Part shown: in pieces, positions 1 to 64,000 of the stretch
Layout: every line of letters begins with the position of its first letter
Numbering within the stretch: position 1 is the first letter of the stretch
Assembly: GCF_014647755.1 (NCBI RefSeq)
Contig: NZ_BMPU01000001.1
Location: 682,001 to 746,000 of the forward strand
Reading direction: 5' to 3'
Length of the DNA stretch: 64,000 nt
Origin: Porphyromonas pasteri
Lineage (GTDB): Bacteria > Bacteroidota > Bacteroidia > Bacteroidales > Porphyromonadaceae
Program-made: the position numbers and the translations under genes
Notes under the pieces: generated by a model
Seen by the model: the letters and a program-made list of their open reading frames with translations, nothing else
Database searches by the model: none
Told to the model about the DNA's origin: nothing

Positions 1-1226
1 TTGGGCTTGTCCTTGACGGGCTCTGGAGCCGTCTCGACAAGCATATTGTACTTCTCGATCGCCTCATCCTCTCGGCTACGCGTCTCCTTACCATCCTTAG
101 CGGGACGAGAAGCAGAGGCAGCACGATTGCGATAGCTCTTGCTATTCTGCAGGTCAAAGAGATGGAGCTCGTCGCGTGTAGCCCCCTTAACATCGCCCAT
201 CTTACGACGCACCTCTGCACGAGCCATGAAGCCTTCGGCAAAGATGGGGTAGCGCTTGAGGACGATATTGAGATCCTCGAGAGAGGAGCGAAGATTCCCT
301 AAGCGAAGATGTAGGAGCGCACGATTATAGCGTGCGATATAGTGATCGGGCTCGAGCTGCAGGAGCTTATCCCAGTCCTGAATAGCCAAGCTATACTCCC
401 CTACTTGCGTACGCAGTAGCGCACGATTATTGAGAGCCGCACGGTCATTCGGCTCAAGGCGTAGCCCTTCGGAATAGTCACTCATGGCCCCTCGCAGGTC
501 ATTGAGGTGATAGCGCATGATCGCTCTATTGACATAGAGGTTCGCATCACCTGCATCCTGAGCTAATACCCGATCCAGTGCACGGATGCTCGTCTTATAG
601 TCCTTGCGCTCAGCGGCTATCTGAGCACGGAGGAGGTGAGCTGGCAGATAGGTCGAGTCCTTCGCCAGCAGGTAGTCCACCTGCCGTGTAGCACTAACTG
701 TATCCTTGCGCTCAAGGGCTGACTGTGCTAAGATGCGATAAGCATCCTTGTTCTTAGGGTCGATCTCCAGCAGGCGCTGGGCAGCACTATCTGCCGCTGC
801 GTACCGCTTATCCTGCAGTAGGGCTATGGACAAGTTGTACTGAAGTCCCACATCTCGCGGGGAGAGCTCGAGTCCTCGACGGAAGTCCTCGACTGCAGGA
901 GTATACTCCTTCTGCGAGAAGCGAGCGATACCACGCAGGAGGTAGGCACGAGGGAAGATCGGGTTACGCTCAAGAGCCAGCGAAGCATCAGCCTCAGCAC
1001 CAGCGTAGTCATCGAGGTTGATCTTCGCCACAGCCCTATAAAAGTAGGGCTCAGCCATCCAGGGGCGCAAGCCGATGATCTGATTGAAGTACCCCATCGA
1101 GACGATATAGTCATTGAAGTAGATCGCATTGCGTCCGATCGAAAGCGCCTGCTCAACATCGATCTGCGCACGGAGCGTAGAGGCGGATAGGAGGAGGCCA
1201 AGGGCCGCAAGTGTGTACTTCTTCAT
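1..1226 (-). CDS. Tetratricopeptide repeat protein, exported (C-terminal part beyond window)
   Basis: The gene reads leftwards from an ATG at 1226 and stays open to base 1, so its C-terminus lies outside the window. The first 20 or so residues (MKKYTLAALGLLLSA...LRAQ) form a clear Sec signal peptide. The mature part is a run of roughly 34-residue helical repeats with TPR spacing (for example the A-Y-x-G-A-E-A-D-A and L-x-P-R-D-V patterns), so it is probably a periplasmic or outer-membrane-associated scaffold. It follows def by 63 bp and ruvX lies further upstream; the ruvX-def-TPR order is a familiar Bacteroidales cluster, in which the TPR gene usually precedes thrS (known context, not visible here). 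The exact partner or function cannot be told from the sequence. Confidence 0.85.
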   Translation of the reverse strand, partial: MKKYTLAALGLLLSASTLRAQIDVEQALSIGRNAIYFNDYIVSMGYFNQIIGLRPWMAEPYFYRAVAKINLDDYAGAEADASLALERNPIFPRAYLLRGIARFSQKEYTPAVEDFRRGLELSPRDVGLQYNLSIALLQDKRYAAADSAAQRLLEIDPKNKDAYRILAQSALERKDTVSATRQVDYLLAKDSTYLPAHLLRAQIAAERKDYKTSIRALDRVLAQDAGDANLYVNRAIMRYHLNDLRGAMSDYSEGLRLEPNDRAALNNRALLRTQVGEYSLAIQDWDKLLQLEPDHYIARYNRALLHLRLGNLRSSLEDLNIVLKRYPIFAEGFMARAEVRRKMGDVKGATRDELHLFDLQNSKSYRNRAASASRPAKDGKETRSREDEAIEKYNMLVETAPEPVKDKP

Positions 1227-1289
1227 ATAGCGTCTATCTCGTAGTATGGGAGTGAAGGCTGAGGCACGAGGAGCCCAACAGCCTAAGGA

Positions 1290-1856
1290 TTACTTACGCT
1301 TCTGTGGAGCGGTGACGACACGATAGTGTGCCGACACCTTACCCTTCTGCATATTGGCAAGCTTGCCCTTGATGAGCTGCTTGCGGATGGTCGCGATCTT
1401 ATCGATGAAGAGGACGCCCTCGATGTGGTCATACTCGTGCTGGATCACACGAGCGGCAAAGCCCGTGTAAGTCTCACGATGGGGCTGGAAGTCTGCATCC
1501 AGATACTCAATGGTGATCGTCGCTGGGCGCGTGACCTTTTCATTGATACCAGGGATGCTGAGGCAACCCTCATTCTCGGCGAGGGTCTCTTCACTACTCT
1601 CAACGATACGAGCATTGATGAAGGTCTGCTTGAGCCCCTTGCACTCGGGGAAGGTCTCTGCCATAGGATCGGCATCGATGACGAAGAGGCGGATAGCACG
1701 CCCGATCTGAGGGGCAGCCAAGCCGATACCATCAGAGAAATACATGGTCTCCCACATATCTTCAATGAGGGTACTCAGGCCTTCGTAGTCGGCAGTAATA
1801 TCTTGCCCGACCTCACGCAGGACGGGATGTCCATATATATATATAGGTAGCTTCAT
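1290..1856 (-). CDS. def: Peptide deformylase
   Basis: Removes the formyl group from the N-terminal methionine of new proteins in the cytoplasm; a metalloenzyme. The 188-residue product has all three family motifs in order: [10 protein letters not shown] (about residues 43-52), EGCLS with the metal-binding Cys98, and HEYDH with His140, catalytic Glu141 and His144. Length is normal. The start codon is the ATG at 1856, 21 bp after the ruvX stop, so it is probably co-transcribed with ruvX. Codons 5-8 lie in a (TA)n run of 13 bases at the 5' end of the gene. The methionyl-tRNA formyltransferase that makes its substrate is encoded at 37.5 kb in this window. Confidence 0.97.
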
Positions 1857-1877
1857 CGTAGGGATGATTAGGTGATA

Positions 1878-2324
1878 CTATTTGAATGGCAGGTGAATTT
1901 GCCCGAGACCATCACGGCTCTCAAGGTAGCTCTGTAGGATAATGACAGCGCTGACCTCATCGACGAGCCCTTTATCCTGCTCACGGCGCTTCTTACCAAT
2001 CCCCGCTTCACGTATAGCACGCTGCGCTAGGGTCGAGGTGAAGCGCTCATCTTGATACTCAATAGGGACAGAGGGCAAGGCCTTACGGAGCTTCTCTACA
2101 AAGGGGCGGATATACTTCATCGAGGCAGACTCCTCATTGTTCATCTGTCGGGGATAGCCGATGATGATGCGCTCCACAGACTCACGCTGCACGTAGTCCG
2201 TGACGAAGGCGAGGAGCTGATGCGTCGGGTGCGTCCCGAGCCCCCCCGGGGTGATCTGGAGGGGATCAGTGACTGCGACACCGCAGCGCTTCTGTCCGTA
2301 GTCAATAGCGAGTATTCGTCCCAT
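1878..2324 (-). CDS. ruvX: RuvX/YqgF-family Holliday junction resolvase-like protein
   Basis: RNase H-fold protein of the YqgF/RuvX family, proposed to act on Holliday junctions or in 16S pre-rRNA 5' maturation. The start used here is the ATG at 2324 (MGRILAIDYG...), giving 148 residues; an upstream in-frame TTG at 2336 lies inside the promoter -7 box and cannot be the natural start. Family motifs are the N-terminal DYGxKRCGVAVTDP strand with its acidic residue, the IIGYP segment, YQDERFTS with the second acid, and a C-terminal DEVSAVIILQSYL helix carrying the third. First gene of a likely ruvX-def-TPR transcript. The -7 box ends only nine bases before the ATG, so the message is nearly leaderless. 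Confidence 0.93.
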   Translation of the reverse strand: MGRILAIDYGQKRCGVAVTDPLQITPGGLGTHPTHQLLAFVTDYVQRESVERIIIGYPRQMNNEESASMKYIRPFVEKLRKALPSVPIEYQDERFTSTLAQRAIREAGIGKKRREQDKGLVDEVSAVIILQSYLESRDGLGQIHLPFK

Positions 2325-2333
2325 AGGTTCAGG

Positions 2334-2341
2334 CAAAGATA
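2334..2341 (-). promoter_or_regulatory. Promoter -7 box for ruvX operon
   Basis: TATCTTTG on the minus strand, a perfect match to the Bacteroidetes -7 consensus TAnnTTTG. It sits nine bases upstream of the ruvX ATG, so transcription should begin within about five bases of the start codon. Confidence 0.7.
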
Positions 2342-2392
2342 CGGAAAACTACCTGCTCTGCTCCTCACAAGCTCATCACCGGCGTAAAGCAA

Positions 2393-2429
2393 ACTGGCTC
2401 CCCCACCCATAAGAGGTGAGGGAGCCAGT
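2393..2429 (-). terminator. Terminator after the large lipoprotein gene
   Basis: Fifteen-base inverted repeat (2393-2407 with 2415-2429, ACTGGCTCCC.../...GGGAGCCAGT) with a seven-base loop, followed on the minus strand by TTTGCTTT. It lies between the lipoprotein stop at 2451 and the ruvX promoter. Confidence 0.8.
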
Positions 2430-2450
2430 CGATGAGTTAGCCGAAGTAGA

Positions 2451-4850
2451 TTACTTGATGGCCTTCTTTGAGAAGAGGCGGATATAAGCCTTCAGCTTGC
2501 TTTGGTCTGCGGCAGAGTAAGGCTCGCCCTTCGCGTTAGCGACGACACCTACACCCAGAGGACCTCGGTTAGCTGAGACATCCTCACCGTAGAAGTACAT
2601 CCAAGTAGGCTCAGTAGCACCAGCGACCCAGTAGAAGAGTGAGTTTCGAGACCCATTCACCGAGCTATTGTTTGTATCCTGTACACCATCATACTGGTAT
2701 CCAGCAAGTGACAGCTCACGCACGGTATCGTCAACCTCAGCCGTATAAACGAAGGGTTTGGCTGCTGAAGCATTCCAAACTAACCAAGTGATATCCCAAG
2801 AGTAGTTGACACTCCACCCACCTCTATAGGGTCGATGGAAGGCTGGTCCCAAATAGCGCGAATAGATGGTGAGTTTCTGATGGGTGGGATCAAAGTCATA
2901 GGCATTAGCAGTGAGGAACTGCTGTCCCTGCCCCCAACCTATAATGGAATAGTTCCCCGCTATAGATCTCCCAGCACCACCAACAGGGAAGAAATAGGTA
3001 GAGAAGTAGAGATCCTTATTAGGGGCATCCGTAGCGTACAGCAGAGGCTTCTTCGTATCACCGACGATATAGGGAATCTGCATTTCCTCTGGGATGCTGA
3101 TAGAAGCAAAGTTACGAGACTTACCAGAGAGGGCAGGATCGAGACCAGCTCTAGCTGCCGGGGTATAGGACTCCTCTCCACTCAAGACTAATGGGTACGT
3201 TCGAATAAATTCTCCGCCCGGAATATACCCATACTTTGGTGAGTTGAATGACTTTGCAGGCGAATTAGCCGAAGAACGCGTGTAGAGGTAATGCTTAAAG
3301 GTGAAGCCTCCCTCTAAATAAGGATTGTCGGGCTGCTTACCAGGGAAGATGGACGCCCAATTGTGCAGAGCAGGTAATACCTGATCACCACTGATACTGG
3401 TCGTAGCTACTTCATCATAGGCATGATAGCCCGCCTTATCCTCCTTCTCCATAAAGTCGAGGAAGGTATAAATCTTCGTCTGGTAGCCGACCAAACGCAA
3501 TGTCTGACCGCTAAGGGCCGTAGAAGAGAGGCGGAAGGCACCTGCAGGGAAATTACGCGTCAGAAGAGGCTTACGAATGAGCGCCTTAGGGAGGACAACA
3601 GCTCCAGCAGCAGTATTAGGCTGATTGTACTCAAGCCCCGTACGGTTAGCATCATAGAGGAGGACGTGCATGATACCACCACGACTCTGCTCCGTAGTAC
3701 GCCCTACATTGGCCGTAGCATTCGTAGCTGTGACCGTCTCAGGCATAGCCCAGATGAGGTAGTACTTAGAGGACTTAGCACCTGTAGCAATATCCTCCTT
3801 ATCCTTGACCCAGAAGTCAGTATAGTTAGGGAAAGGGAGTGACCAGCCAAAGCCCTGATTCGTATTTGCTGAATCGAGGAGAGCCGAACCATCGGCACGA
3901 AGACCTGTCCAAGTAGATGCGAGATCCTCCGATGAGCGGACGTTGGCATCAGAGAAGTCATACTTACCACGGAAGGCAAGCATATTCGTGAGGATACGGA
4001 GCCCCGCCAGCTTGATGTCGGTGAAGTTCTCATTCTTGATCTCAAGTCGGAGAAGCGTCCCCTGAGGGCGAAGGGTGAAGCGGCTACCGAAGATGATAGC
4101 ATTGTTGCCACCTGCCTTATTGACGAAGTCTCCATCCGCGAGCGTGATCCACTGTGAGAAGAAGGGTACGTCGAGCGTCACCTTCTCTTCATCCGTATAG
4201 CTATCTCCCTTAGTAGACTTAGTGATCCCCTTGAGGTTCCATTTATTCTGGGCACTAAAGCGATCAATACCCTGGTCTGACTGCGAATCATCGGAGTACT
4301 TCACAGACTCGAGGTTATTGGGGTCGAAGGCCAATGTGCTACCACTGCGCTTACCACCGATGACCAGAGCTACGCTCCAAGTACCCTTAGTAAAGTCAGT
4401 ACCAGCCTTTGCATTCACAGGCGAGCCACCAGCCTTTGTGTGTAGATACACACGGTCGGCGGGGACAGCAGAGCCATCAGGATAAGAGGTACGACGCTCC
4501 ATCGTGATCTCGCCAACCGTGACAGGCTGAGAAGAATCCGTTGAGCGAAGAATGACCGTAGCCTTAATGTCTCCCTTTACCGAGGAGAGGTCAAGGTGAG
4601 AGGAAGTCGTCGTAGTACCCCCGTTCGTCTCATCGTAGACGACGTAGTCAAAGGCACGACCTGACTGGGTCTTCTGCCCCTGCTCCAAAGAGGTATCACG
4701 GAACTGTTCGGCCCCGAAGTTCAGCATGACCTCTACACCTGGGCCCTCGGGTGTAGTGGCTTCATGAGCTAGTCGATCGCTATCATCCTGGCTACAGGAA
4801 GCGAGGAGAGTGCCGAAGAGACCAGCAAGTAAGAGAAGTTTTTTCAACAT
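2451..4850 (-). CDS. Large surface lipoprotein, fimbrillin-like features, function unknown
   Basis: A 799-residue protein with a lipoprotein signal: basic N-terminus, hydrophobic stretch and the lipobox LLASC with the acylated Cys at about residue 19, followed by Ser-Gln-Asp-Asp. The mature protein is rich in Ser, Thr, Gly, Tyr and Trp, has many predicted short beta segments and no transmembrane helix, and ends in a charged helix (KLKAYIRLFSKK), not in a type IX sorting domain. The overall look (Cys-anchored, beta-rich, aromatic-rich C-terminal half) resembles large fimbrium-associated or Mfa/Fim-like Bacteroidales lipoproteins, but I do not recognise a specific family. It is monocistronic, with its own consensus promoter, a leader of roughly 170 bases and a strong terminator. 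Likely surface exposed; role in adhesion is inference. Confidence 0.75.
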   Translation of the reverse strand: MLKKLLLLAGLFGTLLASCSQDDSDRLAHEATTPEGPGVEVMLNFGAEQFRDTSLEQGQKTQSGRAFDYVVYDETNGGTTTTSSHLDLSSVKGDIKATVILRSTDSSQPVTVGEITMERRTSYPDGSAVPADRVYLHTKAGGSPVNAKAGTDFTKGTWSVALVIGGKRSGSTLAFDPNNLESVKYSDDSQSDQGIDRFSAQNKWNLKGITKSTKGDSYTDEEKVTLDVPFFSQWITLADGDFVNKAGGNNAIIFGSRFTLRPQGTLLRLEIKNENFTDIKLAGLRILTNMLAFRGKYDFSDANVRSSEDLASTWTGLRADGSALLDSANTNQGFGWSLPFPNYTDFWVKDKEDIATGAKSSKYYLIWAMPETVTATNATANVGRTTEQSRGGIMHVLLYDANRTGLEYNQPNTAAGAVVLPKALIRKPLLTRNFPAGAFRLSSTALSGQTLRLVGYQTKIYTFLDFMEKEDKAGYHAYDEVATTSISGDQVLPALHNWASIFPGKQPDNPYLEGGFTFKHYLYTRSSANSPAKSFNSPKYGYIPGGEFIRTYPLVLSGEESYTPAARAGLDPALSGKSRNFASISIPEEMQIPYIVGDTKKPLLYATDAPNKDLYFSTYFFPVGGAGRSIAGNYSIIGWGQGQQFLTANAYDFDPTHQKLTIYSRYLGPAFHRPYRGGWSVNYSWDITWLVWNASAAKPFVYTAEVDDTVRELSLAGYQYDGVQDTNNSSVNGSRNSLFYWVAGATEPTWMYFYGEDVSANRGPLGVGVVANAKGEPYSAADQSKLKAYIRLFSKKAIK

Positions 4851-4889
4851 AAAGTCGTGATAAATTTCAAAAATTGTGTTCAGGATATC

Positions 4890-4926
4890 GTGCTGAGCTG
4901 CTTGAGTGAAGATTGACGCTCAGCAC
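4890..4926 (-). other. Hairpin in the long 5' leader of the lipoprotein gene
   Basis: A perfect 9-base inverted repeat, GTGCTGAGC (4890-4898) and GCTCAGCAC (4918-4926), lies in the transcribed leader between the promoter at 5024-5055 and the ATG at 4850. A further CTCAGCAC copy (4928-4935) could pair with the same left arm, giving two alternative hairpins. No U-tract follows, so it is not a simple terminator. Confidence 0.35.
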
Positions 4927-5023
4927 ACTCAGCACTACAACTATTTATAGATCCATGCGGGCGTAGTGCGATCGTGGCTTCTGGGTCTAAAAGGCTCAGA
5001 TGCACAAGAATCCAATTCACCTG

Positions 5024-5055
5024 CAAAGATAATATATTATAAAAATATACTCCAA
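5024..5055 (-). promoter_or_regulatory. Promoter of the large lipoprotein gene (-33 TTG, -7 TATCTTTG)
   Basis: On the minus strand TTG (5055-5053) is followed by a 21-base AT-only-like spacer and then TATCTTTG (5031-5024), matching the Bacteroidetes promoter consensus in both boxes and spacing. It predicts a leader of about 170 bases before the ATG at 4850. Confidence 0.75.
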
Positions 5056-5251
5056 TAGACTCCGACTATTAAGTAATAAACACGATACGTTAAACATCAT
5101 TAAAAAGGCGAATATACAGGCCTGAAATAAGCACCAGTCTCCAGCTTAGTCCACACCCGAATGCGTGCCGAGGAAACGATAGCAAGCCAAGATGCAGCAG
5201 GCTCCCATTAGTGGGTTCTTTTCTCCGTGATAGAGCGAAGGGCTCGTCCTA

Positions 5252-5460
5252 TCACAGATATTTTTCTTATCCCCCAAAGGGGAAAGCAGTATTCTCGTGA
5301 GGCAAAAGCTGCTTCCCGCAGTGGTGCTTCCTCATCCATGCACGTAGTCTTAAAGACCTAGCACATAAACCCTAAAATCCACGTACGTAGATCTAAGATC
5401 CACGCACGTAGATCGAGTTTATCTGCCATTCGTCCGACACTTTTACTCGTGATCGGAGGA
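5252..5460 (+). repeat. Dispersed intergenic element, copy A (diverged)
   Basis: This stretch aligns along its length with the better-preserved copies at 19.9, 51.5 and 62.9 kb. Shared blocks are TATTTTTCTTAT, the imperfect hairpin around TTCTCGTGA, GCACGTAGTCTTAAAGACC, two CCACGTACGTAGAT-like palindromes about 21 bp apart, and TTATCTGCC-TCGTCC-ACACTTTTA. Copy A is the most diverged and has no clear 22-bp array beside it. It is immediately preceded by a GTGATAG (5227-5233)/CTATCAC (5249-5255) inverted repeat. Bases 5056-5226, between the lipoprotein promoter and this copy, hold nothing else that I recognise. Confidence 0.7.
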
Positions 5461-5603
5461 AGGCATTCTACTACTGCCCCCAGATTTTTCTCCGAAGAAA
5501 CGAACCGCCTAATAGCACGGCTACGCGACGTAACACCTACCGAATAGAATGCCCACTATATCAAAAGCCTTAAAGAGACCCTTCTTCTCTCGGGGGAAAG
5601 ACG

Positions 5604-5611
5604 TATCTTTG
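5604..5611 (+). promoter_or_regulatory. Promoter -7 box for the SIS-domain isomerase
   Basis: TATCTTTG, a perfect -7 box, 30 bases before the ATG at 5642. It lies inside the longest possible reading frame, which shows that the upstream ATG at 5549 is not used. Confidence 0.7.
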
Positions 5612-5641
5612 TGGAAGAGAAAAAGTTTTGCCACGAGCGAC

Positions 5642-6268
5642 ATGTCTAAGCAATATACTATCCCTGAGATCCTCAGCGCTGAGATCGAAGCGCTACGTAC
5701 CATCCCACAAGAAAATGACTACGAAGCAGCTATCCGCCTGATCCTGGAGCACGTGCATCAGGGTGGCGGTCGCCTCATCACCTCGGGTATGGGGAAGGCT
5801 GGACAGATCGCTCACAACATCGCGACGACCTTCAGCTCTACGGGGACGCCCGCTTACTTCCTCCATCCGAGCGAAGCACAGCATGGCGACCTGGGGATGG
5901 TCTGTGAGAGTGATGTGATGCTCTTGATCAGCAATTCAGGCAAGACACGCGAGGTACTGGAGCTTGTCGCCCTCACACGGCGCATGTACCCCCGCCTACC
6001 CTTCATCCTCATCACGGGTAATAGCGAGAGTCCACTCTCTCAGCTCGTCGACGTCACCCTCTCCACGGGCAACCCTGCAGAGGTATGCCCTCTGGGGCTG
6101 ACGCCGACGACGAGTACCACAGTGATGACGGTGCTCGGTGACCTCTTGGTAGTGAGCGTGATGCAGCGCATCGGCTTCACCTACCACGACTACTCACTGC
6201 GCCACCATGGTGGCTACCTCGGGGACAAGAGCCGCGAGCTCGTCTCTCCCGAGACAGAGAAGAAGTAG
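5642..6268 (+). CDS. SIS-domain sugar-phosphate isomerase (KpsF/GutQ-type, no CBS domains)
   Basis: Probable D-arabinose-5-phosphate isomerase, which interconverts ribulose-5-P and arabinose-5-P, the first step toward Kdo for lipopolysaccharide. The 208-residue product starts at MSKQYTIPEI and consists of a single SIS fold: TSGMGKAGQIA, FLHPSEAQHGDLGM, the phosphate-binding ISNSGKTREV, and the C-terminal LTPTTSTTVM segment are all KpsF hallmarks. E. coli KdsD and GutQ are about 320-330 residues because of two C-terminal CBS domains; these are absent here, as in the short Bacteroides-type enzymes. The start was chosen because the promoter -7 box at 5604-5611 lies within the 31-codon upstream extension. 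Ends 196 bp before the helicase gene. A hexulose-phosphate isomerase role is a less likely alternative. Confidence 0.85.
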   Translation: MSKQYTIPEILSAEIEALRTIPQENDYEAAIRLILEHVHQGGGRLITSGMGKAGQIAHNIATTFSSTGTPAYFLHPSEAQHGDLGMVCESDVMLLISNSGKTREVLELVALTRRMYPRLPFILITGNSESPLSQLVDVTLSTGNPAEVCPLGLTPTTSTTVMTVLGDLLVVSVMQRIGFTYHDYSLRHHGGYLGDKSRELVSPETEKK

Positions 6269-6464
6269 TCTCCGCCGCAGGGCGCCCACGCACAGCTCGG
6301 GAGAGCTGGACGCATTCCGATGGGCCTCCCGCACTCTATTTTTTATAATTAATTTATGTATGCACTCATCGAGGTCAGGCTGATGGACTTCACCGCAGAG
6401 CATACGTCCACGATCCCTCTACCCCTCACGGGGCGGACGGATGCTTACTTATCAGTTACATTAG

Positions 6465-8285
6465 ATGACATTCGAAGAATTAGGGGTAAGTGCCCCTATC
6501 TGCCAAGCCGTTCGTGAGCTTGGCTATGAACAGCCCATGCCTGTGCAAGAGGCTGTGATCCCTTACCTCTTAGGTGCCCCCATTGACCTCATCGCCCTAG
6601 CCCAGACGGGGACGGGGAAGACGGCAGCCTTTGGCCTACCCCTCCTGCAGAACGTGGAGCGAAGCCTTCAGGCTCAGCCCAACGATGGCGTCGCTACACC
6701 GCGCGCCCTCGTCCTCTGCCCTACCCGCGAGCTCTGTCTGCAGATCGCTGACGACCTCACGGCCTATAGCAAGTACCTCCCCTCGGTACGCATCCTCCCC
6801 GTCTATGGTGGCTCCTCTATCGAGGCACAGATACGCACGCTTCGCCGTGGTGTAGAGGTCATCGTCGCCACCCCAGGTCGTCTCATCGACCTCATGGAGC
6901 GTGGAGCAGCCAGCCTTGACAGCATCGAGACGGTCGTCCTCGACGAAGCTGACGAGATGCTGACGATGGGCTTCTCTGAGAGCCTCCAGACGATCCTCGC
7001 TGAAGTACCCAAGGAGCGTCACCTCCTACTCTTCTCTGCCACGATGCCCCGTGAGATCAGCTCTATCGCCGCCTCCTACATGCACCAGCCCAAGGAGATC
7101 ATCGTCGGGACGAAGAACGAGGGGAACAAGAATATCCGCCACTACTACTACGTCGTATCGGCACGTCACAAGTACCTTGCTCTGAAGCGTATCGCCGACT
7201 ACTATCCCGATATCTACGGCATCATCTTCTGCCGCACGCGTCGTGAGACTCAGGAGATCGCTGACCAGCTCATCCGTGATGGGTACAATGCTGATGCCCT
7301 ACACGGCGAACTCTCGCAGGCTCAGCGTGACTACGTGATGCAGAAGTTCCGCATCCGCAATCTTCAGCTCCTCGTCGCTACCGACGTAGCAGCTCGCGGG
7401 CTGGACGTGAACGACCTCACGCACGTCATCCACTACGGCCTGCCCGATGATATAGAGAGCTATACCCACCGCAGTGGTCGTACAGCACGTGCCGGTAAGA
7501 TGGGTATCTCCATCGCTATCTGCCACAGCCGTGAGCGTGGTCGCCTGCGTGACATCGAGCGCATCTCGCATGCCACCATCGAGCGCAAGCACCTCCCTAC
7601 GGGTCAAGCCATCTGCGAGAAGCAGCTCTTCCATCTGGCCGATCGCATCGAGCGTGTCGAGCTCACCGAGGACACGACGCTTGACACTGTCCTCCCTGAG
7701 CTGGTCCGTAAGCTCGACTGGATCGACCGCGAGGAGCTTGTACGCCGACTGATGCTCCTCGAGCACCGCCGCCTACTCGACTATTACGAGAGCGAAGAGA
7801 CGATCGAGGAGGCTGATGACAAGGGCCGCCTCTCGGGCGAAGCCAAGGAAGGTAAGAAGCGTGATAAGCGCAATGCCGTAGCTGAGGAAGGGATGAAACG
7901 CCTCTTCATCAACTTCGGTAAGCTCGACCGTATGTTCCCCAACAAGCTCATTGAGCTGATCAACAAGTGCGTCCCAGGACGCGTGAAGATCGGCAAGATC
8001 GACCTGCTCCCACGCTTTGCCTTCTTCGAGGTAGAGGAAGCTGATGCTCAGGAGGTCATCCGCTCGATGAGTAGCTACGAGGTCGATGGTCGCCGCATCG
8101 CCGTCGACTATGCCGATGCCATGGGCAGTGGCGATGGCAAGAAGGAGCGTCGTAGCCGTCGCAATCAAGACTTTGCTCCCGAGCGCAAGTCCTACCGCAA
8201 GGGTAGTAAGAGTAGCGAGGGTGCCTTCGACAAGTATAAGGGTGGTAAGTCCTCGAAGGGTGGTAAGAAGAAAAACCGCTGGTAA
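6465..8285 (+). CDS. deaD: DEAD-box ATP-dependent RNA helicase (DeaD/CsdA-like)
   Basis: ATP-dependent RNA unwinding, probably in ribosome assembly and mRNA turnover in the cytoplasm. The 606-residue protein has the Q motif, Walker A AQTGTGKT (46-53), PTREL (about 87-91), TPGR (137-140), DEAD (161-164), SAT (192-194), and in the second RecA domain ARGLD and HRSGRTARAG. After about residue 450 comes an acidic/basic linker and then a DbpA-type RNA-binding domain (GRVKIGKIDLLPRFAFFEV...). The extreme C-terminus is a low-complexity basic tail rich in Gly, Ser and Lys ending GGKKKNRW. Length and domain order match Bacteroidetes DeaD proteins. It stands alone on the strand with no clear -7 box upstream. 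Confidence 0.95.
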   Translation: MTFEELGVSAPICQAVRELGYEQPMPVQEAVIPYLLGAPIDLIALAQTGTGKTAAFGLPLLQNVERSLQAQPNDGVATPRALVLCPTRELCLQIADDLTAYSKYLPSVRILPVYGGSSIEAQIRTLRRGVEVIVATPGRLIDLMERGAASLDSIETVVLDEADEMLTMGFSESLQTILAEVPKERHLLLFSATMPREISSIAASYMHQPKEIIVGTKNEGNKNIRHYYYVVSARHKYLALKRIADYYPDIYGIIFCRTRRETQEIADQLIRDGYNADALHGELSQAQRDYVMQKFRIRNLQLLVATDVAARGLDVNDLTHVIHYGLPDDIESYTHRSGRTARAGKMGISIAICHSRERGRLRDIERISHATIERKHLPTGQAICEKQLFHLADRIERVELTEDTTLDTVLPELVRKLDWIDREELVRRLMLLEHRRLLDYYESEETIEEADDKGRLSGEAKEGKKRDKRNAVAEEGMKRLFINFGKLDRMFPNKLIELINKCVPGRVKIGKIDLLPRFAFFEVEEADAQEVIRSMSSYEVDGRRIAVDYADAMGSGDGKKERRSRRNQDFAPERKSYRKGSKSSEGAFDKYKGGKSSKGGKKKNRW

Positions 8286-8379
8286 GCGGTGTATATCATC
8301 TATAGTCCTTCTCTCCGTTATAGATACATCATGGTAGAGAGCATTCTACCGCTGTATATTTAATGCACACGAACGAATT

Positions 8380-8967
8380 ATGAAGAAGATGATCATCGCA
8401 GCCGTTGCGCTGCTCGCCAGCACCTTTGCAGTGCAAGCTCAGGAAGTCCATCCCCGTCTCGAAGTCGCGGGGAACTTCTCCACGAATATTGCAAAGGACG
8501 CTAGTGGCTACTCTGTCAAGGACTACAAGACTCGTCCAGGCTTCCGCGTCGCTGGGGCTGTCGAAGTCGGTCTCCTTGGCCCACTCTATATAGCTCCTGG
8601 TGTTGCCTTCCAGCAGAACGGGAGTAAGCTGGGCGACCAGACGACCACGCTGAACTACCTGAGCGTACCCGTCAACCTCGGTCTACGCCTGGGCCTCGGT
8701 GGGCTTGCAGTATCTATCGAAGGGGGACCATCGTTCTCCTATGGTGTCTCCTCCAGCTCCACCGCTAAGGATGTCCTCCTCGACTTCCAGAATGGTGGTC
8801 TCAAGCGCTTCGATACGGGCGTCAATGCTTCGGTCGCTGTTCACCTCAGCAGCCTGTACTTCCGACTGGGTTCGGACATCGGTCTGACGAACATCTACAA
8901 GCAGAAGGCCAGTGAAGAGAGCCTCAAGAACGCATCCTTCTACCTCGGTGTCGGTCTGCGCTTCTAA
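8380..8967 (+). CDS. Small outer membrane beta-barrel protein (PorT/OMP_b-brl family)
   Basis: A 195-residue exported protein: signal peptide MKKMIIAAVALLASTFAVQA ending at AQ, then alternating polar/hydrophobic strands with Gly and aromatic residues (PLYIAPGVAFQQNG, LSVPVNLGLRLGLGG, SLYFRLGSDIGL) and a C-terminal strand finishing on Phe (FYLGVGLRF), the usual BAM signal. This pattern is that of the 8-stranded OmpX/PorT-like barrels abundant in Bacteroidetes. No substrate can be named. It is followed by a strong terminator at 9004-9044 and preceded by a short gap after deaD, so it is probably monocistronic or read with deaD. Confidence 0.8.
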   Translation: MKKMIIAAVALLASTFAVQAQEVHPRLEVAGNFSTNIAKDASGYSVKDYKTRPGFRVAGAVEVGLLGPLYIAPGVAFQQNGSKLGDQTTTLNYLSVPVNLGLRLGLGGLAVSIEGGPSFSYGVSSSSTAKDVLLDFQNGGLKRFDTGVNASVAVHLSSLYFRLGSDIGLTNIYKQKASEESLKNASFYLGVGLRF

Positions 8968-9003
8968 GAAGCACACCATACTCTATTACTATTATTAGAG
9001 CAA

Positions 9004-9044
9004 GCAGGCCCTCCTGCCTCCTTCATCGGGGCGGGAGGGCCTGC
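9004..9044 (+). terminator. Intrinsic terminator after the beta-barrel gene
   Basis: Fifteen-base GC-rich inverted repeat, GCAGGCCCTCCTGCC (9004-9018) with GGCGGGAGGGCCTGC (9030-9044), then a pyrimidine-rich ACTCTTATCTCCTCCT tail. Confidence 0.8.
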
Positions 9045-9114
9045 ACTCTTATCTCCTCCTATTATATAAAGTATAAGAGTGAACCGCACGAGTTGCATCC
9101 GGTTTACATGATAT

Positions 9115-9336
9115 ATGAATACAAGCTCCTCCCGCCCTAAGAAGGGTGACCGTATTGACTTCATCCTCCAGCTGTGGTTCTTCGTACTGGCCATCGGCTC
9201 TATCATCGCTTTCTTTGCCTGCCGCAGTACCTATCCCCTACTCTTTCAGAGCCTCGGGATGGCAGCTATCGTCATACGCGTCATCTACTATGTGAAGCTC
9301 CTCCTGCTCTCACGCCGTGACGACAAGCGAAAGTAA
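9115..9336 (+). CDS. Small two-helix membrane protein, unknown function
   Basis: A 73-residue protein with a basic N-terminus (residues 1-15), two hydrophobic helices (about 18-37 and 43-63) and a basic tail (SRRDDKRK), predicting both ends in the cytoplasm. It is preceded by an A/T-rich stretch and followed 45 bp later by the HAD gene, with which it may be co-transcribed. I do not recognise a family. Codon use resembles the neighbours, and the hydrophobic-segment layout argues that it is a real gene. Confidence 0.6.
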   Translation: MNTSSSRPKKGDRIDFILQLWFFVLAIGSIIAFFACRSTYPLLFQSLGMAAIVIRVIYYVKLLLLSRRDDKRK

Positions 9337-9381
9337 GTAGCCCCACGAAGTCCCCAGCCTATATTATATACCTTTACTCAC

Positions 9382-10080
9382 ATGCATAAGACTGCTATGG
9401 AGCGCCCGTACAAGGCGCTCTTCATTGATGTTGACAATACGCTTCTGACCTTCCGTCCCTCAGCTGAGATAGCTTTTCGGAAGACCTTCGAAGCTATGGG
9501 CGTGACCTACGAGCCTAGCTACTACGAAGTCTATTATTGGATCGGCGATGTACTCTGGACGCAGCAGCAGCGCCAAGAGATAACCGTACAGGAGATCCAC
9601 GACACGATCTTCCACCGTCTCTTAGCGGCACTCGCCATCGACGCGGATGCCGATGCCTTCGGGAAGTTCTTCCATCAGCAGCTCCACGAAGAAGCCATCT
9701 TAGAGCCAGAAGCCGCTGAAGCACTCAGCTATCTCAGCGAGCGCTACAAGCTCTATGTGGCCTCCAATGGTATGCTCGAGATGCAGCGCTCACGCCTGCA
9801 GGTCGCAGGGATCCTACACTACTTCTCCGACCTCTTTGTCTCGGATGATATCGGGGCAGAGAAGCCTTCCGAGGCCTTCTTTGAGGAAGCCATGCGCCGA
9901 AGCGGTGTAGCCCCCAATGAAGTCCTCTTTATCGGAGACAGCCTTCAAGCCGATATGATGGGTGCCCTTCGCAGTGGTATCGACCGCTGCTGGTACAATA
10001 GCCACGCAGCTCCAGTACCCGAGAGCCTTCCCTTGAACCACGTCATCCAGCGCCTAAGCGAAGTAAAGACCTTCCTGTAA
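9382..10080 (+). CDS. HAD-family phosphatase, YjjG-like (noncanonical pyrimidine nucleotidase type)
   Basis: Haloacid-dehalogenase-superfamily hydrolase that dephosphorylates a small substrate through an aspartyl intermediate. The 232-residue product has motif I IDVDNTL (nucleophile and general acid Asp), a helical cap with many aromatic residues, motif II VASNG, motif III with Lys in GAEKPSEAFFEEA, and motif IV FIGDSLQADMMGAL. Cap type and spacing fit the YjjG subgroup, which hydrolyses dUMP/dTMP and noncanonical pyrimidine nucleotides; other HAD substrates remain possible. Two starts are possible: ATG 9382 (MHKTAMERP) or ATG 9394 (MERPYKALF); a -7-like TACCTTTA at 9369-9376 is so close to 9382 that 9394 may be the true start. 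Confidence 0.85.
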   Translation: MHKTAMERPYKALFIDVDNTLLTFRPSAEIAFRKTFEAMGVTYEPSYYEVYYWIGDVLWTQQQRQEITVQEIHDTIFHRLLAALAIDADADAFGKFFHQQLHEEAILEPEAAEALSYLSERYKLYVASNGMLEMQRSRLQVAGILHYFSDLFVSDDIGAEKPSEAFFEEAMRRSGVAPNEVLFIGDSLQADMMGALRSGIDRCWYNSHAAPVPESLPLNHVIQRLSEVKTFL

Positions 10081-10100
10081 GCCCTGGTCCCCACTCAAAT

Positions 10101-10177
10101 GTTATATTACTTTTCGATGAATGTTATATTACTTTTCGGCGAAGGTTATATTACTTTCTGATGGAGGTCGTAATACC
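10101..10177 (+). repeat. 22-bp periodic array, core GTTATATTAC
   Basis: GTTATATTAC starts at 10101, 10123 and 10145, and a degenerate GTCGTAATAC at 10167: four units with exactly 22-bp spacing. Linkers TTTTCGATGAAT, TTTTCGGCGAAG and TTTCTGATGGAG are also similar. The core is an imperfect palindrome (GTnATATnAC). It lies between the HAD gene stop and the tRNA-Arg promoter; bases 10181-10250 hold nothing recognisable. Confidence 0.8.
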
Positions 10178-10250
10178 GCCTTCTGAAAGCCCTCCCATGT
10201 AGCCCCCGAAGTCTCCCACTTTCCCACAAGGAAGGAGTCCAAAGAATTCG

Positions 10251-10258
10251 TATCTTTG
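10251..10258 (+). promoter_or_regulatory. Promoter -7 box for tRNA-Arg
   Basis: TATCTTTG followed by CG, 65 bases before the mature tRNA-Arg 5' end. Confidence 0.6.
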
Positions 10259-10323
10259 CGCTGGCTACGCCACTATGGAAGCGGAATTTCACGTATTCTT
10301 GATAGTGACGCTGTCAGCAAAAT

Positions 10324-10397
10324 GGCTCAGTAGCTTAGTTGAATAGAGCGTCAGATTCCGGTTCTGAAGGTCGAGGGTTTGAGTCCCTCCTGGGTCA
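10324..10397 (+). tRNA. tRNA-Arg (anticodon CCG)
   Basis: Full cloverleaf of 74 bases: acceptor GGCTCAG/CTGGGTC (with G-U pairs), D arm GCTT...GAGC, anticodon stem TCAGA/TCTGA around the loop TTCCGGT giving anticodon CCG for codon CGG, T arm GAGGG-TTTGAGT-CCCTC, discriminator A. The CCA end is not encoded. The T loop TTTGAGT departs from the usual TTCGAnT at the third position. Confidence 0.95.
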
Positions 10398-10445
10398 CAT
10401 CCGCATAGCTCCTTGAGTTTGTTTCTGCAAACCGAGAAGAATGCG

Positions 10446-10453
10446 TATCTTTG
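10446..10453 (+). promoter_or_regulatory. Promoter -7 box for tRNA-Ser
   Basis: TATCTTTG 50 bases before the tRNA-Ser 5' end; the tRNA-Arg and tRNA-Ser genes therefore look separately transcribed. Confidence 0.6.
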
Positions 10454-10503
10454 CAGCGATTTCGGAGGATGGAGAGAGTCTCCTCTTCTCGTGATCGACC
10501 ATC

Positions 10504-10588
10504 GGAGAGATGGCAGAGTGGTCGAATGTGGCGGTCTCGAAATCCGTTGTACCGCAAGGTACCGGGGGTTCGAATCCCTCTCTCTCCG
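10504..10588 (+). tRNA. tRNA-Ser (anticodon CGA)
   Basis: Class II tRNA of 85 bases: acceptor GGAGAGA/TCTCTCC with discriminator G, anticodon loop CTCGAAA giving CGA for codon TCG, long variable arm with the GTACC-GCAA-GGTAC hairpin, T arm GGGGG-TTCGAAT-CCCTC. The anticodon stem GCGGT/TCCGT has an unusual U31-U39 mismatch next to the loop. No encoded CCA. Confidence 0.95.
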
Positions 10589-10595
10589 CGGTAAA

Positions 10596-10628
10596 GGGTG
10601 CAAATCGCTTGCGATTTGCACCCTTTTT
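10596..10628 (+). terminator. Intrinsic terminator after tRNA-Ser
   Basis: Perfect 13-base inverted repeat GGGTGCAAATCGC (10596-10608) with GCGATTTGCACCC (10611-10623), followed by TTTTT. The two-base loop makes it nearly a perfect palindrome. Confidence 0.9.
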
Positions 10629-10656
10629 CTATACCTAAGGAAATGAGGGTAAGCCC

Positions 10657-11250
10657 CTACCCTTCTTCGCTGAGATGGGTAAGGGCTTCGGTGAGGGTGT
10701 AGTGCTGAGCGGTAGCTTGGGGCTTTCGGTAGCGGCGGATCAAGCCTCGGAGGGGGCGCCACAGCGAACTAAAGTCCCGCACACTACGCGTGCTGACTTC
10801 GCCCTCCTCGCTTACCAGCGTGCAGCGATTGCTCCCAGAGAGCGGGCTACCAGCCACACGCGTCACGAAGTGCTGGCCCCCACGCTTGTCCATGATGAGC
10901 GCAGCATCACACAGCGTCCAGAGCTCAATGTACGCACCCAGTGTCGCCTCGGGGAAGGCGCCCAGATACGCCAAGCCATTCAGCTCGGCTATGGGAGTGA
11001 GGAACATTCGGCTATCCGAAAGAATGCGCTCACGATACCGCCACAAGAGGGGCACGCTTTGGCGAAAGAGCTCCGTAGCCTCGGTACGTGCTTCGGGCGT
11101 CAGTGGTGCGGGGAGAGATGTAGCGGGATAGAGACGTAGCAGGGTACCATCCATACGACGCAGCTGCCCCTCGGGGTGGTCAGTCGAATAGATAGTGTGG
11201 GAGCGGGATGCGAGCTCCTCTGTCAAAGTAGATGTAGCTTGGGTAGTCAT
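10657..11250 (-). CDS. Protein of unknown function
   Basis: A 197-residue protein starting at the ATG at 11250 (MTTQATSTLTEELASR), directly preceded on its strand by an A-rich AAAATAAAAGGT stretch; the frame extends upstream but without a sensible start. No signal peptide or membrane segment is visible. It is moderately rich in Leu, Arg and Thr with predicted mixed alpha/beta content, and has a RYRERIL-SDSRMFL central part and a Ser/Arg-rich C-terminus. I do not recognise a family. It lies 198 bp downstream of the helicase-nuclease gene on the same strand; that gap contains two short hairpins (ACGGCTCGTAGCCGT and CTTCCCTTCCTGGGAAG) and no clear promoter box. Its product could be functionally linked to the helicase, but nothing in the sequence proves it. 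Confidence 0.6.
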   Translation of the reverse strand: MTTQATSTLTEELASRSHTIYSTDHPEGQLRRMDGTLLRLYPATSLPAPLTPEARTEATELFRQSVPLLWRYRERILSDSRMFLTPIAELNGLAYLGAFPEATLGAYIELWTLCDAALIMDKRGGQHFVTRVAGSPLSGSNRCTLVSEEGEVSTRSVRDFSSLWRPLRGLIRRYRKPQATAQHYTLTEALTHLSEEG

Positions 11251-11448
11251 ACCTTTTATTTTTAGATGAGACGATACGTCCTCTCGTGTCAGGCAGGGAG
11301 TCTGCCTCTCGCACCTTGCCCCGTATGCGGATAGGTTGCGGACGGCTCGTAGCCGTTCTCTGGACACTTCTGATGAAAGACACTTCCCTTCCTGGGAAGC
11401 ACCACGAAGATAGGCTTTTTCTAATAATCGCAGTGCCTTACTGCAGGC

Positions 11449-14166
11449 CTACAATAAAGTAGTCAATCGCTCTCTCAGCATATCGACCGTCACCATATCT
11501 GTCGTAGAGATGCGATAGGGAGGGAGATCATACTTGGAGAGAAGACGGTCTTTGAGTGCATCTCGGGCCTGCTGCGTGGCACTCCCCTTATGGAAGCTCC
11601 AGCCATCGACCTCGATGACGAGTAGCGGACGCTTCGTCAGCGAATTATAGACGAGGAAGTCCACGTGCGAGAGAGGACTCTTGACGAAAGCTCGCTCCTC
11701 AGCATCCAGTAGCGACGTATCAGCGATGAGTCTCTCAAGGGGATAGTGACAGAGTACGGAAAGCTCGCTACGCCCCACCTCATTGAGAGCCTTGAGTAGC
11801 GTATCATAGAAGAGCGTCTCAGATAGTTGGTCTGAGACCTGATGCTTGGACTGATAAGCCAGGCGCTCCGTAGTGTACTGCGTATATAGCAGGTCAAAGA
11901 CCGAGCGCAGCTTGCTCTCCTTTACCTCGAAGTTGTTGTACTGAATGTAGCTGATGAGCTGAGATAGGATACTCCCCTCAGGCAGATCATTCCCTGTCGC
12001 CACGATACAGAGATGAGTCTTGGCACGAGAGATAGCTACGTTGAGGAGGTTCGGATCGTCAGAGAACTCCGTCGGACTATTGTCCACCATGCTCATGATG
12101 ATCGTGTCGCACTCTCGCCCCTGATACTTGTGCACCGTACTTGCGATATCCATGCCCAGCATCTGGTTGATAGCCTGCGCCTGATCTTTATAGGGGGTGA
12201 TGATACCGATACTCCCCTGATCCTGAAACTCTGGTAGCACTTCCTGCGTGATGACGTCTATCTCACGCTGGTTGAAGTGTCCTCGGGCATGATTCCCCTT
12301 CACGGTGCGTAGGACTTGAAGCACCTTCTCCTCACCCTTATCCGTCGTCATGGAGATTAGCTCACCGTCATAGAAGCGCTGATTGCAGAACTCAATGATC
12401 TTGGGGTGGCAACGATAGTGCTCACGTAGCAGCGTCACGGGGGCATCCTTGAAGGTCTCTAAGCAAGACTTCAGGAAGCTATGCGTCACAGCATCATATC
12501 GGTCATCGACCTGGTAGGTCTCTCTTATCGCTTTGAGAGCAAGGGTCTCCTCTCGGCTTACTACATTAGGTAGCTGCTTGTCATCCCCTACGATCACAGC
12601 ATTCATAGCACACGATAGGGTCAATGCTCCCGTCTTGATATCGATCTGCGAAGCCTCGTCCATGATGACATAGTCAAAGACATAATCGGGATTGATATTC
12701 CCATTCGATCGGTATGTACTACTCAGCACCACGGGATATTCCTTGAGGAAAGCCTCCGTCTTGAGCTTGAAGTCTCTGATAGTGAACTGGCATCGGACAC
12801 CGCCACTATCATAGCGCTTGCTTACCTTGCTTTTGAGAAGCTGGAGCGACGAGGTCGTAAGCTCCTTGACGCTCTGCTTTAAGTCGATGGACTGAAGACG
12901 CTGTGCGACTACTGAAAGCTCCTTCTCTATCTTAGACTGAGAAGCCTCATAGTAGGCATCTTCCAGGCAAGCGATGACCTCCGCAAACTCTCTCTTGAGG
13001 AACGAGAAGGCCTGCGGTCCTAAAGTGAATGCACTCTTCAAGCGAAACCAAAAGCTGGGTCGCTCCGACCGCTCTGCGAGCTGCTGAAAACGCGTAAGTA
13101 AGGCCATCAACCCTGCAGGAGACTTATCCTTCAGCCAGCTGACGTCTTGCCCGATAGTCTCATTAAGGAGATCATTATACTGACGCTCCGTCTGCAAGGC
13201 ATTGAGCTCGGCCCGTAGCTGAGCCTGCTTCGTCTGGTCATCAAAGCCCTGAGACACCTTCCGCAGAGCCTCCTTGGCGACCTTCTTGACCGCCGAAGCA
13301 TCCTCGAGCGCCCATCCCTCCATATCGGGGTAATAGGGCTGCTGCTGTTGGATGAAGGCCTCCTTGTTCTCGGAGTTCCCCAGCTGTGCCACGAGGAAGT
13401 CCAAGCCTTCACGCTGGAGCTTCTCGGCAATATTCTCTACGGCAGAATTATTGTTTGAGACCACCAATATAGTCTTGCCTGCGAGGAGCAAGTTCGCGAT
13501 GATATTGAGGATCGTCTGCGTCTTCCCCGTACCTGGAGGCCCCTGCACGATACTCACCTGATGGCACAGGGCTGCCTCCACCGCGGCCTTTTGGCTGGCA
13601 TTGCAACCAAAGGGATAGTAGACCTGCCGTGGCATAGAGCGCATAGCCAGCTTCCTCTTATCACCAAGGTACTGAGCAAGGGGCACGTTATCTCGCTTCA
13701 CATCCACCAGACGGTAGGACTTCGCTAAGATATTTGTCCCGTCGCTGGCGCATAGTCCCGTCTCAGCTGCGAGCTTCTTCAGATAGTCCCACGTAGAGCC
13801 CCCCGTCAGGTCTATCGGCGTGCGGGTAATATAGACCTCCCGACCATCAAGGCACTCTACATAGCCATTCGTATGGGTCACTCGATAGAAATTGTACGTG
13901 GAGTAGGCGAAGCACAGGAGCTCTGCAATGTCGGAGATGCGCTTATTCCGGACGTAGAGCCCCCTATGCACGACGTTGATTGGCTTGGGATCTTTCAGAT
14001 AAAGGAGGCGAGCTTTATTGTACTGGAAGACACGAGGAGAGGTATTGAAGCGCACCAACCATCCTCCATGCTCACTGACATCTATGGACTCGACCTGCTC
14101 GGTGATAAACATTCGTTTGTCCCCCTGCCGCTCCAAGTCTATGATCATACACCGCCTTGCATCCAT
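11449..14166 (-). CDS. Superfamily I helicase with C-terminal DUF2726-like nuclease domain
   Basis: A 905-residue cytoplasmic AAA_11/AAA_12 (Upf1/Dna2-like) helicase. The first 180 residues are an unassigned domain; Walker A GPPGTGKT lies at about 209-216, followed by the long insertion (coiled-coil-like, about 290-440) seen in this family, Walker B as DEASQ, motif III GDDKQLP, then the second RecA domain with the HYRCHPKI, GIITPYKDQ, VHKYQGRE and NVAISRAK motifs. The last 120 residues (HVDFLVYNS...LLVIEVDGWSFHKGS...KDRLL) match the DUF2726-type restriction-endonuclease-like fold with its D and E-x-D residues. Such helicase-nuclease fusions occur in DNA repair and in anti-phage islands. No methylase or other defence gene is adjacent, so defence is only a possibility. 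Confidence 0.88.
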   Translation of the reverse strand: MDARRCMIIDLERQGDKRMFITEQVESIDVSEHGGWLVRFNTSPRVFQYNKARLLYLKDPKPINVVHRGLYVRNKRISDIAELLCFAYSTYNFYRVTHTNGYVECLDGREVYITRTPIDLTGGSTWDYLKKLAAETGLCASDGTNILAKSYRLVDVKRDNVPLAQYLGDKRKLAMRSMPRQVYYPFGCNASQKAAVEAALCHQVSIVQGPPGTGKTQTILNIIANLLLAGKTILVVSNNNSAVENIAEKLQREGLDFLVAQLGNSENKEAFIQQQQPYYPDMEGWALEDASAVKKVAKEALRKVSQGFDDQTKQAQLRAELNALQTERQYNDLLNETIGQDVSWLKDKSPAGLMALLTRFQQLAERSERPSFWFRLKSAFTLGPQAFSFLKREFAEVIACLEDAYYEASQSKIEKELSVVAQRLQSIDLKQSVKELTTSSLQLLKSKVSKRYDSGGVRCQFTIRDFKLKTEAFLKEYPVVLSSTYRSNGNINPDYVFDYVIMDEASQIDIKTGALTLSCAMNAVIVGDDKQLPNVVSREETLALKAIRETYQVDDRYDAVTHSFLKSCLETFKDAPVTLLREHYRCHPKIIEFCNQRFYDGELISMTTDKGEEKVLQVLRTVKGNHARGHFNQREIDVITQEVLPEFQDQGSIGIITPYKDQAQAINQMLGMDIASTVHKYQGRECDTIIMSMVDNSPTEFSDDPNLLNVAISRAKTHLCIVATGNDLPEGSILSQLISYIQYNNFEVKESKLRSVFDLLYTQYTTERLAYQSKHQVSDQLSETLFYDTLLKALNEVGRSELSVLCHYPLERLIADTSLLDAEERAFVKSPLSHVDFLVYNSLTKRPLLVIEVDGWSFHKGSATQQARDALKDRLLSKYDLPPYRISTTDMVTVDMLRERLTTLL

Positions 14167-14336
14167 ATCTCTGAGTAAAAATCAACCAATTACTATAAGT
14201 CTCTGCAGCTATCTTCCACTGCGAAGAAGCCCCTTATGAGGCATCTAAATTACCAAGAATAGTAGATAGTTCTGCGGGGGCTGAGGGCGGCGTAGCAGGG
14301 CGTTTGTTCGGGACGGGAGGAGGCTATGGCGGGAGG

Positions 14337-14480
14337 ACGTATACCTTGCGGGGGCAAAACGTATACGTTTCATGCCCAAGACGTATACGTTTCACACTCG
14401 AAACGTATACGTTTTCACCGCCAAACGTATACGTTGTGCTCGCGATACGTATACGTTCTGATGAGAAGAGGTATACGTTC
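14337..14480 (+). repeat. 22-bp periodic array, core AACGTATACGTT
   Basis: Seven units of the palindrome ACGTATACGT start at 14337, 14359, 14381, 14403, 14425, 14447 and 14469: every step is exactly 22 bp. The five inner units are perfect; the first reads ACGTATACCT and the last AGGTATACGT, so decay is at the edges. Flanking A and T residues extend most cores to the 12-bp AACGTATACGTT. The 10-bp linkers differ (for example TTCATGCCCAAG, TTCACACTCGAA, TTTCACCGCCAA). The array lies 170-315 bp upstream of the helicase start and downstream of the first receptor gene. Bases 14167-14336 and 14481-14580 show nothing further. Confidence 0.92.
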
Positions 14481-14590
14481 GGGCCGTGCAACCGATGAAG
14501 CAGGCACTTTGAGCGAAGGAGAAAGCAGAGTGAAGGCGCAAGCTTTGGGTGAAGGAAGTAGCGGCCTGCATACAATCGAGGGATACAGCA

Positions 14591-14629
14591 AGCCCCCAGC
14601 AGGCGCCACGAGGACGGCTGCTGGGGGCT
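14591..14629 (-). terminator. Terminator of receptor copy 1
   Basis: Inverted repeat AGCCCCCAGCAG (14591-14602) with CTGCTGGGGGCT (14618-14629), 42 bp downstream of the stop of the gene at 14672. The same hairpin follows copy 2. Confidence 0.75.
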
Positions 14630-14671
14630 TTGCTTTAGCGGGAGTGACCCAAGAGCGGGAGCGGCAGGACG

Positions 14672-17080
14672 CTACATACGCGAGCGAAGATCCTTGGCAC
14701 TCTGGCGCTCATCCTTACCCTCGATCGAGGCACCGAAGGAGTAGGTCATGCTCAGCGTGCAGAAGGTGTTATTCGACTCGTTCTTGACACGCATCTGGTA
14801 GGCGGGGGTATTGATATTGATGTAGGGCTCGGTCCAGATGAGGTTGTAGGCATCTGCAGCGATACGGAGCTTCCCATCGAGGAGCGTATAGGATAGGCCT
14901 GCATTAGCCGTGAAGGAATGCGAGTGCCTCAGACCTCCGTCATCGTAGCGTGGGCTCGCGTAGTAGATGGAGCAGGTACCTTGGAGCGTCTTACTGCGAT
15001 TGAAGAAGAAGGTATTGTTCATGCTGAAGCTATAGTTTAGACCTGAGCCTCCATAGAGCGAGGACACATGGGCATCAAGCTTCGTTTCATTATACCAAAG
15101 GCGCTGGGAGATGTAGGTCTGGAAGAAGCTGACTTTATTGAAGAAGTAGCTATTCTCCAGCCCAACGAGCCAAGTCTTCTCGGCATTTTCATAGGTGTAG
15201 CTCCCGCGGTTCGTCGCAGGATCCAGGCGTATCACCTGCGTAATCCCGTCCCATAGGTAACCCCCATTGAGCTGGAAGTTCAGCGCACCGAGGAAGGTAT
15301 ATCCGAGGGCAAGCCGTGCGCGCTTCGCAGCACGTAGGTCCTCCTTCCCTCGCATGATGGTGTACTGATTCTCGTAATTAGCGAAGGGAGAGAGCAGACT
15401 GAAATCCGGACGGTTGAGACGGATGGTACTGCTGAGGCTGAAGGCATGGCGATCATTGGGATTGTAGCCTAAGAAGAGCGTGGGGAAGAGGTTGATATAG
15501 CTCCTCAAGTTCTCCAGACGACGGCCGTTATTCTCCCCTGCCGTATGGGTGTACTCCATACGAAGCCCCGTGCGAAGACTCCACGTCTCAGAGAGGGGAT
15601 GTTTGAAGTCCGCATAGAGCGCATAGACCTGCTCATCGAAGCGAATCTTATCGTGGTGCTCACCCATCGTACTCGCTGCATCATAGTCACTACTATTGCT
15701 GATGCGCGTCCAAGACCCCTTTGCTCCGAAGCCCAGCGTCCCCTTACCGAGGGGCTCGACATAGTCCAGGCTGGCGATGTAGGAGTCGATATGCTGATCG
15801 GTCAGCGCATTGAAGCGGAAGTCCGAGCCCGCGATAGGAGTACCCTGAGGGGTTAGGCCCGAGGAGGTAAAGCTACGATCCTCCCGATTGCGGTAGCCGA
15901 CATAGTCCACGTCCCACGATAGGCGGCGCTTAGGCACCCCCTTGAAGGTCTTCTCCATGTGGGCGTTCGCCGAGATGTACCTCCCATGATTGATGTTCAC
16001 CGCAAGCCCTGGAAGGGAGCGAAGGAGCTGGTACGAGCCATCGGAAGTGATGCTATAGTCGCGAGAGTCATTCTCACGATGCGCACTATCCTGCTGTGGC
16101 GTATAGGAGGCGCTGAAGCCGAGTGTGAGCTCTGGAGTGAAGGCGTAGTCCAGCGCTCCACGTACGTTGAAGTACTTATCCCGCCCAGTGTAGTAGGTAT
16201 CACTGACATAGTAGGTCTTCTGCTGAGGATAGGTACGATAGGTACGTGGGTCACCATCAAACAGCCCCGTACCGGCACCGAGGTCAAGGGAGGCTGTGAC
16301 CTTGCCCTGATTATAGTTGAAGCTCGTACTGAGATCATAGCGAGGCCGCAACTTTTTGATCCCAAAGCCTGGCGTGACACTTCCCCCGAAGAAGTCATTC
16401 TTAGCTTTCTTCAAGACGAGGTTCAAGACGCCCGCATCTCCTTCGGCTTCGTACTTAGCAGGTGGTGTGGTCAAGATCTGAATCTCCTGAAGGTCGGACT
16501 GTGGATAGGAGCGCAGGAGACTAAGGAGAGCGGTACCTGAGAGGCGCACGCGCTTATCGTTGACGAGGACGATGACCCCACCCTTGCCGATAAGACTAAT
16601 GCCACTATTCGTGACATTCACCCCAGGGGTCTGCCGTAGGACATCCAGTGCCGAGGCGGCGGCAGGCGCTATCTGGGTCGCATCGAAGACCAGACGGTCA
16701 GCCTTACGCAGCATGATCGGGCGGCGCCCTGTGACTTGGACAGCAGAGAGCTGCTTCGTCTCCTCAGTGAGGAGGAGTTCGCCGAGGTCAAGAGCACCAG
16801 CGATGGTGAGCGTCTGATGATAGGGTCGGTAGCCCAGCGCACGTACCTCAAGGAGGAAGGTGCCCTCAGGAGCCTCCAAGCGGAAAGCCCCATGCTCGTC
16901 GCTGGTCGTCCCCACGACGAGGCTACTATCAGCAGGATGGCGCAGGAGGACGTTAGCAAAGTCCACGGGCGTGCGGTCGGTCGTCTTCTTTAAGGTGCCC
17001 TGTACAGCGACGGTCGTCTGCGCAAGAAGGCTACCAGAAGATAGCGCAAAGGCGACTAAGAGCAAGTGAATGTGTTTCAT
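14672..17080 (-). CDS. Outer membrane beta-barrel family receptor (TonB-dependent-receptor-like), copy 1
   Basis: An 802-residue outer membrane protein. Order: signal peptide (MKHIHLLLVAFALSSGSLLA-Q), a carboxypeptidase-regulatory-like beta-sandwich (about 22-105, starting VAVQGTLKKTTDRTPVDFANV), a plug-like domain (about 110-225, with VQVTGRRPIMLRKADR and IQILTTPPAKYEAEGDAGVLN) and a large barrel with aromatic-rich strands up to the C-terminus. This architecture is that of the OMP_b-brl_3 group of Bacteroidetes proteins related to TonB-dependent receptors. The last residues pass the barrel (GKDERQSAKDLRSRM), a short charged tail. Substrate unknown. It is the downstream member of a tandem pair and, unlike copy 2, has an 18-base T tract in its promoter (minus strand), suggesting phase-variable transcription. 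Confidence 0.88.
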   Translation of the reverse strand: MKHIHLLLVAFALSSGSLLAQTTVAVQGTLKKTTDRTPVDFANVLLRHPADSSLVVGTTSDEHGAFRLEAPEGTFLLEVRALGYRPYHQTLTIAGALDLGELLLTEETKQLSAVQVTGRRPIMLRKADRLVFDATQIAPAAASALDVLRQTPGVNVTNSGISLIGKGGVIVLVNDKRVRLSGTALLSLLRSYPQSDLQEIQILTTPPAKYEAEGDAGVLNLVLKKAKNDFFGGSVTPGFGIKKLRPRYDLSTSFNYNQGKVTASLDLGAGTGLFDGDPRTYRTYPQQKTYYVSDTYYTGRDKYFNVRGALDYAFTPELTLGFSASYTPQQDSAHRENDSRDYSITSDGSYQLLRSLPGLAVNINHGRYISANAHMEKTFKGVPKRRLSWDVDYVGYRNREDRSFTSSGLTPQGTPIAGSDFRFNALTDQHIDSYIASLDYVEPLGKGTLGFGAKGSWTRISNSSDYDAASTMGEHHDKIRFDEQVYALYADFKHPLSETWSLRTGLRMEYTHTAGENNGRRLENLRSYINLFPTLFLGYNPNDRHAFSLSSTIRLNRPDFSLLSPFANYENQYTIMRGKEDLRAAKRARLALGYTFLGALNFQLNGGYLWDGITQVIRLDPATNRGSYTYENAEKTWLVGLENSYFFNKVSFFQTYISQRLWYNETKLDAHVSSLYGGSGLNYSFSMNNTFFFNRSKTLQGTCSIYYASPRYDDGGLRHSHSFTANAGLSYTLLDGKLRIAADAYNLIWTEPYININTPAYQMRVKNESNNTFCTLSMTYSFGASIEGKDERQSAKDLRSRM

Positions 17081-17112
17081 ACCAAGAGGTGCGTGCTAAT
17101 GGAAATCGTCCC

Positions 17113-17150
17113 GAAAGGTAGCGACTTTATAGAAAAAAAAAAAAAAAAAA
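17113..17150 (-). promoter_or_regulatory. Promoter of receptor copy 1 with 18-base homopolymer
   Basis: On the minus strand a run of 18 T (17150-17133) is followed by 12 bases and a -7-like TACCTTTC (17120-17113), then 32 bases to the ATG at 17080. The T run therefore covers the expected -33 element and spacer. Copy 2 has the same TACCTTTCGG but only AAAATCAC-type sequence with short runs at the equivalent place. Confidence 0.65.
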
Positions 17151-17253
17151 TAGCCCCCTTAAACACCTGTGAAACACCGCTATTACATAGTCCTCTCCTC
17201 ACCCTCCTGCAGTAGACGAATGAGCGAAAGCGGAGCTGCGATAGACTACAGCA

Positions 17254-17292
17254 AGCCCCCAGCAGCCACCACGAGGACGGCTGCTGGGGGCT
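17254..17292 (-). terminator. Terminator of receptor copy 2
   Basis: AGCCCCCAGCAG (17254-17265) pairs with CTGCTGGGGGCT (17281-17292), 40 bp after the stop codon of the gene at 17333; duplicate of the hairpin at 14591-14629. It separates copy 2 from copy 1, so copy 1 needs its own promoter. Confidence 0.75.
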
Positions 17293-17332
17293 TTGCTTTA
17301 GCGGGTGTGACCCAAGAGCGGGAGGCGGGGCA

Positions 17333-19738
17333 CTACATACGGGAGCGGAGCTCTTGGGCACTCTTGCGCTCGGACTTGCCTCGGATAGGAGCACCGAAGG
17401 AGTAGGTCACACCGAGGTTGAGGGTGAGTGCACTATTCTCGTTGTTGGCATACATCTCATAGTCGGGAGTCGTGATATTCAGACGGAGATTATTGCGGAG
17501 GAGGTTGTAGGCGTCGAGAGCGAAGCGAAGCTTCCCTTGGAGGAGCGTGTAGGATAGGCCCGCTCCGCCAGAGATGACGTGCCCCATATGGAAGCCTCCA
17601 TCGTAGCCAGGTGTCCGATAGTAGAAGGAACAGGTCCCCTGGAAGGTCTTACTGCGGTTGAAGAAGAAGGTATTGTTGAGGCTGACATGATAGCTCAAGC
17701 CTGCTCCCCCGTAGAGCGAAGTGGACTCAGGGCCGATCTTCATATCAGAGTACCAGAGACGCTGGGAGATGTAGGTCTGGAAGAAGCTGACCTTATTGAA
17801 GAAGAAGCTATTCTCCAGGCCGAAGGTCCAGGTCTTCTCGGCATTGTCATGCGTGATGCTCCCTTGATTCGTCACGGGATCGAGGCGGATGACCTGTGTG
17901 ATACCATCCCAGAGATAGCCACCGTCGAGCTGGAAGTTCAGTGCCCCAAGGAAGGTGTAGCCGAGAGCAAGCTGGGCACGCTTAGCAGCACGCAGATCTT
18001 CTTTCCCTCGCATGATGCTGTACTGGTTCTCATAGCTGGCAAACGGCGAGAGTTGGCCGAAGTGGGGGCGATTGAGGCGGACAGTACCATTGAGGCTGAA
18101 GGCATGGCGGTCGTTGGGGTTGTAGCCTAAGAAGAGCGTGGGGAAGACGTTGAGATAGCTCTTGAGGTGCTCCAGACGACGGCCGTTGTTTTCGCCTGCC
18201 GTATGGGTGTACTCCATACGAAGACCCGTGCGGAGATCCCACTTGTCGGAGAGCGGATGCTTGAAGTCAGCATAGAGCGCATAGACATGTTCGTCGAAGG
18301 TGATCTTGTCGTGACGCTCACCCATGGAGCTCTTGGCATCGTAGTCGCTTCGGTTGGTGGTGCGGGTCCACGTCCCCTTAGCCCCAAAGCCCAGCGTCCC
18401 CTTACCAAGCGGCTCAGTATAGTCCAGGCTCGTGATGTAGGAGTCGGTGTGCTGATCGGTCAGAGCATCGAAGTGGAAGTCCGACCCTGGGATGGAAGTA
18501 CCATTAGGCATCAAGCCACGGGAGGTGAAGTTGCGCCCCTCTTGGCTTCGATAGCCTACATAGTCGGCATCCCACGAGAGACGACGCTTGGGAGCGGACT
18601 TGAAGCTCTTCTCAAGGTGAACATTCGCCGTAGTGTATTGGCTCTTGTCCGTCTCGTCGGCCACACCAGGGAGCAGGCGTAGGAGTTCACGCTCACCACT
18701 GGGGAGGATGCGATAGTCTCGGCTATCATTCTCCCGTCGAGAATTTTCCTTCTCTGGGCTGTAGGATATGCTCGCCCCCATAGAGAGCTCTGGGGTGAAG
18801 GCATAGTCTAGCCCCGCACGAAAGTTGAAGTAAGGGCCCTGCCCCGAGTAGGCGGTCTCACTCGAATGGAAAGTACCCTGCTTGGGATAGGTGCGGTAGG
18901 AATCTAGGCGACCATCATAGCCTGAAGAGCCTCCTCCGAGCTGGAGAGAAGCGGTGACCTTGTCCTTCTTGTAGTTGAGGTTGGAAGTGAGGCTATACAG
19001 GACCTTATCCTTACGAAGTCTGAAGCGAGGAGCGATACTTCCTCCGAAGAAATCGTTCTTAGCCTTCTTGAGGATGATGTTCAGCACACCGGCATTCCCC
19101 TCGGCTTCGTACTTAGCGGGCGGGGTGGTGAGTATCTGGATCTCCTGGAGGTCAGACTGCGGATAGGAGCGGAGGAGGCTGATCAGAGCAGAGCCCGAGA
19201 GACGTACCCGCTTGTCGTTGATGAGGACGATCACCCCGCCCTTGCCGATGAGGCTGATGCCGCCGTCGGAGACGTTCACCCCAGGGGTCTGGCGCAGGAC
19301 ATCCAGAGCCGAGCTGGCAGCGGGAGCGATCTGCGTAGCGTCGAAGACCATACGGTCGGCCTTGCGGAGCATGATGGGGCGGCGCCCTGTGACTTGGACA
19401 GCGGAGAGCTGCTTCGTCTCCTCGGTGAGGAGGAGTTCGCCGAGGTCAAGTGCACCAGCGATGGTGAGCGTCTGATGATAGGGTCGGTAGCCCAGCGCAC
19501 GCACCTCGAGGAGGAAGGTGCCCTCGGGAGCCTCCAAGCGGAAAGCCCCATGCTCGTCGCTGGTCGTCCCCACGACGAGGCTACTATCAGCGGGATGGCG
19601 CAGGAGGACGTTAGCAAAGTCCACGGGCGTGCGGTCGGTCGTCTTCTTTAAGGTGCCCTGTACAGCGACGGTCGTCTGCGCAAGAAGGCTACCAGAAGAT
19701 AGCGCAAAGGCGACTAAGAGCAAGTGAATGTGTTTCAT
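17333..19738 (-). CDS. Outer membrane beta-barrel family receptor (TonB-dependent-receptor-like), copy 2
   Basis: An 801-residue paralogue of the gene at 14672-17080 with the same domain order. The start is the ATG at 19738 (MKHIHLL...), as in copy 1; the frame is open for another 102 codons upstream but that stretch is intergenic sequence and part of a repeat. Residues 1-129 are identical in the two copies, then differences accumulate through the plug (RMVFDA for RLVFDA, NVSDGG for NVTNSG) and are frequent in the barrel strands and loops (for example SSGYDGRLDSYRTYPKQGTFHSSE against DGDPRTYRTYPQQKTYYVSD-type sequence). The tail GKSERKSAQELRSRM matches copy 1. Function probably uptake or surface binding of a related but distinct ligand; inference. 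Confidence 0.88.
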   Translation of the reverse strand: MKHIHLLLVAFALSSGSLLAQTTVAVQGTLKKTTDRTPVDFANVLLRHPADSSLVVGTTSDEHGAFRLEAPEGTFLLEVRALGYRPYHQTLTIAGALDLGELLLTEETKQLSAVQVTGRRPIMLRKADRMVFDATQIAPAASSALDVLRQTPGVNVSDGGISLIGKGGVIVLINDKRVRLSGSALISLLRSYPQSDLQEIQILTTPPAKYEAEGNAGVLNIILKKAKNDFFGGSIAPRFRLRKDKVLYSLTSNLNYKKDKVTASLQLGGGSSGYDGRLDSYRTYPKQGTFHSSETAYSGQGPYFNFRAGLDYAFTPELSMGASISYSPEKENSRRENDSRDYRILPSGERELLRLLPGVADETDKSQYTTANVHLEKSFKSAPKRRLSWDADYVGYRSQEGRNFTSRGLMPNGTSIPGSDFHFDALTDQHTDSYITSLDYTEPLGKGTLGFGAKGTWTRTTNRSDYDAKSSMGERHDKITFDEHVYALYADFKHPLSDKWDLRTGLRMEYTHTAGENNGRRLEHLKSYLNVFPTLFLGYNPNDRHAFSLNGTVRLNRPHFGQLSPFASYENQYSIMRGKEDLRAAKRAQLALGYTFLGALNFQLDGGYLWDGITQVIRLDPVTNQGSITHDNAEKTWTFGLENSFFFNKVSFFQTYISQRLWYSDMKIGPESTSLYGGAGLSYHVSLNNTFFFNRSKTFQGTCSFYYRTPGYDGGFHMGHVISGGAGLSYTLLQGKLRFALDAYNLLRNNLRLNITTPDYEMYANNENSALTLNLGVTYSFGAPIRGKSERKSAQELRSRM

Positions 19739-19771
19739 TTCAAGGAGTGCGGTGCTAATGGAAGTGGTACC

Positions 19772-19779
19772 GAAAGGTA
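19772..19779 (-). promoter_or_regulatory. Putative -7 box of receptor copy 2
   Basis: TACCTTTC on the minus strand, 33 bases upstream of the ATG at 19738, at the same place as in copy 1. It deviates from TAnnTTTG at the last base. Confidence 0.4.
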
Positions 19780-19925
19780 GTGATTTTTCAGAAAAACAGC
19801 ACCATGAATGCCTGCGACACACCGCAATTATACAGTCCTCTCCCCTCCCTCCTGCAGTAGACGAGCGGGCGACAGTAGAGCTGCCTGAGCGAGGGAGATC
19901 CCATGGGTGAGATCGCATAGGATAG

Positions 19926-20195
19926 CCCAGCTCCCCGATATACCCCTCCGAAGTGACCGAGCAAGTCCTTTGACTTATCGCAAGTATTCCTCTTATCCAG
20001 CGCAGGGAAAAGTGTCCTTCTCGTGAAGAAAAAAGCGCTTTCACGTAGTGGTTTTTCTCTATCTATGTACGTAGTCTTAAAGACCAGGCACGCAAATCCA
20101 AATATCCACGTACGTAGATATTAGGGCCACGTACGTAGCCCAAACTTTTCTACCACTCGTCCGCAACTTTTATCCCTACACGGAGCAACAACCTA
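19926..20195 (+). repeat. Dispersed intergenic element, copy B (5'-truncated)
   Basis: From CCCAGCTCCCCGATATAC to GGAGCAACAACC it aligns with copies C and D almost without gaps. Conserved parts: CTTATCGC-AGTATTCCTCTTATCCAGCG, the imperfect hairpin GAAAAGTG...TTCTCGTGAAGAAAAAAGCGC...TTCACGTAGTGG, TACGTAGTCTTAAAGACC, and two CCACGTACGTAG palindromes. The first 75 or so bases present in C and D (GACT...GAGAGTCC to GCATCGCACG) are missing, the element being joined to the upstream flank of the duplicated receptor gene. Confidence 0.85.
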
Positions 20196-20268
20196 ATACA
20201 GGAATCAAGAGAAAGCTATATAGCTCTACCCACGTACTCATATAGGTCAGCCCTTCGACCAATATAGG
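20196..20268 (+). repeat. 22-bp periodic array, core ATATAGG/AGCTATATAGCT
   Basis: ATACAGG at 20196, ATATAGC at 20218, ATATAGG at 20240 and 20262: four units, each step exactly 22 bp, directly abutting the right end of element copy B. Bases 20269-20414 up to the next promoter contain no further units. Confidence 0.75.
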
Positions 20269-20414
20269 CTCACACCATCCCTCCGACAAGGAGCATATCC
20301 ACCCATACCTCCTCCCCCGAGAAATCACAGCGAAGACGAGGCGCTTACGAAGGGAAAAAGCCCCCGTCTGCTCTGTGGGGAAGGCCTGACCCAAGAGAGC
20401 ATACAGACTTTTAG

Positions 20415-20422
20415 TATCTTTG
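20415..20422 (+). promoter_or_regulatory. Promoter -7 box for the Lnb-like gene
   Basis: TATCTTTG, 19 bases before the first in-frame ATG at 20442. Confidence 0.65.
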
Positions 20423-20441
20423 TCCTATCTGATCAGATTCG

Positions 20442-21794
20442 ATGCAAGCTATAGGCCAGCTACACCATATATATAAGACCCTTGGTATGACCTACCGCCT
20501 CCTCCTCGTGGCGGTAGTGTGTCTGTGTGCCTATATGACGGGTGTCGCTGAGACGCCTCAGCCCCAGCAAGACAAGACCTTCGGCCTCCCCCTCACCCTC
20601 TCACAGAGCGCTCAGATTAGCTATCTGGCAGCCCAGCCCAGCGCCGAAGACTCCTACACCCTCTACGGCCATGCAGGCCTACGCGTATGGGATGCAGAGC
20701 AGGGGATCGATGTGACCTTCAACTACGGTATCTTCAACTTTACCGACGACTTCTCTCTGCGCTTCACTCAGGGCAAGACCGACTACATCGTCCTGCCCAT
20801 AGCGACCAGTGACTACATGAGCGAGTATCAGAGCCGTGGTGTCATCCGCGAGCTGGTGCTCAATACCGACAGCGCGCAGCGTGCCCATCTCTGGCGACTC
20901 CTCATCGAGAATGCACAGCCCGAGAACCGCACGTACCGATACAATGCCTTCCGCAACAACTGCAGTACGCGCCCGCTGGATCTCTACTTCGCGACCTTGA
21001 CGGACTTCGGCAAGCTCGACGAGCGCGGGAGTCAGCTGACCTTCGTGCTGGACAGCGTGCCTGGCATCACGCCACTCCCCGACAAGACTTGGCGTGAGGC
21101 GATCAACGAGCTGGAGGCCTCCTCCCCCTGGCTGGTACTGGGGACAGATCTCGCGATGGGCCCCGAGCTGGATGAGAAGATGAGCATCCGCGACCGCTTC
21201 TTCATCCCCATGGAGGCCGCACGCCTGCTCCCCCACCTCGCTATGGGCATCGTCACCCCTGACCAAGAGATCTGGGGACGCCCCGTCCAGCAGACGCTGG
21301 AGTATGGCGAGCCCCGCCCTATCGCACCCGCAGGCCTCAGCGTGACCCATCCCCTCGTCATCTTCTCCCTCATCCTCCTGCTCTCTATCGGGGTCTTCAT
21401 CTGGCGCTGGCTCAGAAAGCCCGTCGCTGGAGTCATCGAATTCAGCCTCTATCTCGCAGCAGGCCTCGGGGGGACACTCCTCTGCTACCTCAGCTTCATC
21501 TCTGAGCACCCGATGGTATCGCCGAACTTCAATCTCCTCGCGCTCCATCCGCTCTACCTCATCATAGCACTCCTGATGCCCGCTGGGCAGCGTACACGCC
21601 GTGTGCGCACCGTCCTGCATGCCGTCTGTCTCGTGCTACTCATCGCCTTCCCCATCGCGAGCCTCATCGCAGGGCAGGTGATCAACCCGAGCGTCTATCT
21701 GATCGCTCTCAGCCTCGGCCTCCTTTCGCTGGGGCGTCTCCTTCACAAGCCTATATCTCATAAGTATGTCCAAGAGCCCACTGGAGCAGCGTAG
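20442..21794 (+). CDS. Lnb/DUF4105-domain membrane protein, putative lipoprotein N-acyltransferase
   Basis: A 450-residue protein with an N-terminal signal or anchor helix (MTYRLLLVAVVCLCAYMTG from residue 16), a periplasmic domain up to about residue 300, and four or five hydrophobic helices in the C-terminal third. The periplasmic part has the DUF4105 hallmarks YGHAGLRVWD (His77), NYGIFNFTDDFSLRFTQGKTDY and YRYNAFRNNCSTRP (Cys174). DUF4105 is the catalytic domain of Lnb, the lyso-lipoprotein N-acyltransferase first described in Enterococcus; the His and Cys above are the likely active site. In Bacteroidales the same domain may convert diacyl to triacyl or lyso-form lipoproteins. ATG 20487 (MTYRLL) is an alternative start. 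It overlaps or touches the next gene. Confidence 0.8.
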   Translation: MQAIGQLHHIYKTLGMTYRLLLVAVVCLCAYMTGVAETPQPQQDKTFGLPLTLSQSAQISYLAAQPSAEDSYTLYGHAGLRVWDAEQGIDVTFNYGIFNFTDDFSLRFTQGKTDYIVLPIATSDYMSEYQSRGVIRELVLNTDSAQRAHLWRLLIENAQPENRTYRYNAFRNNCSTRPLDLYFATLTDFGKLDERGSQLTFVLDSVPGITPLPDKTWREAINELEASSPWLVLGTDLAMGPELDEKMSIRDRFFIPMEAARLLPHLAMGIVTPDQEIWGRPVQQTLEYGEPRPIAPAGLSVTHPLVIFSLILLLSIGVFIWRWLRKPVAGVIEFSLYLAAGLGGTLLCYLSFISEHPMVSPNFNLLALHPLYLIIALLMPAGQRTRRVRTVLHAVCLVLLIAFPIASLIAGQVINPSVYLIALSLGLLSLGRLLHKPISHKYVQEPTGAA

Positions 21795-21795
21795 C

Positions 21796-23346
21796 ATGCG
21801 CTACCTACTGACCTCACTGCTGGCCCTTGTGGCACTCCAGCAGCCGCTACAGGCGGGGGACCTCCCTCGTGTAGTCGTCTATATCACCATCGAGGATCTC
21901 CGTGGTGACTACCTCGAGCAGCTACGCCCCCTCTTTACTGAGGACGGCTTAGGCCGAATGCTCTCCGAGGGGAAGATCTACCCACATGTCCGCTTCCCTC
22001 TGGCGGAGCTGGACCGCGCCTCTGCCACGGCCACCCTGCATACGGGAGCCTATCCCCAGACGCATGGCATCGAGCGCACGACACTCTGGAGCAAGAAAGA
22101 GCATGCCTGGCGCTCGGTCTTCCATGATCCCAGCGTCACGGGGAGCTATACCCGCGACACCTATTCTCCCAAGGCACTCTTAGTCAATACCCTTGGCGAC
22201 CGAATCAAAGAGGCCTCCTCGGGAGCAGGCTTGGTCTATGCCATCGCCTCGGACGCCGAGACCGCTATCGCCTCGGGCGGGTGGTTTGCCAACGGGGCCT
22301 TCTGGCTCGACAGCAAGATCGCCTCATGGGCCAGCTCGAGCTACTACGAGGGGATGCCCAAGAGCCTCGAGGCCTACAACCGCTCCGCCGAAGGGCCTAA
22401 TAAGCGCCTCGTCGGTGGGCAGATGGCATGGAGTCCACTCCGTAGCTATAGCTCACCCTCTCGCACCTGGTCCGACTGGGGTGGTCGCTTCACGCACCGC
22501 TATCAGGGACATCAAGCAGCGGACTTCAAGCGCAGCGCTCTGGCCAACGAAGAGGTCACGAGCCTTGCACTACGTCTACTCGACCAAGGGGGCTATGCCG
22601 AGAGCAAGTCGCCTGGCATGCTGGCCCTCTCCTACAGCCTTGACGTCGCACCACGCGAAGCTCAGGGTGAGCTGACCAGCGAAGAGGTAGACGCCTACGT
22701 ACGACTTGACAAGAATATCCAAGCCCTCCTGCAGGAGCTACGTCGTAAGTTCGGCGAAGGCAACTACCTGCTCGCCCTCTCGGGTACGGGCTATACCCAC
22801 TATCGCCGTCCACGCCTTCGTGGTGCTGAGGCCCGCTACGGGCAGTTCAGTGCGAAGAAAGGTGCAGCACTGCTCAACCTCTATCTCTCCGCCCTCTACG
22901 GTCAGGGGAGCTGGGTAGAGCGCCTCGCCGATGGACGCGTGTACCTCAATAGGAAGCTCGCTGAGACGAAGCGTATCGCACTCTCCGAGCTCCAGGATAA
23001 GTCGGCCGCCTTCCTCGAGGAGATGGAGGGCATCGGTATGGCTGTCGCTGGCGAGCGTCTGGTCACCCAGTCCTCTCTGAGCGATGCGGCCCGAGCGCTT
23101 CGCCGCTCGATCCACGTCCGCCATATGGCCGACGTCTACTGGACCCTCACACCCGGATGGGAGGTCGAGGATCCTGCAGACAGCCCCAACCTGTGGCTTC
23201 ACTCCACAGCCATCAGCAGTCCCTGCATCCTCCTCGGAGCAGGTATCACGGCACGCGACTTCGACTACCCTATCGTCGAAGCCTCCGACGTAGCCAAGGC
23301 CATCGCCTACGTCCTCCGCATCCGCCCACCGAACGCCGCACGATAG
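21796..23346 (+). CDS. Alkaline phosphatase family protein (nucleotide pyrophosphatase/PafA-like), exported
   Basis: Exported metallo-phosphatase or phosphodiesterase of the alkaline phosphatase superfamily. The start at ATG 21796 gives a compact signal peptide (MRYLLTSLLALVALQQPLQA) and couples translation to the preceding gene (stop TAG at 21792-21794); an ATG at 21766 in the same frame would overlap that gene by 29 bp. Motifs: VVYITIEDLRGDYL near the N-terminus (metal-binding acids), ATLHTGAYPQTHGI with the nucleophile region, and a C-terminal ALSGTGYTHYRRPR region followed by a Leu/Arg-rich segment and a conserved HSTAISSPCIL-like end. Many Bacteroidetes have this protein without knowledge of the substrate. 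Notable: the usual final GNHG/DHG metal motif is poorly recognisable (GTGYTHYR), so catalytic competence is not certain. Confidence 0.8.
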   Translation: MRYLLTSLLALVALQQPLQAGDLPRVVVYITIEDLRGDYLEQLRPLFTEDGLGRMLSEGKIYPHVRFPLAELDRASATATLHTGAYPQTHGIERTTLWSKKEHAWRSVFHDPSVTGSYTRDTYSPKALLVNTLGDRIKEASSGAGLVYAIASDAETAIASGGWFANGAFWLDSKIASWASSSYYEGMPKSLEAYNRSAEGPNKRLVGGQMAWSPLRSYSSPSRTWSDWGGRFTHRYQGHQAADFKRSALANEEVTSLALRLLDQGGYAESKSPGMLALSYSLDVAPREAQGELTSEEVDAYVRLDKNIQALLQELRRKFGEGNYLLALSGTGYTHYRRPRLRGAEARYGQFSAKKGAALLNLYLSALYGQGSWVERLADGRVYLNRKLAETKRIALSELQDKSAAFLEEMEGIGMAVAGERLVTQSSLSDAARALRRSIHVRHMADVYWTLTPGWEVEDPADSPNLWLHSTAISSPCILLGAGITARDFDYPIVEASDVAKAIAYVLRIRPPNAAR

Positions 23347-23482
23347 CGCACCCCGAGTATAGGGTCTCCGATGCCACATCGCCCTATACATTATTATATA
23401 TGTAGGGAGTACCCTTCCCCGCTATCACAGCACTAAGGAAGCCCTCCCACTCCATCATACAAGAAGAAATAAAACAAGATAT

Positions 23483-26400
23483 ATGGGATTCATAGACCTA
23501 TTGTCGAAGCTATTCGGCAACAAATCACAGCGTGACCTCAAGGAGATCACGCCTTGGGTAGAGCGCGTCAAGGCCGTCTACCCCGAGATCGATGCACTGT
23601 CTGACGACGACCTGCGTGCCCGCACCGCCTCGCTCCGTCAGCGTATCAGCGACTACGTAGCCAGCGAACGTGCTGAGGTAGAAGAGCTCAAGGCCAGCGT
23701 CGAAGGCAAGGAGCTCGATGAGCGTGAAGCTATCTGGGCCAAGGTAGACAAGCTCGAGAAGGAGATCCTCGACAAGCTCGAGATCGTCCTCGACGAAGTC
23801 CACCCCGAGGCCTTCGCTATCGTCAAGAGCACGGGTCGCCGCTTCGCAGAGAACGCCGAGATCCGCGTCAAGGCTACGGACTTCGACCGCGACCTCAGCG
23901 TCAGCCACGACTTCGTCCGCATCGAGGATGATATGGCTATCTATCAGAACCACTGGCTCGCTGGTGGCAATGAGATCACCTGGGACATGGTGCACTACGA
24001 CGTGCAGCTCTTCGGGGGTACCGTCCTGCACAAGGGTAAGATCGCCGAGATGGCTACGGGGGAAGGTAAGACCCTCGTCGCTACGCTCCCTGTCTTCCTC
24101 AATGCCCTCACGGGTAATGGTGTCCACGTCGTCACGGTGAATGACTACCTCTCCAAGCGTGACTCGGAGTGGATGGGCCCACTGTACATGTTCCACGGCC
24201 TCAGCGTAGACTGTATCGACAAGCACCGCCCCAATACCCCTGAGCGTCGTGCAGCATACAACGCTGACATCACCTTCGGGACGAACAATGAGTTCGGCTT
24301 CGACTACCTGCGCGATAATATGGCTACCAGCCCCGAAGACCTCGTGCAGCGCCGTCACAACTATGCTATCGTCGACGAAGTGGACTCCGTCCTCATCGAC
24401 GATGCCCGTACGCCTCTCATCATCTCAGGCCCTGTGCCCAAGGGTGACGATCAGCTCTTCGAGCAGTTCCTCCCCAACGTAGAGACCGTCGTCGATGCGC
24501 AGCGCAAGCTCTGCCAGCAGCTCCTCATCGACGCGAAGAAAAAGATCTCTTCGTCAGACAAGAAGGAGCAGGAAGAAGGCTTCTTCCTCCTCTTCCGCAC
24601 CTACAAGGGTATGCCTAAGAGCAAGCCCCTCATCAAGTACCTCAGCGAACCTGGTATCAAGGCCGGTATGCTCAAGGTCGAGGAAGAGTATATGGCCGAC
24701 AACATGCGCCAGATGCACCTCGTCACCGATGAGCTTTACTTCGTCATCGACGAGAAGCACAATAGCATAGAGCTCTCCGACAAGGGTATCGACCTCCTGA
24801 CGCGCGGTACGGATGACCCCACCTTCTTCATCCTCCCCGATATCGCCAGCCTCCTGGCTGACCTGTCGAACCAAGGTCTCTCCCCCGAGGAGCTCGCCGA
24901 GCGCAAGGAAGCCCTCCTCTCTGACTATGCCATCAAGAGCGAGCGCGTGCACACCGTGAACCAGCTCCTCAAGGCCTATGCCCTCTTCGAGAAGGATGAC
25001 CAGTATGTCGTCATGGACAACAAGGTCATGATCGTCGACGAGCAGACAGGGCGTATCATGGACGGTCGCCGCTACTCCGACGGCCTGCACCAGGCTATCG
25101 AAGCTAAGGAGCGCGTCCACGTCGAGGCTGCTACCCAGACCTTCGCCACCATCACACTGCAGAACTACTTCCGTATGTACCACAAGCTCTCTGGTATGAC
25201 GGGTACGGCAGAGACCGAGGCAGGCGAACTCTGGGACATCTACAAGCTCGACGTCGTCGTCATCCCCACAAACCGCCCCATCGCTCGCCATGACCTCAAC
25301 GACCGTATCTACAAGACGGCCCGTGAGAAGTATGCAGCAGTCATCGAGGAGATCGTACGCCTCGTAGGCGAAGGCCGCCCCGTACTCGTCGGGACGACCT
25401 CAGTGGAGATCTCGCAGCTCCTAAGCAAGATGCTTGACCTGCGCAAGATCCCCCACAACGTCCTCAACGCTAAGCTCCACCAGAAGGAAGCTGAGATCGT
25501 AGCTCAGGCAGGTAAGCCCGGCGTCGTCACCATCGCCACCAACATGGCTGGTCGTGGTACCGACATCAAGCTGACGCCCGAGGTCAAGGCAGCCGGTGGT
25601 CTCGCGATCCTCGGTACCGAGCGTCACGAGTCTCGCCGTGTCGACCGCCAGCTCCGTGGTCGTGCAGGTCGTCAGGGTGACCCAGGTTCATCCGTCTTCT
25701 TCGTATCGCTCGAAGACCACCTGATGCGCCTCTTCGCCTCAGACCGCCTTGCCGCTATGATGGACAAGATGGGCTTCGAGGAAGGTGAAGTACTCGAGCA
25801 CAGCATGCTCAACAAGGCCGTCGAGCGTGCCCAGAAGAAGGTCGAGGAAAACAACTTCGGTATCCGTAAGCGCCTCCTCGAGTACGATGACGTGATGAAC
25901 TCCCAGCGTGAGGTCATCTACAAGCGCCGTCGCCACGCCCTCATGGGTGAGCGTATCGAGATGGACGTCATGAACACGCTCTACGATGCAGGGCGCCTGC
26001 TCATCGACACGCACCAGCCTGCCGAAGACTTCGAGGGCTTCACGACGGACATTATGCGTACTTTCGCTATGGAGTCTCCCTTCGACGAGCAGACCTTCCG
26101 CCGCACCAAGGCTGATGACCTCGCCGACCAGCTCTACGAAGCGGTAGAATCGACCTTCATGGCTCGTGCTAAGCAGATCGCCGATATCGCTTATCCTACG
26201 CTTCATCAGGTCTTCACCGAGCAGGGTCACGTCTATGAGCGCATCATGATCCCTCTGACCGACGGACGTATGGCCTACAACGTCAGCTGCAACCTCCGCG
26301 AAGCAGATGAGAGTGAAGGTCGCACGATCATGCGTGAGTTTGAGAAGGCTATCGTCCTGCACATCATCGACGAAGCTTGGAAGGAGCACCTGCGTGAGAT

Positions 26401-26785
26401 GGATGAGCTGCGTAACTCTGTGCAGAACGCCAGCTACGAAAACAAGGACCCTCTCCTCGTCTACAAGCTCGAGTCCTACGAGCTCTTCCGTGCGATGATC
26501 GAAGACATGAACCGCAAGACGGCCTCCGTCCTCATGCGTGTCCGACTCAACATCGCTCCTCCCGAGGAAGAAGCTCCCCGTCAGGTAGAGATCCGCGAAG
26601 CCGCCCCTGAGGTACAGCGCCCTGCGCCCCAGTACCACGAGCAGCGTCACGAAGTCGGTAGCCCCGAGGACCGCGAAGAGCAGCGCCGTACGCCTGCTCA
26701 GGCAGCCCACACGATCGGCCGCAACGACCTCTGTCCCTGCGGTAGCGGTAAGAAGTTCAAGCACTGCCACGGCAAGGGCTTCTAA
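23483..26785 (+). CDS. secA: Preprotein translocase ATPase SecA
   Basis: ATPase that drives proteins through SecYEG at the inner membrane. The 1100-residue protein has Walker [15 protein letters not shown] (about 190-203), the [20 protein letters not shown] Walker B segment, the preprotein cross-linking domain, [14 protein letters not shown] and [13 protein letters not shown] of the second nucleotide-binding domain, the helical scaffold, and the C-terminal zinc motif [14 protein letters not shown] that binds SecB/phospholipid. It is longer than the E. coli protein (901 residues) because of insertions, including a Lys/Glu-rich stretch at about 350-372, typical of Bacteroidetes SecA. Preceded by an A-rich leader and followed by a strong terminator, so probably monocistronic. 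Confidence 0.98.
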
Positions 26786-26812
26786 GCACTAAGGTCCCTA
26801 CACCTTATATAT

Positions 26813-26860
26813 AAGCTCGCCCCCAGCTCCCGATCGGGAGTTGTGGGCGAGCTTCTTTTT
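26813..26860 (+). terminator. Intrinsic terminator after secA
   Basis: Long hairpin: AAGCTCGCCC...CAGCTCCCGATCGGGAGTTG...GGGCGAGCTT (26813-26854), the inner arms CTCCCGAT/ATCGGGAG being a perfect palindrome, followed by CTTTTTT. Confidence 0.9.
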
Positions 26861-26915
26861 TGAGGCATTCCCCACTCATCTCTAAGTGCTATTCGTGCCT
26901 TGTGAGTAAAGCTTG

Positions 26916-26947
26916 TTGATAGTGTACGACGAAAAAACGTATCTTTG
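26916..26947 (+). promoter_or_regulatory. Promoter of the 2-oxo-acid dehydrogenase operon
   Basis: TTG (26916-26918), a 21-base spacer and TATCTTTG (26940-26947) match the Bacteroidetes promoter consensus. The ATG of the first gene is at 26983. Confidence 0.75.
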
Positions 26948-26982
26948 GAATGCTTTGTACACACACAAAAAGGACAATTAGA

Positions 26983-28341
26983 ATGAAGAACTTCGACATA
27001 GCCATCATCGGTGGCGGTCCTGCTGGCTACAATGCCGCAGCGAATGCTTCAGCCAACGGCCTTCAAGTAGTACTCTTTGAACACACAGCCCTCGGAGGCG
27101 TCTGCCTCAATGAAGGGTGCATACCAACGAAGACCCTACTCCACTCGGCCAACCTCCTCGACGAAATGCGCGAAAGCGCTGCTTATGGTATCCATGTAGA
27201 GGGAGCTATCTCCGCCAACTATGCAGAGATCGTTGCCCGCAAGGATAAGATCGTCAAGACCCTTACCGGAGGTGTCTCCTACAAGCTCAAGGGTGCTGGT
27301 GTCACGGTCGTCTCCAAGACTGCTCGCCTCACGGGCGAAGAGGGAGATCGTATCTTAGTCGCTACAGACGACGAGACCTATGCCGTGAGCTACGTCCTCC
27401 TTGCTACTGGTAGTGAGACTGCCATCCCTCCCATCCCTGGCCTCAGCGAAGTCGGCTACTGGACGAGCCGCGAGGCCCTCAGTGCCACGACACTCCCCAA
27501 GGACATCACGATCATCGGTGGTGGTGTCATCGGTATGGAGTTCGCTGGTATCTATACCTCCCTCGGTGTACCCGTACGTGTCATCGAGATGGCTCCCGAG
27601 ATCCTCGGCGCTATGGACAGCGAGACCTCGGGCATGCTTCGCAAGGAGTATGCACGACGTGGTATTCAGTTCTACCTCGAGACGAAGGTCACAGCAGTAT
27701 CTGCTGAGGGCGTAAGCATCGAGACGAAGGACGGGAAGACCGAAGTCCTCCCCACCTCGCAGATCCTTCTGAGCGTCGGCCGTCGTCCCGTGACGGATGG
27801 CTTAGGCCTTGAGACACTCTCTATCCAGATGAACCGCGCAGCCGTAGTGGTGAACGAGTACATGCAGACCTCCCACCCCCGCGTCTATGCCGCTGGTGAT
27901 ATCACAGGCTTCTCTATGCTCGCTCATACCGCTATCCGTGAGGGTGAGGTCGCTATCAACCATATCGTAGGTGGTAGTGATGACCGTATGCGCTACGACT
28001 CTGTACCTGCTGTCGTCTACATGCACCCCGAGATCGCTGGTGTCGGAGCTACCGAAGAGAAGCTCCGTGCCGAAGGCCGCTACTACCGCGTGCTCAAGCT
28101 CCCCATGGCCTATGCAGGACGCTACGTCGTAGAGAACGAGCAAGCCCCTGGGCTGTGTAAGGTCCTGGTCGACGAGAATGACACCATCCTCGGCTGCCAC
28201 ATCTTAGGGAATCCCGCATCGGAGCTCATCCTCCTGGCTGGTATTGCCGTCACCGACCGCTCCAGCATCGAGGACTTCCGACGCCACATCTTCCCTCACC
28301 CCACAGCAGGGGAGATCCTCCACGAGGTCCTCTTCTCCTAA
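26983..28341 (+). CDS. lpdA: Dihydrolipoyl dehydrogenase (E3)
   Basis: Flavoprotein that re-oxidises dihydrolipoamide on E2 and passes electrons to NAD+. The 452-residue protein starts at ATG 26983 (MKNFDIAIIGGGPAGYNAA), which places the dinucleotide fold at the N-terminus; the earlier ATG at 26950 lies only a few bases past the -7 box. Redox-active disulphide GGVCLNEGCIPTK (Cys41, Cys46), NAD-binding ITIIGGGVIGMEFAGIY, FAD-binding VYAAGDITGFSMLAH, and the C-terminal HPTAGEIL with the catalytic His-Glu pair are all present. First gene of an E3-E2-E1 operon whose order and fused E1 point to the branched-chain 2-oxo-acid type of complex. Confidence 0.96.
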   Translation: MKNFDIAIIGGGPAGYNAAANASANGLQVVLFEHTALGGVCLNEGCIPTKTLLHSANLLDEMRESAAYGIHVEGAISANYAEIVARKDKIVKTLTGGVSYKLKGAGVTVVSKTARLTGEEGDRILVATDDETYAVSYVLLATGSETAIPPIPGLSEVGYWTSREALSATTLPKDITIIGGGVIGMEFAGIYTSLGVPVRVIEMAPEILGAMDSETSGMLRKEYARRGIQFYLETKVTAVSAEGVSIETKDGKTEVLPTSQILLSVGRRPVTDGLGLETLSIQMNRAAVVVNEYMQTSHPRVYAAGDITGFSMLAHTAIREGEVAINHIVGGSDDRMRYDSVPAVVYMHPEIAGVGATEEKLRAEGRYYRVLKLPMAYAGRYVVENEQAPGLCKVLVDENDTILGCHILGNPASELILLAGIAVTDRSSIEDFRRHIFPHPTAGEILHEVLFS

Positions 28342-28395
28342 GAGCTACCTACCCACTCCATAGATATAATAGACACATCATATAAGCTAAATCTC

Positions 28396-29703
28396 ATGGC
28401 GACATTCGATATCAAAATGCCCAAGATGGGCGAGAGCGTAACCGAGTGTACGATCACCGTCCTCAACGTGAAGGTAGGGGACTACATCGAGGAGGACACA
28501 GACCTCTTCGAGATCACTTCTGCCAAGACGGCCGCTACGATCCCCTCCCCCGTAGCTGGTACGATCGTCAAGATCAACTATGCCGAAGGCGACACCGTCG
28601 CTGTCGGTGAGCCCGTCATCATCGTCGACACTTCGGGTCAGGCAGTAGCTCCTGCCACCCCAGCACCCGCAGCTGAGAAGGAAGCACCTGCTCCTGCCGC
28701 TGCCCCCACCCCATCCATTCCCGTCACCGATGTTCATCGTGGCACGGTAGAGCGCTGGTACTCACCAGTCGTCCTCGAGCGTGCTAAGGCCGCTAAGGTA
28801 AGTCAGGAAGAGCTGGACAAGATCCAAGGCACAGGCTTTGGCGGTCGCGTCAGCAAGGCCGACATCGTCCGCTACATCGAGCAGAAGAAGGGTGCACCCG
28901 CTCCTACTCCACGTGCAGAGCGCGCTGCAGCTCCTGCTCCCGCATCCGCATCCGCCGCTCGTCCTCAGGTCGCAGCTCCCGCTGTGCCCGTAGGTCCCGA
29001 TGACCGCGTGATCCCTATGGATCCTATCCGCCGTATCATCGCTGACCGCATGGTACAGTCGGTACAGGTAGCTCCTCACGTGACAAGCTTCCTCAAGGCC
29101 GATATCACAGATCTGGTAAAGTGGCGCGAAGCAGAGAAGGACAACTTCAAGAAGCGCGAAGGCTACTCACTGACGTACATGTCTCCCATCATCGAAGCGG
29201 TAGCCCGTGCACTGAAGGACTTCCCCCGCATCAATGCAGCTGTCGATGGGTACAACATCATCGAGCGTAAGCACGTCAACGTCGGTATGGCTGTAGCCCT
29301 GCCCGATGGCAATCTCGTCGTACCCGTCATCCGTGATGCCGACAAGCTGAGCCTTGCAGGTATCGCTGAGCAGGTAGCTCGCCTTGCAGACAAGAGCCGC
29401 AAGGGCCAGCTCACGCCAGACGAAATGTCCGGCGGCACGTTCACGATCTCGAACTACGGCTCCTCGGGCACGCTCTTCGGTACGCCGATCATCAACCAGC
29501 CTGAGTCCGCTATCCTCGGTATCGGGGCTATCGAAAAGGAACCCACGATCCTCGAGACACCTGCTGGTGACGTCATCGCCGTCCGCCACAAGATCTATCT
29601 CTCCTTCTCCTATGACCACCGTATCATCGATGGTATGCTCGGCGGCGCCTTCCTGCAGGCTGTAGCACGCTACCTCGAAGAATGGAAGACTAACAACGCA
29701 TAA
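28396..29703 (+). CDS. 2-oxo-acid dehydrogenase E2, dihydrolipoamide acyltransferase
   Basis: Core acyltransferase of the complex, 435 residues. One N-terminal lipoyl domain (1-77) with the lipoylated lysine at position 44 in the SAKTAA turn, an Ala/Pro linker (78-110), the E3/E1-binding domain (SPVVLERAKAAKVSQEELDKIQGTGFGGRVSKADI, given here only by its ends), a second Ala/Pro-rich linker, and the catalytic domain ending with the active-site SFSYDHRIIDG (His408, Asp412). One lipoyl domain and this sequence are typical of branched-chain (BkdB) rather than pyruvate E2. It lies 54 bp after lpdA and two bases before the E1 gene. Confidence 0.94.
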   Translation: MATFDIKMPKMGESVTECTITVLNVKVGDYIEEDTDLFEITSAKTAATIPSPVAGTIVKINYAEGDTVAVGEPVIIVDTSGQAVAPATPAPAAEKEAPAPAAAPTPSIPVTDVHRGTVERWYSPVVLERAKAAKVSQEELDKIQGTGFGGRVSKADIVRYIEQKKGAPAPTPRAERAAAPAPASASAARPQVAAPAVPVGPDDRVIPMDPIRRIIADRMVQSVQVAPHVTSFLKADITDLVKWREAEKDNFKKREGYSLTYMSPIIEAVARALKDFPRINAAVDGYNIIERKHVNVGMAVALPDGNLVVPVIRDADKLSLAGIAEQVARLADKSRKGQLTPDEMSGGTFTISNYGSSGTLFGTPIINQPESAILGIGAIEKEPTILETPAGDVIAVRHKIYLSFSYDHRIIDGMLGGAFLQAVARYLEEWKTNNA

Positions 29704-29705
29704 CC

Positions 29706-31751
29706 ATGAGCTCAGTAAAGAAGATATATGGGATCAAGACCACCGACAAGGAGACCCTTCGTCGCTGGTACTACCTCCTCTACCTCGGCCGCTGCCTTGA
29801 TGAAAAGGCGCCCAGCTACCTGCTACAGTCTATCGGGTGGCAGTTCCACGCCTCCAACGCTGGCCACGATGGTATCCAGCTCGCTATCGGACAGATCTTC
29901 CAGCGAGGCAAGGACCATCTCTTCCTCTACTACCGTGACCTGCTGGCAGCCCTGTCGGCTGGTATGACGGTCGAGGAGATGATCCTCAATGGTATCTCTA
30001 AGGCTACCGACCCCACGAGTGGTGGCCGACACATGTCTGACCACTACGCTAAGGTCGAATGGGGTATCCACAACATCTCCTCCTGCGTCGCTGCACATGA
30101 CTCTCAGGCTGTAGGTCTGGCACGTGCTCTCGACTACTATGGCGTAGACGGTGTGGCTATCGCTTCGCACGGGGAATCCTCCGCTTCCGAAGGCTACGTC
30201 TTCGAAGCCATCAACGGTGCAGCACGTGAGCGCCTCCCAGTCATCTTCGTCCTCCAGGGCAATGGCTATGGCATCTCCGTGCCTACGCACGAGCAGACGG
30301 CTAACCCACGCGTCGGGCAGAACTACGCTGGTATCCGCCATCTCAAGGTCCTCTTCTGCAATGGTAAGGACGTCTTCGACTCCATGAACACCATGGAGGC
30401 TGCACGTGAGTACGCTGTCAAGCACCGCACGCCTGTCGTCGTCACGGCAGACTGCGTACGTATCGGCGCACACTCCAACTCGGATAAGCACACGCTCTAC
30501 CGCAGCGAAGAAGAGCTGCAGCGCGCTCAGGCAGCAGACCCGCTGCCTAAGTTCCGCCGTATGCTCCTGCGCTACCATCGCTTCACCGAAGAAGAGCTAC
30601 AGGCTATCGAAGCAGAAGCACGCGAAGAGCTGAAGGTCGCTAACCGCAATGCCCTCAAGGCACCAGATCCCACGGCTGATACAGTCATGGAGTACGTCAT
30701 CGGCGAGGCTTACCCTGGCGACAAGTACGGCACGGGTATCCCCGATGGTTCGGGCGAACAGCTGACGCTCGTGCAGGCTATCAACAAGACCCTCAAGCAG
30801 GAGTTCCGTCACAATCCCGACACCTTCCTCTGGGGTCAGGACGTCGCTAACAAGGATAAGGGTGGCGTCTTCAACGTGACGAAGGGCATGCTTCAGGAGT
30901 TCGGCAACAAGCGTATCTTCAACGCTCCTATCGCTGAAGACTACATCGTAGGTACGGCGAACGGTATGAGCCGCTTCAGCGACAAGATCCGTATCGTCAT
31001 CGAAGGGGCTGAGTTCTCCGACTACTTCTGGCCTGCTATGGAGCAGTTCGTGAACTCCACGCACGACTTCTGGCGCAGCAATGGGCAGTACTCTCCCAAT
31101 ATCACCATCCGCCTCTCTACGGGTGGCTATATCCAAGGTGGTCTGTACCACTCACAGAGTGTCGAAGGTGTCCTGACAACCTTCCCTGGTGCTCGCGTAG
31201 TTTATCCTTGCTTCTCGGACGACGCTGCTGGGCTTCTCCGTACGGCGATGCGCTCACGCGGTGTCACGGTCTTCCTCGAGCCCAAGGCACAGTACAATAG
31301 TGCTGAGTCTGCCTCCGTCATCCCCGAAGACTTCGAAGTTCCCTTCGGCAAGGCACGTATCCGCCGCGAAGGGACGGATGCTACGCTCATCACCTACGGA
31401 AATACGCTCCACTTCGCTCTCAATGTCGCTGAGCGCATCCAGAAAGACCTCGGCAAGAGCATCGAAGTCATCGACCTTCGCTCGCTCGTACCCTGGGATG
31501 AAGAGACCGTCTATGCCTCTATCCGCAAGACGTCCAAGGCGCTCATCGTACACGAAGACCGCGTCTTCGGTGGCTTCGGTGCAGAGCTCGCGGCTTCGAT
31601 CGCCAAGAAGGCCTTCCGTGATCTGGATGCCCCCATCTTCCGTGTCGGGGCACTCTCCACGCCCGTAGGCTTCCACAAGTGCTTTGAGCTGACGACCCTG
31701 CCCAGCGAAGACAAGATCTACGCCGCAGCTAAGGAGCTCATCGAATACTAA
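29706..31751 (+). CDS. 2-oxo-acid dehydrogenase E1, alpha and beta subunits fused
   Basis: Thiamine-diphosphate-dependent decarboxylase, 681 residues. The N-terminal half is E1 alpha (YRDLLAALSAG, GRHMSDHYA, HGESSASEGYVFEAINGA with the ThDP/Mg site, LQGNGYGISVPTHEQT), the C-terminal half E1 beta starting near TLVQAINKTLKQEF (WGQDVANKDKGGVFNVTKG, PIAEDYIVGTANGMS, CFSDDAAGLLRTAMRS, VIDLRSLVPWDEETV). Separate alpha and beta genes are the rule in Gram-positives and proteobacteria; the fused form is common in Bacteroidetes. Likely substrate: branched-chain 2-oxo acids, giving branched acyl-CoA for iso/anteiso fatty acids (inference from family and context). ThDP dependence links it to the thiamine operon at 56.7 kb. 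Confidence 0.94.
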   Translation: MSSVKKIYGIKTTDKETLRRWYYLLYLGRCLDEKAPSYLLQSIGWQFHASNAGHDGIQLAIGQIFQRGKDHLFLYYRDLLAALSAGMTVEEMILNGISKATDPTSGGRHMSDHYAKVEWGIHNISSCVAAHDSQAVGLARALDYYGVDGVAIASHGESSASEGYVFEAINGAARERLPVIFVLQGNGYGISVPTHEQTANPRVGQNYAGIRHLKVLFCNGKDVFDSMNTMEAAREYAVKHRTPVVVTADCVRIGAHSNSDKHTLYRSEEELQRAQAADPLPKFRRMLLRYHRFTEEELQAIEAEAREELKVANRNALKAPDPTADTVMEYVIGEAYPGDKYGTGIPDGSGEQLTLVQAINKTLKQEFRHNPDTFLWGQDVANKDKGGVFNVTKGMLQEFGNKRIFNAPIAEDYIVGTANGMSRFSDKIRIVIEGAEFSDYFWPAMEQFVNSTHDFWRSNGQYSPNITIRLSTGGYIQGGLYHSQSVEGVLTTFPGARVVYPCFSDDAAGLLRTAMRSRGVTVFLEPKAQYNSAESASVIPEDFEVPFGKARIRREGTDATLITYGNTLHFALNVAERIQKDLGKSIEVIDLRSLVPWDEETVYASIRKTSKALIVHEDRVFGGFGAELAASIAKKAFRDLDAPIFRVGALSTPVGFHKCFELTTLPSEDKIYAAAKELIEY

Positions 31752-31770
31752 CCCCAAAAGCAACGACAAT

Positions 31771-32280
31771 ATGAAGACTATAGGACTGCTCTACAGCAAG
31801 AGCACAGCCTACACCGCCGAGCTGGGAGAGCGTATCGCTGCAGCCTGGGGGAAAGGGATCGAATATGTAGACATCGACACGGCGCATCTGGCTGACGTCG
31901 AGAAGCACGCAGCTCTCATCCTCGGTACGCCTACCTACTTCAACGGCGAGCTACCTTCGGCTTGGGACGAATTCCTTCCCGAGATCGAGGACGCTGACTT
32001 CTCCGGCAAGCTCGTAGCTATCTACGGCCCCGGCAATCAGGTAGAGACCCCCGTCAGCTTTGCTGATGGCGTGGGTATCCTCGCCAGGTACTTCGAAGAG
32101 CTGGGTGCTGAAGTCGTCGGCCGCACGTCGCGCGAAGGCTACGAGTACGAGCATTCACTCGCCGAGTGCGGTGATCAGTTCGTCGGCCTCATCGTCGATC
32201 CCACGAATCAGCCTGAGCTTACCGACGCCCGCCTCACCGCTTGGATCAAGCAGGTCAAGAAGGAATTTGGCGTAAAGTAA
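31771..32280 (+). CDS. Flavodoxin-like protein with altered FMN loops
   Basis: A 169-residue cytoplasmic flavodoxin fold, last gene of the dehydrogenase operon (19 bp after E1, before a strong terminator). The overall flavodoxin pattern is clear: LLYSKSTAYTAELGERIA phosphate loop, ILGTPTYFNGELPSAWDEFLPEI with the ring-stacking region, and YGPGNQVETPVSFADGVGIL. However, the phosphate loop reads S-T-A-Y-T where the family has T-G-N-T, and the second flavin loop reads GPGNQ where GLGDQ is usual. It may still bind FMN with changed potential, or may have diverged. Its position suggests it takes or supplies electrons for the complex or a partner oxidoreductase; this is inference. Confidence 0.85.
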   Translation: MKTIGLLYSKSTAYTAELGERIAAAWGKGIEYVDIDTAHLADVEKHAALILGTPTYFNGELPSAWDEFLPEIEDADFSGKLVAIYGPGNQVETPVSFADGVGILARYFEELGAEVVGRTSREGYEYEHSLAECGDQFVGLIVDPTNQPELTDARLTAWIKQVKKEFGVK

Positions 32281-32320
32281 GGCGCACGTAGAGGCCACGC
32301 CTCTATTTGCTATCCATCGC

Positions 32321-32377
32321 AAGTCCGCCCCCTCAGCGCGCCCACGACAGTGGTGCAGCGTCTGAGGGGGCGGACTT
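32321..32377 (+). terminator. Intrinsic terminator of the 2-oxo-acid dehydrogenase operon
   Basis: Perfect 16-base inverted repeat AAGTCCGCCCCCTCAG (32321-32336) with CTGAGGGGGCGGACTT (32362-32377), 25-base loop, then TTCT. Downstream, 32421-32442 holds a further GCACGGC/GCCGTGC hairpin; the rest of 32443-32587 shows nothing I recognise. Confidence 0.9.
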
Positions 32378-32587
32378 TTCTATTCGGACCTATTGAGCTC
32401 AGCGAGCGAAGGGGCTTGTTGCACGGCGAAAAGTAGCCGTGCCGAGCGAGCAAAAGGAACGTGATCCCTCCTCTCACCATCGCTACTGCACGGACGGAAC
32501 TACTGAAGTCGGCGAGAAAAGGTGCTTGACTTCGTGCGCTTTCCTCCTTGAGTTCGCAGCAGAAAATACGGTTAACTTCAAAAAATC

Positions 32588-32705
32588 AACCGTATGAATG
32601 TGCACATTTATACGTATCAACCTACGAATTTATACGTATTAATCTTCAGATTTATACGTATTAATCGCCGAAATAATACGTATTAATTCCCACATTAATA
32701 CGTAT
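32588..32705 (+). repeat. 22-bp periodic array, core TAATACGTATTA
   Basis: ATACGTAT starts at 32610, 32632, 32654, 32676 and 32698 (all steps 22 bp), preceded at 32588 by the degenerate AACCGTAT. Flanks extend the core to TTATACGTATTAA or TAATACGTATTA. The linkers are AT-rich and partly alike. The array stands in the 820-bp gap between the flavodoxin operon and the YfhO gene. Confidence 0.92.
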
Positions 32706-32733
32706 AAATTGCCACAAAGCTACTTAAGAATCG

Positions 32734-32867
32734 TCGGCTTCTTCCTTATGAAGATGCACGAACTTCAGGAAGAAACTTCACCCACGTAAGCTGGTTCCCT
32801 CGGCATCTTCCTTATGAATGCACACGAACTTCAAGAAGTGACTTCGCCCACGTAAGCTGCTTTCCTC
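32734..32867 (+). repeat. Two-copy tandem repeat of about 66 bp
   Basis: TCGGCTTCTTCCTTATGAAG... (32734-32799) and TCGGCATCTTCCTTATGAAT... (32800-32867) are imperfect copies; both contain CACGAACTTCA-GAAG, ACTTC-CCCACGTAAGCTG. No reading frame is convincing here. A weak AAGCCC/GGGCTT hairpin with a T run follows at 33005-33048 before the next promoter. Confidence 0.7.
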
Positions 32868-33051
32868 GGTTAGTTGAGGTGTTTCGGTTAAGACAGCACC
32901 GCAGTCAAGGCACCTTCCACCCCATGGGAGGCGCTGCGCGAGATCGTCGTCCATGCCCATGCGCAGTGACTTTCGATGACGAGCCATTAGCATCCTCCGC
33001 TCGGAAGCCCTTTCCTGAGGGCATCACTCACGGTGCATGGGGGCTTTTTAG

Positions 33052-33059
33052 TACCTTTG
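33052..33059 (+). promoter_or_regulatory. Promoter -7 box for the YfhO gene
   Basis: TACCTTTG, 43 bases before the GTG start at 33103. Confidence 0.65.
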
Positions 33060-33102
33060 GGGCGAGATATGTTTGTTTGGTTCGTAATTAATTAGATCAT
33101 AC

Positions 33103-35676
33103 GTGGAAGCCAAAGTCCCCTCCTCTACCTCGCACTACCTCCGCTCTTCGGTCCCAGTGATTGGGGTCGTCATCTTCTTCCTCTTCCTTGCGTTAGCTTA
33201 CTTCGCGCCCGCTGTCTTTGAGGGCCGTGAGCTCTTCCAGCAGGACGTCGCTGGTGCCAGCGGCAATGCTTCGGATGTCTACAAGCACATGGAGGCTACG
33301 GGGGAAGGCTTCTCCTACTGGACCAACAGCCTCTTCGGGGGGATGCCGATGTATCAGATCGCACCCTCCTACCCCTCGGTAGGCGTCATCCGCACGATAC
33401 AAGATGTGCTCACGCTGCAGTGGCCCTTCACGCTCCTACCAGGATATAGCTGGCTGCTCTTCGCCATGCTCGGTGGCTTCTATCTCTTCATGCGTGCCCT
33501 ACGTATGGAGCGCCTACCATCGGTGCTCGGGGCGATCATGTGGACCTTCTCCAGCTACTTCATCATCCTCATCACGGCAGGACATATATGGAAGCTGATG
33601 ACTCTCTGCTTCATCCCGCCGACGATCGCAGGGATCATACACACTTATCGCGGGCGCTACCTCCTCGGTGGCGCCATGACGGCTCTCTTCGCAGCGCTTC
33701 AGATCCTATCGAACCACGTGCAGATGAGCTATTACTTCGCCTTCCTCATTGTCTTCCTCCTCATCGGCTACTTCGTCGAAGCGCTGCGAGGGAAGGCTCT
33801 GCGTAGCTTCATCATCGCCACCTGCGTCACCCTCTTTGCAGGCGCTATCGCTATCGGCATCAACGGCTCGAACCTCTATCACACCTATGAATATGGGCAG
33901 GAGACGATCCGTGGTGGTAGCGAACTCACGCCCGAAGCTACCGAAGGCAACCAACAGCAAGTACAGGCTACCGCTAAGGGCCTCGACAAGGAATATATCA
34001 CCGCCTGGAGCTACGGCAAGGGCGAGACCTTCACGCTCCTTATCCCCAACCTCTACGGTGGTGCTTCGGGTGCGCTCAGCGAAGGCTCAGCAAATATGGA
34101 GGATGTACCTGCCGAATTCCAGCAGATCATCGGAGGTATGAACCACTACTGGGGTGATCAGCCCTTCACGGCGGGTCCCGTCTATGTCGGTGCCTTCGTC
34201 TTCTTCCTCTTCCTCCTCGGTATCTTCATCGTGCGTGGACCGCTGAAGTGGGCACTCCTTGCCGGTACGGCACTCTCTATTGCACTGGCGTGGGGTCACA
34301 ATATGATGTGGCTCACCGACCTCTTCATCGACTACATGCCACTGTACAATAAGTTCCGTACGGTGTCATCGATCCTCGTCGTCGCTGAATTTACCATCCC
34401 CGCACTCGCCGTGCTGGCACTGGTCGAATTCGCACGCCACCCGAAGGAAGTCCTCCAAGACAAGATCGCCGTATATGCGAGCCTTGCCCTGACACTGCTG
34501 CCCTGCCTCGTGCTATGGCTTGTACCTCAGACCTTCCTCGGGCTGATGAGTGACGCTGAGCATGAGATGTTCCGTCAGGCGATGGGTAATAGCCAGCTCC
34601 CCGTCTCCTCGATCATGAGTAGTCTGAAGGAAGTCCGTGCCGGTATCGTCTCGGCCGACGCAATCCGCTCAGCCATCGTCATCATCCTCTCCCTCGTCCC
34701 CTGCGTACTTTATGCTCAGGGGAAGATCAAGAAGTCCCTCCTCTTCGCCTCTATCGGCGTCATCACCCTCTGCGACCTCTGGCTCGTCGACAAGCGCTAT
34801 CTGAATGATGATCTCTTCATCCCCAAGGAAAGCGTCGAAGCACAGGCTCGTCCTGTGACCGCCGTCGACAAGGCTATCGCCGAGGATAAGGATCCTCACT
34901 ACCGTGTGATGAACCTCGCGGTCAATAGCTTCAACGACGCTACGACCAGCGCCAATCACCGTAGCGTAGGTGGCTACCACGCTGCTAAGCTCCGTCGCTA
35001 TCAGGACCTCATCGAGCGTCAGCTCGCCAAGCAGAACATGGAGGTCTACAACATGCTCGACACGCGCTACTTCATCTTCGCTGACCAAGAGCATGGCCTG
35101 CAGTATCAGAAGAACCCCGAGGCCTTCGGTCCCGCATGGTTCGTCAATGATATCCGCTGGGTCACGACAGCTGACGAAGAGATGTCCGCGCTGGATGATA
35201 CGCCCCTGCGCACTACGGCGGTCGTCGACAAGCGCTTCGAAGGCGAACTCTCGAGCTACAAGGCTGCTCCTGCCGCTGCTACTACAGATAGCCTCGCCAC
35301 GGATAGCCTAAAGCCCGCACCCGCTATCGGTCAGGTCGAGCTCCTCTCCTACGCTCCCAGCCAGGCGAAGTACCGTGTCACGACCGATGTACCTCGTCTC
35401 CTCGTCTTCTCTGAGATCTACTATCCTCACGGATGGCACCTCACGCTTGACGGCAAGGAAGAGCTCCCTCTGGTACGTGCCGACTACACGCTTCGTGCAG
35501 CCTACATCCCTGCAGGGACACACGAGCTGATGATGACCTTCGACCCCGCTTCGATTCATCGTACCGAGCTGGTCGCTAAGATCTGCACCGCCCTGCTCGC
35601 CCTACTCCTCCTCGCCTCCCTCGTCCAGCCCTTCCTCAAGCGCAAGGACAAGAAGGCTACGACTCCGCAACATTAA
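33103..35676 (+). CDS. YfhO-family polytopic membrane protein
   Basis: An 857-residue inner membrane protein with about 12-13 hydrophobic helices (first at about 18-38, many between 100 and 560, last near 835-850) and a large extracytoplasmic region (about 570-820) of mixed character, followed by a C-terminal helix and a basic tail. The FFEGRELFQQDVAGASGNASD loop (seen as GRELFQQDVAG), SYWTNSLFGGMPMYQI and the distal HGWHLTLDG are typical for the Bacteroidetes YfhO group. In Firmicutes YfhO is implicated in glycosylating lipoteichoic acid; in Bacteroidetes the substrate is unknown. Start: GTG at 33103, the first in-frame start after the promoter. The next gene follows by 28 bp, so they may form an operon. 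Confidence 0.85.
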   Translation: MEAKVPSSTSHYLRSSVPVIGVVIFFLFLALAYFAPAVFEGRELFQQDVAGASGNASDVYKHMEATGEGFSYWTNSLFGGMPMYQIAPSYPSVGVIRTIQDVLTLQWPFTLLPGYSWLLFAMLGGFYLFMRALRMERLPSVLGAIMWTFSSYFIILITAGHIWKLMTLCFIPPTIAGIIHTYRGRYLLGGAMTALFAALQILSNHVQMSYYFAFLIVFLLIGYFVEALRGKALRSFIIATCVTLFAGAIAIGINGSNLYHTYEYGQETIRGGSELTPEATEGNQQQVQATAKGLDKEYITAWSYGKGETFTLLIPNLYGGASGALSEGSANMEDVPAEFQQIIGGMNHYWGDQPFTAGPVYVGAFVFFLFLLGIFIVRGPLKWALLAGTALSIALAWGHNMMWLTDLFIDYMPLYNKFRTVSSILVVAEFTIPALAVLALVEFARHPKEVLQDKIAVYASLALTLLPCLVLWLVPQTFLGLMSDAEHEMFRQAMGNSQLPVSSIMSSLKEVRAGIVSADAIRSAIVIILSLVPCVLYAQGKIKKSLLFASIGVITLCDLWLVDKRYLNDDLFIPKESVEAQARPVTAVDKAIAEDKDPHYRVMNLAVNSFNDATTSANHRSVGGYHAAKLRRYQDLIERQLAKQNMEVYNMLDTRYFIFADQEHGLQYQKNPEAFGPAWFVNDIRWVTTADEEMSALDDTPLRTTAVVDKRFEGELSSYKAAPAAATTDSLATDSLKPAPAIGQVELLSYAPSQAKYRVTTDVPRLLVFSEIYYPHGWHLTLDGKEELPLVRADYTLRAAYIPAGTHELMMTFDPASIHRTELVAKICTALLALLLLASLVQPFLKRKDKKATTPQH

Positions 35677-35704
35677 CCCTTCATCATATTTATCCCAAGC
35701 AGCA

Positions 35705-37408
35705 ATGATCAAGCAAGTGATCACAGGCGCCCTCGTATCGGCGACTGTCTTACTCACCGCAAGCAGCTGTAGCCAAAAGCTACGCCCCATGACGGCCGAT
35801 CAAGTCAAGGCCGAACCTCAGCCCCTCGAAGTCGTCGGGGGCAAAGTACCTGTAGCCGTCCACCTCACCTTCCCCGCGAAGTGGTTCCCCAAGGATGCTA
35901 CGCTGACCATCGTCCCTATCCTCCGCTATCAGGGCGGTGAGAAGTGGGGCAACGGCACCACCTTCCAGGGCGAAAAGGTCTACGGCAACGACCGTATCGT
36001 GTACCATGCTAATGGCTCCAACGCCACCGTCAACTTCGTCCTGCCCTACGTCCCCGCTATGGCAAAGAGCGAGCTCTACCTCAACTTCAAGGGTAAGCAG
36101 GGTAGCCGCACGGTCAAGCTCCCCGACCTCAAGGTCGCTGATGGCGTGATCGCAACCGAAGCCCTCGCTACGCTCGCAGGTGTGACGCCCGTCATCTCTC
36201 CCGACGGCTTCCAGCGCGTCATCAAGGAGGCATATGATGCCAACATTATGTTCCTCATCCAGCAGTCCAACGTCCGTAGCTCCGAGCTGAATAAGGACGA
36301 GGTGCAGGAGTGGAAGTACACCGTACAGAACGCTAAGGAAACTCCCAACCAGGAGGTATCTGTCGAAGTCCAGGCCTACGCCTCCCCCGATGGAGGTAAG
36401 GAGCTGAACGAAAAGCTCAGTGCTTCGCGTGAGAAGAACACCACGGCACAGCTCAAAACAGCCTTCAAGCAGCAGAAGATGTCTGACGTCGCTATCGACG
36501 CTCACTACACCGCTCAGGACTGGGAAGGCTTCAAGAAGCTCGTCGAGCAGAGCGACTTCCAGGACAAGGAACTCGTACTTCGCGTACTGAGCATGTACCC
36601 CGACCCCGAGCAGCGTGAGCATGAGATCCGCAATATCTCGGCTGTCTTCAGCAAGCTCGCAGATGAGGTCCTCCCCAAGCTCCGTCGCTCTCGCCTCATC
36701 GCTAACGTCAAGATCATTGGCAAGAGCGATGCTGAGATCCAGAGCCTGCTGGAGAAGTTCCCCAGCGCACTTACTGTCGAAGAGCTCCTCTACTCGGCTA
36801 CCCTCACCGATGACGTAGCTCAGAAGGAGAACATCTACAAGCTCGTCATGCAGAAGTACCCCAAGGACTACCGCCCATACAACAACGTCGGCTCACTCTG
36901 CCTGCAGCGTGGTGACTATGAGGCTGCCCTCGTATGGTTCGACCGTGCGCTCAAGCGTAAGGACAACCCCGAGACGAAGGTCAACCTCGGCCTGCTGGCT
37001 CTGAAGGATGGCGACCTCAACAAGGCCACCTCACTCATCGCTGAAGGTAGCTCTATGCCCGGCGTAGGTGACGCTCTCGGCTTCCTCTATCTGCGTCAGG
37101 GCGACTACGCCAAGGCTGAGACGGCCTATGGTGATGTCACGACGAACAATGCTGCCGTAGCACAGATCCTCAACCGCAACTACAGCAAGGCTATCAAGAC
37201 GCTCGAAGCTATCGCTAAGCCCGATGCTACGACCGACTACCTCCGCGCTATCGTAGCTGCTCGCATGGGTGACTCAGCTAAGGCTATCTCTTCACTCCAG
37301 AAGGCTCTGCAGAAGGATCCCAGCCTCACCTCTCGCATCGATGCTGACCTCGAGTTTGCTTCACTGCGAGGTCTGAAGGACTTCGCTCAGCTGACGCGCC
37401 TCTACTAA
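35705..37408 (+). CDS. Outer-membrane-type lipoprotein with TPR repeats
   Basis: A 567-residue lipoprotein: signal ending in LTASSC with the acylated Cys at about residue 22 followed by Ser-Gln-Lys. Residues 40-150 form a beta-rich domain (VPVAVHLTFPAKWFPKDA, FVLPYVPAMAKSELYLNFKG); residues 220-300 (VSVEVQAYASPDGGKELNEKLS...REKNTTAQLK) resemble an OmpA-like peptidoglycan-binding motif (the A-Y-A-S-P-D-G and S-x-x-R-x pattern); residues 370-560 contain TPR repeats (DYRPYNNVGSLCLQRGDYEAALVWFDRAL and following). The combination suggests a periplasmic scaffold anchored to the outer membrane. Such proteins are widespread in Bacteroidales without assigned role. Follows the YfhO gene by 28 bp. Confidence 0.82.
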   Translation: MIKQVITGALVSATVLLTASSCSQKLRPMTADQVKAEPQPLEVVGGKVPVAVHLTFPAKWFPKDATLTIVPILRYQGGEKWGNGTTFQGEKVYGNDRIVYHANGSNATVNFVLPYVPAMAKSELYLNFKGKQGSRTVKLPDLKVADGVIATEALATLAGVTPVISPDGFQRVIKEAYDANIMFLIQQSNVRSSELNKDEVQEWKYTVQNAKETPNQEVSVEVQAYASPDGGKELNEKLSASREKNTTAQLKTAFKQQKMSDVAIDAHYTAQDWEGFKKLVEQSDFQDKELVLRVLSMYPDPEQREHEIRNISAVFSKLADEVLPKLRRSRLIANVKIIGKSDAEIQSLLEKFPSALTVEELLYSATLTDDVAQKENIYKLVMQKYPKDYRPYNNVGSLCLQRGDYEAALVWFDRALKRKDNPETKVNLGLLALKDGDLNKATSLIAEGSSMPGVGDALGFLYLRQGDYAKAETAYGDVTTNNAAVAQILNRNYSKAIKTLEAIAKPDATTDYLRAIVAARMGDSAKAISSLQKALQKDPSLTSRIDADLEFASLRGLKDFAQLTRLY

Positions 37409-37445
37409 GCAGGATCGCTCCTTAGACGAGCGACCACAAATACGT

Positions 37446-37485
37446 CACCGGGCGGCTACCTCACGATGGAGGTGGCCGCCCGGTG
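37446..37485 (+). terminator. Hairpin between convergent genes
   Basis: CACCGGGCGGCTACCTC (37446-37462) pairs with GAGGTGGCCGCCCGGTG (37469-37485), one mismatch. It lies between the ends of the TPR lipoprotein gene (+) and fmt (-); no T tract, so it may act in both directions weakly. Confidence 0.6.
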
Positions 37486-37531
37486 GCATATAAGGAGATA
37501 GCTCTCTCGGGAGCTAATCTATGAGAAAGGC

Positions 37532-38488
37532 TTACTTCAGATGGAGTCCATTGAGGAAGGCTGAGGCAGGCATCGCCTTCTTCCCCGCTGGCTGTAGGGT
37601 CTTGATAGCAAGACGCCCCGCAGAGGTCTGAATCTCCAGACTACGTCGGCCCGTGATGATGACAGAGCCGATGGGGTGCTCCTCCGTGGGGAGCTCTTCA
37701 CCGCTGACAGCCGTCTCCAGGATCTTAAAGGGCTGAGCTTCTTCACCAGCAAAGGAAAGGAGGCACCATGCTGCAGGGTAAGGAGACAGACCACGCACGA
37801 GATTATTCAGCTCTACCGCTGGGCGATCCCAGTGTAGCTGGGTATTCTCCTTCGTCAGCTTAGGCGCATGCGTGGGATTCGCCTCATAGAGGCTCTGGGG
37901 CTTAGCCTTGGGCTCTTCATCTGCGAGGAAGAGGTCGACACTGCGCTGGAGCGTCTCTGCTCCGAGGAGCATCAGCTCATCGTGGATCTTCCCCACACAA
38001 TCCTCTGGCCCGATAGGTAGGCTCGCTTGCAAGAGGATATCCCCGGTGTCGAGCTCATGGCGCAGGCGGAAGGTCGTGACCCCCGTCTCCGTCTCGCCAT
38101 TGATGATCGACCAATGGATGGGAGCTGCACCACGGTACTTAGGCAGGAGTGAGCCGTGGAGGTTGATCGTCCCGAAGCGGGGGAGTGACCAGACGACCTC
38201 GGGGAGCATACGGAAGGCGACCACGATACCGAGATCGGGGCGTAGTTCCTTCAGGCGACCGACGAAGGCTTCATCCTTGAGTCGCTCAGGCTGGAGGACC
38301 TCGAGTCCTACCGATTCGGCGTAGATCTTGATGCTGCTCTGCTTGAGCTTATGCCCACGACCTGCGGGCTTATCAGGCATCGTGACGACTGCCACGATGT
38401 TGTATCCACCTTCGACGAGGCGCTGGAGGGACGGCAGGGCAAAGTCCGCCGTCGCCATATATACGATACGTAGATCTTCTTTCTTCAT
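37532..38488 (-). CDS. fmt: Methionyl-tRNA formyltransferase
   Basis: Formylates initiator Met-tRNA using 10-formyl-tetrahydrofolate, in the cytoplasm. The start taken is ATG 38488 (MKKEDLRIVYMATADFALPSL), 318 residues, since the earlier start at 38515 overlaps the promoter box. Motifs: catalytic NLHGSLLPKYRGAAPIHWSIINGETETGV-type segment (visible as HGSLLPKYRGAAPIHW), VTMPDKPAGRGHKL, and DTGDILLQ; the C-terminal OB-like tRNA-binding domain spans about 205-318. Length normal. Stands alone, convergent with the TPR lipoprotein gene and divergent from rplY. Partner of the deformylase at 1290-1856. Confidence 0.96.
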   Translation of the reverse strand: MKKEDLRIVYMATADFALPSLQRLVEGGYNIVAVVTMPDKPAGRGHKLKQSSIKIYAESVGLEVLQPERLKDEAFVGRLKELRPDLGIVVAFRMLPEVVWSLPRFGTINLHGSLLPKYRGAAPIHWSIINGETETGVTTFRLRHELDTGDILLQASLPIGPEDCVGKIHDELMLLGAETLQRSVDLFLADEEPKAKPQSLYEANPTHAPKLTKENTQLHWDRPAVELNNLVRGLSPYPAAWCLLSFAGEEAQPFKILETAVSGEELPTEEHPIGSVIITGRRSLEIQTSAGRLAIKTLQPAGKKAMPASAFLNGLHLK

Positions 38489-38512
38489 CTGTTTATAGGG
38501 GCTATGGTGGAG

Positions 38513-38520
38513 CAAAGCTA
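38513..38520 (-). promoter_or_regulatory. Promoter -7 box for fmt
   Basis: TAGCTTTG on the minus strand, 24 bases upstream of the ATG at 38488. Confidence 0.6.
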
Positions 38521-38616
38521 CAAAGAATTGCCCTATCGGCTGGAGGGAGAGGAAGCTGAGGCCTTGGAAGCACCAGCTATTCGCAGAGGATATGTCGGGA
38601 TGTCGATGAAAATCAC

Positions 38617-38624
38617 TACCTTTG
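38617..38624 (+). promoter_or_regulatory. Promoter -7 box for rplY
   Basis: TACCTTTG followed by CG, giving a leader of about 115 bases before the ATG at 38745. The long leader of a ribosomal-protein gene could carry control, but I recognise no motif. Confidence 0.6.
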
Positions 38625-38744
38625 CGCCGTTCGACGATTGTCTCGAAAGACGAGAAGCCCTCCTTCCTCCGCGGACAGAGAGGACTCGTGTGATGGGAAA
38701 TTAGAAGACACTAATTTTGAGTAACACAATTTAAAACAAAGAGA

Positions 38745-39320
38745 ATGAAGACTTTCCAACTCTCAGGCCAGCTCCGCAACGAGCTCGGTAAGAAGGCCGC
38801 TAAGGGCCTCCGCGCTGGTGATCAGATCCCCGCAGTCCTCTACGGAGGCAACGAAGTACTCCACTTCACCGTAAGCCAGGATGGCGTACGTAACCTCGTC
38901 TACTCTCCAGACATCTTCGCTATCGACATCGACATCGAAGGCCGTCAGGTCAAGGCTGTCCTCAAGGACCTCCAGTTCCACCCCGTCACTGACGCTATCC
39001 TCCACCTCGACTTCCTTCAGGTAGAAGCTAACAAGCCTATCGTCATGGAAGTTCCCGTCGTCCTCACTGGTCACGCTGAAGGTGTGAAGGCAGGGGGTAA
39101 GCTCAGCCTCGAAATGCGTAAGCTCAAGGTACGCGCTCCTTACACGGAGATCCCCGAGAAGCTCTTCATCGACGTTACGGAGCTTGGTCTTGGTAAGACC
39201 ATCCAGGTCGGTGCCCTCAGCTTCGAAGGTCTCGAAGTCATCAACGCTAAGAACGCTGTCGTCTGCGCCGTTAAGCTCACCCGTGCTGCACGTGGTGCTA
39301 TGGCTAAGGGCAACAAGTAA
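38745..39320 (+). CDS. rplY: Ribosomal protein L25 (general stress protein Ctc form)
   Basis: 5S rRNA-binding protein of the large ribosomal subunit. The 191-residue product is the long CTC/TL5 form: an N-terminal L25 beta-barrel (1-95, with GLRAGDQIPAVLYGG and VLKDLQFHPVTDAILHLDF) and a C-terminal TL5-type beta domain (96-180, with VPVVLTGHAEGVKAGGKLSLEMRKLKV-type pattern, conserved GVK-GG). The C-terminus is short and basic (ARGAMAKGNK). Typical of Bacteroidetes. Followed by a strong terminator; probably monocistronic. Confidence 0.96.
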   Translation: MKTFQLSGQLRNELGKKAAKGLRAGDQIPAVLYGGNEVLHFTVSQDGVRNLVYSPDIFAIDIDIEGRQVKAVLKDLQFHPVTDAILHLDFLQVEANKPIVMEVPVVLTGHAEGVKAGGKLSLEMRKLKVRAPYTEIPEKLFIDVTELGLGKTIQVGALSFEGLEVINAKNAVVCAVKLTRAARGAMAKGNK

Positions 39321-39377
39321 GCCACAGCTCAGCCTAAGCGATAGAGCACCTCTGCGTGCTCCCATCGCCCAACCTAC

Positions 39378-39412
39378 AGAGGCTATCCCTACCACATGTA
39401 GGGGTAGCCTCT
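39378..39412 (+). terminator. Intrinsic terminator after rplY
   Basis: AGAGGCTATCCCTAC (39378-39392) pairs with GTAGGGGTAGCCTCT (39398-39412), followed by CTTCTTCT. Confidence 0.85.
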
Positions 39413-39461
39413 CTTCTTCTCCCTCCTTCCCTCTCCCAGCTTATGTAGTCCCGACCATCAG

Positions 39462-41003
39462 ATGTCCCTTCGCGCTCACCTATTCCTTCTCCTCAGCCTT
39501 TTTGCTCTCACCGCACCAGTCTACTCGCAGCCTTACCCCGAAGCTATCGAGATACTGCGCCACTATGAGCAGCGTCCTGGGGTACGTGTCACAGCTCTCG
39601 TACGCGACCTCCAGACGGGAGAGCCCGTACTTGCTCACCGCACGTCCGAAGCCTTCCGCCCCGCCTCGCTGGTGAAGATCCCCACGACGGGAGCCTTCCT
39701 CGCACTACGTGGGCACGACTACCGCTTCCATATCCCCGTGATGATCCGCGGGCAGGTCGATGGCGAGACACTGCACGGGGACTTGGTACTGAAGGCCTCT
39801 GCAGATCCATCACTCGGCTCACACTACATCCCCAATCAGAAGCGCCTCATCAGCGAAGTCAAGGCGCTGCTTGAGGAGCGTGGGATCAGCCGTATCACGG
39901 GACGTCTAATCATTGATCTCAAGGGCTTCCCCCGTCCGTTCTTCAATGAGACTTGGGCCGACGAAGACCTTGACGAGTACTATGGTGCTCCCATCTCAGG
40001 ATTTAACATCGCAGACAACTACGCCGACCTCTACCTCTTCTCCAGCGATGGGGAGCAGCCAGTCGTGGAGCCAAATGTCGCCTCACTCCTCGTCCCCACA
40101 CGTCAGGAGCTACTTCTCGGTGGTTCAACACGACTGGACCTCACCCCGATGCGTAGAGCCGACACCCTCCTCATCTCGGGGACCGTACGCGAAGGCCTCT
40201 CGGGTCGGCACCTACGCTGGACGATGCCTGACCCTCCCAGCTACGCCACGATGTGGCTCAATGAAGGCCTGCGCCTCGAGGGTATTGACCTACAAGATCG
40301 CCCAGAGCTCAACTATGACGAGCTCATCACGGGTCTCGATACGCTCGGCTACTACACTTCACTCCCTGCAGATACCCTCGCGAAGATCACGAACGTCCGC
40401 AGCTCCAATATCTATGCTGAAGGCCTTGCCTATGCACTCAATAGCTACGAGCAGCGCAAGACAGGTCAGCCTACGGTGATGCGCTCCTACTGGCGAGAGC
40501 GTCTGGGACTTACTCCGACCGAATTCTACCCTATGGATGGCTCTGGGCTCAGCCCCGAGGGACACCTCTCCTCCGGTGCACTCAGCCTCATCCTCTCAGA
40601 GCTCTGGCGTGACCAAGCACTGCACAAGCCTTTCTTAGCCTCACTCCCCGAGGCGGGCGTTGAGGGCACAGTGCGCAGTCTCTCCATCCCGAGCGAAGTG
40701 ACCGCCTACCTCAAGAGTGGCTCTATGCGCGGCGTACGTGGCTATGCAGGCTACCTCCTTCATGAGGACAAGTGGTACAGCATCGTCTACATCGCCAACG
40801 GAGCCATCAATAGTGCCGAGGCGCGTGCGACCTTCACCCGCCTCTTGACAGGGCTCTTCACCCAGCAGCCTCTTCCTCCGCTCCCTGCCCCCACGAAGAA
40901 GGTAGCAACCAAGGGGAAGAAGCATAGTGAGCACAGCAAGAGTAGCAAGAAGGCTTTGCACAAAGCCTCCTCTAAGTCCTCACGCAAGGGAAAGAAGCGT
41001 TAG
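39462..41003 (+). CDS. dacB: D-alanyl-D-alanine carboxypeptidase/endopeptidase (PBP4 family)
   Basis: Penicillin-binding protein of the class C type that trims D-Ala or cleaves cross-links in periplasmic peptidoglycan. 513 residues: signal peptide (MSLRAHLFLLLSLFALTAPVYS), then the active-site SxxK at Ser69-Lys72 (PASLVKIPTT), the large inserted domain between motif I and II typical of PBP4, SxN as SSNIYAE, and KTG replaced by the usual KSG in LKSGSMRGVRGYAGYL. The C-terminal 35 residues are almost entirely Lys, Ser, His, Ala and Arg and extend beyond the PBP4 fold. Such a tail is unusual and might bind the cell wall or lipopolysaccharide. Separated from rplY by a terminator. Confidence 0.92.
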   Translation: MSLRAHLFLLLSLFALTAPVYSQPYPEAIEILRHYEQRPGVRVTALVRDLQTGEPVLAHRTSEAFRPASLVKIPTTGAFLALRGHDYRFHIPVMIRGQVDGETLHGDLVLKASADPSLGSHYIPNQKRLISEVKALLEERGISRITGRLIIDLKGFPRPFFNETWADEDLDEYYGAPISGFNIADNYADLYLFSSDGEQPVVEPNVASLLVPTRQELLLGGSTRLDLTPMRRADTLLISGTVREGLSGRHLRWTMPDPPSYATMWLNEGLRLEGIDLQDRPELNYDELITGLDTLGYYTSLPADTLAKITNVRSSNIYAEGLAYALNSYEQRKTGQPTVMRSYWRERLGLTPTEFYPMDGSGLSPEGHLSSGALSLILSELWRDQALHKPFLASLPEAGVEGTVRSLSIPSEVTAYLKSGSMRGVRGYAGYLLHEDKWYSIVYIANGAINSAEARATFTRLLTGLFTQQPLPPLPAPTKKVATKGKKHSEHSKSSKKALHKASSKSSRKGKKR

Positions 41004-41042
41004 CCAAAGAGGCTAATAGCGTGCTACATGGGTGGATAGTCG

Positions 41043-41050
41043 TATATTTG
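41043..41050 (+). promoter_or_regulatory. Promoter -7 box for porV
   Basis: TATATTTG followed by CG, 64 bases before the ATG at 41115. Confidence 0.65.
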
Positions 41051-41114
41051 CGCCATGGTACAACTCGGTATCCTTCTCTAATCCCCCCTTCCATAGGGAG
41101 CATACCCCAGGAAT

Positions 41115-42260
41115 ATGACCCAAAAGACAACCCTTACGGCACTCGCTCTCTGCACTCTCGCATGCTTCGGAAGTGCCAAGGCCCAGGAAGCCCGTTACTT
41201 CAATCCCGTAACGGCTGCGGTACCATCGCTGCAGATTAGCCCCGATGCACGGGCCTCTGGTATGGGCGATGTCGGTGTATCGACCATAGCCGACCCCTAC
41301 TCTCAGTATTGGAATCCCGCTAAGTTTGCCTTCATAGATAGTAAGGCCGGCTTATCTCTCGGCTATACTCCTTGGCTATCGCGACTGGTGAGTGACATTG
41401 CACTGATGCATGCTGGCGGTTACTTCCGTATCGGGAGTGACAGTACCCAGACCATCGGTGCTTCGCTCCGCTACTTCACCATGGGTAAGCTCACGACATG
41501 GGATGCTTCGGGGAAGAGCCTCGGAGTATCGCACCCCAATGAGTTTGCCATCGATGCGAGCTACGCCCGTAAGCTCTCTCCCAACTTCTCCCTCGCTGTA
41601 GCCCTGCGCTACATCCATTCGGATCAGGGAAGCCGTGAGCAAGGTGACCGCCCTGGGTCGGCCTTCGCCGCCGACATCGCGGGCTACCACCAGAAGTACA
41701 TCACGATCGGTGGGGCTGAGTGCCTGTGGACAAAGGGCTTCAACATCCGCAATATCGGCACGAAGATCTCCTTCGACGGAGGGATGACTTCCTCCTTCAT
41801 CCCCACGAATCTCGGTCTGGGTACGGGACTTCTCTACCCCATCGACAAGGAGAACATGATCTCCGTAAACCTCGAGGCTAATAAGCTCCTCGTCCCCACA
41901 CCACCCACGGGAGATGTACAGAAGATCGCTGACTACCGGAAGACCTCTGCCATCGCTGGGATCTTCAAGAGCCTCGGCGATGCACCTGGTGGCTTCGGTG
42001 AAGAGCTCAAAGAAATCCGTTGGAGCCTCGGTGCCGAGTACAACTACTGCGATAAGTTCTTCGTGCGTGCTGGCTACAGCTATCTCCATCCCAACAAGGG
42101 GAACCTACAAGCCCTCACCGCTGGGGCAGGCTTCCGCATGAGCGCCTTCCGCATCGATGCCTCCTACCTCATCTCTACGATCTCCGACAATCCACTCGAT
42201 CAGACTCTCCGCTTCACGCTGGCCTTCGATATGGACGGCATCCGCGGACTACTCAAGTAA
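41115..42260 (+). CDS. porV: Type IX secretion system outer membrane protein PorV (LptO)
   Basis: Outer membrane beta-barrel of the type IX secretion system: it receives CTD-bearing cargo from the SprA translocon and shuttles it to the PorU sortase-like attachment complex. 381 residues, with a signal peptide (MTQKTTLTALALCTLACFGSAKA) and the PorV features PSLQISPDARASGMGDVGVST, DPYSQYWNPAK, YFTMGKLT, EFAIDASYARKL and a C-terminal strand ending in FDMDGIRGLLK. In P. gingivalis porU lies directly upstream of porV; here a D,D-peptidase gene is there instead, so porU must be elsewhere. ispF follows after 5 bp, suggesting one transcript. The C10 protease at 53.6 kb is a likely client. Confidence 0.93.
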   Translation: MTQKTTLTALALCTLACFGSAKAQEARYFNPVTAAVPSLQISPDARASGMGDVGVSTIADPYSQYWNPAKFAFIDSKAGLSLGYTPWLSRLVSDIALMHAGGYFRIGSDSTQTIGASLRYFTMGKLTTWDASGKSLGVSHPNEFAIDASYARKLSPNFSLAVALRYIHSDQGSREQGDRPGSAFAADIAGYHQKYITIGGAECLWTKGFNIRNIGTKISFDGGMTSSFIPTNLGLGTGLLYPIDKENMISVNLEANKLLVPTPPTGDVQKIADYRKTSAIAGIFKSLGDAPGGFGEELKEIRWSLGAEYNYCDKFFVRAGYSYLHPNKGNLQALTAGAGFRMSAFRIDASYLISTISDNPLDQTLRFTLAFDMDGIRGLLK

Positions 42261-42265
42261 AATAT

Positions 42266-42763
42266 ATGCCACAGATACCTTTCCGGACGGGCTTCGGCTA
42301 TGACGTCCACCGCCTCAGTGACGGCTACGAGCTTTGGCTCGGCGGCGTGAAGATCCCCTTTGAGCAGGGCCTCGAAGGACACTCCGATGCTGACGTCCTC
42401 CTCCACGCTGTATGTGACGCCCTCCTCGGAGCGGCTGCCCTCGGTGATATCGGGGTGCACTTCCCCCCATCCGACATGGCCTACAAGGGCATTGACAGCA
42501 AGATCCTCCTCAGCCGTAGCTGCGCCCTCGTGCGTGAAGCAGGCTATGAGATCGGCAACATTGATGCGACAGTAGCTGCAGAAGCACCGAAGATCAACCC
42601 GCACATCCCCGAGATGCGTCGTGTGATGGCCGAGGTTATGGGCATCCCTGAGAGTGCCATCTCGCTAAAGGCTACGACAGCCGAGCGTATGGGCTTCGTC
42701 GGTCGCCGCGAAGGGATGGAAGCCTTTGCCACCGCACTCATCGCCGTCAAGGGAGCCTTCTAA
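42266..42763 (+). CDS. ispF: 2-C-methyl-D-erythritol 2,4-cyclodiphosphate synthase
   Basis: MEP-pathway enzyme of isoprenoid synthesis. 165 residues with the metal site GYDVHRL (Asp and His), HSDADVLLHAVCDALLGAAALGDIG, FPPSDMAYKGIDS, and the C-terminal KATTAERMGFVGRREGMEA. Length normal. It begins 5 bp after porV and ends before a strong bidirectional hairpin. The coupling of ispF to porV is a transcriptional arrangement without an obvious functional link. Confidence 0.97.
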   Translation: MPQIPFRTGFGYDVHRLSDGYELWLGGVKIPFEQGLEGHSDADVLLHAVCDALLGAAALGDIGVHFPPSDMAYKGIDSKILLSRSCALVREAGYEIGNIDATVAAEAPKINPHIPEMRRVMAEVMGIPESAISLKATTAERMGFVGRREGMEAFATALIAVKGAF

Positions 42764-42786
42764 CGAAGCCCCTATCGGAGTAAACA

Positions 42787-42835
42787 AAAGCAAGCGCGGG
42801 CGAATCACCAATGGTGATTCGCCCGCGCTTGCTTT
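42787..42835. terminator. Bidirectional terminator between ispF and the GDP-mannose gene
   Basis: Perfect 23-base inverted repeat (42787-42809 with 42813-42835), starting AAAGCAAGCGCGGGCG, three-base loop, flanked by A and T runs on both sides. It sits between convergent genes. Confidence 0.92.
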
Positions 42836-42851
42836 ATATAGGACTAAATGA

Positions 42852-43940
42852 TTAGTCGAACTTCTTATCAAATTGGACGGATGCTTCGCCCATGAATTCC
42901 TTGATGCGCTGCTCTTCATCGCGCTTACAGATCAAGAGGACTCCCTTGCTCTGAGCTACGATACAGTCATTGATCCCCTGGACGACGACCAGCTGCTTCT
43001 CTGGATCTCCATCGAGCGAAACGATATTGCCCTCAGCCTCATAGAAGAGAGCCTTGGTGTGGAGAGCCACATTCGCACGAGGCTCCTCACGCTTGAGCTC
43101 ATAGAGCGAGCCCCAGGTACCGAGGTCTGCCCAGCCAAAGTCGACGGGAAGCACCATGACGTTGTCCGCCTTCTCCAAGACAGCGTAGTCAATCGAGATA
43201 TTGGGGCACTCAGAGAAGACTTGGCTGACACGGCTCTGCTCCTCATCGGTAGCATAAGCACCCTTCACCTCGTCGAGGATAGAAGTCAGCGAGGGCAGGT
43301 ACTGATGGAAGGCATCGAGGATCGTCTGCACGTTCCATGCGAACATCCCACTATTCCAGAGGAATTCCCCACTCTCGTAGAAGACCTTCGCCATCTCGAT
43401 ATTGGGCTTCTCCGTAAAGGTCTTCACCTTCACAAAGTGCTCATCCTCACAGTCTGTGAACTGGATGTAGCCATAGCCCGTCTCAGGACGTGAGGGGCGT
43501 ACACCAAGAGTAACCAGCTTGGGATGCGCCTTCACATAGTCCAGCGAGCGGCGGATAGCTTCGTCGAAAGCATCCTCCTGCAGGATCAGGTGGTCAGCAG
43601 GTGTGACCAAGACATTAGCGTTGGGATTCTTTGCGTAGATGTGATATGTCGCCCAGCCGATACAAGGAGCTGTATTGCGGCGCATAGGCTCTAGGAGGAT
43701 CTGCCCTGGGGTCAGCTCGGGGAGCTGCTCCAGCACAAGGTCTCGGTAGATAGCGTTGGTGACGACGACAAAGTTCTCCTTAGGGATTACCTTAGAGAAG
43801 CGATCATAAGTCATCTGAAGAAGGGTGCGACCTGTGGCGAAGATATCGAGGAACTGCTTCGGCTTGGCCTCACGGCTATATGGCCAAAAGCGGCTGCCTA
43901 CGCCTCCGCCCATGATGACACAATAGTTGTCTGTGTGCAT
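42852..43940 (-). CDS. manC: Mannose-1-phosphate guanylyltransferase
   Basis: Makes GDP-mannose from mannose-1-P and GTP for glycan synthesis, in the cytoplasm. 362 residues; the nucleotidyltransferase signature GGGVGSRFWPYSREAKPKQFL is at residues 11-30 or so, followed by EPMRRNTAPCIGWA, TPADHLI, YGYIQF and FTEKP, WNSGMFAW and VDFGWADLGTW, all family hallmarks. The bifunctional C-terminal isomerase (cupin) domain of proteobacterial ManC is absent, as in Bacteroidetes. Monocistronic, with a possible -7 box at 43975-43982 and a 22-bp repeat array about 210-300 bp upstream. Confidence 0.95.
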   Translation of the reverse strand: MHTDNYCVIMGGGVGSRFWPYSREAKPKQFLDIFATGRTLLQMTYDRFSKVIPKENFVVVTNAIYRDLVLEQLPELTPGQILLEPMRRNTAPCIGWATYHIYAKNPNANVLVTPADHLILQEDAFDEAIRRSLDYVKAHPKLVTLGVRPSRPETGYGYIQFTDCEDEHFVKVKTFTEKPNIEMAKVFYESGEFLWNSGMFAWNVQTILDAFHQYLPSLTSILDEVKGAYATDEEQSRVSQVFSECPNISIDYAVLEKADNVMVLPVDFGWADLGTWGSLYELKREEPRANVALHTKALFYEAEGNIVSLDGDPEKQLVVVQGINDCIVAQSKGVLLICKRDEEQRIKEFMGEASVQFDKKFD

Positions 43941-43974
43941 AGTCTTTTTTACTACCGGGGTTAGTATTACTACA

Positions 43975-43982
43975 CAAATATA
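43975..43982 (-). promoter_or_regulatory. Putative -7 box for manC
   Basis: TATATTTG on the minus strand, 34 bases upstream of the manC ATG at 43940. Confidence 0.6.
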
Positions 43983-44145
43983 AGCATTAATACCATACGA
44001 GACGATAGACTACTGGAGTAAAAAACACCAAGTAGCACCTACTACAGGACTGCCTCCCAAGCTATCAAAAGCAGATGCGACTTCCCCTACATATTGCACG
44101 AAAGAGAGGTCATCCAGCAAAGCCTATCTACCTACTAGATAAAGC

Positions 44146-44247
44146 AACCAGTACTGGTCACCAAGCAAAGCAGTACTGGTAAGATATATTGACCAGTACT
44201 GGTTCACACTTCGAGCAGTACTGGTCACTTCACCGACCAGTACTGGT
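44146..44247 (+). repeat. 22-bp periodic array, core ACCAGTACTGGT
   Basis: AGTACT centres start at 44150, 44172, 44195, 44217 and 44239: steps 22, 23, 22 and 22 bp. Units 1, 3 and 5 carry the full 12-bp palindrome ACCAGTACTGGT and units 2 and 4 read GCAGTACTGGT, so full and partial units alternate. It lies upstream of manC and downstream of the DUF1294 gene. Bases 43983-44145 contain no other feature I recognise. Confidence 0.92.
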
Positions 44248-44319
44248 TCGTTTCGCCTCTCCATAGGGCCTCTATCTATAAGGCTATTAAAGGAGCTGGT
44301 TGATGCGAAAGAAGCAGGC

Positions 44320-44613
44320 TCAATAGAGGCGCAGGAAATAGGATGCCAGCAGCCCTTGGAGCAGGACGAAGACAGGGACGAGATAACGAAAACGCTTGTG
44401 TGAAGTCTTATGATTCCACACGACCATCCCAAGGCAGGCACCTAAGGCTCCACCGAAGGCAGCCAAGAGAAGGAGCGTCCGCTCGGGGATGCGCCAGCGT
44501 CCTCCTCGAGCACGCCACTTATCGACGCCATAGACGACAAAGGTCAGGGCATTGAGCAGGAGTAGGAGTACTAAGACGAGATCAGCGGGCTGTAGTCCGA
44601 AAAGCTGCATCAT
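44320..44613 (-). CDS. DUF1294-domain small membrane protein
   Basis: A 97-residue inner membrane protein with three hydrophobic stretches (about 9-30, 45-66 and 78-95) and the DUF1294 signature YGVDKWRARGGRWRIPE followed by LLLLAAFGGALGACLGMVVWNHKTSHKRF (seen here as separate parts). Function of the family is unknown. Its ATG overlaps the end of the FKBP gene (44610-44613), so both are translated from one message. Confidence 0.88.
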   Translation of the reverse strand: MMQLFGLQPADLVLVLLLLLNALTFVVYGVDKWRARGGRWRIPERTLLLLAAFGGALGACLGMVVWNHKTSHKRFRYLVPVFVLLQGLLASYFLRLY

Positions 44614-45008
44614 GCGATACTGACGAGCTCCAGCTCGAAGATTAGGGTTGAGCCTGCGGGGATGCCAGGCTGCGCATAGCGACCATAGGCCAGCTCTGCA
44701 GGGAGATAGACTTCCCAGCGGTCACCGATACACATCTGCTGTAGGGCAATGATCCAGCCCTCGATGAGATCACTCAGGCGGAAGGCTGCAGGCACATCAC
44801 CCTCCGTACTATCAAAGACCTGCCCATCAATCGTCCGCCCCGTATAGTGAGCCGTGACGATGCTACGAGGCGACGGATGCTTACCATCTGCACGTCCTTC
44901 GGTAATTACCTTGTAATAGGCACCTTTGGGCAAGGACTTAATACCAGCTTCTTGAGACTTCGCTTTGAGCCAAGCCTTATTAGCCTCGATGTATTCACGC
45001 TTCTTCAT
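44610..45008 (-). CDS. FKBP-type peptidyl-prolyl cis-trans isomerase
   Basis: Folding helper of the FKBP fold, 132 residues. Start ATG 45008 (MKKREYIEANKAWL). Residues 1-30 are a charged helix; residues 35-130 hold the FKBP domain: VTAHYTGRTIDGQVFDSTE, LIEGWIIALQQMCIGDRWEVYLP, ELAYGRYAQPGIPAGSTLIFELELVSI. No signal peptide is visible, so it is probably cytoplasmic, unlike many Bacteroidetes FKBPs, which are lipoproteins. It overlaps the DUF1294 gene by four bases and lies downstream of prs across a terminator. Confidence 0.93.
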   Translation of the reverse strand: MKKREYIEANKAWLKAKSQEAGIKSLPKGAYYKVITEGRADGKHPSPRSIVTAHYTGRTIDGQVFDSTEGDVPAAFRLSDLIEGWIIALQQMCIGDRWEVYLPAELAYGRYAQPGIPAGSTLIFELELVSIA

Positions 45009-45049
45009 ACACATTCATTTATAGGCCTTCGCGACGAAGGCAAAGTAAA

Positions 45050-45077
45050 CCCCGCCTCCACAAGTGTGGGGGCGGGG
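45050..45077 (-). terminator. Terminator after prs
   Basis: CCCCGCC (45050-45056) and GGCGGGG (45071-45077) with inner CCACA/TGTGG pairing form a GC-rich hairpin; on the minus strand it is followed by TTTACTTT. It separates prs from the FKBP gene. Confidence 0.75.
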
Positions 45078-45111
45078 CTGTGATAGGGCTCCTCTACGAA
45101 GAGGGTTGCCT

Positions 45112-46056
45112 TTAGATAGAGTAAAGGATGCTGATCGACTCGTGATTGATCACACGATTGATAGCCTCAGCGAAGATATTGGCTACCGACACGATGTGGA
45201 TCTTATCCGAGTGCTTACGCAGGGGGATGGAGTCAGTGAAGATCATTTCCTTGAGTGCCGAAGCATTGATACGCTCGGTAGCAGGATCACTCAGTACTGC
45301 GTGGCTGGCTACAGCACGGACACTACGAGCGCCATTCTGTATCATCAGGTCAGCAGCCTTACAGATCGTCCCTGCCGTATCAACGATATCGTCCACGAGG
45401 ATGACGTCCTTATCCGTGACATCCCCAATGATCGTCATCTCAGCGACTTCGTTGGCCTTAGCACGGCTCTTGTGGCAGATGACCATGGGCACGCCGAGGA
45501 ATTTTGCATAGGAGTTAGCTCGCTTAGCACCACCGACGTCTGGCGTAGCGATGACCGTGCGCTCGAGGTCTGAGGTCTGGCGCAGGTAGTCGATGAAGAC
45601 CATAGAGGCGTAGAGGTGATCCACAGGCACGTTGAAGAAGCCCTGGATCTGGTCAGCGTGCAGGTCCATAGTGATGACGCGTGTGACCCCTGCCGTGCTC
45701 AGCAGGTCTGCCATGAGCTTCGCCCCGATAGATACACGGGGCTTGTCCTTACGGTCCTGACGAGCCCATCCGAAGTAAGGGATGACCGCAGCGATGTAGT
45801 GTGCGGAAGCACGCTTAGCAGCATCGACCATCAGGAGAAGCTCCATGATGTTGTCCGAAGAGGGATAGGTGGACTGTACGAGGAAGACATCCTTACCACG
45901 GATACTGTCCTTGTAGTAGACAGAGAATTCGCCGTCAGCGAAATGCTCTACCTGCATATCACCGAGGTTAATACCCAGGGCTTCGGCGATCTTTCCAGCC
46001 AGTTCCAGCGAAGCAGAGCCTGCGAAGATGGCAATGTTCTTTGTGTTGATACTCAT
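45112..46056 (-). CDS. prs: Ribose-phosphate pyrophosphokinase
   Basis: Makes PRPP from ribose-5-P and ATP for nucleotide, His, Trp and NAD synthesis. Start ATG 46056 (MSINTKNIAIFAGSASLELA), 314 residues, normal length. Motifs: FADGEFSVYYKDSIRGKDVFLVQST, PYFGWARQDRK, TMDLHADQIQGFF, and the PRPP loop VDDIVDTAGT. Upstream glgB ends 43 bp before, so the two may be read together. Confidence 0.97.
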   Translation of the reverse strand: MSINTKNIAIFAGSASLELAGKIAEALGINLGDMQVEHFADGEFSVYYKDSIRGKDVFLVQSTYPSSDNIMELLLMVDAAKRASAHYIAAVIPYFGWARQDRKDKPRVSIGAKLMADLLSTAGVTRVITMDLHADQIQGFFNVPVDHLYASMVFIDYLRQTSDLERTVIATPDVGGAKRANSYAKFLGVPMVICHKSRAKANEVAEMTIIGDVTDKDVILVDDIVDTAGTICKAADLMIQNGARSVRAVASHAVLSDPATERINASALKEMIFTDSIPLRKHSDKIHIVSVANIFAEAINRVINHESISILYSI

Positions 46057-46099
46057 TTGACGTGTAAGTTGATTGGGGCTCACCACTATGGAGAGTCAT

Positions 46100-48127
46100 T
46101 TAATTGTTTGTGTTACGCTTGAGCACTAGAGCCGTACGTGCGGGGAGGTAGAGGCGCAGCGGTGCCAGAGCTGAGCAGGCTGCAGTCTCAGCCTTCTCGG
46201 CAGGCTGCGTGGCATAGATGAGACTGTCGTCGATAAGGCCATAGCCACCAAAGGCCTTACTGTCGGTATCGATGACGACGGTATATTCGCCCTCAGGGAC
46301 ATTGATAGGATAGTCGACGTGAGAGCGTGTGGGGTGGAAATTGAAGACGAAGAGGTAGTCCCCACGCCCGAAAGCCAGAGTCTTATCCTCCTCGTGGATG
46401 TGATATTGCTCAATAGGGAGTGAGGGGAAGGTCTTCACCGAGTCGATGAAGCGAACCATCGCACGGTCGAATTCCTGCAGGTCATGGTAGAGGAGATCTG
46501 CATTATCTGCGAGGCTCCACTGACGGCGTGCATAGTGGTAGGACCAGCCATTACCTTCGCGTGGGAAGTCAATCCATTCGGGGTGACCGAACTCATTTCC
46601 CATGAAGTTGAGGTAGCCCCCATTCATCGTCGTAGCGGTCACAAGGCGAATGAGCTTATTGAGAGCGATAGCGCGGTCGGTGACAAGTGTGCGGCTTGAG
46701 TGGCTCATGTGCCAGTACATATCGGCATCGGCCAAGCGGAAGATGAGCGTCTTGTCGCCCACTAGTGCCTGGTCATGACTCTCAGCATAGCTGATGGTCT
46801 TCTCATCTTCACGACGATTCGTGAGCTCATACCAGATCGCACCTGGGCTCCATTCTTCGTCGGGGTGATCCGTGATGAGCTTCGTCCAGAAGTCGGGGAT
46901 ATTCATCGAGAGGCGGTAGTCAAAGCCAAAGCCTCCGTCCTCAATGGGAGCAGCGAGACCAGGCATACCGCTTACCTCTTCGGCGATCGTGATCGCGTCG
47001 GGGTAGACGCTATGGATCAGCTTATTGGCCAGCGTGAGGTACGCCATAGCATCGGCATCCTGATGACCATTGAAGTAGTCGGAGTACGAGGTAAAGCACT
47101 CACCGAGGCCGTGGTTGTAGTACAGCATCGAGGAGACGCCGTCAAAGCGGAAGCCGTCGAACTGGAAGACCTCCAGCCAGTATTTACAGTTGGAGAGGAG
47201 GAAGTGGATGACGTTGTTGCGCCCATAGTCGAAGCACAGCGAGTCCCAAGCGGGATGATCACCACGAGGACCTTCGTGGAAGAAGAGTGTGCGGGAGCCG
47301 TCATAGCATGCCAGCCCCTCGACCTCATTGCGCACGGCATGGCTGTGCACGAGGTCCATGATGACCTTGAGACCAGCTGCGTGAGCTGCGTCGATGAGCG
47401 CCTTCAGTTCGTCGGGCGTACCGAAGCGGCTGCTAGGTGCGAAGAAGCTCGATACATGGTAGCCAAAGGAGCCATAGTAAGGATGCTCTTGGATAGCCAT
47501 GATCTGAATGGCGTTGTATCCGAGGTCAATGATACGGGGAAGGACCTTCTCTTGGAACTCACGGTAGCTACTTACCTTGCCCTCCTCTGACGACATACCG
47601 ATGTGACACTCGTAGATCATGAGAGGCTCTTCGGTGCGAGCTGGACGTGCGTGACGGAAGGTATAGCTATCCTCAGGTGCCCAGACCTGAGCGCTGAAGA
47701 TACCCGTCGAGGGGTCTTGCACTACACGAGTAGCCCAGGCGGGGATACGCTCACCACTCCCATAGCCCCAGTGGACAAAGAGGCGATAGAAGTCACCGTG
47801 ATGCATTGCCTTGTCTGAGATGCAGATCTCCCAGTTGCCATAGTCATCGACACGCTTGAGCTTCCACACCGACATCGTCTGCCAGTTGTTGAATGAGCCA
47901 ATGAGATGCACACTCTGAGCTCCAGGGAGGAACTCACGGAGGATCCAGCATCCCTTCTCCTTATCATGGTGTAGGCCATAGTGAAGGTAGCCGTCGGCAA
48001 ACTGCTCCAAGGGAATATCTCCACCTTGAGTGATCGAGCGCTCACGGGCATGAGTGAACTCCATGCGACGGCGGATACGCTCTTCGTAGGGCTTAAGCCA
48101 TGGGTCATTTGCTGCTAACTTCGTCAT
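46100..48127 (-). CDS. glgB: 1,4-alpha-glucan (glycogen) branching enzyme
   Basis: Introduces alpha-1,6 branches into glycogen; GH13 family. 675 residues: N-terminal CBM48 (about 30-140), catalytic barrel with DLVHSH (region I), DGFRFDGVSSM with the nucleophile Asp (region II), TIAEEVSGMPG with acid Glu (region III) and YAESHDQALVGDKT (region IV), and a C-terminal beta domain. The sequence is of the eukaryotic-like/Bacteroidetes subgroup of branching enzymes. No other glycogen gene is in the window. Preceded by the antiporter gene 51 bp upstream; there is no terminator between them, so a shared transcript is possible. Suggests a glycogen-storing, saccharolytic organism (inference). Confidence 0.95.
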   Translation of the reverse strand: MTKLAANDPWLKPYEERIRRRMEFTHARERSITQGGDIPLEQFADGYLHYGLHHDKEKGCWILREFLPGAQSVHLIGSFNNWQTMSVWKLKRVDDYGNWEICISDKAMHHGDFYRLFVHWGYGSGERIPAWATRVVQDPSTGIFSAQVWAPEDSYTFRHARPARTEEPLMIYECHIGMSSEEGKVSSYREFQEKVLPRIIDLGYNAIQIMAIQEHPYYGSFGYHVSSFFAPSSRFGTPDELKALIDAAHAAGLKVIMDLVHSHAVRNEVEGLACYDGSRTLFFHEGPRGDHPAWDSLCFDYGRNNVIHFLLSNCKYWLEVFQFDGFRFDGVSSMLYYNHGLGECFTSYSDYFNGHQDADAMAYLTLANKLIHSVYPDAITIAEEVSGMPGLAAPIEDGGFGFDYRLSMNIPDFWTKLITDHPDEEWSPGAIWYELTNRREDEKTISYAESHDQALVGDKTLIFRLADADMYWHMSHSSRTLVTDRAIALNKLIRLVTATTMNGGYLNFMGNEFGHPEWIDFPREGNGWSYHYARRQWSLADNADLLYHDLQEFDRAMVRFIDSVKTFPSLPIEQYHIHEEDKTLAFGRGDYLFVFNFHPTRSHVDYPINVPEGEYTVVIDTDSKAFGGYGLIDDSLIYATQPAEKAETAACSALAPLRLYLPARTALVLKRNTNN

Positions 48128-48178
48128 AGTCTTTGTGCGTTGAGGCCAGTTGCTGGCGTGAAGTGATGAGGAGTGGAC

Positions 48179-50437
48179 CTATTTGAGATTGAGTATCAAG
48201 GTGGAGGGAAGCTGTGCAAGAAGCTCTTCACAAGAATCAAAGGACTCCTGCCAATAGGTGTAGCTGACGACCACGAGGTCACACTCGGTGGGGACAGAGC
48301 AGAGCTTATCTGTCGCGATAATCTCTTCTCCAGGATGAGAATTGAGGCTCTCACGTACGACTCCTGTGGAGAGGACAATACGCAGTGTAGCCTGATTATT
48401 TTCGGCCATCGTGCGGGCATAGGGCAAGAGACGCAGGTCGCTGGCGCTACGCACATACACGAGGATATGCTTAGGTGAATCAAAGGAACGGCTCAGCAGG
48501 ATACCTACCGAGCAGGGGGCACGGTGCACGAAGAAGGCCATCTTGTCGCGCAGCATGCTGTGGATGGAGAGGAGGCTCTCCGTGGTGCGCATCGGCAGTG
48601 AGCCCATGAAGCGGCTCATCTGCTGACGCATCGAGCTGGCCTCACGGTCATCTTCATCCGAGGAGAGACGTACGCCAGCCCCTACGATCAGGAGGTTGTA
48701 GCGCTCCGAAGTGAGCTTATTCAGCACCGCACTCTCTACCTCATCAGCTACGATATAGTCGGTCTCGAGAGGCTGCTCCAGCTCTTCGGCAGCACGAAGG
48801 ATGGGGCGGAAGCTGTCTTGGTAGAACTTATCCGCCTCGATGGGATTGATATCCTTGTCAGTAGTGATGTGCAGGGCCGTCACATTGGGGTGAGCGCCAC
48901 CACGACGCAGGAGCTGATTCGTCAGATGCAGCAGCGTAGCCCCCGAGGAAGGACGACCAAAGGAGAGGAGCACCTTAGCTCCAGCCTGCTTATCAATAGT
49001 CTCGATGCGGTCACGCTTACGCTCCTTCATGCGGATGAAGACATTGATCAGATGCACCATCGGCATCGTCATCACCGTTGTGATCACCGTCATCAGCACC
49101 AGCACCGCATAGATCGTCGGAGGCAGGATCTTCATCTCATAGCCGATACCCAAGACGACGAGCTCCATCAGCCCACGCGTATTCATGAAGGCACCGAGAT
49201 AGATGCTGCTCTTAGGGCTCTCGCCAGAGAAGCGTGCAGAGACATAGGTGCCACCGACCTTCCCAACGACAGCGACAAGAGTGAAGAGCCCGAGGAGCAC
49301 CCATGTAGCAGGGCTATCAATCAGCCCCAGCTCGGTCTGCAAGCCGCTCGACACGAAGAAGAGCGGAAGGAAGAGCATCAGCGAGACATCCTCGATCTTG
49401 TCGGTGAGAATCTTGCGGAAGGAGAGATCCTCTGGCATGACGAGCCCGAGCATAAAGGCTCCGAAGAGGGCGTGCATACTCAGCAGCTCGGTGATGTAGG
49501 AGGAGAGCAGGAGGAGGATGAAGATCACCCCGACCATACCATGGCTGATGACCTCCGTATTGTTGTACACCTTCCCCGCTACACGGAAGAGCGGACGGAT
49601 GATGCCAAACATCACCAGCAGGTAGGCGATGAGGAAGAGTAGATTGTAGCCTGTGCTCAAGATACTCCCACTCTGCGAGATCGCGATGATCGCAGCGAGC
49701 ATGAGCCAAGCGGTGATATCACCAGCAGCAGCCGTAGAGAGGGAGAGCTTCCCGAGGTGCGTGCGCTGTAGATGGTTCTCCTGGATGATACGTGCCAGTA
49801 CAGGGAAGGCCGTGATACTCATGGAGATCCCGATAAAGAGAGCAAAGGGCGTGAAGTTCGTTAGGCTCGAGGCATACTCCGTATATATAGCGTAGCTGAG
49901 TGGTAGGGAGAGTGCAAATGGGATGAAGATCCCAGCATGGCTGATGATAAGGCTACTCTTGAGCTGACGGCGGATATCCCCTAAGCGGAGCTCCATACCG
50001 ATGGCAAACATAAAGAGGATCAGCCCAAAGTTGCTGAGCAACTGGATATTAGGAAGGCTCTCCGTAGGGAAGAGTGCACCAAAGAGCTCTGGAGACACAT
50101 GGCCAAAGAGCGATGGCCCTAAGAGAATCCCTGCGACGATCTCCCCGATGACGGCAGGCTGACGCATCTTGCGGAAGACCCATCCCATAAGACGGGCGGC
50201 AAGGAGGATAATAAGGATCTGGAGGAGGAGCACTCCGATGGTGGAGTGTACATGGTGTCTGACGCTGGCACTGAAGTCTCCAAAGGCCGTGGAGAGCGTC
50301 GCGACTTCTTCTGTGGGACGTAATGCCGTAGGGGTAAGTGCCTCACCTAACTGGAGCGTCCCCCAAAGGGCAGCCACAGAGGCAAGCAGTATCACGATGT
50401 AGAAGACATAGGGAAGGGCTCCCCGCTCTTTAGGCAT
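48179..50437 (-). CDS. CPA2-family cation/proton antiporter with C-terminal USP-like domain
   Basis: Inner membrane Na+ or K+/H+ exchanger, 752 residues, starting at ATG 50437 (MPKERGALPYVF); an earlier frame start at 50527 lies upstream of and inside the promoter. A first helix and a periplasmic stretch (to about 60) precede the 12-13-helix antiporter domain (about 65-440), with GEIVAGILLGPSL, NFGLILFMFAIGMEL, TAAAGDITAWLMLA (the conserved Asp) and FFVSSGLQTELG. Residues 480-750 form a cytoplasmic domain of universal-stress-protein type (VLLSFGRPSSGATLL, YNLLIVGAGVRLSS). Role: ion and pH homeostasis. Same strand as glgB and prs. Confidence 0.9.
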   Translation of the reverse strand: MPKERGALPYVFYIVILLASVAALWGTLQLGEALTPTALRPTEEVATLSTAFGDFSASVRHHVHSTIGVLLLQILIILLAARLMGWVFRKMRQPAVIGEIVAGILLGPSLFGHVSPELFGALFPTESLPNIQLLSNFGLILFMFAIGMELRLGDIRRQLKSSLIISHAGIFIPFALSLPLSYAIYTEYASSLTNFTPFALFIGISMSITAFPVLARIIQENHLQRTHLGKLSLSTAAAGDITAWLMLAAIIAISQSGSILSTGYNLLFLIAYLLVMFGIIRPLFRVAGKVYNNTEVISHGMVGVIFILLLLSSYITELLSMHALFGAFMLGLVMPEDLSFRKILTDKIEDVSLMLFLPLFFVSSGLQTELGLIDSPATWVLLGLFTLVAVVGKVGGTYVSARFSGESPKSSIYLGAFMNTRGLMELVVLGIGYEMKILPPTIYAVLVLMTVITTVMTMPMVHLINVFIRMKERKRDRIETIDKQAGAKVLLSFGRPSSGATLLHLTNQLLRRGGAHPNVTALHITTDKDINPIEADKFYQDSFRPILRAAEELEQPLETDYIVADEVESAVLNKLTSERYNLLIVGAGVRLSSDEDDREASSMRQQMSRFMGSLPMRTTESLLSIHSMLRDKMAFFVHRAPCSVGILLSRSFDSPKHILVYVRSASDLRLLPYARTMAENNQATLRIVLSTGVVRESLNSHPGEEIIATDKLCSVPTECDLVVVSYTYWQESFDSCEELLAQLPSTLILNLK

Positions 50438-50516
50438 GCTGTTCCGTTGTGTTGTAAGCGCGGGCTGCGGCAGATGGAGGGTACTCGTCCTCATCAGCCA
50501 AGCCCATACGCACCGC

Positions 50517-50524
50517 CAAAGATA
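50517..50524 (-). promoter_or_regulatory. Promoter -7 box for the antiporter gene
   Basis: TATCTTTG on the minus strand, followed by GCGG, giving a leader of about 75 bases before the ATG at 50437; it probably also serves glgB and prs. Confidence 0.65.
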
Positions 50525-50672
50525 CAAATTCTTTAGGAGGTAGGCAGTAGGTCACACACACCTCCAGAGGGGATCTTACCTACGGTACATCCTCCTACTC
50601 AGCCGCTCATAGCACATATATCTCAGCACGCCTCCATATACATTATACATGCACCCATAGAAAGTGCTAATA

Positions 50673-50701
50673 TTTGAGGTTGCATTTTATGATTATCTTT
50701 G
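50673..50701 (+). promoter_or_regulatory. Promoter of mscL (-33 TTTG, -7 TATCTTTG)
   Basis: TTTG (50673-50676), a 17-base spacer, TATCTTTG (50694-50701). A second TTG at 50680-50682 is closer than the usual distance. The ATG follows 44 bases later. Confidence 0.7.
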
Positions 50702-50745
50702 CAAGAGATTACAATTAATACTTAAAACGTAAAGCAAAACAAGCA

Positions 50746-51168
50746 ATGGGAAAGTTCATCCAAGAGTTTAAGGAGTTCGCCCTCAAGGGTAATGTCATGG
50801 ATATGGCTGTGGGTATCATCATCGGTGGTGCCTTCGGTAAGATCATCACTTCGCTGGTCAATGACATCATCATGCCTCCTATCGGCCTCATCACGGGCAG
50901 CAGCTTCTCTGACGCTAAGTACGTCCTGCGTCCCGCAGAACTCGATGCAGCTGGTGAGACTGTCAAGGAAGCAATTGAGCTGAACTGGGGTAACTTCGTC
51001 CAGACGACTGTGGACTTCTTCATCATCGCCTTCTGTATCTTCCTTATGATTAAGGCCATGAACGCCTTCCGCAAGAAGGAAGAAGCAGCTCCCGAAGCAC
51101 CTGCAGCTACGCCCGAAGATATCGAGCTCCTGCGCGAAATCCGCGACGAGCTGAAGCGCCGCGGCTAA
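50746..51168 (+). CDS. mscL: Large-conductance mechanosensitive channel
   Basis: Pentameric inner membrane channel that opens on osmotic downshock. 140 residues: N-terminal amphipathic helix MGKFIQEFKEFALKGNVMDM, first pore helix AVGIIIGGAFGKIITSLVNDIIMPPIG, periplasmic loop (about 45-75), second helix FFIIAFCIFLMIKAM, and a charged C-terminal helix (EDIELLREIRDELKRRG) with an Ala/Pro/Glu linker. All family hallmarks are present. Monocistronic between its own promoter and terminator. Confidence 0.97.
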   Translation: MGKFIQEFKEFALKGNVMDMAVGIIIGGAFGKIITSLVNDIIMPPIGLITGSSFSDAKYVLRPAELDAAGETVKEAIELNWGNFVQTTVDFFIIAFCIFLMIKAMNAFRKKEEAAPEAPAATPEDIELLREIRDELKRRG

Positions 51169-51205
51169 GCTTCCCCCCCCCACCCTCTGTGGCTGGTACA
51201 GCATC

Positions 51206-51246
51206 AAGCCCTTCTCTGAGCACCTCGCTCGGAGAAGGGCTTTTCA
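51206..51246 (+). terminator. Intrinsic terminator after mscL
   Basis: AAGCCCTTCTC (51206-51216) pairs with GAGAAGGGCTT (51232-51242) followed by TTCACTTT. Confidence 0.85.
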
Positions 51247-51320
51247 CTTTCCTCCCCTAAGCTGGCAAGTTAGCGACTAAGAGTAGAGCATACACGAGGT
51301 AAAATAAGTGAAGGATGTAA

Positions 51321-51489
51321 ACCACTATTCGTTTGGAGGGCGAACCAATAGTCGTACAGCATACGAACCAGTAGTGGTCGACGAGTGAACCAGTAGTGGT
51401 ATAGCATGCGAACCAATAGTGGTCACGACGTCGACCAGTATTGGTCCGAAAGCGAACTTATATTGGTCGGAGCGGAGACCAATATGAGA
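51321..51489 (+). repeat. 22/23-bp periodic array, core ACCARTANTGGT
   Basis: Eight units start at 51321, 51344, 51367, 51389, 51412, 51434, 51456 and 51478: steps 23, 23, 22, 23, 22, 22, 22. The best units read ACCAGTAGTGGT (twice), ACCAATAGTGGT and ACCAGTATTGGT; the outer ones (ACCACTATTCGT, ACCAATATGAGA) are degenerate. Linkers share CGA before the next core (GCATACGA, ACGAGTGA, GCATGCGA, GACGTCG). The last unit runs directly into element copy C. Confidence 0.9.
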
Positions 51490-51805
51490 CTATTCCGAGA
51501 GTCCTGTCCTTTATTTAGAGTGCTAAGGCATCGCACGCCCAGCTCCCCGATATACCTCTCCGAAGTGATACGAAAGCCCTGCGCCTTATCGCGAGTATTT
51601 TTCTTATTCAGCAGCGGGAAAAGCATCGTTCTCGTGAAGAAAAAAGCATCTTCCCGTAGTGCTCTTCCTCTGTCTATATACGTAGTCTTAAAGACCAGGC
51701 ACGTCAATCCAAATATCCACGTACGTAGATATTAGAGCCACGTACGTAGCCCAAACTTATCTACCACTCGTCCACAACTTTTATCCCTATGCGGAGCAAC
51801 AACCC
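51490..51805 (+). repeat. Dispersed intergenic element, copy C
   Basis: About 316 bp, aligning along its length with copy D (62853-63165) and, from GCCCAGCTCCCCGATATAC on, with copy B. It begins with a short GACT...GAGAGTC inverted repeat and ends with GGAGCAACAACC. Inside are an imperfect hairpin (GGGAAAAGCATCGTTCTCGTGAAG against CTTCCCGTAGTGCTCTTCC, described by its arms only), the palindrome GTCTTAAAGAC, and ACGTAG/ACGTACGT motifs at 51680, 51701, 51719 and 51740. Flanked on both sides by 22-bp arrays of different cores. Confidence 0.88.
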
Positions 51806-51901
51806 AATATAGGTCACTTCACAAAGCTATATAGGAATCAATCCAAAGCTATATAGCTTTCTTCGCCATCCTATATAGCTCGCCTCACATACTCATATAC
51901 C
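51806..51901 (+). repeat. 22-bp periodic array, core AGCTATATAGCT/ACCAATATAGGT
   Basis: ATATAGG or ATATAGC starts at 51807, 51829, 51851 and 51873 and ATATACC at 51895: all steps exactly 22 bp, five units. The third unit is the perfect palindrome AGCTATATAGCT. It abuts the right end of element copy C. Bases 51902-52169 contain no further feature I can support. Confidence 0.88.
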
Positions 51902-52169
51902 TATTATGAGACCATTGTGCAAGCCCACCTCTTCATTACTCGGACCTTCTTTCCTCGAAAATCGGGGTCTTTAGGCTGAGAAGTTCGAAGGAGGAAAGTG
52001 CAAGCTCTGAAGAGATGGCCTTGCGCAATGGTCTTAATATAGGTTAACCTCCCTCCCCTCGGGAGACTGCTCCATAATCCTACCCAAATGGAAGTCTCCT
52101 GGATCACAACTCGAGGAGCGAACAACCTGAGGATAACTTCCCAATCAACAGAGTCCAAAAAAGTTGGCG

Positions 52170-52177
52170 TATCTTTG
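52170..52177 (+). promoter_or_regulatory. Promoter -7 box for the nucleoside phosphorylase gene
   Basis: TATCTTTG followed by GT, 76 bases before the ATG at 52254. Confidence 0.65.
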
Positions 52178-52253
52178 GTAATCCACTCCTCTCCTTATGG
52201 GGAGAGGTACTCATCTGGAGGCATCTCGCCTCCCTACCCTATCAAGAATACTT

Positions 52254-53132
52254 ATGAGTAATAAGCGTACCATCCCCACCTCTGAGCTCATCATCAATGG
52301 TGACGGCTCTGTCTTCCACCTTCATCTGCGTCCCGAGCAGCTCGCTGACCGCGTCTTCCTCGTCGGGGACCCCGCACGAGTTGATATGGTCGCTTCACGC
52401 TTCGACTCCATCGAGTGCAATGTATCGAGCCGCGAGTTCCACACCATCACGGGCTCTTACAAGGGCAAGCGCATCTCCATCGTCAGCCACGGCATCGGCA
52501 CGGACAATATCGACATCGTCCTCAATGAGCTGGATGCCCTGGCAAACATTGACTTTGAGACCCGCCAAGAGAAGGACACCTTCCGTCAGCTGACCCTCGT
52601 ACGCGTCGGTACCTCGGGCGGCCTGCAGGACGAGACTCCTATCGGCACCTACGTTGCAGCCGAGCACTCCATCGGCTTCGACGGTGTGATCTACTTCTAC
52701 TCTGATACGGCACGCATCCGCAATCGCGCCTTCGAAGAAGCTCTCATCAGTCAGCTCGAGTGGAAGATCGAAGGCCTGCGCCCCTACGTCGTCGCTGCAG
52801 ACAAGAGCCTCATCCAGCAGATCTGCCAGGATGACATCCTGCGTGGGAACACCATCGCTGCTAATGGCTTCTACGGTCCCCAAGGTCGTCAGCTGCGCCT
52901 CCCTCTGCAGGACCCCAAGCTCAATGAGAAGATTCAGGGCTTCAACTTCGAGGGCTACCGTCTGACAAACTACGAGATGGAGAGCTCCTCTCTCGCTGGG
53001 CTTGCTGCTCTCATGGGGCACCGTGCTATGACCGTCTGCTGTATCATCGCTGGGCGTAAGGCACAGAATATGAATACCGACTACAAGGGTAGCATCGAGG
53101 GGCTTATTGACCTCGTCCTCGAGCGTATCTAA
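52254..53132 (+). CDS. Nucleoside phosphorylase (uridine phosphorylase type)
   Basis: Phosphorolysis of a nucleoside to base and pentose-1-P. Start ATG 52254 (MSNKRTIPTSELI), 292 residues; the frame opens earlier at 52197 but that part is only leader. The NP-I fold is shown by VFLVGDPARVDMVASRFD, SHGIGTDNIDIVLNELDAL, VRVGTSGGLQDETPIGTYV (phosphate site), and NYEMESSSLAGLAALMGHRAMTVCCIIAGR with the Glu-Met-Glu nucleoside-binding motif. The longer C-terminus (to DLVLERI) and sequence favour uridine phosphorylase over purine phosphorylase. It precedes crcB by 19 bp. Confidence 0.9.
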   Translation: MSNKRTIPTSELIINGDGSVFHLHLRPEQLADRVFLVGDPARVDMVASRFDSIECNVSSREFHTITGSYKGKRISIVSHGIGTDNIDIVLNELDALANIDFETRQEKDTFRQLTLVRVGTSGGLQDETPIGTYVAAEHSIGFDGVIYFYSDTARIRNRAFEEALISQLEWKIEGLRPYVVAADKSLIQQICQDDILRGNTIAANGFYGPQGRQLRLPLQDPKLNEKIQGFNFEGYRLTNYEMESSSLAGLAALMGHRAMTVCCIIAGRKAQNMNTDYKGSIEGLIDLVLERI

Positions 53133-53151
53133 GCCCCCTCCACAGCTAAAT

Positions 53152-53541
53152 ATGGAGGCACTTTCGCTCAAGGCCCTATTATACATCTTCATCGGAGGAG
53201 GCTCAGGGAGCCTCCTCCGATACCTTATTGGCTGGGGGACAGCACAGCTCCTCGGACGGCCGACCCCATGGGCGACCTGGGGCATCAACCTCTTGGGCTC
53301 CCTTCTCATCGGGCTGCTCTTGGGGGTGATGATGCGCCCTACAGGACTCAGCTCCGACTACCGCCCGCTGCTCATCATCGGATTCTGCGGTGGCTTCACT
53401 ACCTTCTCCACCCTCTCGGCTGACCTCGTGAACTACCTACGTAGTGGGGAGCTTCTTATGGCTCTGGCCTACCTCAGCCTTAGCCTCATCGGGGGCGTCC
53501 TGCTGGCTTACCTCGGCCTTCGCTGGGGACGCACCCTCTGA
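53152..53541 (+). CDS. crcB: Fluoride ion channel CrcB/Fluc
   Basis: Dual-topology dimeric fluoride exporter of the inner membrane. 129 residues from ATG 53152 (MEALSLKALLYIFIGGG); four hydrophobic helices, with GGGSGSLLRYLIGW near the N-terminus, TWGINLLGSLLIG, and the fluoride-pore signature GFCGGFTTFSTLSAD. The earlier frame start at 53107 overlaps the previous gene. No fluoride (crcB) riboswitch was recognised upstream; the gene is read through from the nucleoside phosphorylase gene. Confidence 0.95.
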   Translation: MEALSLKALLYIFIGGGSGSLLRYLIGWGTAQLLGRPTPWATWGINLLGSLLIGLLLGVMMRPTGLSSDYRPLLIIGFCGGFTTFSTLSADLVNYLRSGELLMALAYLSLSLIGGVLLAYLGLRWGRTL

Positions 53542-53561
53542 TAGTATCCTAATCCTACGCT

Positions 53562-56396
53562 ATGCATAGACCTCTACGCTTTCTCACCCTACTCCTTTCC
53601 CTCACAGCTCTCTCAGAGAGTGCCCTTGCTAAGCCGATTGACCAAGCGACAGCGTCGCAGCTGGCACGCCAAGTCCTCCGCGTCGGCAAGACCTCCGCAC
53701 GTAGCCTCCAGCACCTTCAGCTCACCGAGCGCCCTACCTACTATATATATAATGTAGGGGCAAGCGGGGGCTTTGCACTCATCGCCAAGGACGATACAGG
53801 GGGAGCTATCATCGGCTACAGCGACCGTGGGAGCTTTGACCTGGAGCGCATGCCCCAGGAGCTCAGAGCACTTTTCTCTACTCTTGACCAGCCTCAGCCC
53901 GCCGCACAAGGTAAGAGCGAAGCACGCGCCTTTGCCTATCCACCAAAGCACGGGAAGGTAATAGCCCCCTTAGTTAGCTCGCGCTGGGGGCAAGGCCACC
54001 CCTATAGCCTCGGCACCCCGACCTATACCGACAGCGATGGCGACCAGCAGCACATGTATGCTGGGTGCGTAGCCGTGGCTATGGCTCAGGTGATGTACTA
54101 TCATCAGTGGCCTACTCAAGGCACTGGATCCAAGACGCACAATCAGCTCGGCTATCGTGACTTCTCCACAAGCCACTACCGCTGGAGCGATATGCGCCCC
54201 GTCTATGGGAACAATGAGCGCTACATCGGCTCGGGGAATAACCGTCGTGTACGCCCCGATGATGATCCGATCTTCACCTCGGTAGCCCAACTTATGTCCG
54301 ACCTCGGTGTCGCCGTATCTATGGGCTACACCCAGTACGCCAGTAGCACCTCCTCCGAGCAGGCTGCCGCAGCCCTCTCGATCTACTTCAGCTATGATGC
54401 TACGCCTGCTCTATCGGCCTCGGTCCTTGGGATAAGCACCATCGAGCGCCTTCTGAAAGAAGAGCTTGAAGCGGGCTTCCCCATCTACGTCAGTGGGATG
54501 AATCGGAGTGGAGGCAAGCTCTATGGACACGCTTGGGTCGTGGACGGAGTAGATGCCGACGGGCTCTTTCACATGAACTTTGGCTGGGACGGACAAAGCG
54601 ATGGTTACTATTCCCTCCGACGCATTGCCCCCGGGCAAGCAGGGAATGAGTTTGGTGGTCGCAAGGTCGACTTCTCCCAAGGGATACAAATCATCTTAGC
54701 CCATCCCAAACGCACGGGTACAGCTCCGCTCTCTGATGAAGTGAAGGGTATGGGGTCAGGGTTAGCAAGTCACTACTCAGCCTTCCTCCGCCTGCATGGA
54801 GCTGGAGGCATGAAGCGTGCACGCAAGAAAAGCATTGATGTAGACCTCGCTGGCTTCATCAACAAGGGTCTTCCCTTCAAGGGCGACTACGGCTATGGAC
54901 TCTACGATAGCGAAGGGCATCTCCTGCGTATCTATCCCTCCAAGTACCACAGTGCAGGGGGCTTCACCAAGGTCAAGCTCTATGGACAGATGGTCGATGG
55001 GCAGTACATCAGTGAGGAGATGGCCGAGACCGACCGCTTAGCTATCGAGGGCCTCGCAGCAGGGATCTATGCCCTGCGTCCTATGAGTTCGCGCCTCCAA
55101 GAGGATGGAAGCTGGACTCCCTGGCAGCTCATCCTGGATGCCCCCACCCTGGGTCTTCGTCTCACAGAGAGTGAGGTGGAGGTCATCGAGGAGGATGGCT
55201 TCGACCGAGGCTTCCAGATCATAGAGCCCCTGCAGCAGCCCGCACTCTATCCTGGTGATGAAGTCCGTCTTCCCCTTGTCATCAAGCATCTCGCTGCCAC
55301 CAGCCGCGACACCCAGCTCGTCCTTCGCCTCTATGACGAAGCAGGCAAGCTCGTCGAGGGCTTCCAAGAAGCAGCACCGCTTGAGCTGGAGTTCACGCCT
55401 ATGGAGACACGTCTTGTCCACCTACCTCTCACCCTCCCTACAGGGATACAAGCAGGGCGCTATCGCCTCTCACTTGAGGTAAAGCACGGTGATGGGAGCA
55501 GCACCTATCCGACACAGCGCTACCAGCTTCGAGAAGAGACCTATCTCACGATATCAGCTCCTATCACAGGACGCGTACAGGCCGTAGGCGCTCAGATCAC
55601 GGATGCCGCAGGGCAAGAACTCAAGAGCTACCCCGTAGACCTCACTACGGGTAGTAGCCCATACCTTGCTGTCAGCGTGAAGACTCCTTCATCCAATACG
55701 TCTCTCGGCACGATACGCCTCTACCTCGAGGATCCATCCACGGGGAGCCGTACACTCTGTGCAACACGTACCCTCACCCACTCGAGCTTCTACACGATGA
55801 CCAACATCATCAAGAGCGATGCCCTCACCCAGCAGCTTCTCGGCAACCTCATCACAGGTAGAGCCTACCGTGTCGTGGCAGAGGTCACACAGGGTGAGAC
55901 GGTGTACAGCGCTTGGGCACCTAACGAGCCTGCCGTCTACGTGACCTTCATCACAGGACGAAGCCCAGAGACGCCACCGACAGCTGTGGTCCATCCAGCC
56001 GAGCCTGCAACTGAGGAGCTGCCTGAGCCTGAGCCAGTACCTACCCCTACACCTCAGCCGCAGCCTACGCCCCAGCCGACTCCGACACCTCAGCCCACAC
56101 CAGTGCCCGTGCCTGATCCCAAGCCAGAGCCTAAGCCGACACCTACTCCGACTCCTAAGGAAGAAGCGCAGCAGGAAGGGCAACTTCGCTACTTCCCCAG
56201 CGAAAGCCGTGTCGAGGTCTTCGGCAAGCAGCTCCTTCGTCTGGAGGTCTTTGACCTGACGGGCAAGCGTCTTATCCTCCATACCCTCACGGGTACGACA
56301 CAGGCAAACCTTTCGCTCAGCACCCTGCCACGCGGGCTCTACCTCGTACGCGTGCTGGATGGGTCGAGCTACTCGACGCACCGTATCGCCCGATGA
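53562..56396 (+). CDS. C10-family cysteine protease (streptopain/PrtT-like) with type IX sorting domain
   Basis: Secreted protease, 944 residues. Signal peptide (to ALAKP, about 1-23), a SpeB-type propeptide (about 25-130, QATASQLARQVLRVGKTS...YYIYNVGASGGFALIAKDD, typical of the Spi/C10 pro-region), and the catalytic domain with GCVAVAMAQVMYYHQWP (nucleophile Cys169) and GHAWVVDGVDADGLFHMNFGW (His323, Trp342). Then come beta-sandwich domains (about 400-800), a Pro/Thr repeat linker (about 815-865) and a C-terminal domain ending VFDLTGKRL...LPRGLYLVRVLDGSSYSTHRIAR, a type A type IX secretion signal. Relatives are PrtT of P. gingivalis and interpain A of Prevotella. It should be exported by the system that includes PorV. 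Twenty bp after crcB. Confidence 0.93.
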   Translation: MHRPLRFLTLLLSLTALSESALAKPIDQATASQLARQVLRVGKTSARSLQHLQLTERPTYYIYNVGASGGFALIAKDDTGGAIIGYSDRGSFDLERMPQELRALFSTLDQPQPAAQGKSEARAFAYPPKHGKVIAPLVSSRWGQGHPYSLGTPTYTDSDGDQQHMYAGCVAVAMAQVMYYHQWPTQGTGSKTHNQLGYRDFSTSHYRWSDMRPVYGNNERYIGSGNNRRVRPDDDPIFTSVAQLMSDLGVAVSMGYTQYASSTSSEQAAAALSIYFSYDATPALSASVLGISTIERLLKEELEAGFPIYVSGMNRSGGKLYGHAWVVDGVDADGLFHMNFGWDGQSDGYYSLRRIAPGQAGNEFGGRKVDFSQGIQIILAHPKRTGTAPLSDEVKGMGSGLASHYSAFLRLHGAGGMKRARKKSIDVDLAGFINKGLPFKGDYGYGLYDSEGHLLRIYPSKYHSAGGFTKVKLYGQMVDGQYISEEMAETDRLAIEGLAAGIYALRPMSSRLQEDGSWTPWQLILDAPTLGLRLTESEVEVIEEDGFDRGFQIIEPLQQPALYPGDEVRLPLVIKHLAATSRDTQLVLRLYDEAGKLVEGFQEAAPLELEFTPMETRLVHLPLTLPTGIQAGRYRLSLEVKHGDGSSTYPTQRYQLREETYLTISAPITGRVQAVGAQITDAAGQELKSYPVDLTTGSSPYLAVSVKTPSSNTSLGTIRLYLEDPSTGSRTLCATRTLTHSSFYTMTNIIKSDALTQQLLGNLITGRAYRVVAEVTQGETVYSAWAPNEPAVYVTFITGRSPETPPTAVVHPAEPATEELPEPEPVPTPTPQPQPTPQPTPTPQPTPVPVPDPKPEPKPTPTPTPKEEAQQEGQLRYFPSESRVEVFGKQLLRLEVFDLTGKRLILHTLTGTTQANLSLSTLPRGLYLVRVLDGSSYSTHRIAR

Positions 56397-56433
56397 TCAG
56401 GTGAGCGGTATTGGCTACAACGGATATTATCAC

Positions 56434-56441
56434 TACCTTTG
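56434..56441 (+). promoter_or_regulatory. Promoter -7 box for tRNA-Leu
   Basis: TACCTTTG followed by CC, 47 bases before the tRNA 5' end. Confidence 0.65.
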
Positions 56442-56488
56442 CCTCGCAATTACAGAAGCCTTGCCCACGGGCAACGCACTTCACACAG

Positions 56489-56570
56489 GCGGCTGTGGTG
56501 TAATTGGTAGCCACGTCAGACTTAGGATCTGATGCCGCGAGGCGTGGGGGTTCGAGTCCCTTCAGCCGCA
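56489..56570 (+). tRNA. tRNA-Leu (anticodon TAG)
   Basis: Class II tRNA of 82 bases: acceptor GCGGCTG/CAGCCGC with discriminator A, anticodon stem TCAGA/TCTGA around CTTAGGA (anticodon TAG, codon CTA), variable arm TGCCGCGAGGCG, T arm GGGGG-TTCGAGT-CCCTT. CCA not encoded. Confidence 0.96.
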
Positions 56571-56574
56571 CTGA

Positions 56575-56622
56575 AAGCAGGCGATCTACTCTATCGATGA
56601 GTAAGACCGCCTGCTTCTCTTT
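56575..56622 (+). terminator. Intrinsic terminator after tRNA-Leu
   Basis: AAGCAGGCG (56575-56583) pairs with CGCCTGCTT (56608-56616), followed by CTCTTTT. Confidence 0.85.
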
Positions 56623-56642
56623 TATACGTGGGACGCTATTTG

Positions 56643-56674
56643 TTTGGTAAATGCCCTACCTTGGCTTACCTTTG
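56643..56674 (+). promoter_or_regulatory. Promoter of the thiamine uptake operon
   Basis: TTTG (56643-56646), a 20-base spacer and TACCTTTG (56667-56674) match both boxes of the Bacteroidetes promoter. Transcription would start just before the TPP riboswitch. Confidence 0.75.
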
Positions 56675-56690
56675 CGCCCGAAAGAACTAA

Positions 56691-56778
56691 GGACAAAGGG
56701 GTGCTCACCGCACATAATGGTGAGCTGAGATGATACCCTCAAGACCTGACCCAGATCATGCTGGCGTAGGGATTGTTC
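56691..56778 (+). promoter_or_regulatory. TPP riboswitch (THI element)
   Basis: Conserved thiamine-pyrophosphate aptamer. Closing stem P1 GGACAA (56691-56696) with TTGTTC (56773-56778), then AGGGGTGC, the variable P3 hairpin CTCACCGCACATAATGGTGAG, the pyrimidine-sensor CTGAGATGATACCC, and the pyrophosphate-sensor arm GACCTGACCCAGATCATGCTGGCGTAGGGA (given by its parts). The first possible downstream ATG is at 56821. Binding of TPP should shut off the transporter operon, by sequestering the initiation region or by terminating; no clear terminator hairpin is seen before the ATG. Confidence 0.95.
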
Positions 56779-56820
56779 ATCGACCATTATCTACCCTTTC
56801 CCCTTCAGCTCTGCATTACT

Positions 56821-59133
56821 ATGCCAATGAATAAGTATTGTATGATGAAGAGAAAAACAACGCTCCTCTCCACCGTGGTCCTCTCGGCCACAGCTACCTT
56901 CCTAGCCTCTCCCTCCGTAGCTACAGCTACACAGCTCGCAGATAGTCTCAGCACGCACCGCCTCGAGGAAGTGCAGGTAACCGCTACACGCGCTTCAGCA
57001 AAGACACCTATGTCTTTCTCCAACGTCTCGAAAGGCCAGCTCCTGAAGTCAAACCTTGGGCAAGACGTCCCCTACCTCCTTCTGCAGACACCTTCCGTCG
57101 TAGCGACGAGCGAGCCTGGTATCGGTATCGGCTACACCTACCTGCGAGTACGTGGGGTTGATGCAGCCGGCATCAATATCATGACCAATGGCGTGCCACT
57201 CAATGACTCCGAGAGCCAAGGGGTCTTCTGGGCAAATATGCCGAACTTCTCCTCCAGCATCCAGGATGCTCAGCTCCAGCGTGGCGTCGGGACATCATCT
57301 AATGGCTCTGCTGCCTTCGGTGCCAGCCTCAACCTCCGCACCGACCACTTCTCCATGACACCGACCGCCTCCCTCACCCTCCTCGGTGGGTCTTACAATA
57401 CCTTCCGACGTGACGTCCATGCCTCTACAGGGCGCATCGCAGGGCATTGGGCCTTAGAAGCTCGCCTTGGGAAGACGACCACGGATGGCTACATCGACCG
57501 CAGTGGTACGGAGGGCACCTCCTACTTCATTCAGGGAGGCTACTTCGGGGAGAACACCATCCTCAAGCTCCTCTCCTTCGGCGGGAAGCAGCGCACAGGT
57601 ATCGCTTGGAACGGACTTAGCCCCGAGGAAGAAGCCGTCTACGGCCGACGCTACAACTCCGCTGGGCACATGAATCCCGGCAGCACACCTCAAGATGCTC
57701 GCTACCGATATAATACAGACAACTATGAGCAGTACCACTATCAAGCACAGCTCACCCAGCGTCTGAGTGAGGGCTTGATACTCAATCTCACCGCGCACTA
57801 CACCAAGGGCTACGGCTTCACCGACGAGTACCGCACGGGGCGTAAGCTCAAGGAATACGGGCTGAAGGAATTCATCCTCCGTGATGAGAGTGGCGCTGCT
57901 ATCCTCGACAAGGATGGCAAGGAGCAGAAGGTCAAGAAGATCACGCTGCTTCGCACCAAGTACCTTGACAATGATTTCGCAGGGGGTATCGCGACGCTCG
58001 ACTATAAGTCCGATCGCCTGGAGCTCACTGCTGGGCTGTCTGCTAACCACTATGCGGGCGATCACTACGGTGAGCGCATTCCCGTCACGCCCTACCCTTA
58101 CCTCGTAGAGCCCAATGAGCGCTACTACGAAGACAAGGCCAATAAGACCGACCTCTCAGGCTTCGTGAAGGCGAACTATGAGGTAGTGACTGGACTCAAC
58201 CTCTTTGCCGACCTCCAGTACCGCTTCATCGACTACCGCATCGCTGGTACGATCGACCACTTCATCAAGAATAGCCAGGGAGCTATGGTAGCACAAGAGA
58301 TCGACCTCAAGAAGACCTTCAGCTTCCTCAATCCGAAGGCGGGGCTCTTCTATCAGTTCGCTCCCCAGCATCACGTCTATGGCTCGGTCGCAGTAGCTCA
58401 CCGAGAGCCCAATCGTAAGAACTACACCGAGGTCAGCCCTAAGGACTACCCTCGTGCTGAGCGCCTCACGGACTACGAAGTCGGCTACGGTTTCCGCAGT
58501 CGCTCCTTCACCGCTGGGCTCAACCTATATTATATGGACTACCACGATCAGCTCGTGCTCAATGGTAAGCAGAGCGATGTCGGCGGTAAGCTCAGCGAGA
58601 ACGTAGCCAGCAGCCACCGTATGGGTGCCGAGCTCAATGCTTCATGGAAGATCTGCCCCATGCTTCGCTGGGATCTGGCAGGTGCCGTCAGTAAGAACCA
58701 AATCAAGCGGTACCACCTCTATGCTTGGAGCGATAAGGCTGGTGACGAAGTGCTGACGACCTATGACCGCACTCCTATTGCTTACTCACCCCAGCTTGTC
58801 CTAAGCAATACGCTGACCTTTACGCATCGTGCCTTCGAAGCTGCCCTTACCTCGCAGTACGTCGGTATGCAGTACCTCGATAATACGGGGAGCCGTGAGC
58901 GTAGTCTCCCCGCCTACCACGTAGCGAGCCTACGCCTCGGCTATGAGCTACCCGTACACTTCGTGCGTAGCTGGAGCATCAGTCTGCAGATCAACAATCT
59001 CTTCGATGCACGCTACTCGAGCAATGGCGGAGCTGGCTACACCTTCGACAAGAAGGGTGCGATCAGCAGCTACACCTGGACCTATCCTCAGGCTGGTATC
59101 CACGCCTTCCTCGGCACGACCATCACGATATAA
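56821..59133 (+). CDS. TonB-dependent outer membrane receptor, probably for thiamine
   Basis: Outer membrane gated channel driven by TonB. 770 residues from ATG 56821 (alternatives ATG 56827, 56842, 56845; the frame start at 56773 overlaps the riboswitch stem and is not real). Signal peptide MKRKTTLLSTVVLSATATFL...ATA, TonB box region RLEEVQVTATRASAK, plug to about residue 210 (YLLLQTPSVVATSEPGIGIGYTYLRVRGVDAAGINIMTNGVPLNDSESQGVF, shown by its ends), and a barrel of about 22 strands ending AGIHAFLGTTITI. The TPP riboswitch and the PnuC and thiamine-kinase genes downstream give the substrate: thiamine or its phosphates, as for the B. thetaiotaomicron thiamine receptor operon (OmpT-PnuT-Tnr3 order). 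A BtuB-like fold in general. Confidence 0.93.
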   Translation: MPMNKYCMMKRKTTLLSTVVLSATATFLASPSVATATQLADSLSTHRLEEVQVTATRASAKTPMSFSNVSKGQLLKSNLGQDVPYLLLQTPSVVATSEPGIGIGYTYLRVRGVDAAGINIMTNGVPLNDSESQGVFWANMPNFSSSIQDAQLQRGVGTSSNGSAAFGASLNLRTDHFSMTPTASLTLLGGSYNTFRRDVHASTGRIAGHWALEARLGKTTTDGYIDRSGTEGTSYFIQGGYFGENTILKLLSFGGKQRTGIAWNGLSPEEEAVYGRRYNSAGHMNPGSTPQDARYRYNTDNYEQYHYQAQLTQRLSEGLILNLTAHYTKGYGFTDEYRTGRKLKEYGLKEFILRDESGAAILDKDGKEQKVKKITLLRTKYLDNDFAGGIATLDYKSDRLELTAGLSANHYAGDHYGERIPVTPYPYLVEPNERYYEDKANKTDLSGFVKANYEVVTGLNLFADLQYRFIDYRIAGTIDHFIKNSQGAMVAQEIDLKKTFSFLNPKAGLFYQFAPQHHVYGSVAVAHREPNRKNYTEVSPKDYPRAERLTDYEVGYGFRSRSFTAGLNLYYMDYHDQLVLNGKQSDVGGKLSENVASSHRMGAELNASWKICPMLRWDLAGAVSKNQIKRYHLYAWSDKAGDEVLTTYDRTPIAYSPQLVLSNTLTFTHRAFEAALTSQYVGMQYLDNTGSRERSLPAYHVASLRLGYELPVHFVRSWSISLQINNLFDARYSSNGGAGYTFDKKGAISSYTWTYPQAGIHAFLGTTITI

Positions 59134-59151
59134 TCTCTACCTTTACGGTCT

Positions 59152-59763
59152 ATGGATCTGACCACTCTCCTCTCCTTCCTCTCCTCGCACGTCCTGGAGC
59201 TCGTCACGCTCGTCGTGTCACTCATCTGGCTGTACCTCGAGTACCGCGCCAGTATCTGGCTCTGGCCCGTAGGTATCATCCTACCCTTGCTATGGATACC
59301 GATCTGCTATCAGAGTCATCTCTACGGCATGCTCGCTATCAATATCTACTACCTCGTGACCAGCATCATCGGCTGGATAGCGTGGCTACGTAAGGGCAAT
59401 GCCGAGGGAGAAGAAGTCCCCATCTCTAATATTCCGGCGAAGGCTGGGGCGATCTACCTCGCCCTGGCCTTCGTGGGTTACGTCGCTCTGCTCTTCCTCC
59501 ATCCCTTCATCCCCGAGTGGAAGCTCCCTTGGGCGGATGGACTCATGACGATAGCCTCGGTCATCGGCATGCTCTGGATGGCACGAAAGTGGCGTCAGCA
59601 CTGGCTCTGCTGGATCATCGCGAATGCTGCTGGCTTCATCGCACTCTACGGAGCGGAGGACTACATCTCCTCCTTCGTCTACGTCGTGAACTTCGTCACC
59701 GCCTTCTTCGGCTACCGCAAGTGGGGGCAGCTGATGAAGCAGCCCGACAAGCACACCGTCTAA
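59152..59763 (+). CDS. pnuT: PnuC/PnuT-family thiamine transporter
   Basis: Inner membrane facilitator, 203 residues with seven hydrophobic helices. The family motif WPVGIILPLLWIPICYQSHLYGMLAINIYYLVTSIIGWIAW (visible in parts: YGMLAIN, YLVTSIIGWIAWLRKG) and the C-terminal NAAGFIALYGAEDYISSFVYVVNFVTAFFGYRKW are PnuC hallmarks. PnuC proteins take nicotinamide riboside; those under TPP riboswitches and next to thiamine pyrophosphokinase (PnuT) take thiamine, which is then trapped by phosphorylation. Eighteen bp after the receptor gene and 16 bp before the kinase. Confidence 0.93.
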   Translation: MDLTTLLSFLSSHVLELVTLVVSLIWLYLEYRASIWLWPVGIILPLLWIPICYQSHLYGMLAINIYYLVTSIIGWIAWLRKGNAEGEEVPISNIPAKAGAIYLALAFVGYVALLFLHPFIPEWKLPWADGLMTIASVIGMLWMARKWRQHWLCWIIANAAGFIALYGAEDYISSFVYVVNFVTAFFGYRKWGQLMKQPDKHTV

Positions 59764-59779
59764 GTAGTCCCCCGACACC

Positions 59780-60451
59780 ATGCGCACCTACCCTCGCTTC
59801 ACTCAGGAGACCCTCCCGCAGACACTCGTCCTCGCGAACGGGGCCTTCCCCACCGCCCCCACGCCCCTTGCGCTCATCGACCACTGGATACTGGGCAAGG
59901 AGGGCTACAGCCTCACCTGCTGTGACGGAGCCGTCAATAAGCTCCGTCGCTATACCGACCGCCTGCCCGATGCGGTCATCGGGGACCTCGACTCGGTATC
60001 TCCTGCACTCAAGGATCTCCTGGCGGGACGCATCCAGCTCTTCTCAGATCAGGAAACCAACGACCTGACGAAGACCTTAACCTATCTCCATTCGCGCTAC
60101 GGGAAGCAGGCCATTACTCTTCTTGGTGCCAGTGGCGGACGCGAAGACCACCTCCTTGCCAACCTCGCACTACTCCCAACCTACGCCCCCCTTGTCGAGG
60201 ATCTCGTGATGCTCACCGACGAAGGCTACTTTCTCCTCATCACCGAGCCCTCCACGATCGAGGTCTTGATCGGGCAGCAGATATCGATCTTCAACTTCCA
60301 GCGGACGCCCATCAGCCTCGGCGGTGTGCGCTGGCCCCTCGTGGAGGCTACGCTCCCAGCACTATGGTGTGGCTCACTGAACTGCGCCATCGAGAATCAG
60401 ATCACCGTCCACACCACCGCCCCCATCCTCATCTATCTGGCCAATGTCTGA
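59780..60451 (+). CDS. tnr3: Thiamine pyrophosphokinase
   Basis: Transfers pyrophosphate from ATP to thiamine to make TPP, in the cytoplasm. 223 residues: the catalytic half has CCDGAVNKL, PDAVIGDLDSV (metal-binding Asp), DQETNDLTKTLTYL, and LLGASGGREDHLLANLALL; the C-terminal half (about 150-223) is the thiamine-binding beta domain (YFLLITEPSTIEVLIGQQISIFNF, ending NQITVHTTAPILIYL). Operon position behind a PnuT transporter and TPP riboswitch agrees. The stop overlaps the start of the next gene (ATGTCTGA), so translation is coupled. Confidence 0.93.
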   Translation: MRTYPRFTQETLPQTLVLANGAFPTAPTPLALIDHWILGKEGYSLTCCDGAVNKLRRYTDRLPDAVIGDLDSVSPALKDLLAGRIQLFSDQETNDLTKTLTYLHSRYGKQAITLLGASGGREDHLLANLALLPTYAPLVEDLVMLTDEGYFLLITEPSTIEVLIGQQISIFNFQRTPISLGGVRWPLVEATLPALWCGSLNCAIENQITVHTTAPILIYLANV

Positions 60452-61208
60452 GCAGGAAGCCCTCACCATCGTCCTCGGTGCACTGGATCAGCTCACGCCA
60501 CGGCGCACCGATCCACCCACACTGATGGAGCTGACTCTATGCCTTGGTTATAGCGAGGCTGAGCTGGACGAAGCCTTCACAACCCTCTTCGCTTGCCCCG
60601 CAGACGAAGCTCTCGCGCTCTTCTCTCAAGAAGCACTTCGCCTGCGCCCTGCGGAGTTCCTATCCGACTACCCCACACGACTGACCCTCGACAGCAGCTA
60701 CACAGGGCCCGTCTCCTACTGCTTCTTTCCCTACCGCTTCGGTGAGCTGCTTTTAGCCACTACGCCACTGGGGCTGTGCTACAGCAGTTTCACTCTCAGC
60801 GACTGGCAGGGGACTTACGCTGAGCTACGCCAGCTCTATCCCCAAGCCTCACACGACCTCAAAGTCGAGCACGAATACCTCCAGCAGGCTATTCGCTACC
60901 TCAAATCCCCGACGACGGAGGCTCTTCCCCCACTCCACCTCATCGGCACGCTCTTCCAGCGGAGCGTCTGGATGAGTATGCTCCTCATCCCAGAGGGGAG
61001 CCACACCAGCTACCAAGGCCTCGGCGAGACCTTCGGTATGCCTCAGGCAGCCCATGCTGTCGGGTCAGCCGTAGGAGCCAATCCCTTAGCTCCCTTCATT
61101 CCCTGCCACCGCGTCCTGCCGAAGGAGCACACCATCGGCCACTATCACTGGGGTGTAGCGCGCAAGGCCCTACTCCTCTTACCCGAGCTTCTCACACCGC
61201 AGGCATAG
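60444..61208 (+). CDS. ogt: Methylated-DNA-protein cysteine methyltransferase (Ogt/AdaB-like with N-terminal HTH remnant)
   Basis: Repairs O6-alkylguanine by transfer to its own cysteine. 254 residues: the first 75 (LTLCLGYSEAELDEAFTTLFACPADEAL) resemble a single AraC-type HTH unit or its remnant, as in bifunctional Ada-like Bacteroidetes proteins; residues 80-165 are the ribonuclease-H-like N-terminal domain; residues 170-254 the catalytic domain with TSYQGLGETFGMPQAAHAVGSAVGANPLAPFIPCHRV (acceptor Cys221 in PCHR). It overlaps the thiamine kinase gene by eight bases, putting a DNA repair gene under control of the thiamine riboswitch. The N-terminus is too short for two HTH motifs, so regulatory activity is doubtful. 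Confidence 0.9.
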   Translation: MSEQEALTIVLGALDQLTPRRTDPPTLMELTLCLGYSEAELDEAFTTLFACPADEALALFSQEALRLRPAEFLSDYPTRLTLDSSYTGPVSYCFFPYRFGELLLATTPLGLCYSSFTLSDWQGTYAELRQLYPQASHDLKVEHEYLQQAIRYLKSPTTEALPPLHLIGTLFQRSVWMSMLLIPEGSHTSYQGLGETFGMPQAAHAVGSAVGANPLAPFIPCHRVLPKEHTIGHYHWGVARKALLLLPELLTPQA

Positions 61209-61231
61209 TCCTCTGCACCCTTATCACACCA

Positions 61232-61274
61232 AGCCCCCGCATCGGTTGCCCAAGATGAGCACGATGCGGGGGCT
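61232..61274 (+). terminator. Intrinsic terminator of the thiamine operon
   Basis: AGCCCCCGCATCG (61232-61244) pairs perfectly with CGATGCGGGGGCT (61262-61274), followed by AACTATTT. Confidence 0.85.
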
Positions 61275-61384
61275 AACTATTTATATCCAGTCCACGAACA
61301 AGGAAATCGCACATGGTAAACTATCTGATGCTTAGACGTGTTCTCCTATTGCCTATTTATTTAAGTATTTAATAATATACCCCG

Positions 61385-62719
61385 ATGAGTATCAATCTAC
61401 CTCCTTCTTCTCTCCCCCGCGTCGTCATCGCAGGCGGAGGCTTTGCTGGTCTCAAGCTGGCACAAGCTCTCGATTCTTCGCTCTTCCAGATCATTCTCAT
61501 AGATCACCACAACTACCACCAGTTCCCCCCACTCATCTATCAGGTAGCCTCATCGGGTCTGGAGCCCAGCTCCATCGCCTTCCCCTTCCGTGCTGCCTTC
61601 AAGCGCAAGAAGAACTTCATCTTCCGCCTGGCGAACGTCATCGGCGTCGAGCCTGAGCAGAAGCAGCTCATCACCTCGGTGGGCGAAGTGCCCTACGACT
61701 ACCTCGTCTTGGCATGCGGCGGTACGACGAACTACTTCGGCAATGAGCAGGTCGCCAAGCATAGCCTACCGATGAAGACCCTCTACGAATCGATGAACCT
61801 GCGCAACGTCCTGCTGCAGAACATTGAGAAGGCACTCGTCTCCGACAATCCCGAGACTCGCGAAGCCCTCCTCACGGTAGTGATCGTCGGTGGCGGTCCT
61901 TCGGGAGTTGAGATCGCAGGGGCACTGGCAGAGATGAAGCGCTATGTCCTGCCGAAGGACTACCCCGATATGGAGACGGACCAGTTCAAGATCCACCTCA
62001 TTGACGCTTCGCCCCGCCTCCTGCAGGCGATGAGTGAGAAGAGCTCTCGCACCGCCGCCGAAGGCCTTACCTCTCTTGGCGTCGAGATCCACCACAACAT
62101 GATGGTCACCGACTACGATGGCCGCGTGCTCACCCTCGGTGATGGGACGAAGATGAATACCCGCACGGTCATCTGGGTTAGCGGTATCATCGCCAACACC
62201 GTCGAAGGGATCCAGGCCGACTCCCTCGGTCGTGGCAAGCGTATCCTCGTCGATGGCTACAACGAAGTACAGGGCGTACCCGACGTCTTTGCCCTCGGGG
62301 ACCAGTGCCTCATGACGGCTGACCCAGCCTACCCTCAGGGACATCCCCAGATGGCTCAGGTCGCTATCCAGCAGGCAGCCCTGCTGGCCAAGAACCTCAA
62401 GGCACGCCTCACGGGAGGAAAGCAGCAGACCTTCCGCTACAAAGACCTTGGCTCGATGGCTACCATTGGCCGAAACCGTGCCGTCGCAGAGATTGGCAAG
62501 GCCAAGTGGGGTGGCTTCACCGCCTGGCTCCTCTGGCTCGTCGTCCACCTGCGCTCCATCCTCTCGGTGCGCAACAAGGTCATCGTCCTCCTCAACTGGA
62601 TCTGGAACTATGTGACCTACGACCGCTCGCTCCGCCTCATCCTCAAGCGCAACGTGCCTGTCGATCCCTACCAAGCTCGCCAAGAGCGTCTCGCCAACCG
62701 AGACACCCATGTAGAGTAG
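61385..62719 (+). CDS. ndh: Type II NADH dehydrogenase (NDH-2)
   Basis: Single-subunit, non-pumping NADH:quinone oxidoreductase on the inner face of the membrane. 444 residues with two dinucleotide folds: RVVIAGGGFAGLKLAQAL (FAD) and VVIVGGGPSGVEIAGALAEM (NADH), plus HNYHQFPPLIYQVASSGLEPSSIAFPFR, the conserved quinone-site region AQVAIQQAALLAKNL, and a C-terminal hydrophobic segment (FTAWLLWLVVHLRSILSVRNKVIVLLNWIW) that anchors it. The Bacteroidetes family members look the same. The 176 bp upstream contain the previous terminator and an AT-rich stretch without a clear -7 box. Confidence 0.92.
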   Translation: MSINLPPSSLPRVVIAGGGFAGLKLAQALDSSLFQIILIDHHNYHQFPPLIYQVASSGLEPSSIAFPFRAAFKRKKNFIFRLANVIGVEPEQKQLITSVGEVPYDYLVLACGGTTNYFGNEQVAKHSLPMKTLYESMNLRNVLLQNIEKALVSDNPETREALLTVVIVGGGPSGVEIAGALAEMKRYVLPKDYPDMETDQFKIHLIDASPRLLQAMSEKSSRTAAEGLTSLGVEIHHNMMVTDYDGRVLTLGDGTKMNTRTVIWVSGIIANTVEGIQADSLGRGKRILVDGYNEVQGVPDVFALGDQCLMTADPAYPQGHPQMAQVAIQQAALLAKNLKARLTGGKQQTFRYKDLGSMATIGRNRAVAEIGKAKWGGFTAWLLWLVVHLRSILSVRNKVIVLLNWIWNYVTYDRSLRLILKRNVPVDPYQARQERLANRDTHVE

Positions 62720-62742
62720 GTAGCTGGCATTCCCTCTTACTG

Positions 62743-62780
62743 ATAAGGCCCACCCTGTACGATACAGGGTGGGCCTTATT
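62743..62780 (+). terminator. Intrinsic terminator after ndh
   Basis: ATAAGGCCCACCCTGTA (62743-62759) pairs with TACAGGGTGGGCCTTAT (62763-62779), almost perfect 17-base arms. Confidence 0.9.
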
Positions 62781-62794
62781 GCAAGGTGCCGCAT

Positions 62795-62852
62795 CGACCA
62801 ATATAGGTCAGCGGGCGAAGCTATATAGGTCGCGAAGGCAAGCTATAGGAGA
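62795..62852 (+). repeat. 22-bp periodic array, core ACCAATATAGGT/AGCTATATAGGT
   Basis: Units start at 62797 (ACCAATATAGGT), 62819 (AGCTATATAGGT) and 62841 (AGCTATAGGAGA, degenerate): steps of exactly 22 bp. It abuts the left end of element copy D; another lone ATATAGG stands at the right end of that copy at about 63171. Confidence 0.75.
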
Positions 62853-63165
62853 CTGTTGCCGAGAGTCCTGTCCTCTATTTAGAGTACTAAGGCATCGCAC
62901 GCCCAGCTCCCCGATATGCCTCTCCGGAGTGATACACAAGCCCTTCGCCTTATCGCGCGTATTCCTCTTATCCAGCGGAGGGAAAAGTGGCATTCTCGCG
63001 AAGAAAAAAGTGCCTTCACGTAGTGGTCTTCCTCTGTCCACGCACGTAGTCTTAAAGACCAGGCACGTCAGTCCAAATATCCACGTACGTAGATATTAGA
63101 GCCACGTACGTAGTCCAAACTTATCTGCCACTCATCCACAACTTTTATCTATACACGGAGCAACA
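62853..63165 (+). repeat. Dispersed intergenic element, copy D
   Basis: About 313 bp closely matching copy C. Starts CTGTTGCCGAGAGTCCTGTCC and ends CGGAGCAACAACC; TGTTGC near the left end and GCAACA near the right end form a short terminal inverted repeat. It contains the imperfect hairpin, GTCTTAAAGAC and two CCACGTACGTAG palindromes as in the other copies. The region 63181-63399 downstream contains nothing else I recognise. Confidence 0.88.
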
Positions 63166-63399
63166 ACCTGATATAGGTTCACACCTCACACCTCTACTCA
63201 TTCACTCCACACACCGCTATTCGTTCTTGCTCTTCGCCTTCATCAGATGGTGGCACCTATGGCTACGCCTTGCATTTACCCCTCATAGAGCCACGCTCTC
63301 GAGCCCACGCTCGTTACCAGCTTGTCCCAAGCGTAGCGCGGACACTTACCCCATCAGGTATGGAGCGAAAAATATGGGGCGCATTCCCTTGGAAAGTCG

Positions 63400-63407
63400 T
63401 ATCTTTG
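63400..63407 (+). promoter_or_regulatory. Promoter -7 box for bamD
   Basis: TATCTTTG followed by CC, 52 bases before the ATG at 63460. Confidence 0.65.
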
Positions 63408-63459
63408 CCCGCGAGGCTCAATACATAAGAAGGAATTGGGCTGTGATGAGATATTACAT

Positions 63460-64000
63460 ATGATCAAAAGACTTTGTTTGGCTTGTGCGGGGCTCCTGCT
63501 CCTCTCTTCATGTGGTGAGTACTACCGCGTGCAGAAGTCCACGGACCTCGGGGAGCGCTACTCCTTCGCCAAGAAAAGCTATAATGAGAAGAAATATGGG
63601 CGTGTCGTGAGCCTCCTCGAAGACATCGTCCCTCAGCTCGTCGGTACGAACGAAGGCCCTCAGAGTACCTATCTCTTGGCCGACGCCTACCTCCAGCGGG
63701 GCGATGAGAGCGAAGCTTCACGCTACTTCCAGAACTACTATACGAGCTACCCCAAGGGACCTATGGTCGAGGAAGCTCGCTTCAAGGCTGGCTACTGCCT
63801 CTTCCAGGCATCGCCTGACCCACGACTGGATCAGAGCGCTACCATCGGGGCTATCAAGGAGCTCCAGTCCTACCTCGACTTCTACCCCAAGGGCAAGCAT
63901 AGCTCAGAGGTCGAACTGATGCTCTTTGAGCTGCAGGACAAGCTCGCCTATAAGGAGTTCCTCGCTGCCAAGCTCTACTACAACCTTGGCCTCTACCTCG
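63460..64000 (+). CDS. bamD: Outer membrane assembly lipoprotein BamD (3' part beyond window)
   Basis: Lipoprotein subunit of the BAM complex that inserts beta-barrels into the outer membrane. The gene starts at ATG 63460 (MIKRLCLACAGLLLLSS-C) with the lipobox LLSSC and the acylated Cys at about residue 18, and is open to the end of the window (180 residues seen). The TPR repeats characteristic of BamD follow: YSFAKKSYNEKKYGRVVSLLEDI, TYLLADAYLQRGDESEASRYFQNYYTSYPKG, EEARFKAGYCLF and ELQSYLDFYPKGKHSSEVELMLFELQDKLAYKEF (given by ends). Normal for Bacteroidetes. Confidence 0.93.
   Translation, partial: MIKRLCLACAGLLLLSSCGEYYRVQKSTDLGERYSFAKKSYNEKKYGRVVSLLEDIVPQLVGTNEGPQSTYLLADAYLQRGDESEASRYFQNYYTSYPKGPMVEEARFKAGYCLFQASPDPRLDQSATIGAIKELQSYLDFYPKGKHSSEVELMLFELQDKLAYKEFLAAKLYYNLGLYL

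Follow-up and report, generated by a model that had tools for sequence, protein, structure and literature searches.

The intergenic regions of Porphyromonas pasteri carry arrays of short palindromes repeated about every 22 bp, usually five to an array, and across the genus the core of the palindrome differs between species while the layout of the array is kept. We read these arrays, with only slightly better than even confidence, as platforms for a putative dimeric protein that would bind double-stranded DNA and whose specificity would have diverged between species.

Arrays in the Window

The window analysed is a 64-kb stretch of the P. pasteri genome (Table 1). The first-pass annotation had listed phased repeats at eight places in it (named here by the start positions given then), and repeats are present at all eight. 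Six of these arrays pass our looser finder, while those at 20196 and 62795 fail; these two consist of two to four degenerate units adjoining a MITE-like repeat of about 320 bp. The palindromes, first described as perfect, are often imperfect: when base pairs were scored per unit in the four arrays tabulated in register, 4–6 of 6 pairs matched in the array at 14337, 5–6 of 7 at 44146, 3–4 of 5 at 10101 and 3–6 of 6 at 51806. No replication gene was noticed adjoining the window arrays, and no counterpart of the array at 44146 was found at the equivalent position of oral taxon 278.

Table 1. Palindrome arrays and MITE-like repeats in the window, with the calls of the looser finder.
Position	Feature	Strand	Details	Looser finder
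10099..10176	Array, core GTTATATTAC	.	3 clear units at 22-bp pitch plus a decayed fourth	10099-10156 (3 units)
14336..14479	Array, 7 units, core AACGTATACGTT	.	Pitch 22	14336-14479 (7)
19884..20193	Decayed MITE-like copy, right end GCAACAACC	+	71% to the 51495 copy; family D1	
20195..20272	Degenerate ATATAGG array	.	About 4 units at 22 bp; right of MITE-like repeat	
32607..32708	Array, 5 units, core ATACGTAT within TTAATACGTATTAA	.	Pitch 22	32607-32708 (5)
44146..44248	F1 array, five GACCAGTACTGGTC units	.	Steps 22,23,22,22	44146-44248 (5; steps 22,23,22,22)
51321..51467	Array, 7 units, core ACCA(G/A)TAGTGGT to ACCAATATTGGT	.	Steps 22-23; extends up to MITE-like repeat	51321-51467 (7)
51486..51804	MITE-like repeat, ends GAGACTATTCC ... 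GCAACAACC	+	Copy L021; interrupts a palindrome between ACCAATAT and CAATATAGGT	
51804..51902	Right-side array AGCTATATAGCT/ACCAATATAGGT	.	4-5 units, 22 bp	51804-51879 (4)
62797..62848	Left-side array ACCAATATAGGT/AGCTATATAGGT	.	2-3 units, 22 bp	
62849..63169	MITE-like repeat, ends GAGACTGTTGC ... GCAACAACC	+	Copy L001; internal CCACGTACGTAG repeats	

Genome-Scale Distribution and Placement

In a 464-kb sample of the P. pasteri genome, a strict finder requiring at least three units returned 28 arrays, far above chance level, against 0 in one shuffle and 0 at four control step ranges; the looser finder returned 51, of which 31 have five units. Perfect 10-bp palindrome pairs in this sample accumulate only at multiples of 22–23 bp (24 pairs at 22 bp, 4 at 23, 15 at 44, 13 at 45, 5 at 66 and 16 at 67), with at most two pairs at each of all other distances from 10 to 80 bp and 0 near-identical pairs in one shuffle of the sample. 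Among sampled arrays, only L053:1466 and L061:9001 have all steps of 23 over four units. Density is about one array per 9–22 kb in three genomes; spacing is more even than uniform placement in G001 (p 0.01, over its first 1.1 Mb) and not significantly so in P. pasteri (p 0.08) or its sister species G012 (p 0.41). With genes called by a custom script combining open reading frames and a codon score, no array lies inside a called gene (0/51 and 0/66 in P. pasteri, 0/22 in G012).

Each array might be an operator through which a regulator acts locally on the adjoining gene, and 45 of 48 classifiable arrays are indeed in regions that contain promoters (tandem or divergent); but intergenic length alone predicts 89%, the distance from array to start codon varies from 27 bp to several hundred or beyond, and in a sample of 37% of the genome a single core is common to 48 arrays, so that we consider such operators improbable. 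For the binding platform we favor instead a role at the level of the chromosome (DNA organization or insulation) rather than gene-by-gene repression, since the distances between arrays and start codons are not constant.

Core Families Within P. pasteri

The idea that every locus has its own core proved only partly right, as most arrays fall into a few dispersed families. The main one, F1, is defined by the five-unit design of the 44146 array; its members were collected by core match, so that their core score is inflated. The arrays at 44146, 51321, 51806, 20196 and 62795 are variants on one ACC-N6-GGT theme, the core GTTATATTAC recurs on either strand at the sampled loci L051:10570, L054:9306 and L056:6706, and AACGTATACGTT is also present in G012. 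Local homogenization of cores, proposed earlier, is unneeded because one core is shared genome-wide. Copying of arrays as units, also proposed, holds for a minority: four of 30 F1 arrays have near-equal linkers and lie within blocks 88–92% alike over 350–390 bp, whereas most F1 linkers differ widely. Derivation of all arrays from a single known repeat with the same core describes P. pasteri in part but fails genus-wide.

The F1 consensus has complementary halves, an A-rich left border and a T-rich right one, as might be expected if the arrays acted as RNA or cruciform hairpins (terminators or mRNA stabilizers), and long stem-loops are predicted for the BrickBuilt repeat of P. gingivalis (PMC4596501). 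Pairing of linkers and of flanks is, however, no better within rows than between them (linkers 0.41, vs. 0.48 with rows shuffled), and by this test the long F1 hairpin suggested by the consensus was rejected. Of the 48 classifiable arrays, only 3 stand between convergent genes, as against about 5 predicted by intergenic length, and the window arrays have no Rfam match at gathering thresholds; hairpins are thus an unlikely explanation.

Relation to Mobile Elements

The main rival to a binding platform is a selfish element, because one family is tied to the MITE-like repeat and some arrays were block-copied. The arrays would then be parts of non-autonomous transposable elements, with sub-terminal palindromes recognized by a transposase or host factor, and bursts in each lineage would have given it its own cores, an account that we regard as possible though doubtful. 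Copies of the MITE-like repeat are numerous and scattered, and are probably too short to encode a transposase; 40 matches, each about 305 bp long and 87–100% identical, were scored in the genome from 129 first-look candidates. At least two phased units stand on the right of 25 of 29 of these IS5-like copies and on the left of nine of 29, as against 40 of 2000 random windows. The ends GAGACTGTTGC and GCAACAACC match only partially as inverted repeats; the junctions, examined by eye, often fall within palindromes, some with repeated AATAT, and DDE_Tnp_1 (PF01609) has three matches in the P. pasteri genome, one with stops. The GAGACTGTTGC end occurs in the repeat adjoining F2 arrays and was not seen at F1 borders, which favor GAGGGGG..AAAA and TTTT..CCCCTC and so resemble short inverted ends. 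Ten of 20 elements inspected in G001 show a layout of three units, 64 bp and three units, one shows 3 + 4, and nine have no units or decayed ones, with flank modules that recur; a left leader is common, by eye, to 16 of 19 P. gingivalis loci; and BrickBuilt is itself described as a MITE minisatellite of P. gingivalis (Klein, 2015; PMC4596501).

Against this account, flanking direct repeats of 3–8 bp, which would mark target site duplication, are not in excess at 27 F1 elements, BLAST matches among most F1 arrays end about 20 bp beyond the array, and orthologous arrays remain in place with constrained cores (see below), unlike neutral leftovers of transposition.

Congeners and BrickBuilt

One P. 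pasteri unit-pair pattern occurs 87 times in its own genome and 0 times in the whole genomes of 25 congeners, and other Porphyromonas genomes carry arrays with CCACGTGG (in G001 and G023), GATTTATATATAAATC or, at 24-bp pitch, ACCCATNNATGGGT. An array was found in 12 of 23 sampled congeners in a scan made without a shuffle, and those in G003, G004 and G022 (AT-rich or loosely scored) may be due to chance. Outside the genus there were three arrays in 74 loci after rows with N runs were removed; 12 of 31 G012 “arrays” were likewise N runs and were removed.

The BrickBuilt precedent named in the first-pass annotation was a good lead. To judge from its letters, the published P. gingivalis 23-mer is itself such an array: several of its copies hold a perfect TCTCATATGAGA and others a form with one mismatch, plus an 11-bp linker. 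BrickBuilt, reported in P. gingivalis and P. gulae, resembles the present arrays in its intergenic tandem units with a conserved and a variable half, the unit being 23 nt, and its IS5-type ends resemble the left end of the P. pasteri MITE-like repeat (PMC4596501); the string “palindrom” is absent from the main text of that paper. The P. pasteri arrays are likewise intergenic, but they differ in having a pitch of 22 with some 23 steps rather than tandem 23-nt units, no core in common with the BrickBuilt unit AGACCATAGTATCCTCTCATATG (by eye), mostly five units and, in F1, no long leader or tail. A BrickBuilt-type end was found once each in L253 (with one mismatch), L254 and L258, and the end sequences of MITE239 and MITE700 in none of the P. 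gingivalis loci.

All 12 P. gingivalis-type arrays examined fit five units (68–72 of 80), no unit neighboring these pentads scored above 9 of 16, and an unforced chain gave five units in 10 of the 12 and 6 and 7, with poor extras, in the other two.

Many arrays remain in place across speciation in the P. gingivalis group, and 12 orthologous arrays shared in place with a sister species allowed constraint to be measured in this one species pair. Changes numbered 50/960 in cores, 31/289 in linkers and 326/2372 in flanks. At A/T sites the core (29/809) changed 2–3 times more slowly than linkers (21/212) or flanks (162/1309), and after removal of the 35 of 60 units able to match the search pattern, as a control for bias, it still changed less (15/334; p 0.02 against linkers, p 1e-5 against flanks), whereas G/C sites of the core were unconstrained (21/151, vs. 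10/77 in linkers and 164/1063 in flanks).

F1 arrays number 48 in the P. pasteri sample and 0 in that of G012, where 24-bp arrays number 24 against 0. The two kinds stand beside the same orthologous genes in 13 region pairs, with 8.6 expected (p 0.02), a modest correspondence in which region pairs overlap. By length cut, p was 5e-7 (none), 0.005, 0.011, 0.027 and 0.022; the sample includes earlier data and some stretches picked where matches were expected or an F1 array was known, and the test is partly post hoc because an earlier run had suggested that the matches were F1 arrays. Strictly conserved gene pairs gave one with both arrays, one with P. pasteri only, 0 with G012 only and 45 with neither; a one-gene test gave p 0.016–0.72 by end and length cut, and gap-tolerant detection p 0.001–0.21.

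A Proposed Platform for a Dimeric Protein

Several known systems share features with these arrays. Iteron arrays at plasmid origins are protein-binding repeats of similar (~22-bp) pitch, but the P. pasteri cores are palindromic and dispersed over the chromosome by the dozen. The sites of SlmA or Noc, which serve nucleoid occlusion or domain organization, are likewise short dimer palindromes dispersed along the chromosome, but they are single and conserved in sequence, whereas the present arrays are phased and their cores vary with lineage.

REPs form stem-loops that carry a tag, and many are tied to a RAYT transposase; like our arrays, REP, BIME and REPIN elements are short, palindromic, intergenic, lineage-specific and numerous (PMC3733652). 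If the arrays were such repeats mobilized by RAYT, the Y1 transposase matches in G001 and G023, both with CCACGTGG arrays, would fit; but PF01797 matches only three of 26 genomes (the third is G016) and is absent from P. pasteri (G000), G025, G021, G012, G006 and G008, all with arrays, and F1 and window units have a fixed 22-bp tandem pitch and, by eye, no constant GTAG/CGTC tag or loop. With the transposase absent from P. pasteri and most array-bearing genomes, we set this explanation aside as highly improbable.

Cooperative binding of a dimer, proposed from the window alone, fits best, as cores are constrained in place between species, linkers drift and hairpin covariation is absent in F1. 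Each palindrome would accommodate one dimer, and a row of such sites at about 22-bp pitch would let neighboring dimers assemble cooperatively into a nucleoprotein complex; binding specificity, or the choice among paralogues, would have changed by lineage, since the core changes between species under a constant layout. That all dyads face the same side of the helix, as first supposed, is not strictly so: with 10.5 bp to the turn, each 22-bp step rotates the dyad by 34 degrees and a five-unit F1 array by 171 degrees, and the argument is further weakened by congener pitches of 23 and 24 bp. A search for the protein yielded no candidate: by eye, none of 18 fast-evolving orthologue pairs had an HTH; one, which looks HU-like, has 25% identity and is perhaps not a true pair.

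More tentatively, the arrays may belong to an unrecognized chromosome-organizing class, in which a fast-diverging dimer would bind phased palindromes in groups of five, and in which the core, and sometimes the pitch, would have switched genome-wide between close species while many positions persisted; BrickBuilt would be an offshoot of this class. A constant layout with a changing palindrome within one genus lets the co-evolution of a DNA-binding protein and its sites, dozens to hundreds at a time, be followed as a natural experiment, and the arrays give a direct handle for finding that protein; a published repeat of P. gingivalis can be re-read as an instance of something broader. If selfish, the arrays would reveal selection on the internal sites of mobile repeats; as chromosome organizers, they would contribute to nucleoid biology, which has been little studied in the Bacteroidota.

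Phased Arrays in the P. pasteri Genome

The P. pasteri genome comprises 2,166,795 bp in nine contigs, with the window coming from contig 1. Window genes including PorV, SecA and TonB receptors are Porphyromonas-like, and a PorV scan gave Porphyromonas sp. oral taxon 278 and P. catoniae as the nearest named relatives among the matches listed (from which very near records are possibly absent). Phased repeats were found at all eight places where the first-pass annotation had put arrays of palindromic cores and linkers; six of the eight also pass our looser finder and two fail it. Across 464 kb (the window and 20 further stretches), pairs of perfect 10-bp palindromes numbered 24, 4, 15, 13, 5 and 16 at distances of 22, 23, 44, 45, 66 and 67 bp, respectively, with at most two pairs at each remaining distance within 10-80 bp. 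On the same 464 kb, a strict finder returned 28 arrays (vs. 0 in one first-order shuffle) and none at control steps of 17-20, 25-28, 29-32 and 33-36; the looser finder, run on the real sequence, returned 51, of which 31 have five units and none lies inside a gene (genes called by our own script). A gap-tolerant finder, with similar settings plus bridging of one missing unit, gave 66 arrays in 564 kb of P. pasteri and 22 in 360 kb of its near relative G012 (median 82% over 70 reciprocal best hits); neither sequence gave any once shuffled.

The 51 arrays lie between tandem (31), divergent (14) or convergent (3) genes or at stretch ends (3); judged against the intergenic length of the three classes (51.9, 18.7 and 8.9 kb, respectively), any preference for gene orientation is not strong.

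Additional features of the window
Feature	Position	Remarks
CCACGCACGTAG repeats	5304-5461	21-bp period at 5372; isolated partial copy at 5304
Two hairpin-like segments, 96% identical	14584-14661 and 17247-17324	On the 3' side of the beta-barrel genes in the next row
Outer-membrane beta-barrel genes	14672-17080 and 17333-20044	Several DNA blocks match at 76-81%
66-bp unit, present twice (84% matches)	32734-32869	Directly follows the 32607 array
Perfect 24-bp inverted repeat, 1-nt gap	42787-42835	Terminator-like; between convergent genes
TPP riboswitch (RF00059, 66 bits)	56687-56789	5' end of TonB-dependent receptor gene
CCACGCACGTAG repeats in MITE-like repeat	63037-63119	Period about 43 bp

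Core Families and the MITE-Like Repeat

The initial proposal that each locus has a core of its own held only in part: there are dispersed families such as F1 and F2, mixed forms and recurring cores, and the cores are therefore specific to families more than to loci, some recurring across loci or in G012. F1 arrays (e.g., at 44146) carry five units of GACCAGTACTGGTC at steps of 22, 23, 22 and 22 bp; F2 arrays, with core GACCTATATAGGTC or AGCTATATAGCT at a pitch of 22, often flank a MITE-like repeat; and intermediate cores such as ACCAGTAGTGGT and ACCACTATTGGT connect the two. Arrays of GTTATATTAC occur at four sampled loci, and AACGTATACGTT and two TATA-centred cores are found in G012 too.

In a gap-free alignment of 30 F1 arrays, core positions carried 1.72 bits each, against 0.59 for linker positions and 0.57 for those of the 15-bp flanks, a contrast inflated because the arrays were gathered by core similarity. 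The left half of the consensus is complementary to the right half. Among the 27 best arrays, outer-linker pairing within arrays was 0.41 (vs. 0.48 for shuffled rows), with no covariation, and flank pairing was 0.41 (vs. 0.44), with no gain. Since pairing is no better within arrays than after shuffling, F1 reads, from its sequence pattern, as a dyad-symmetric double-stranded site rather than a maintained hairpin. No target duplication signal was found at F1 arrays. Near-identical linkers occur in four of the 30 (two in locus L059, two in L060), and these four sit in copied blocks, 88-92% alike across 350-390 bp, as would be expected if the arrays were selfish elements.

The MITE-like repeat has at least 40 matches (40 scored of 129 candidates; 30 given as loci). 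Table 2 of PMC4596501 gives IS5-type ends for ISPg4 and MITEPgRS, and the left end of the MITE-like repeat, GAGACTGTTGC, is similar to these. The CCACGCACGTAG repeats within it recall the 41-nt repeats of MITEPgRS. The genome holds three DDE_Tnp_1 matches, one containing stops. For 29 of the 30 loci, fuzzy matching located both ends of the repeat; 25 of these 29 copies have at least two phased units on their right side, no more than about 125 bp away, and nine have them on the left (random windows, 40/2000), which also speaks for the selfish reading, the main though less probable alternative. Junctions often split a palindrome (e.g., 51486/51804, ACCAATAT and CAATATAGGT). The repeat may insert into arrays or may itself bring the F2 arrays along; we favour the second, as the fixed phase and shared right-hand linkers would suggest.

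Arrays in Related Genomes

The exact F1-type pair pattern occurs as 87 pairs in P. pasteri and 0 in 25 congeners. Candidate arrays were found in 12 of 23 congeners (6-60 kb samples each, real sequence only), with further cores including CCAAACTATATAGTTTGG at 23 bp. The core CCACGTGG at 22 bp was counted 198 times in G001 (which we take to be P. asaccharolytica), 260 in G025, 64 in G021, five in G023, three in G024 and never in the remaining 21 genomes, P. pasteri included; GATTTATATATAAATC at 22 bp (≤3 mismatches), 27 times in G006, 34 in G008 and 0 in the remaining 24; and ACCCATNNATGGGT at 24 bp (≤2 mismatches), 75 times in G012, eight in G002, once each in P. pasteri and G016, and 0 in 22. 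Ten of 20 G001 elements consist of two triplets of 22-bp units with a 64-bp step between, one is 3 + 4, and nine have no units or decayed ones. At the centre of many elements (L217-L236) a 21-bp repeat, TTTCATTTGATTCCTCCGAAG or the complement, is present twice; certain flank modules reappear in both orientations.

The presence of BrickBuilt_5-like 23-mers next to its arginyl-tRNA synthetase gene, the position given for BrickBuilt_5 in Table 1 of PMC4596501, led us to take G006 as P. gingivalis; G008 we infer to be P. gulae. BrickBuilt_5 comprises 18.9 copies of a 23-mer in which the palindrome is TCTCATATGAGA; several copies have it in perfect form.

Outside Porphyromonas, phased palindromes were seen in Prevotella (AATATCTAGA-type, five at 18 bp, L082:14720; GGCTCGAGCC, three at 22 bp, L101:18209) and a Bacteroidaceae MAG (CTCCTTGCAAGGAG, four at 22 bp, L073:20675).

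Constraint and Position

The GATTTATATATAAATC pair pattern marks 19 G006 arrays, all of which were compared with 21 G008 loci; 12 arrays with matching flanks formed the orthologous set (11 paired with G008, one with P. gulae L068). All 12 fit five units at 68-72 of 80 positions and none has a sixth unit scoring >9/16; an unforced chain gave five units in ten, with poor extra units in two. Changes numbered 50/960 in cores, 31/289 in linkers and 326/2372 in 100-bp flanks, the central TATA of the core having 1/240. At A/T sites, cores (29/809) changed less than linkers (21/212, p 5e-4) or flanks (162/1309, p 4e-13), while G/C sites did not differ (21/151, 10/77 and 164/1063, respectively). Because most arrays had been located by core match, we removed the units satisfying the search pattern in either species (35/60); A/T-site changes were then 15/334 in cores vs. 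21/212 in linkers (p 0.02) and 162/1309 in flanks (p 1e-5).

The F1 template gave 48 arrays in 804 kb of P. pasteri and 0 in 519 kb of G012, and the 24-bp template gave 0 and 24, respectively (one 24-bp pair lies elsewhere in P. pasteri). Of the region pairs beside 208 orthologous genes (intergenic ≥100 bp in both genomes), 13 held both kinds, 15 F1 only, 15 24-bp only and 66 neither (Fisher p 0.005; 8.6 with both expected within length bins, p 0.021). That the two kinds may share gene neighbourhoods is only suggestive, given the overlap among region pairs and a test that was in part post hoc. For example, a G012 24-bp array and the F1 array at about 584.5 kb of contig 1 adjoin the same gene; a 97% identical gene close by reads by eye as coding for a carboxylase subunit. 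An array lies 3' of a gene that by eye is MiaA-like in both P. pasteri and oral taxon 278; against shared positions, no counterpart of array 44146 was found in the latter.

Discussion

BrickBuilt is the subject of PMC4596501, which also refers to reported 22-nt repeats of strain W83 and whose main text does not contain the word “palindrom”; two passages of PMC5771137 name BrickBuilt, and REP features were taken from portions of PMC3733652. By title and abstract start, none of the matches listed from the open-licence literature describes phased palindrome arrays with species-specific cores.

Because the palindromes are more constrained than the linkers, pitch is fixed, unit number is common, covariation is absent and positions are lasting, the arrays point to platforms bound by a protein, along which dimers would bind cooperatively. 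The idea that all dyads face one side of the helix stands only in part: 22 bp is close to two helical turns, yet each step rotates the dyad by a further 34 degrees, which makes a spiral just as likely as alignment on one face. Of the three genomes compared, only G001 has its arrays spaced more evenly than expected at random. Since array positions vary relative to starts, our preferred guess is that such platforms may act at the level of the chromosome.
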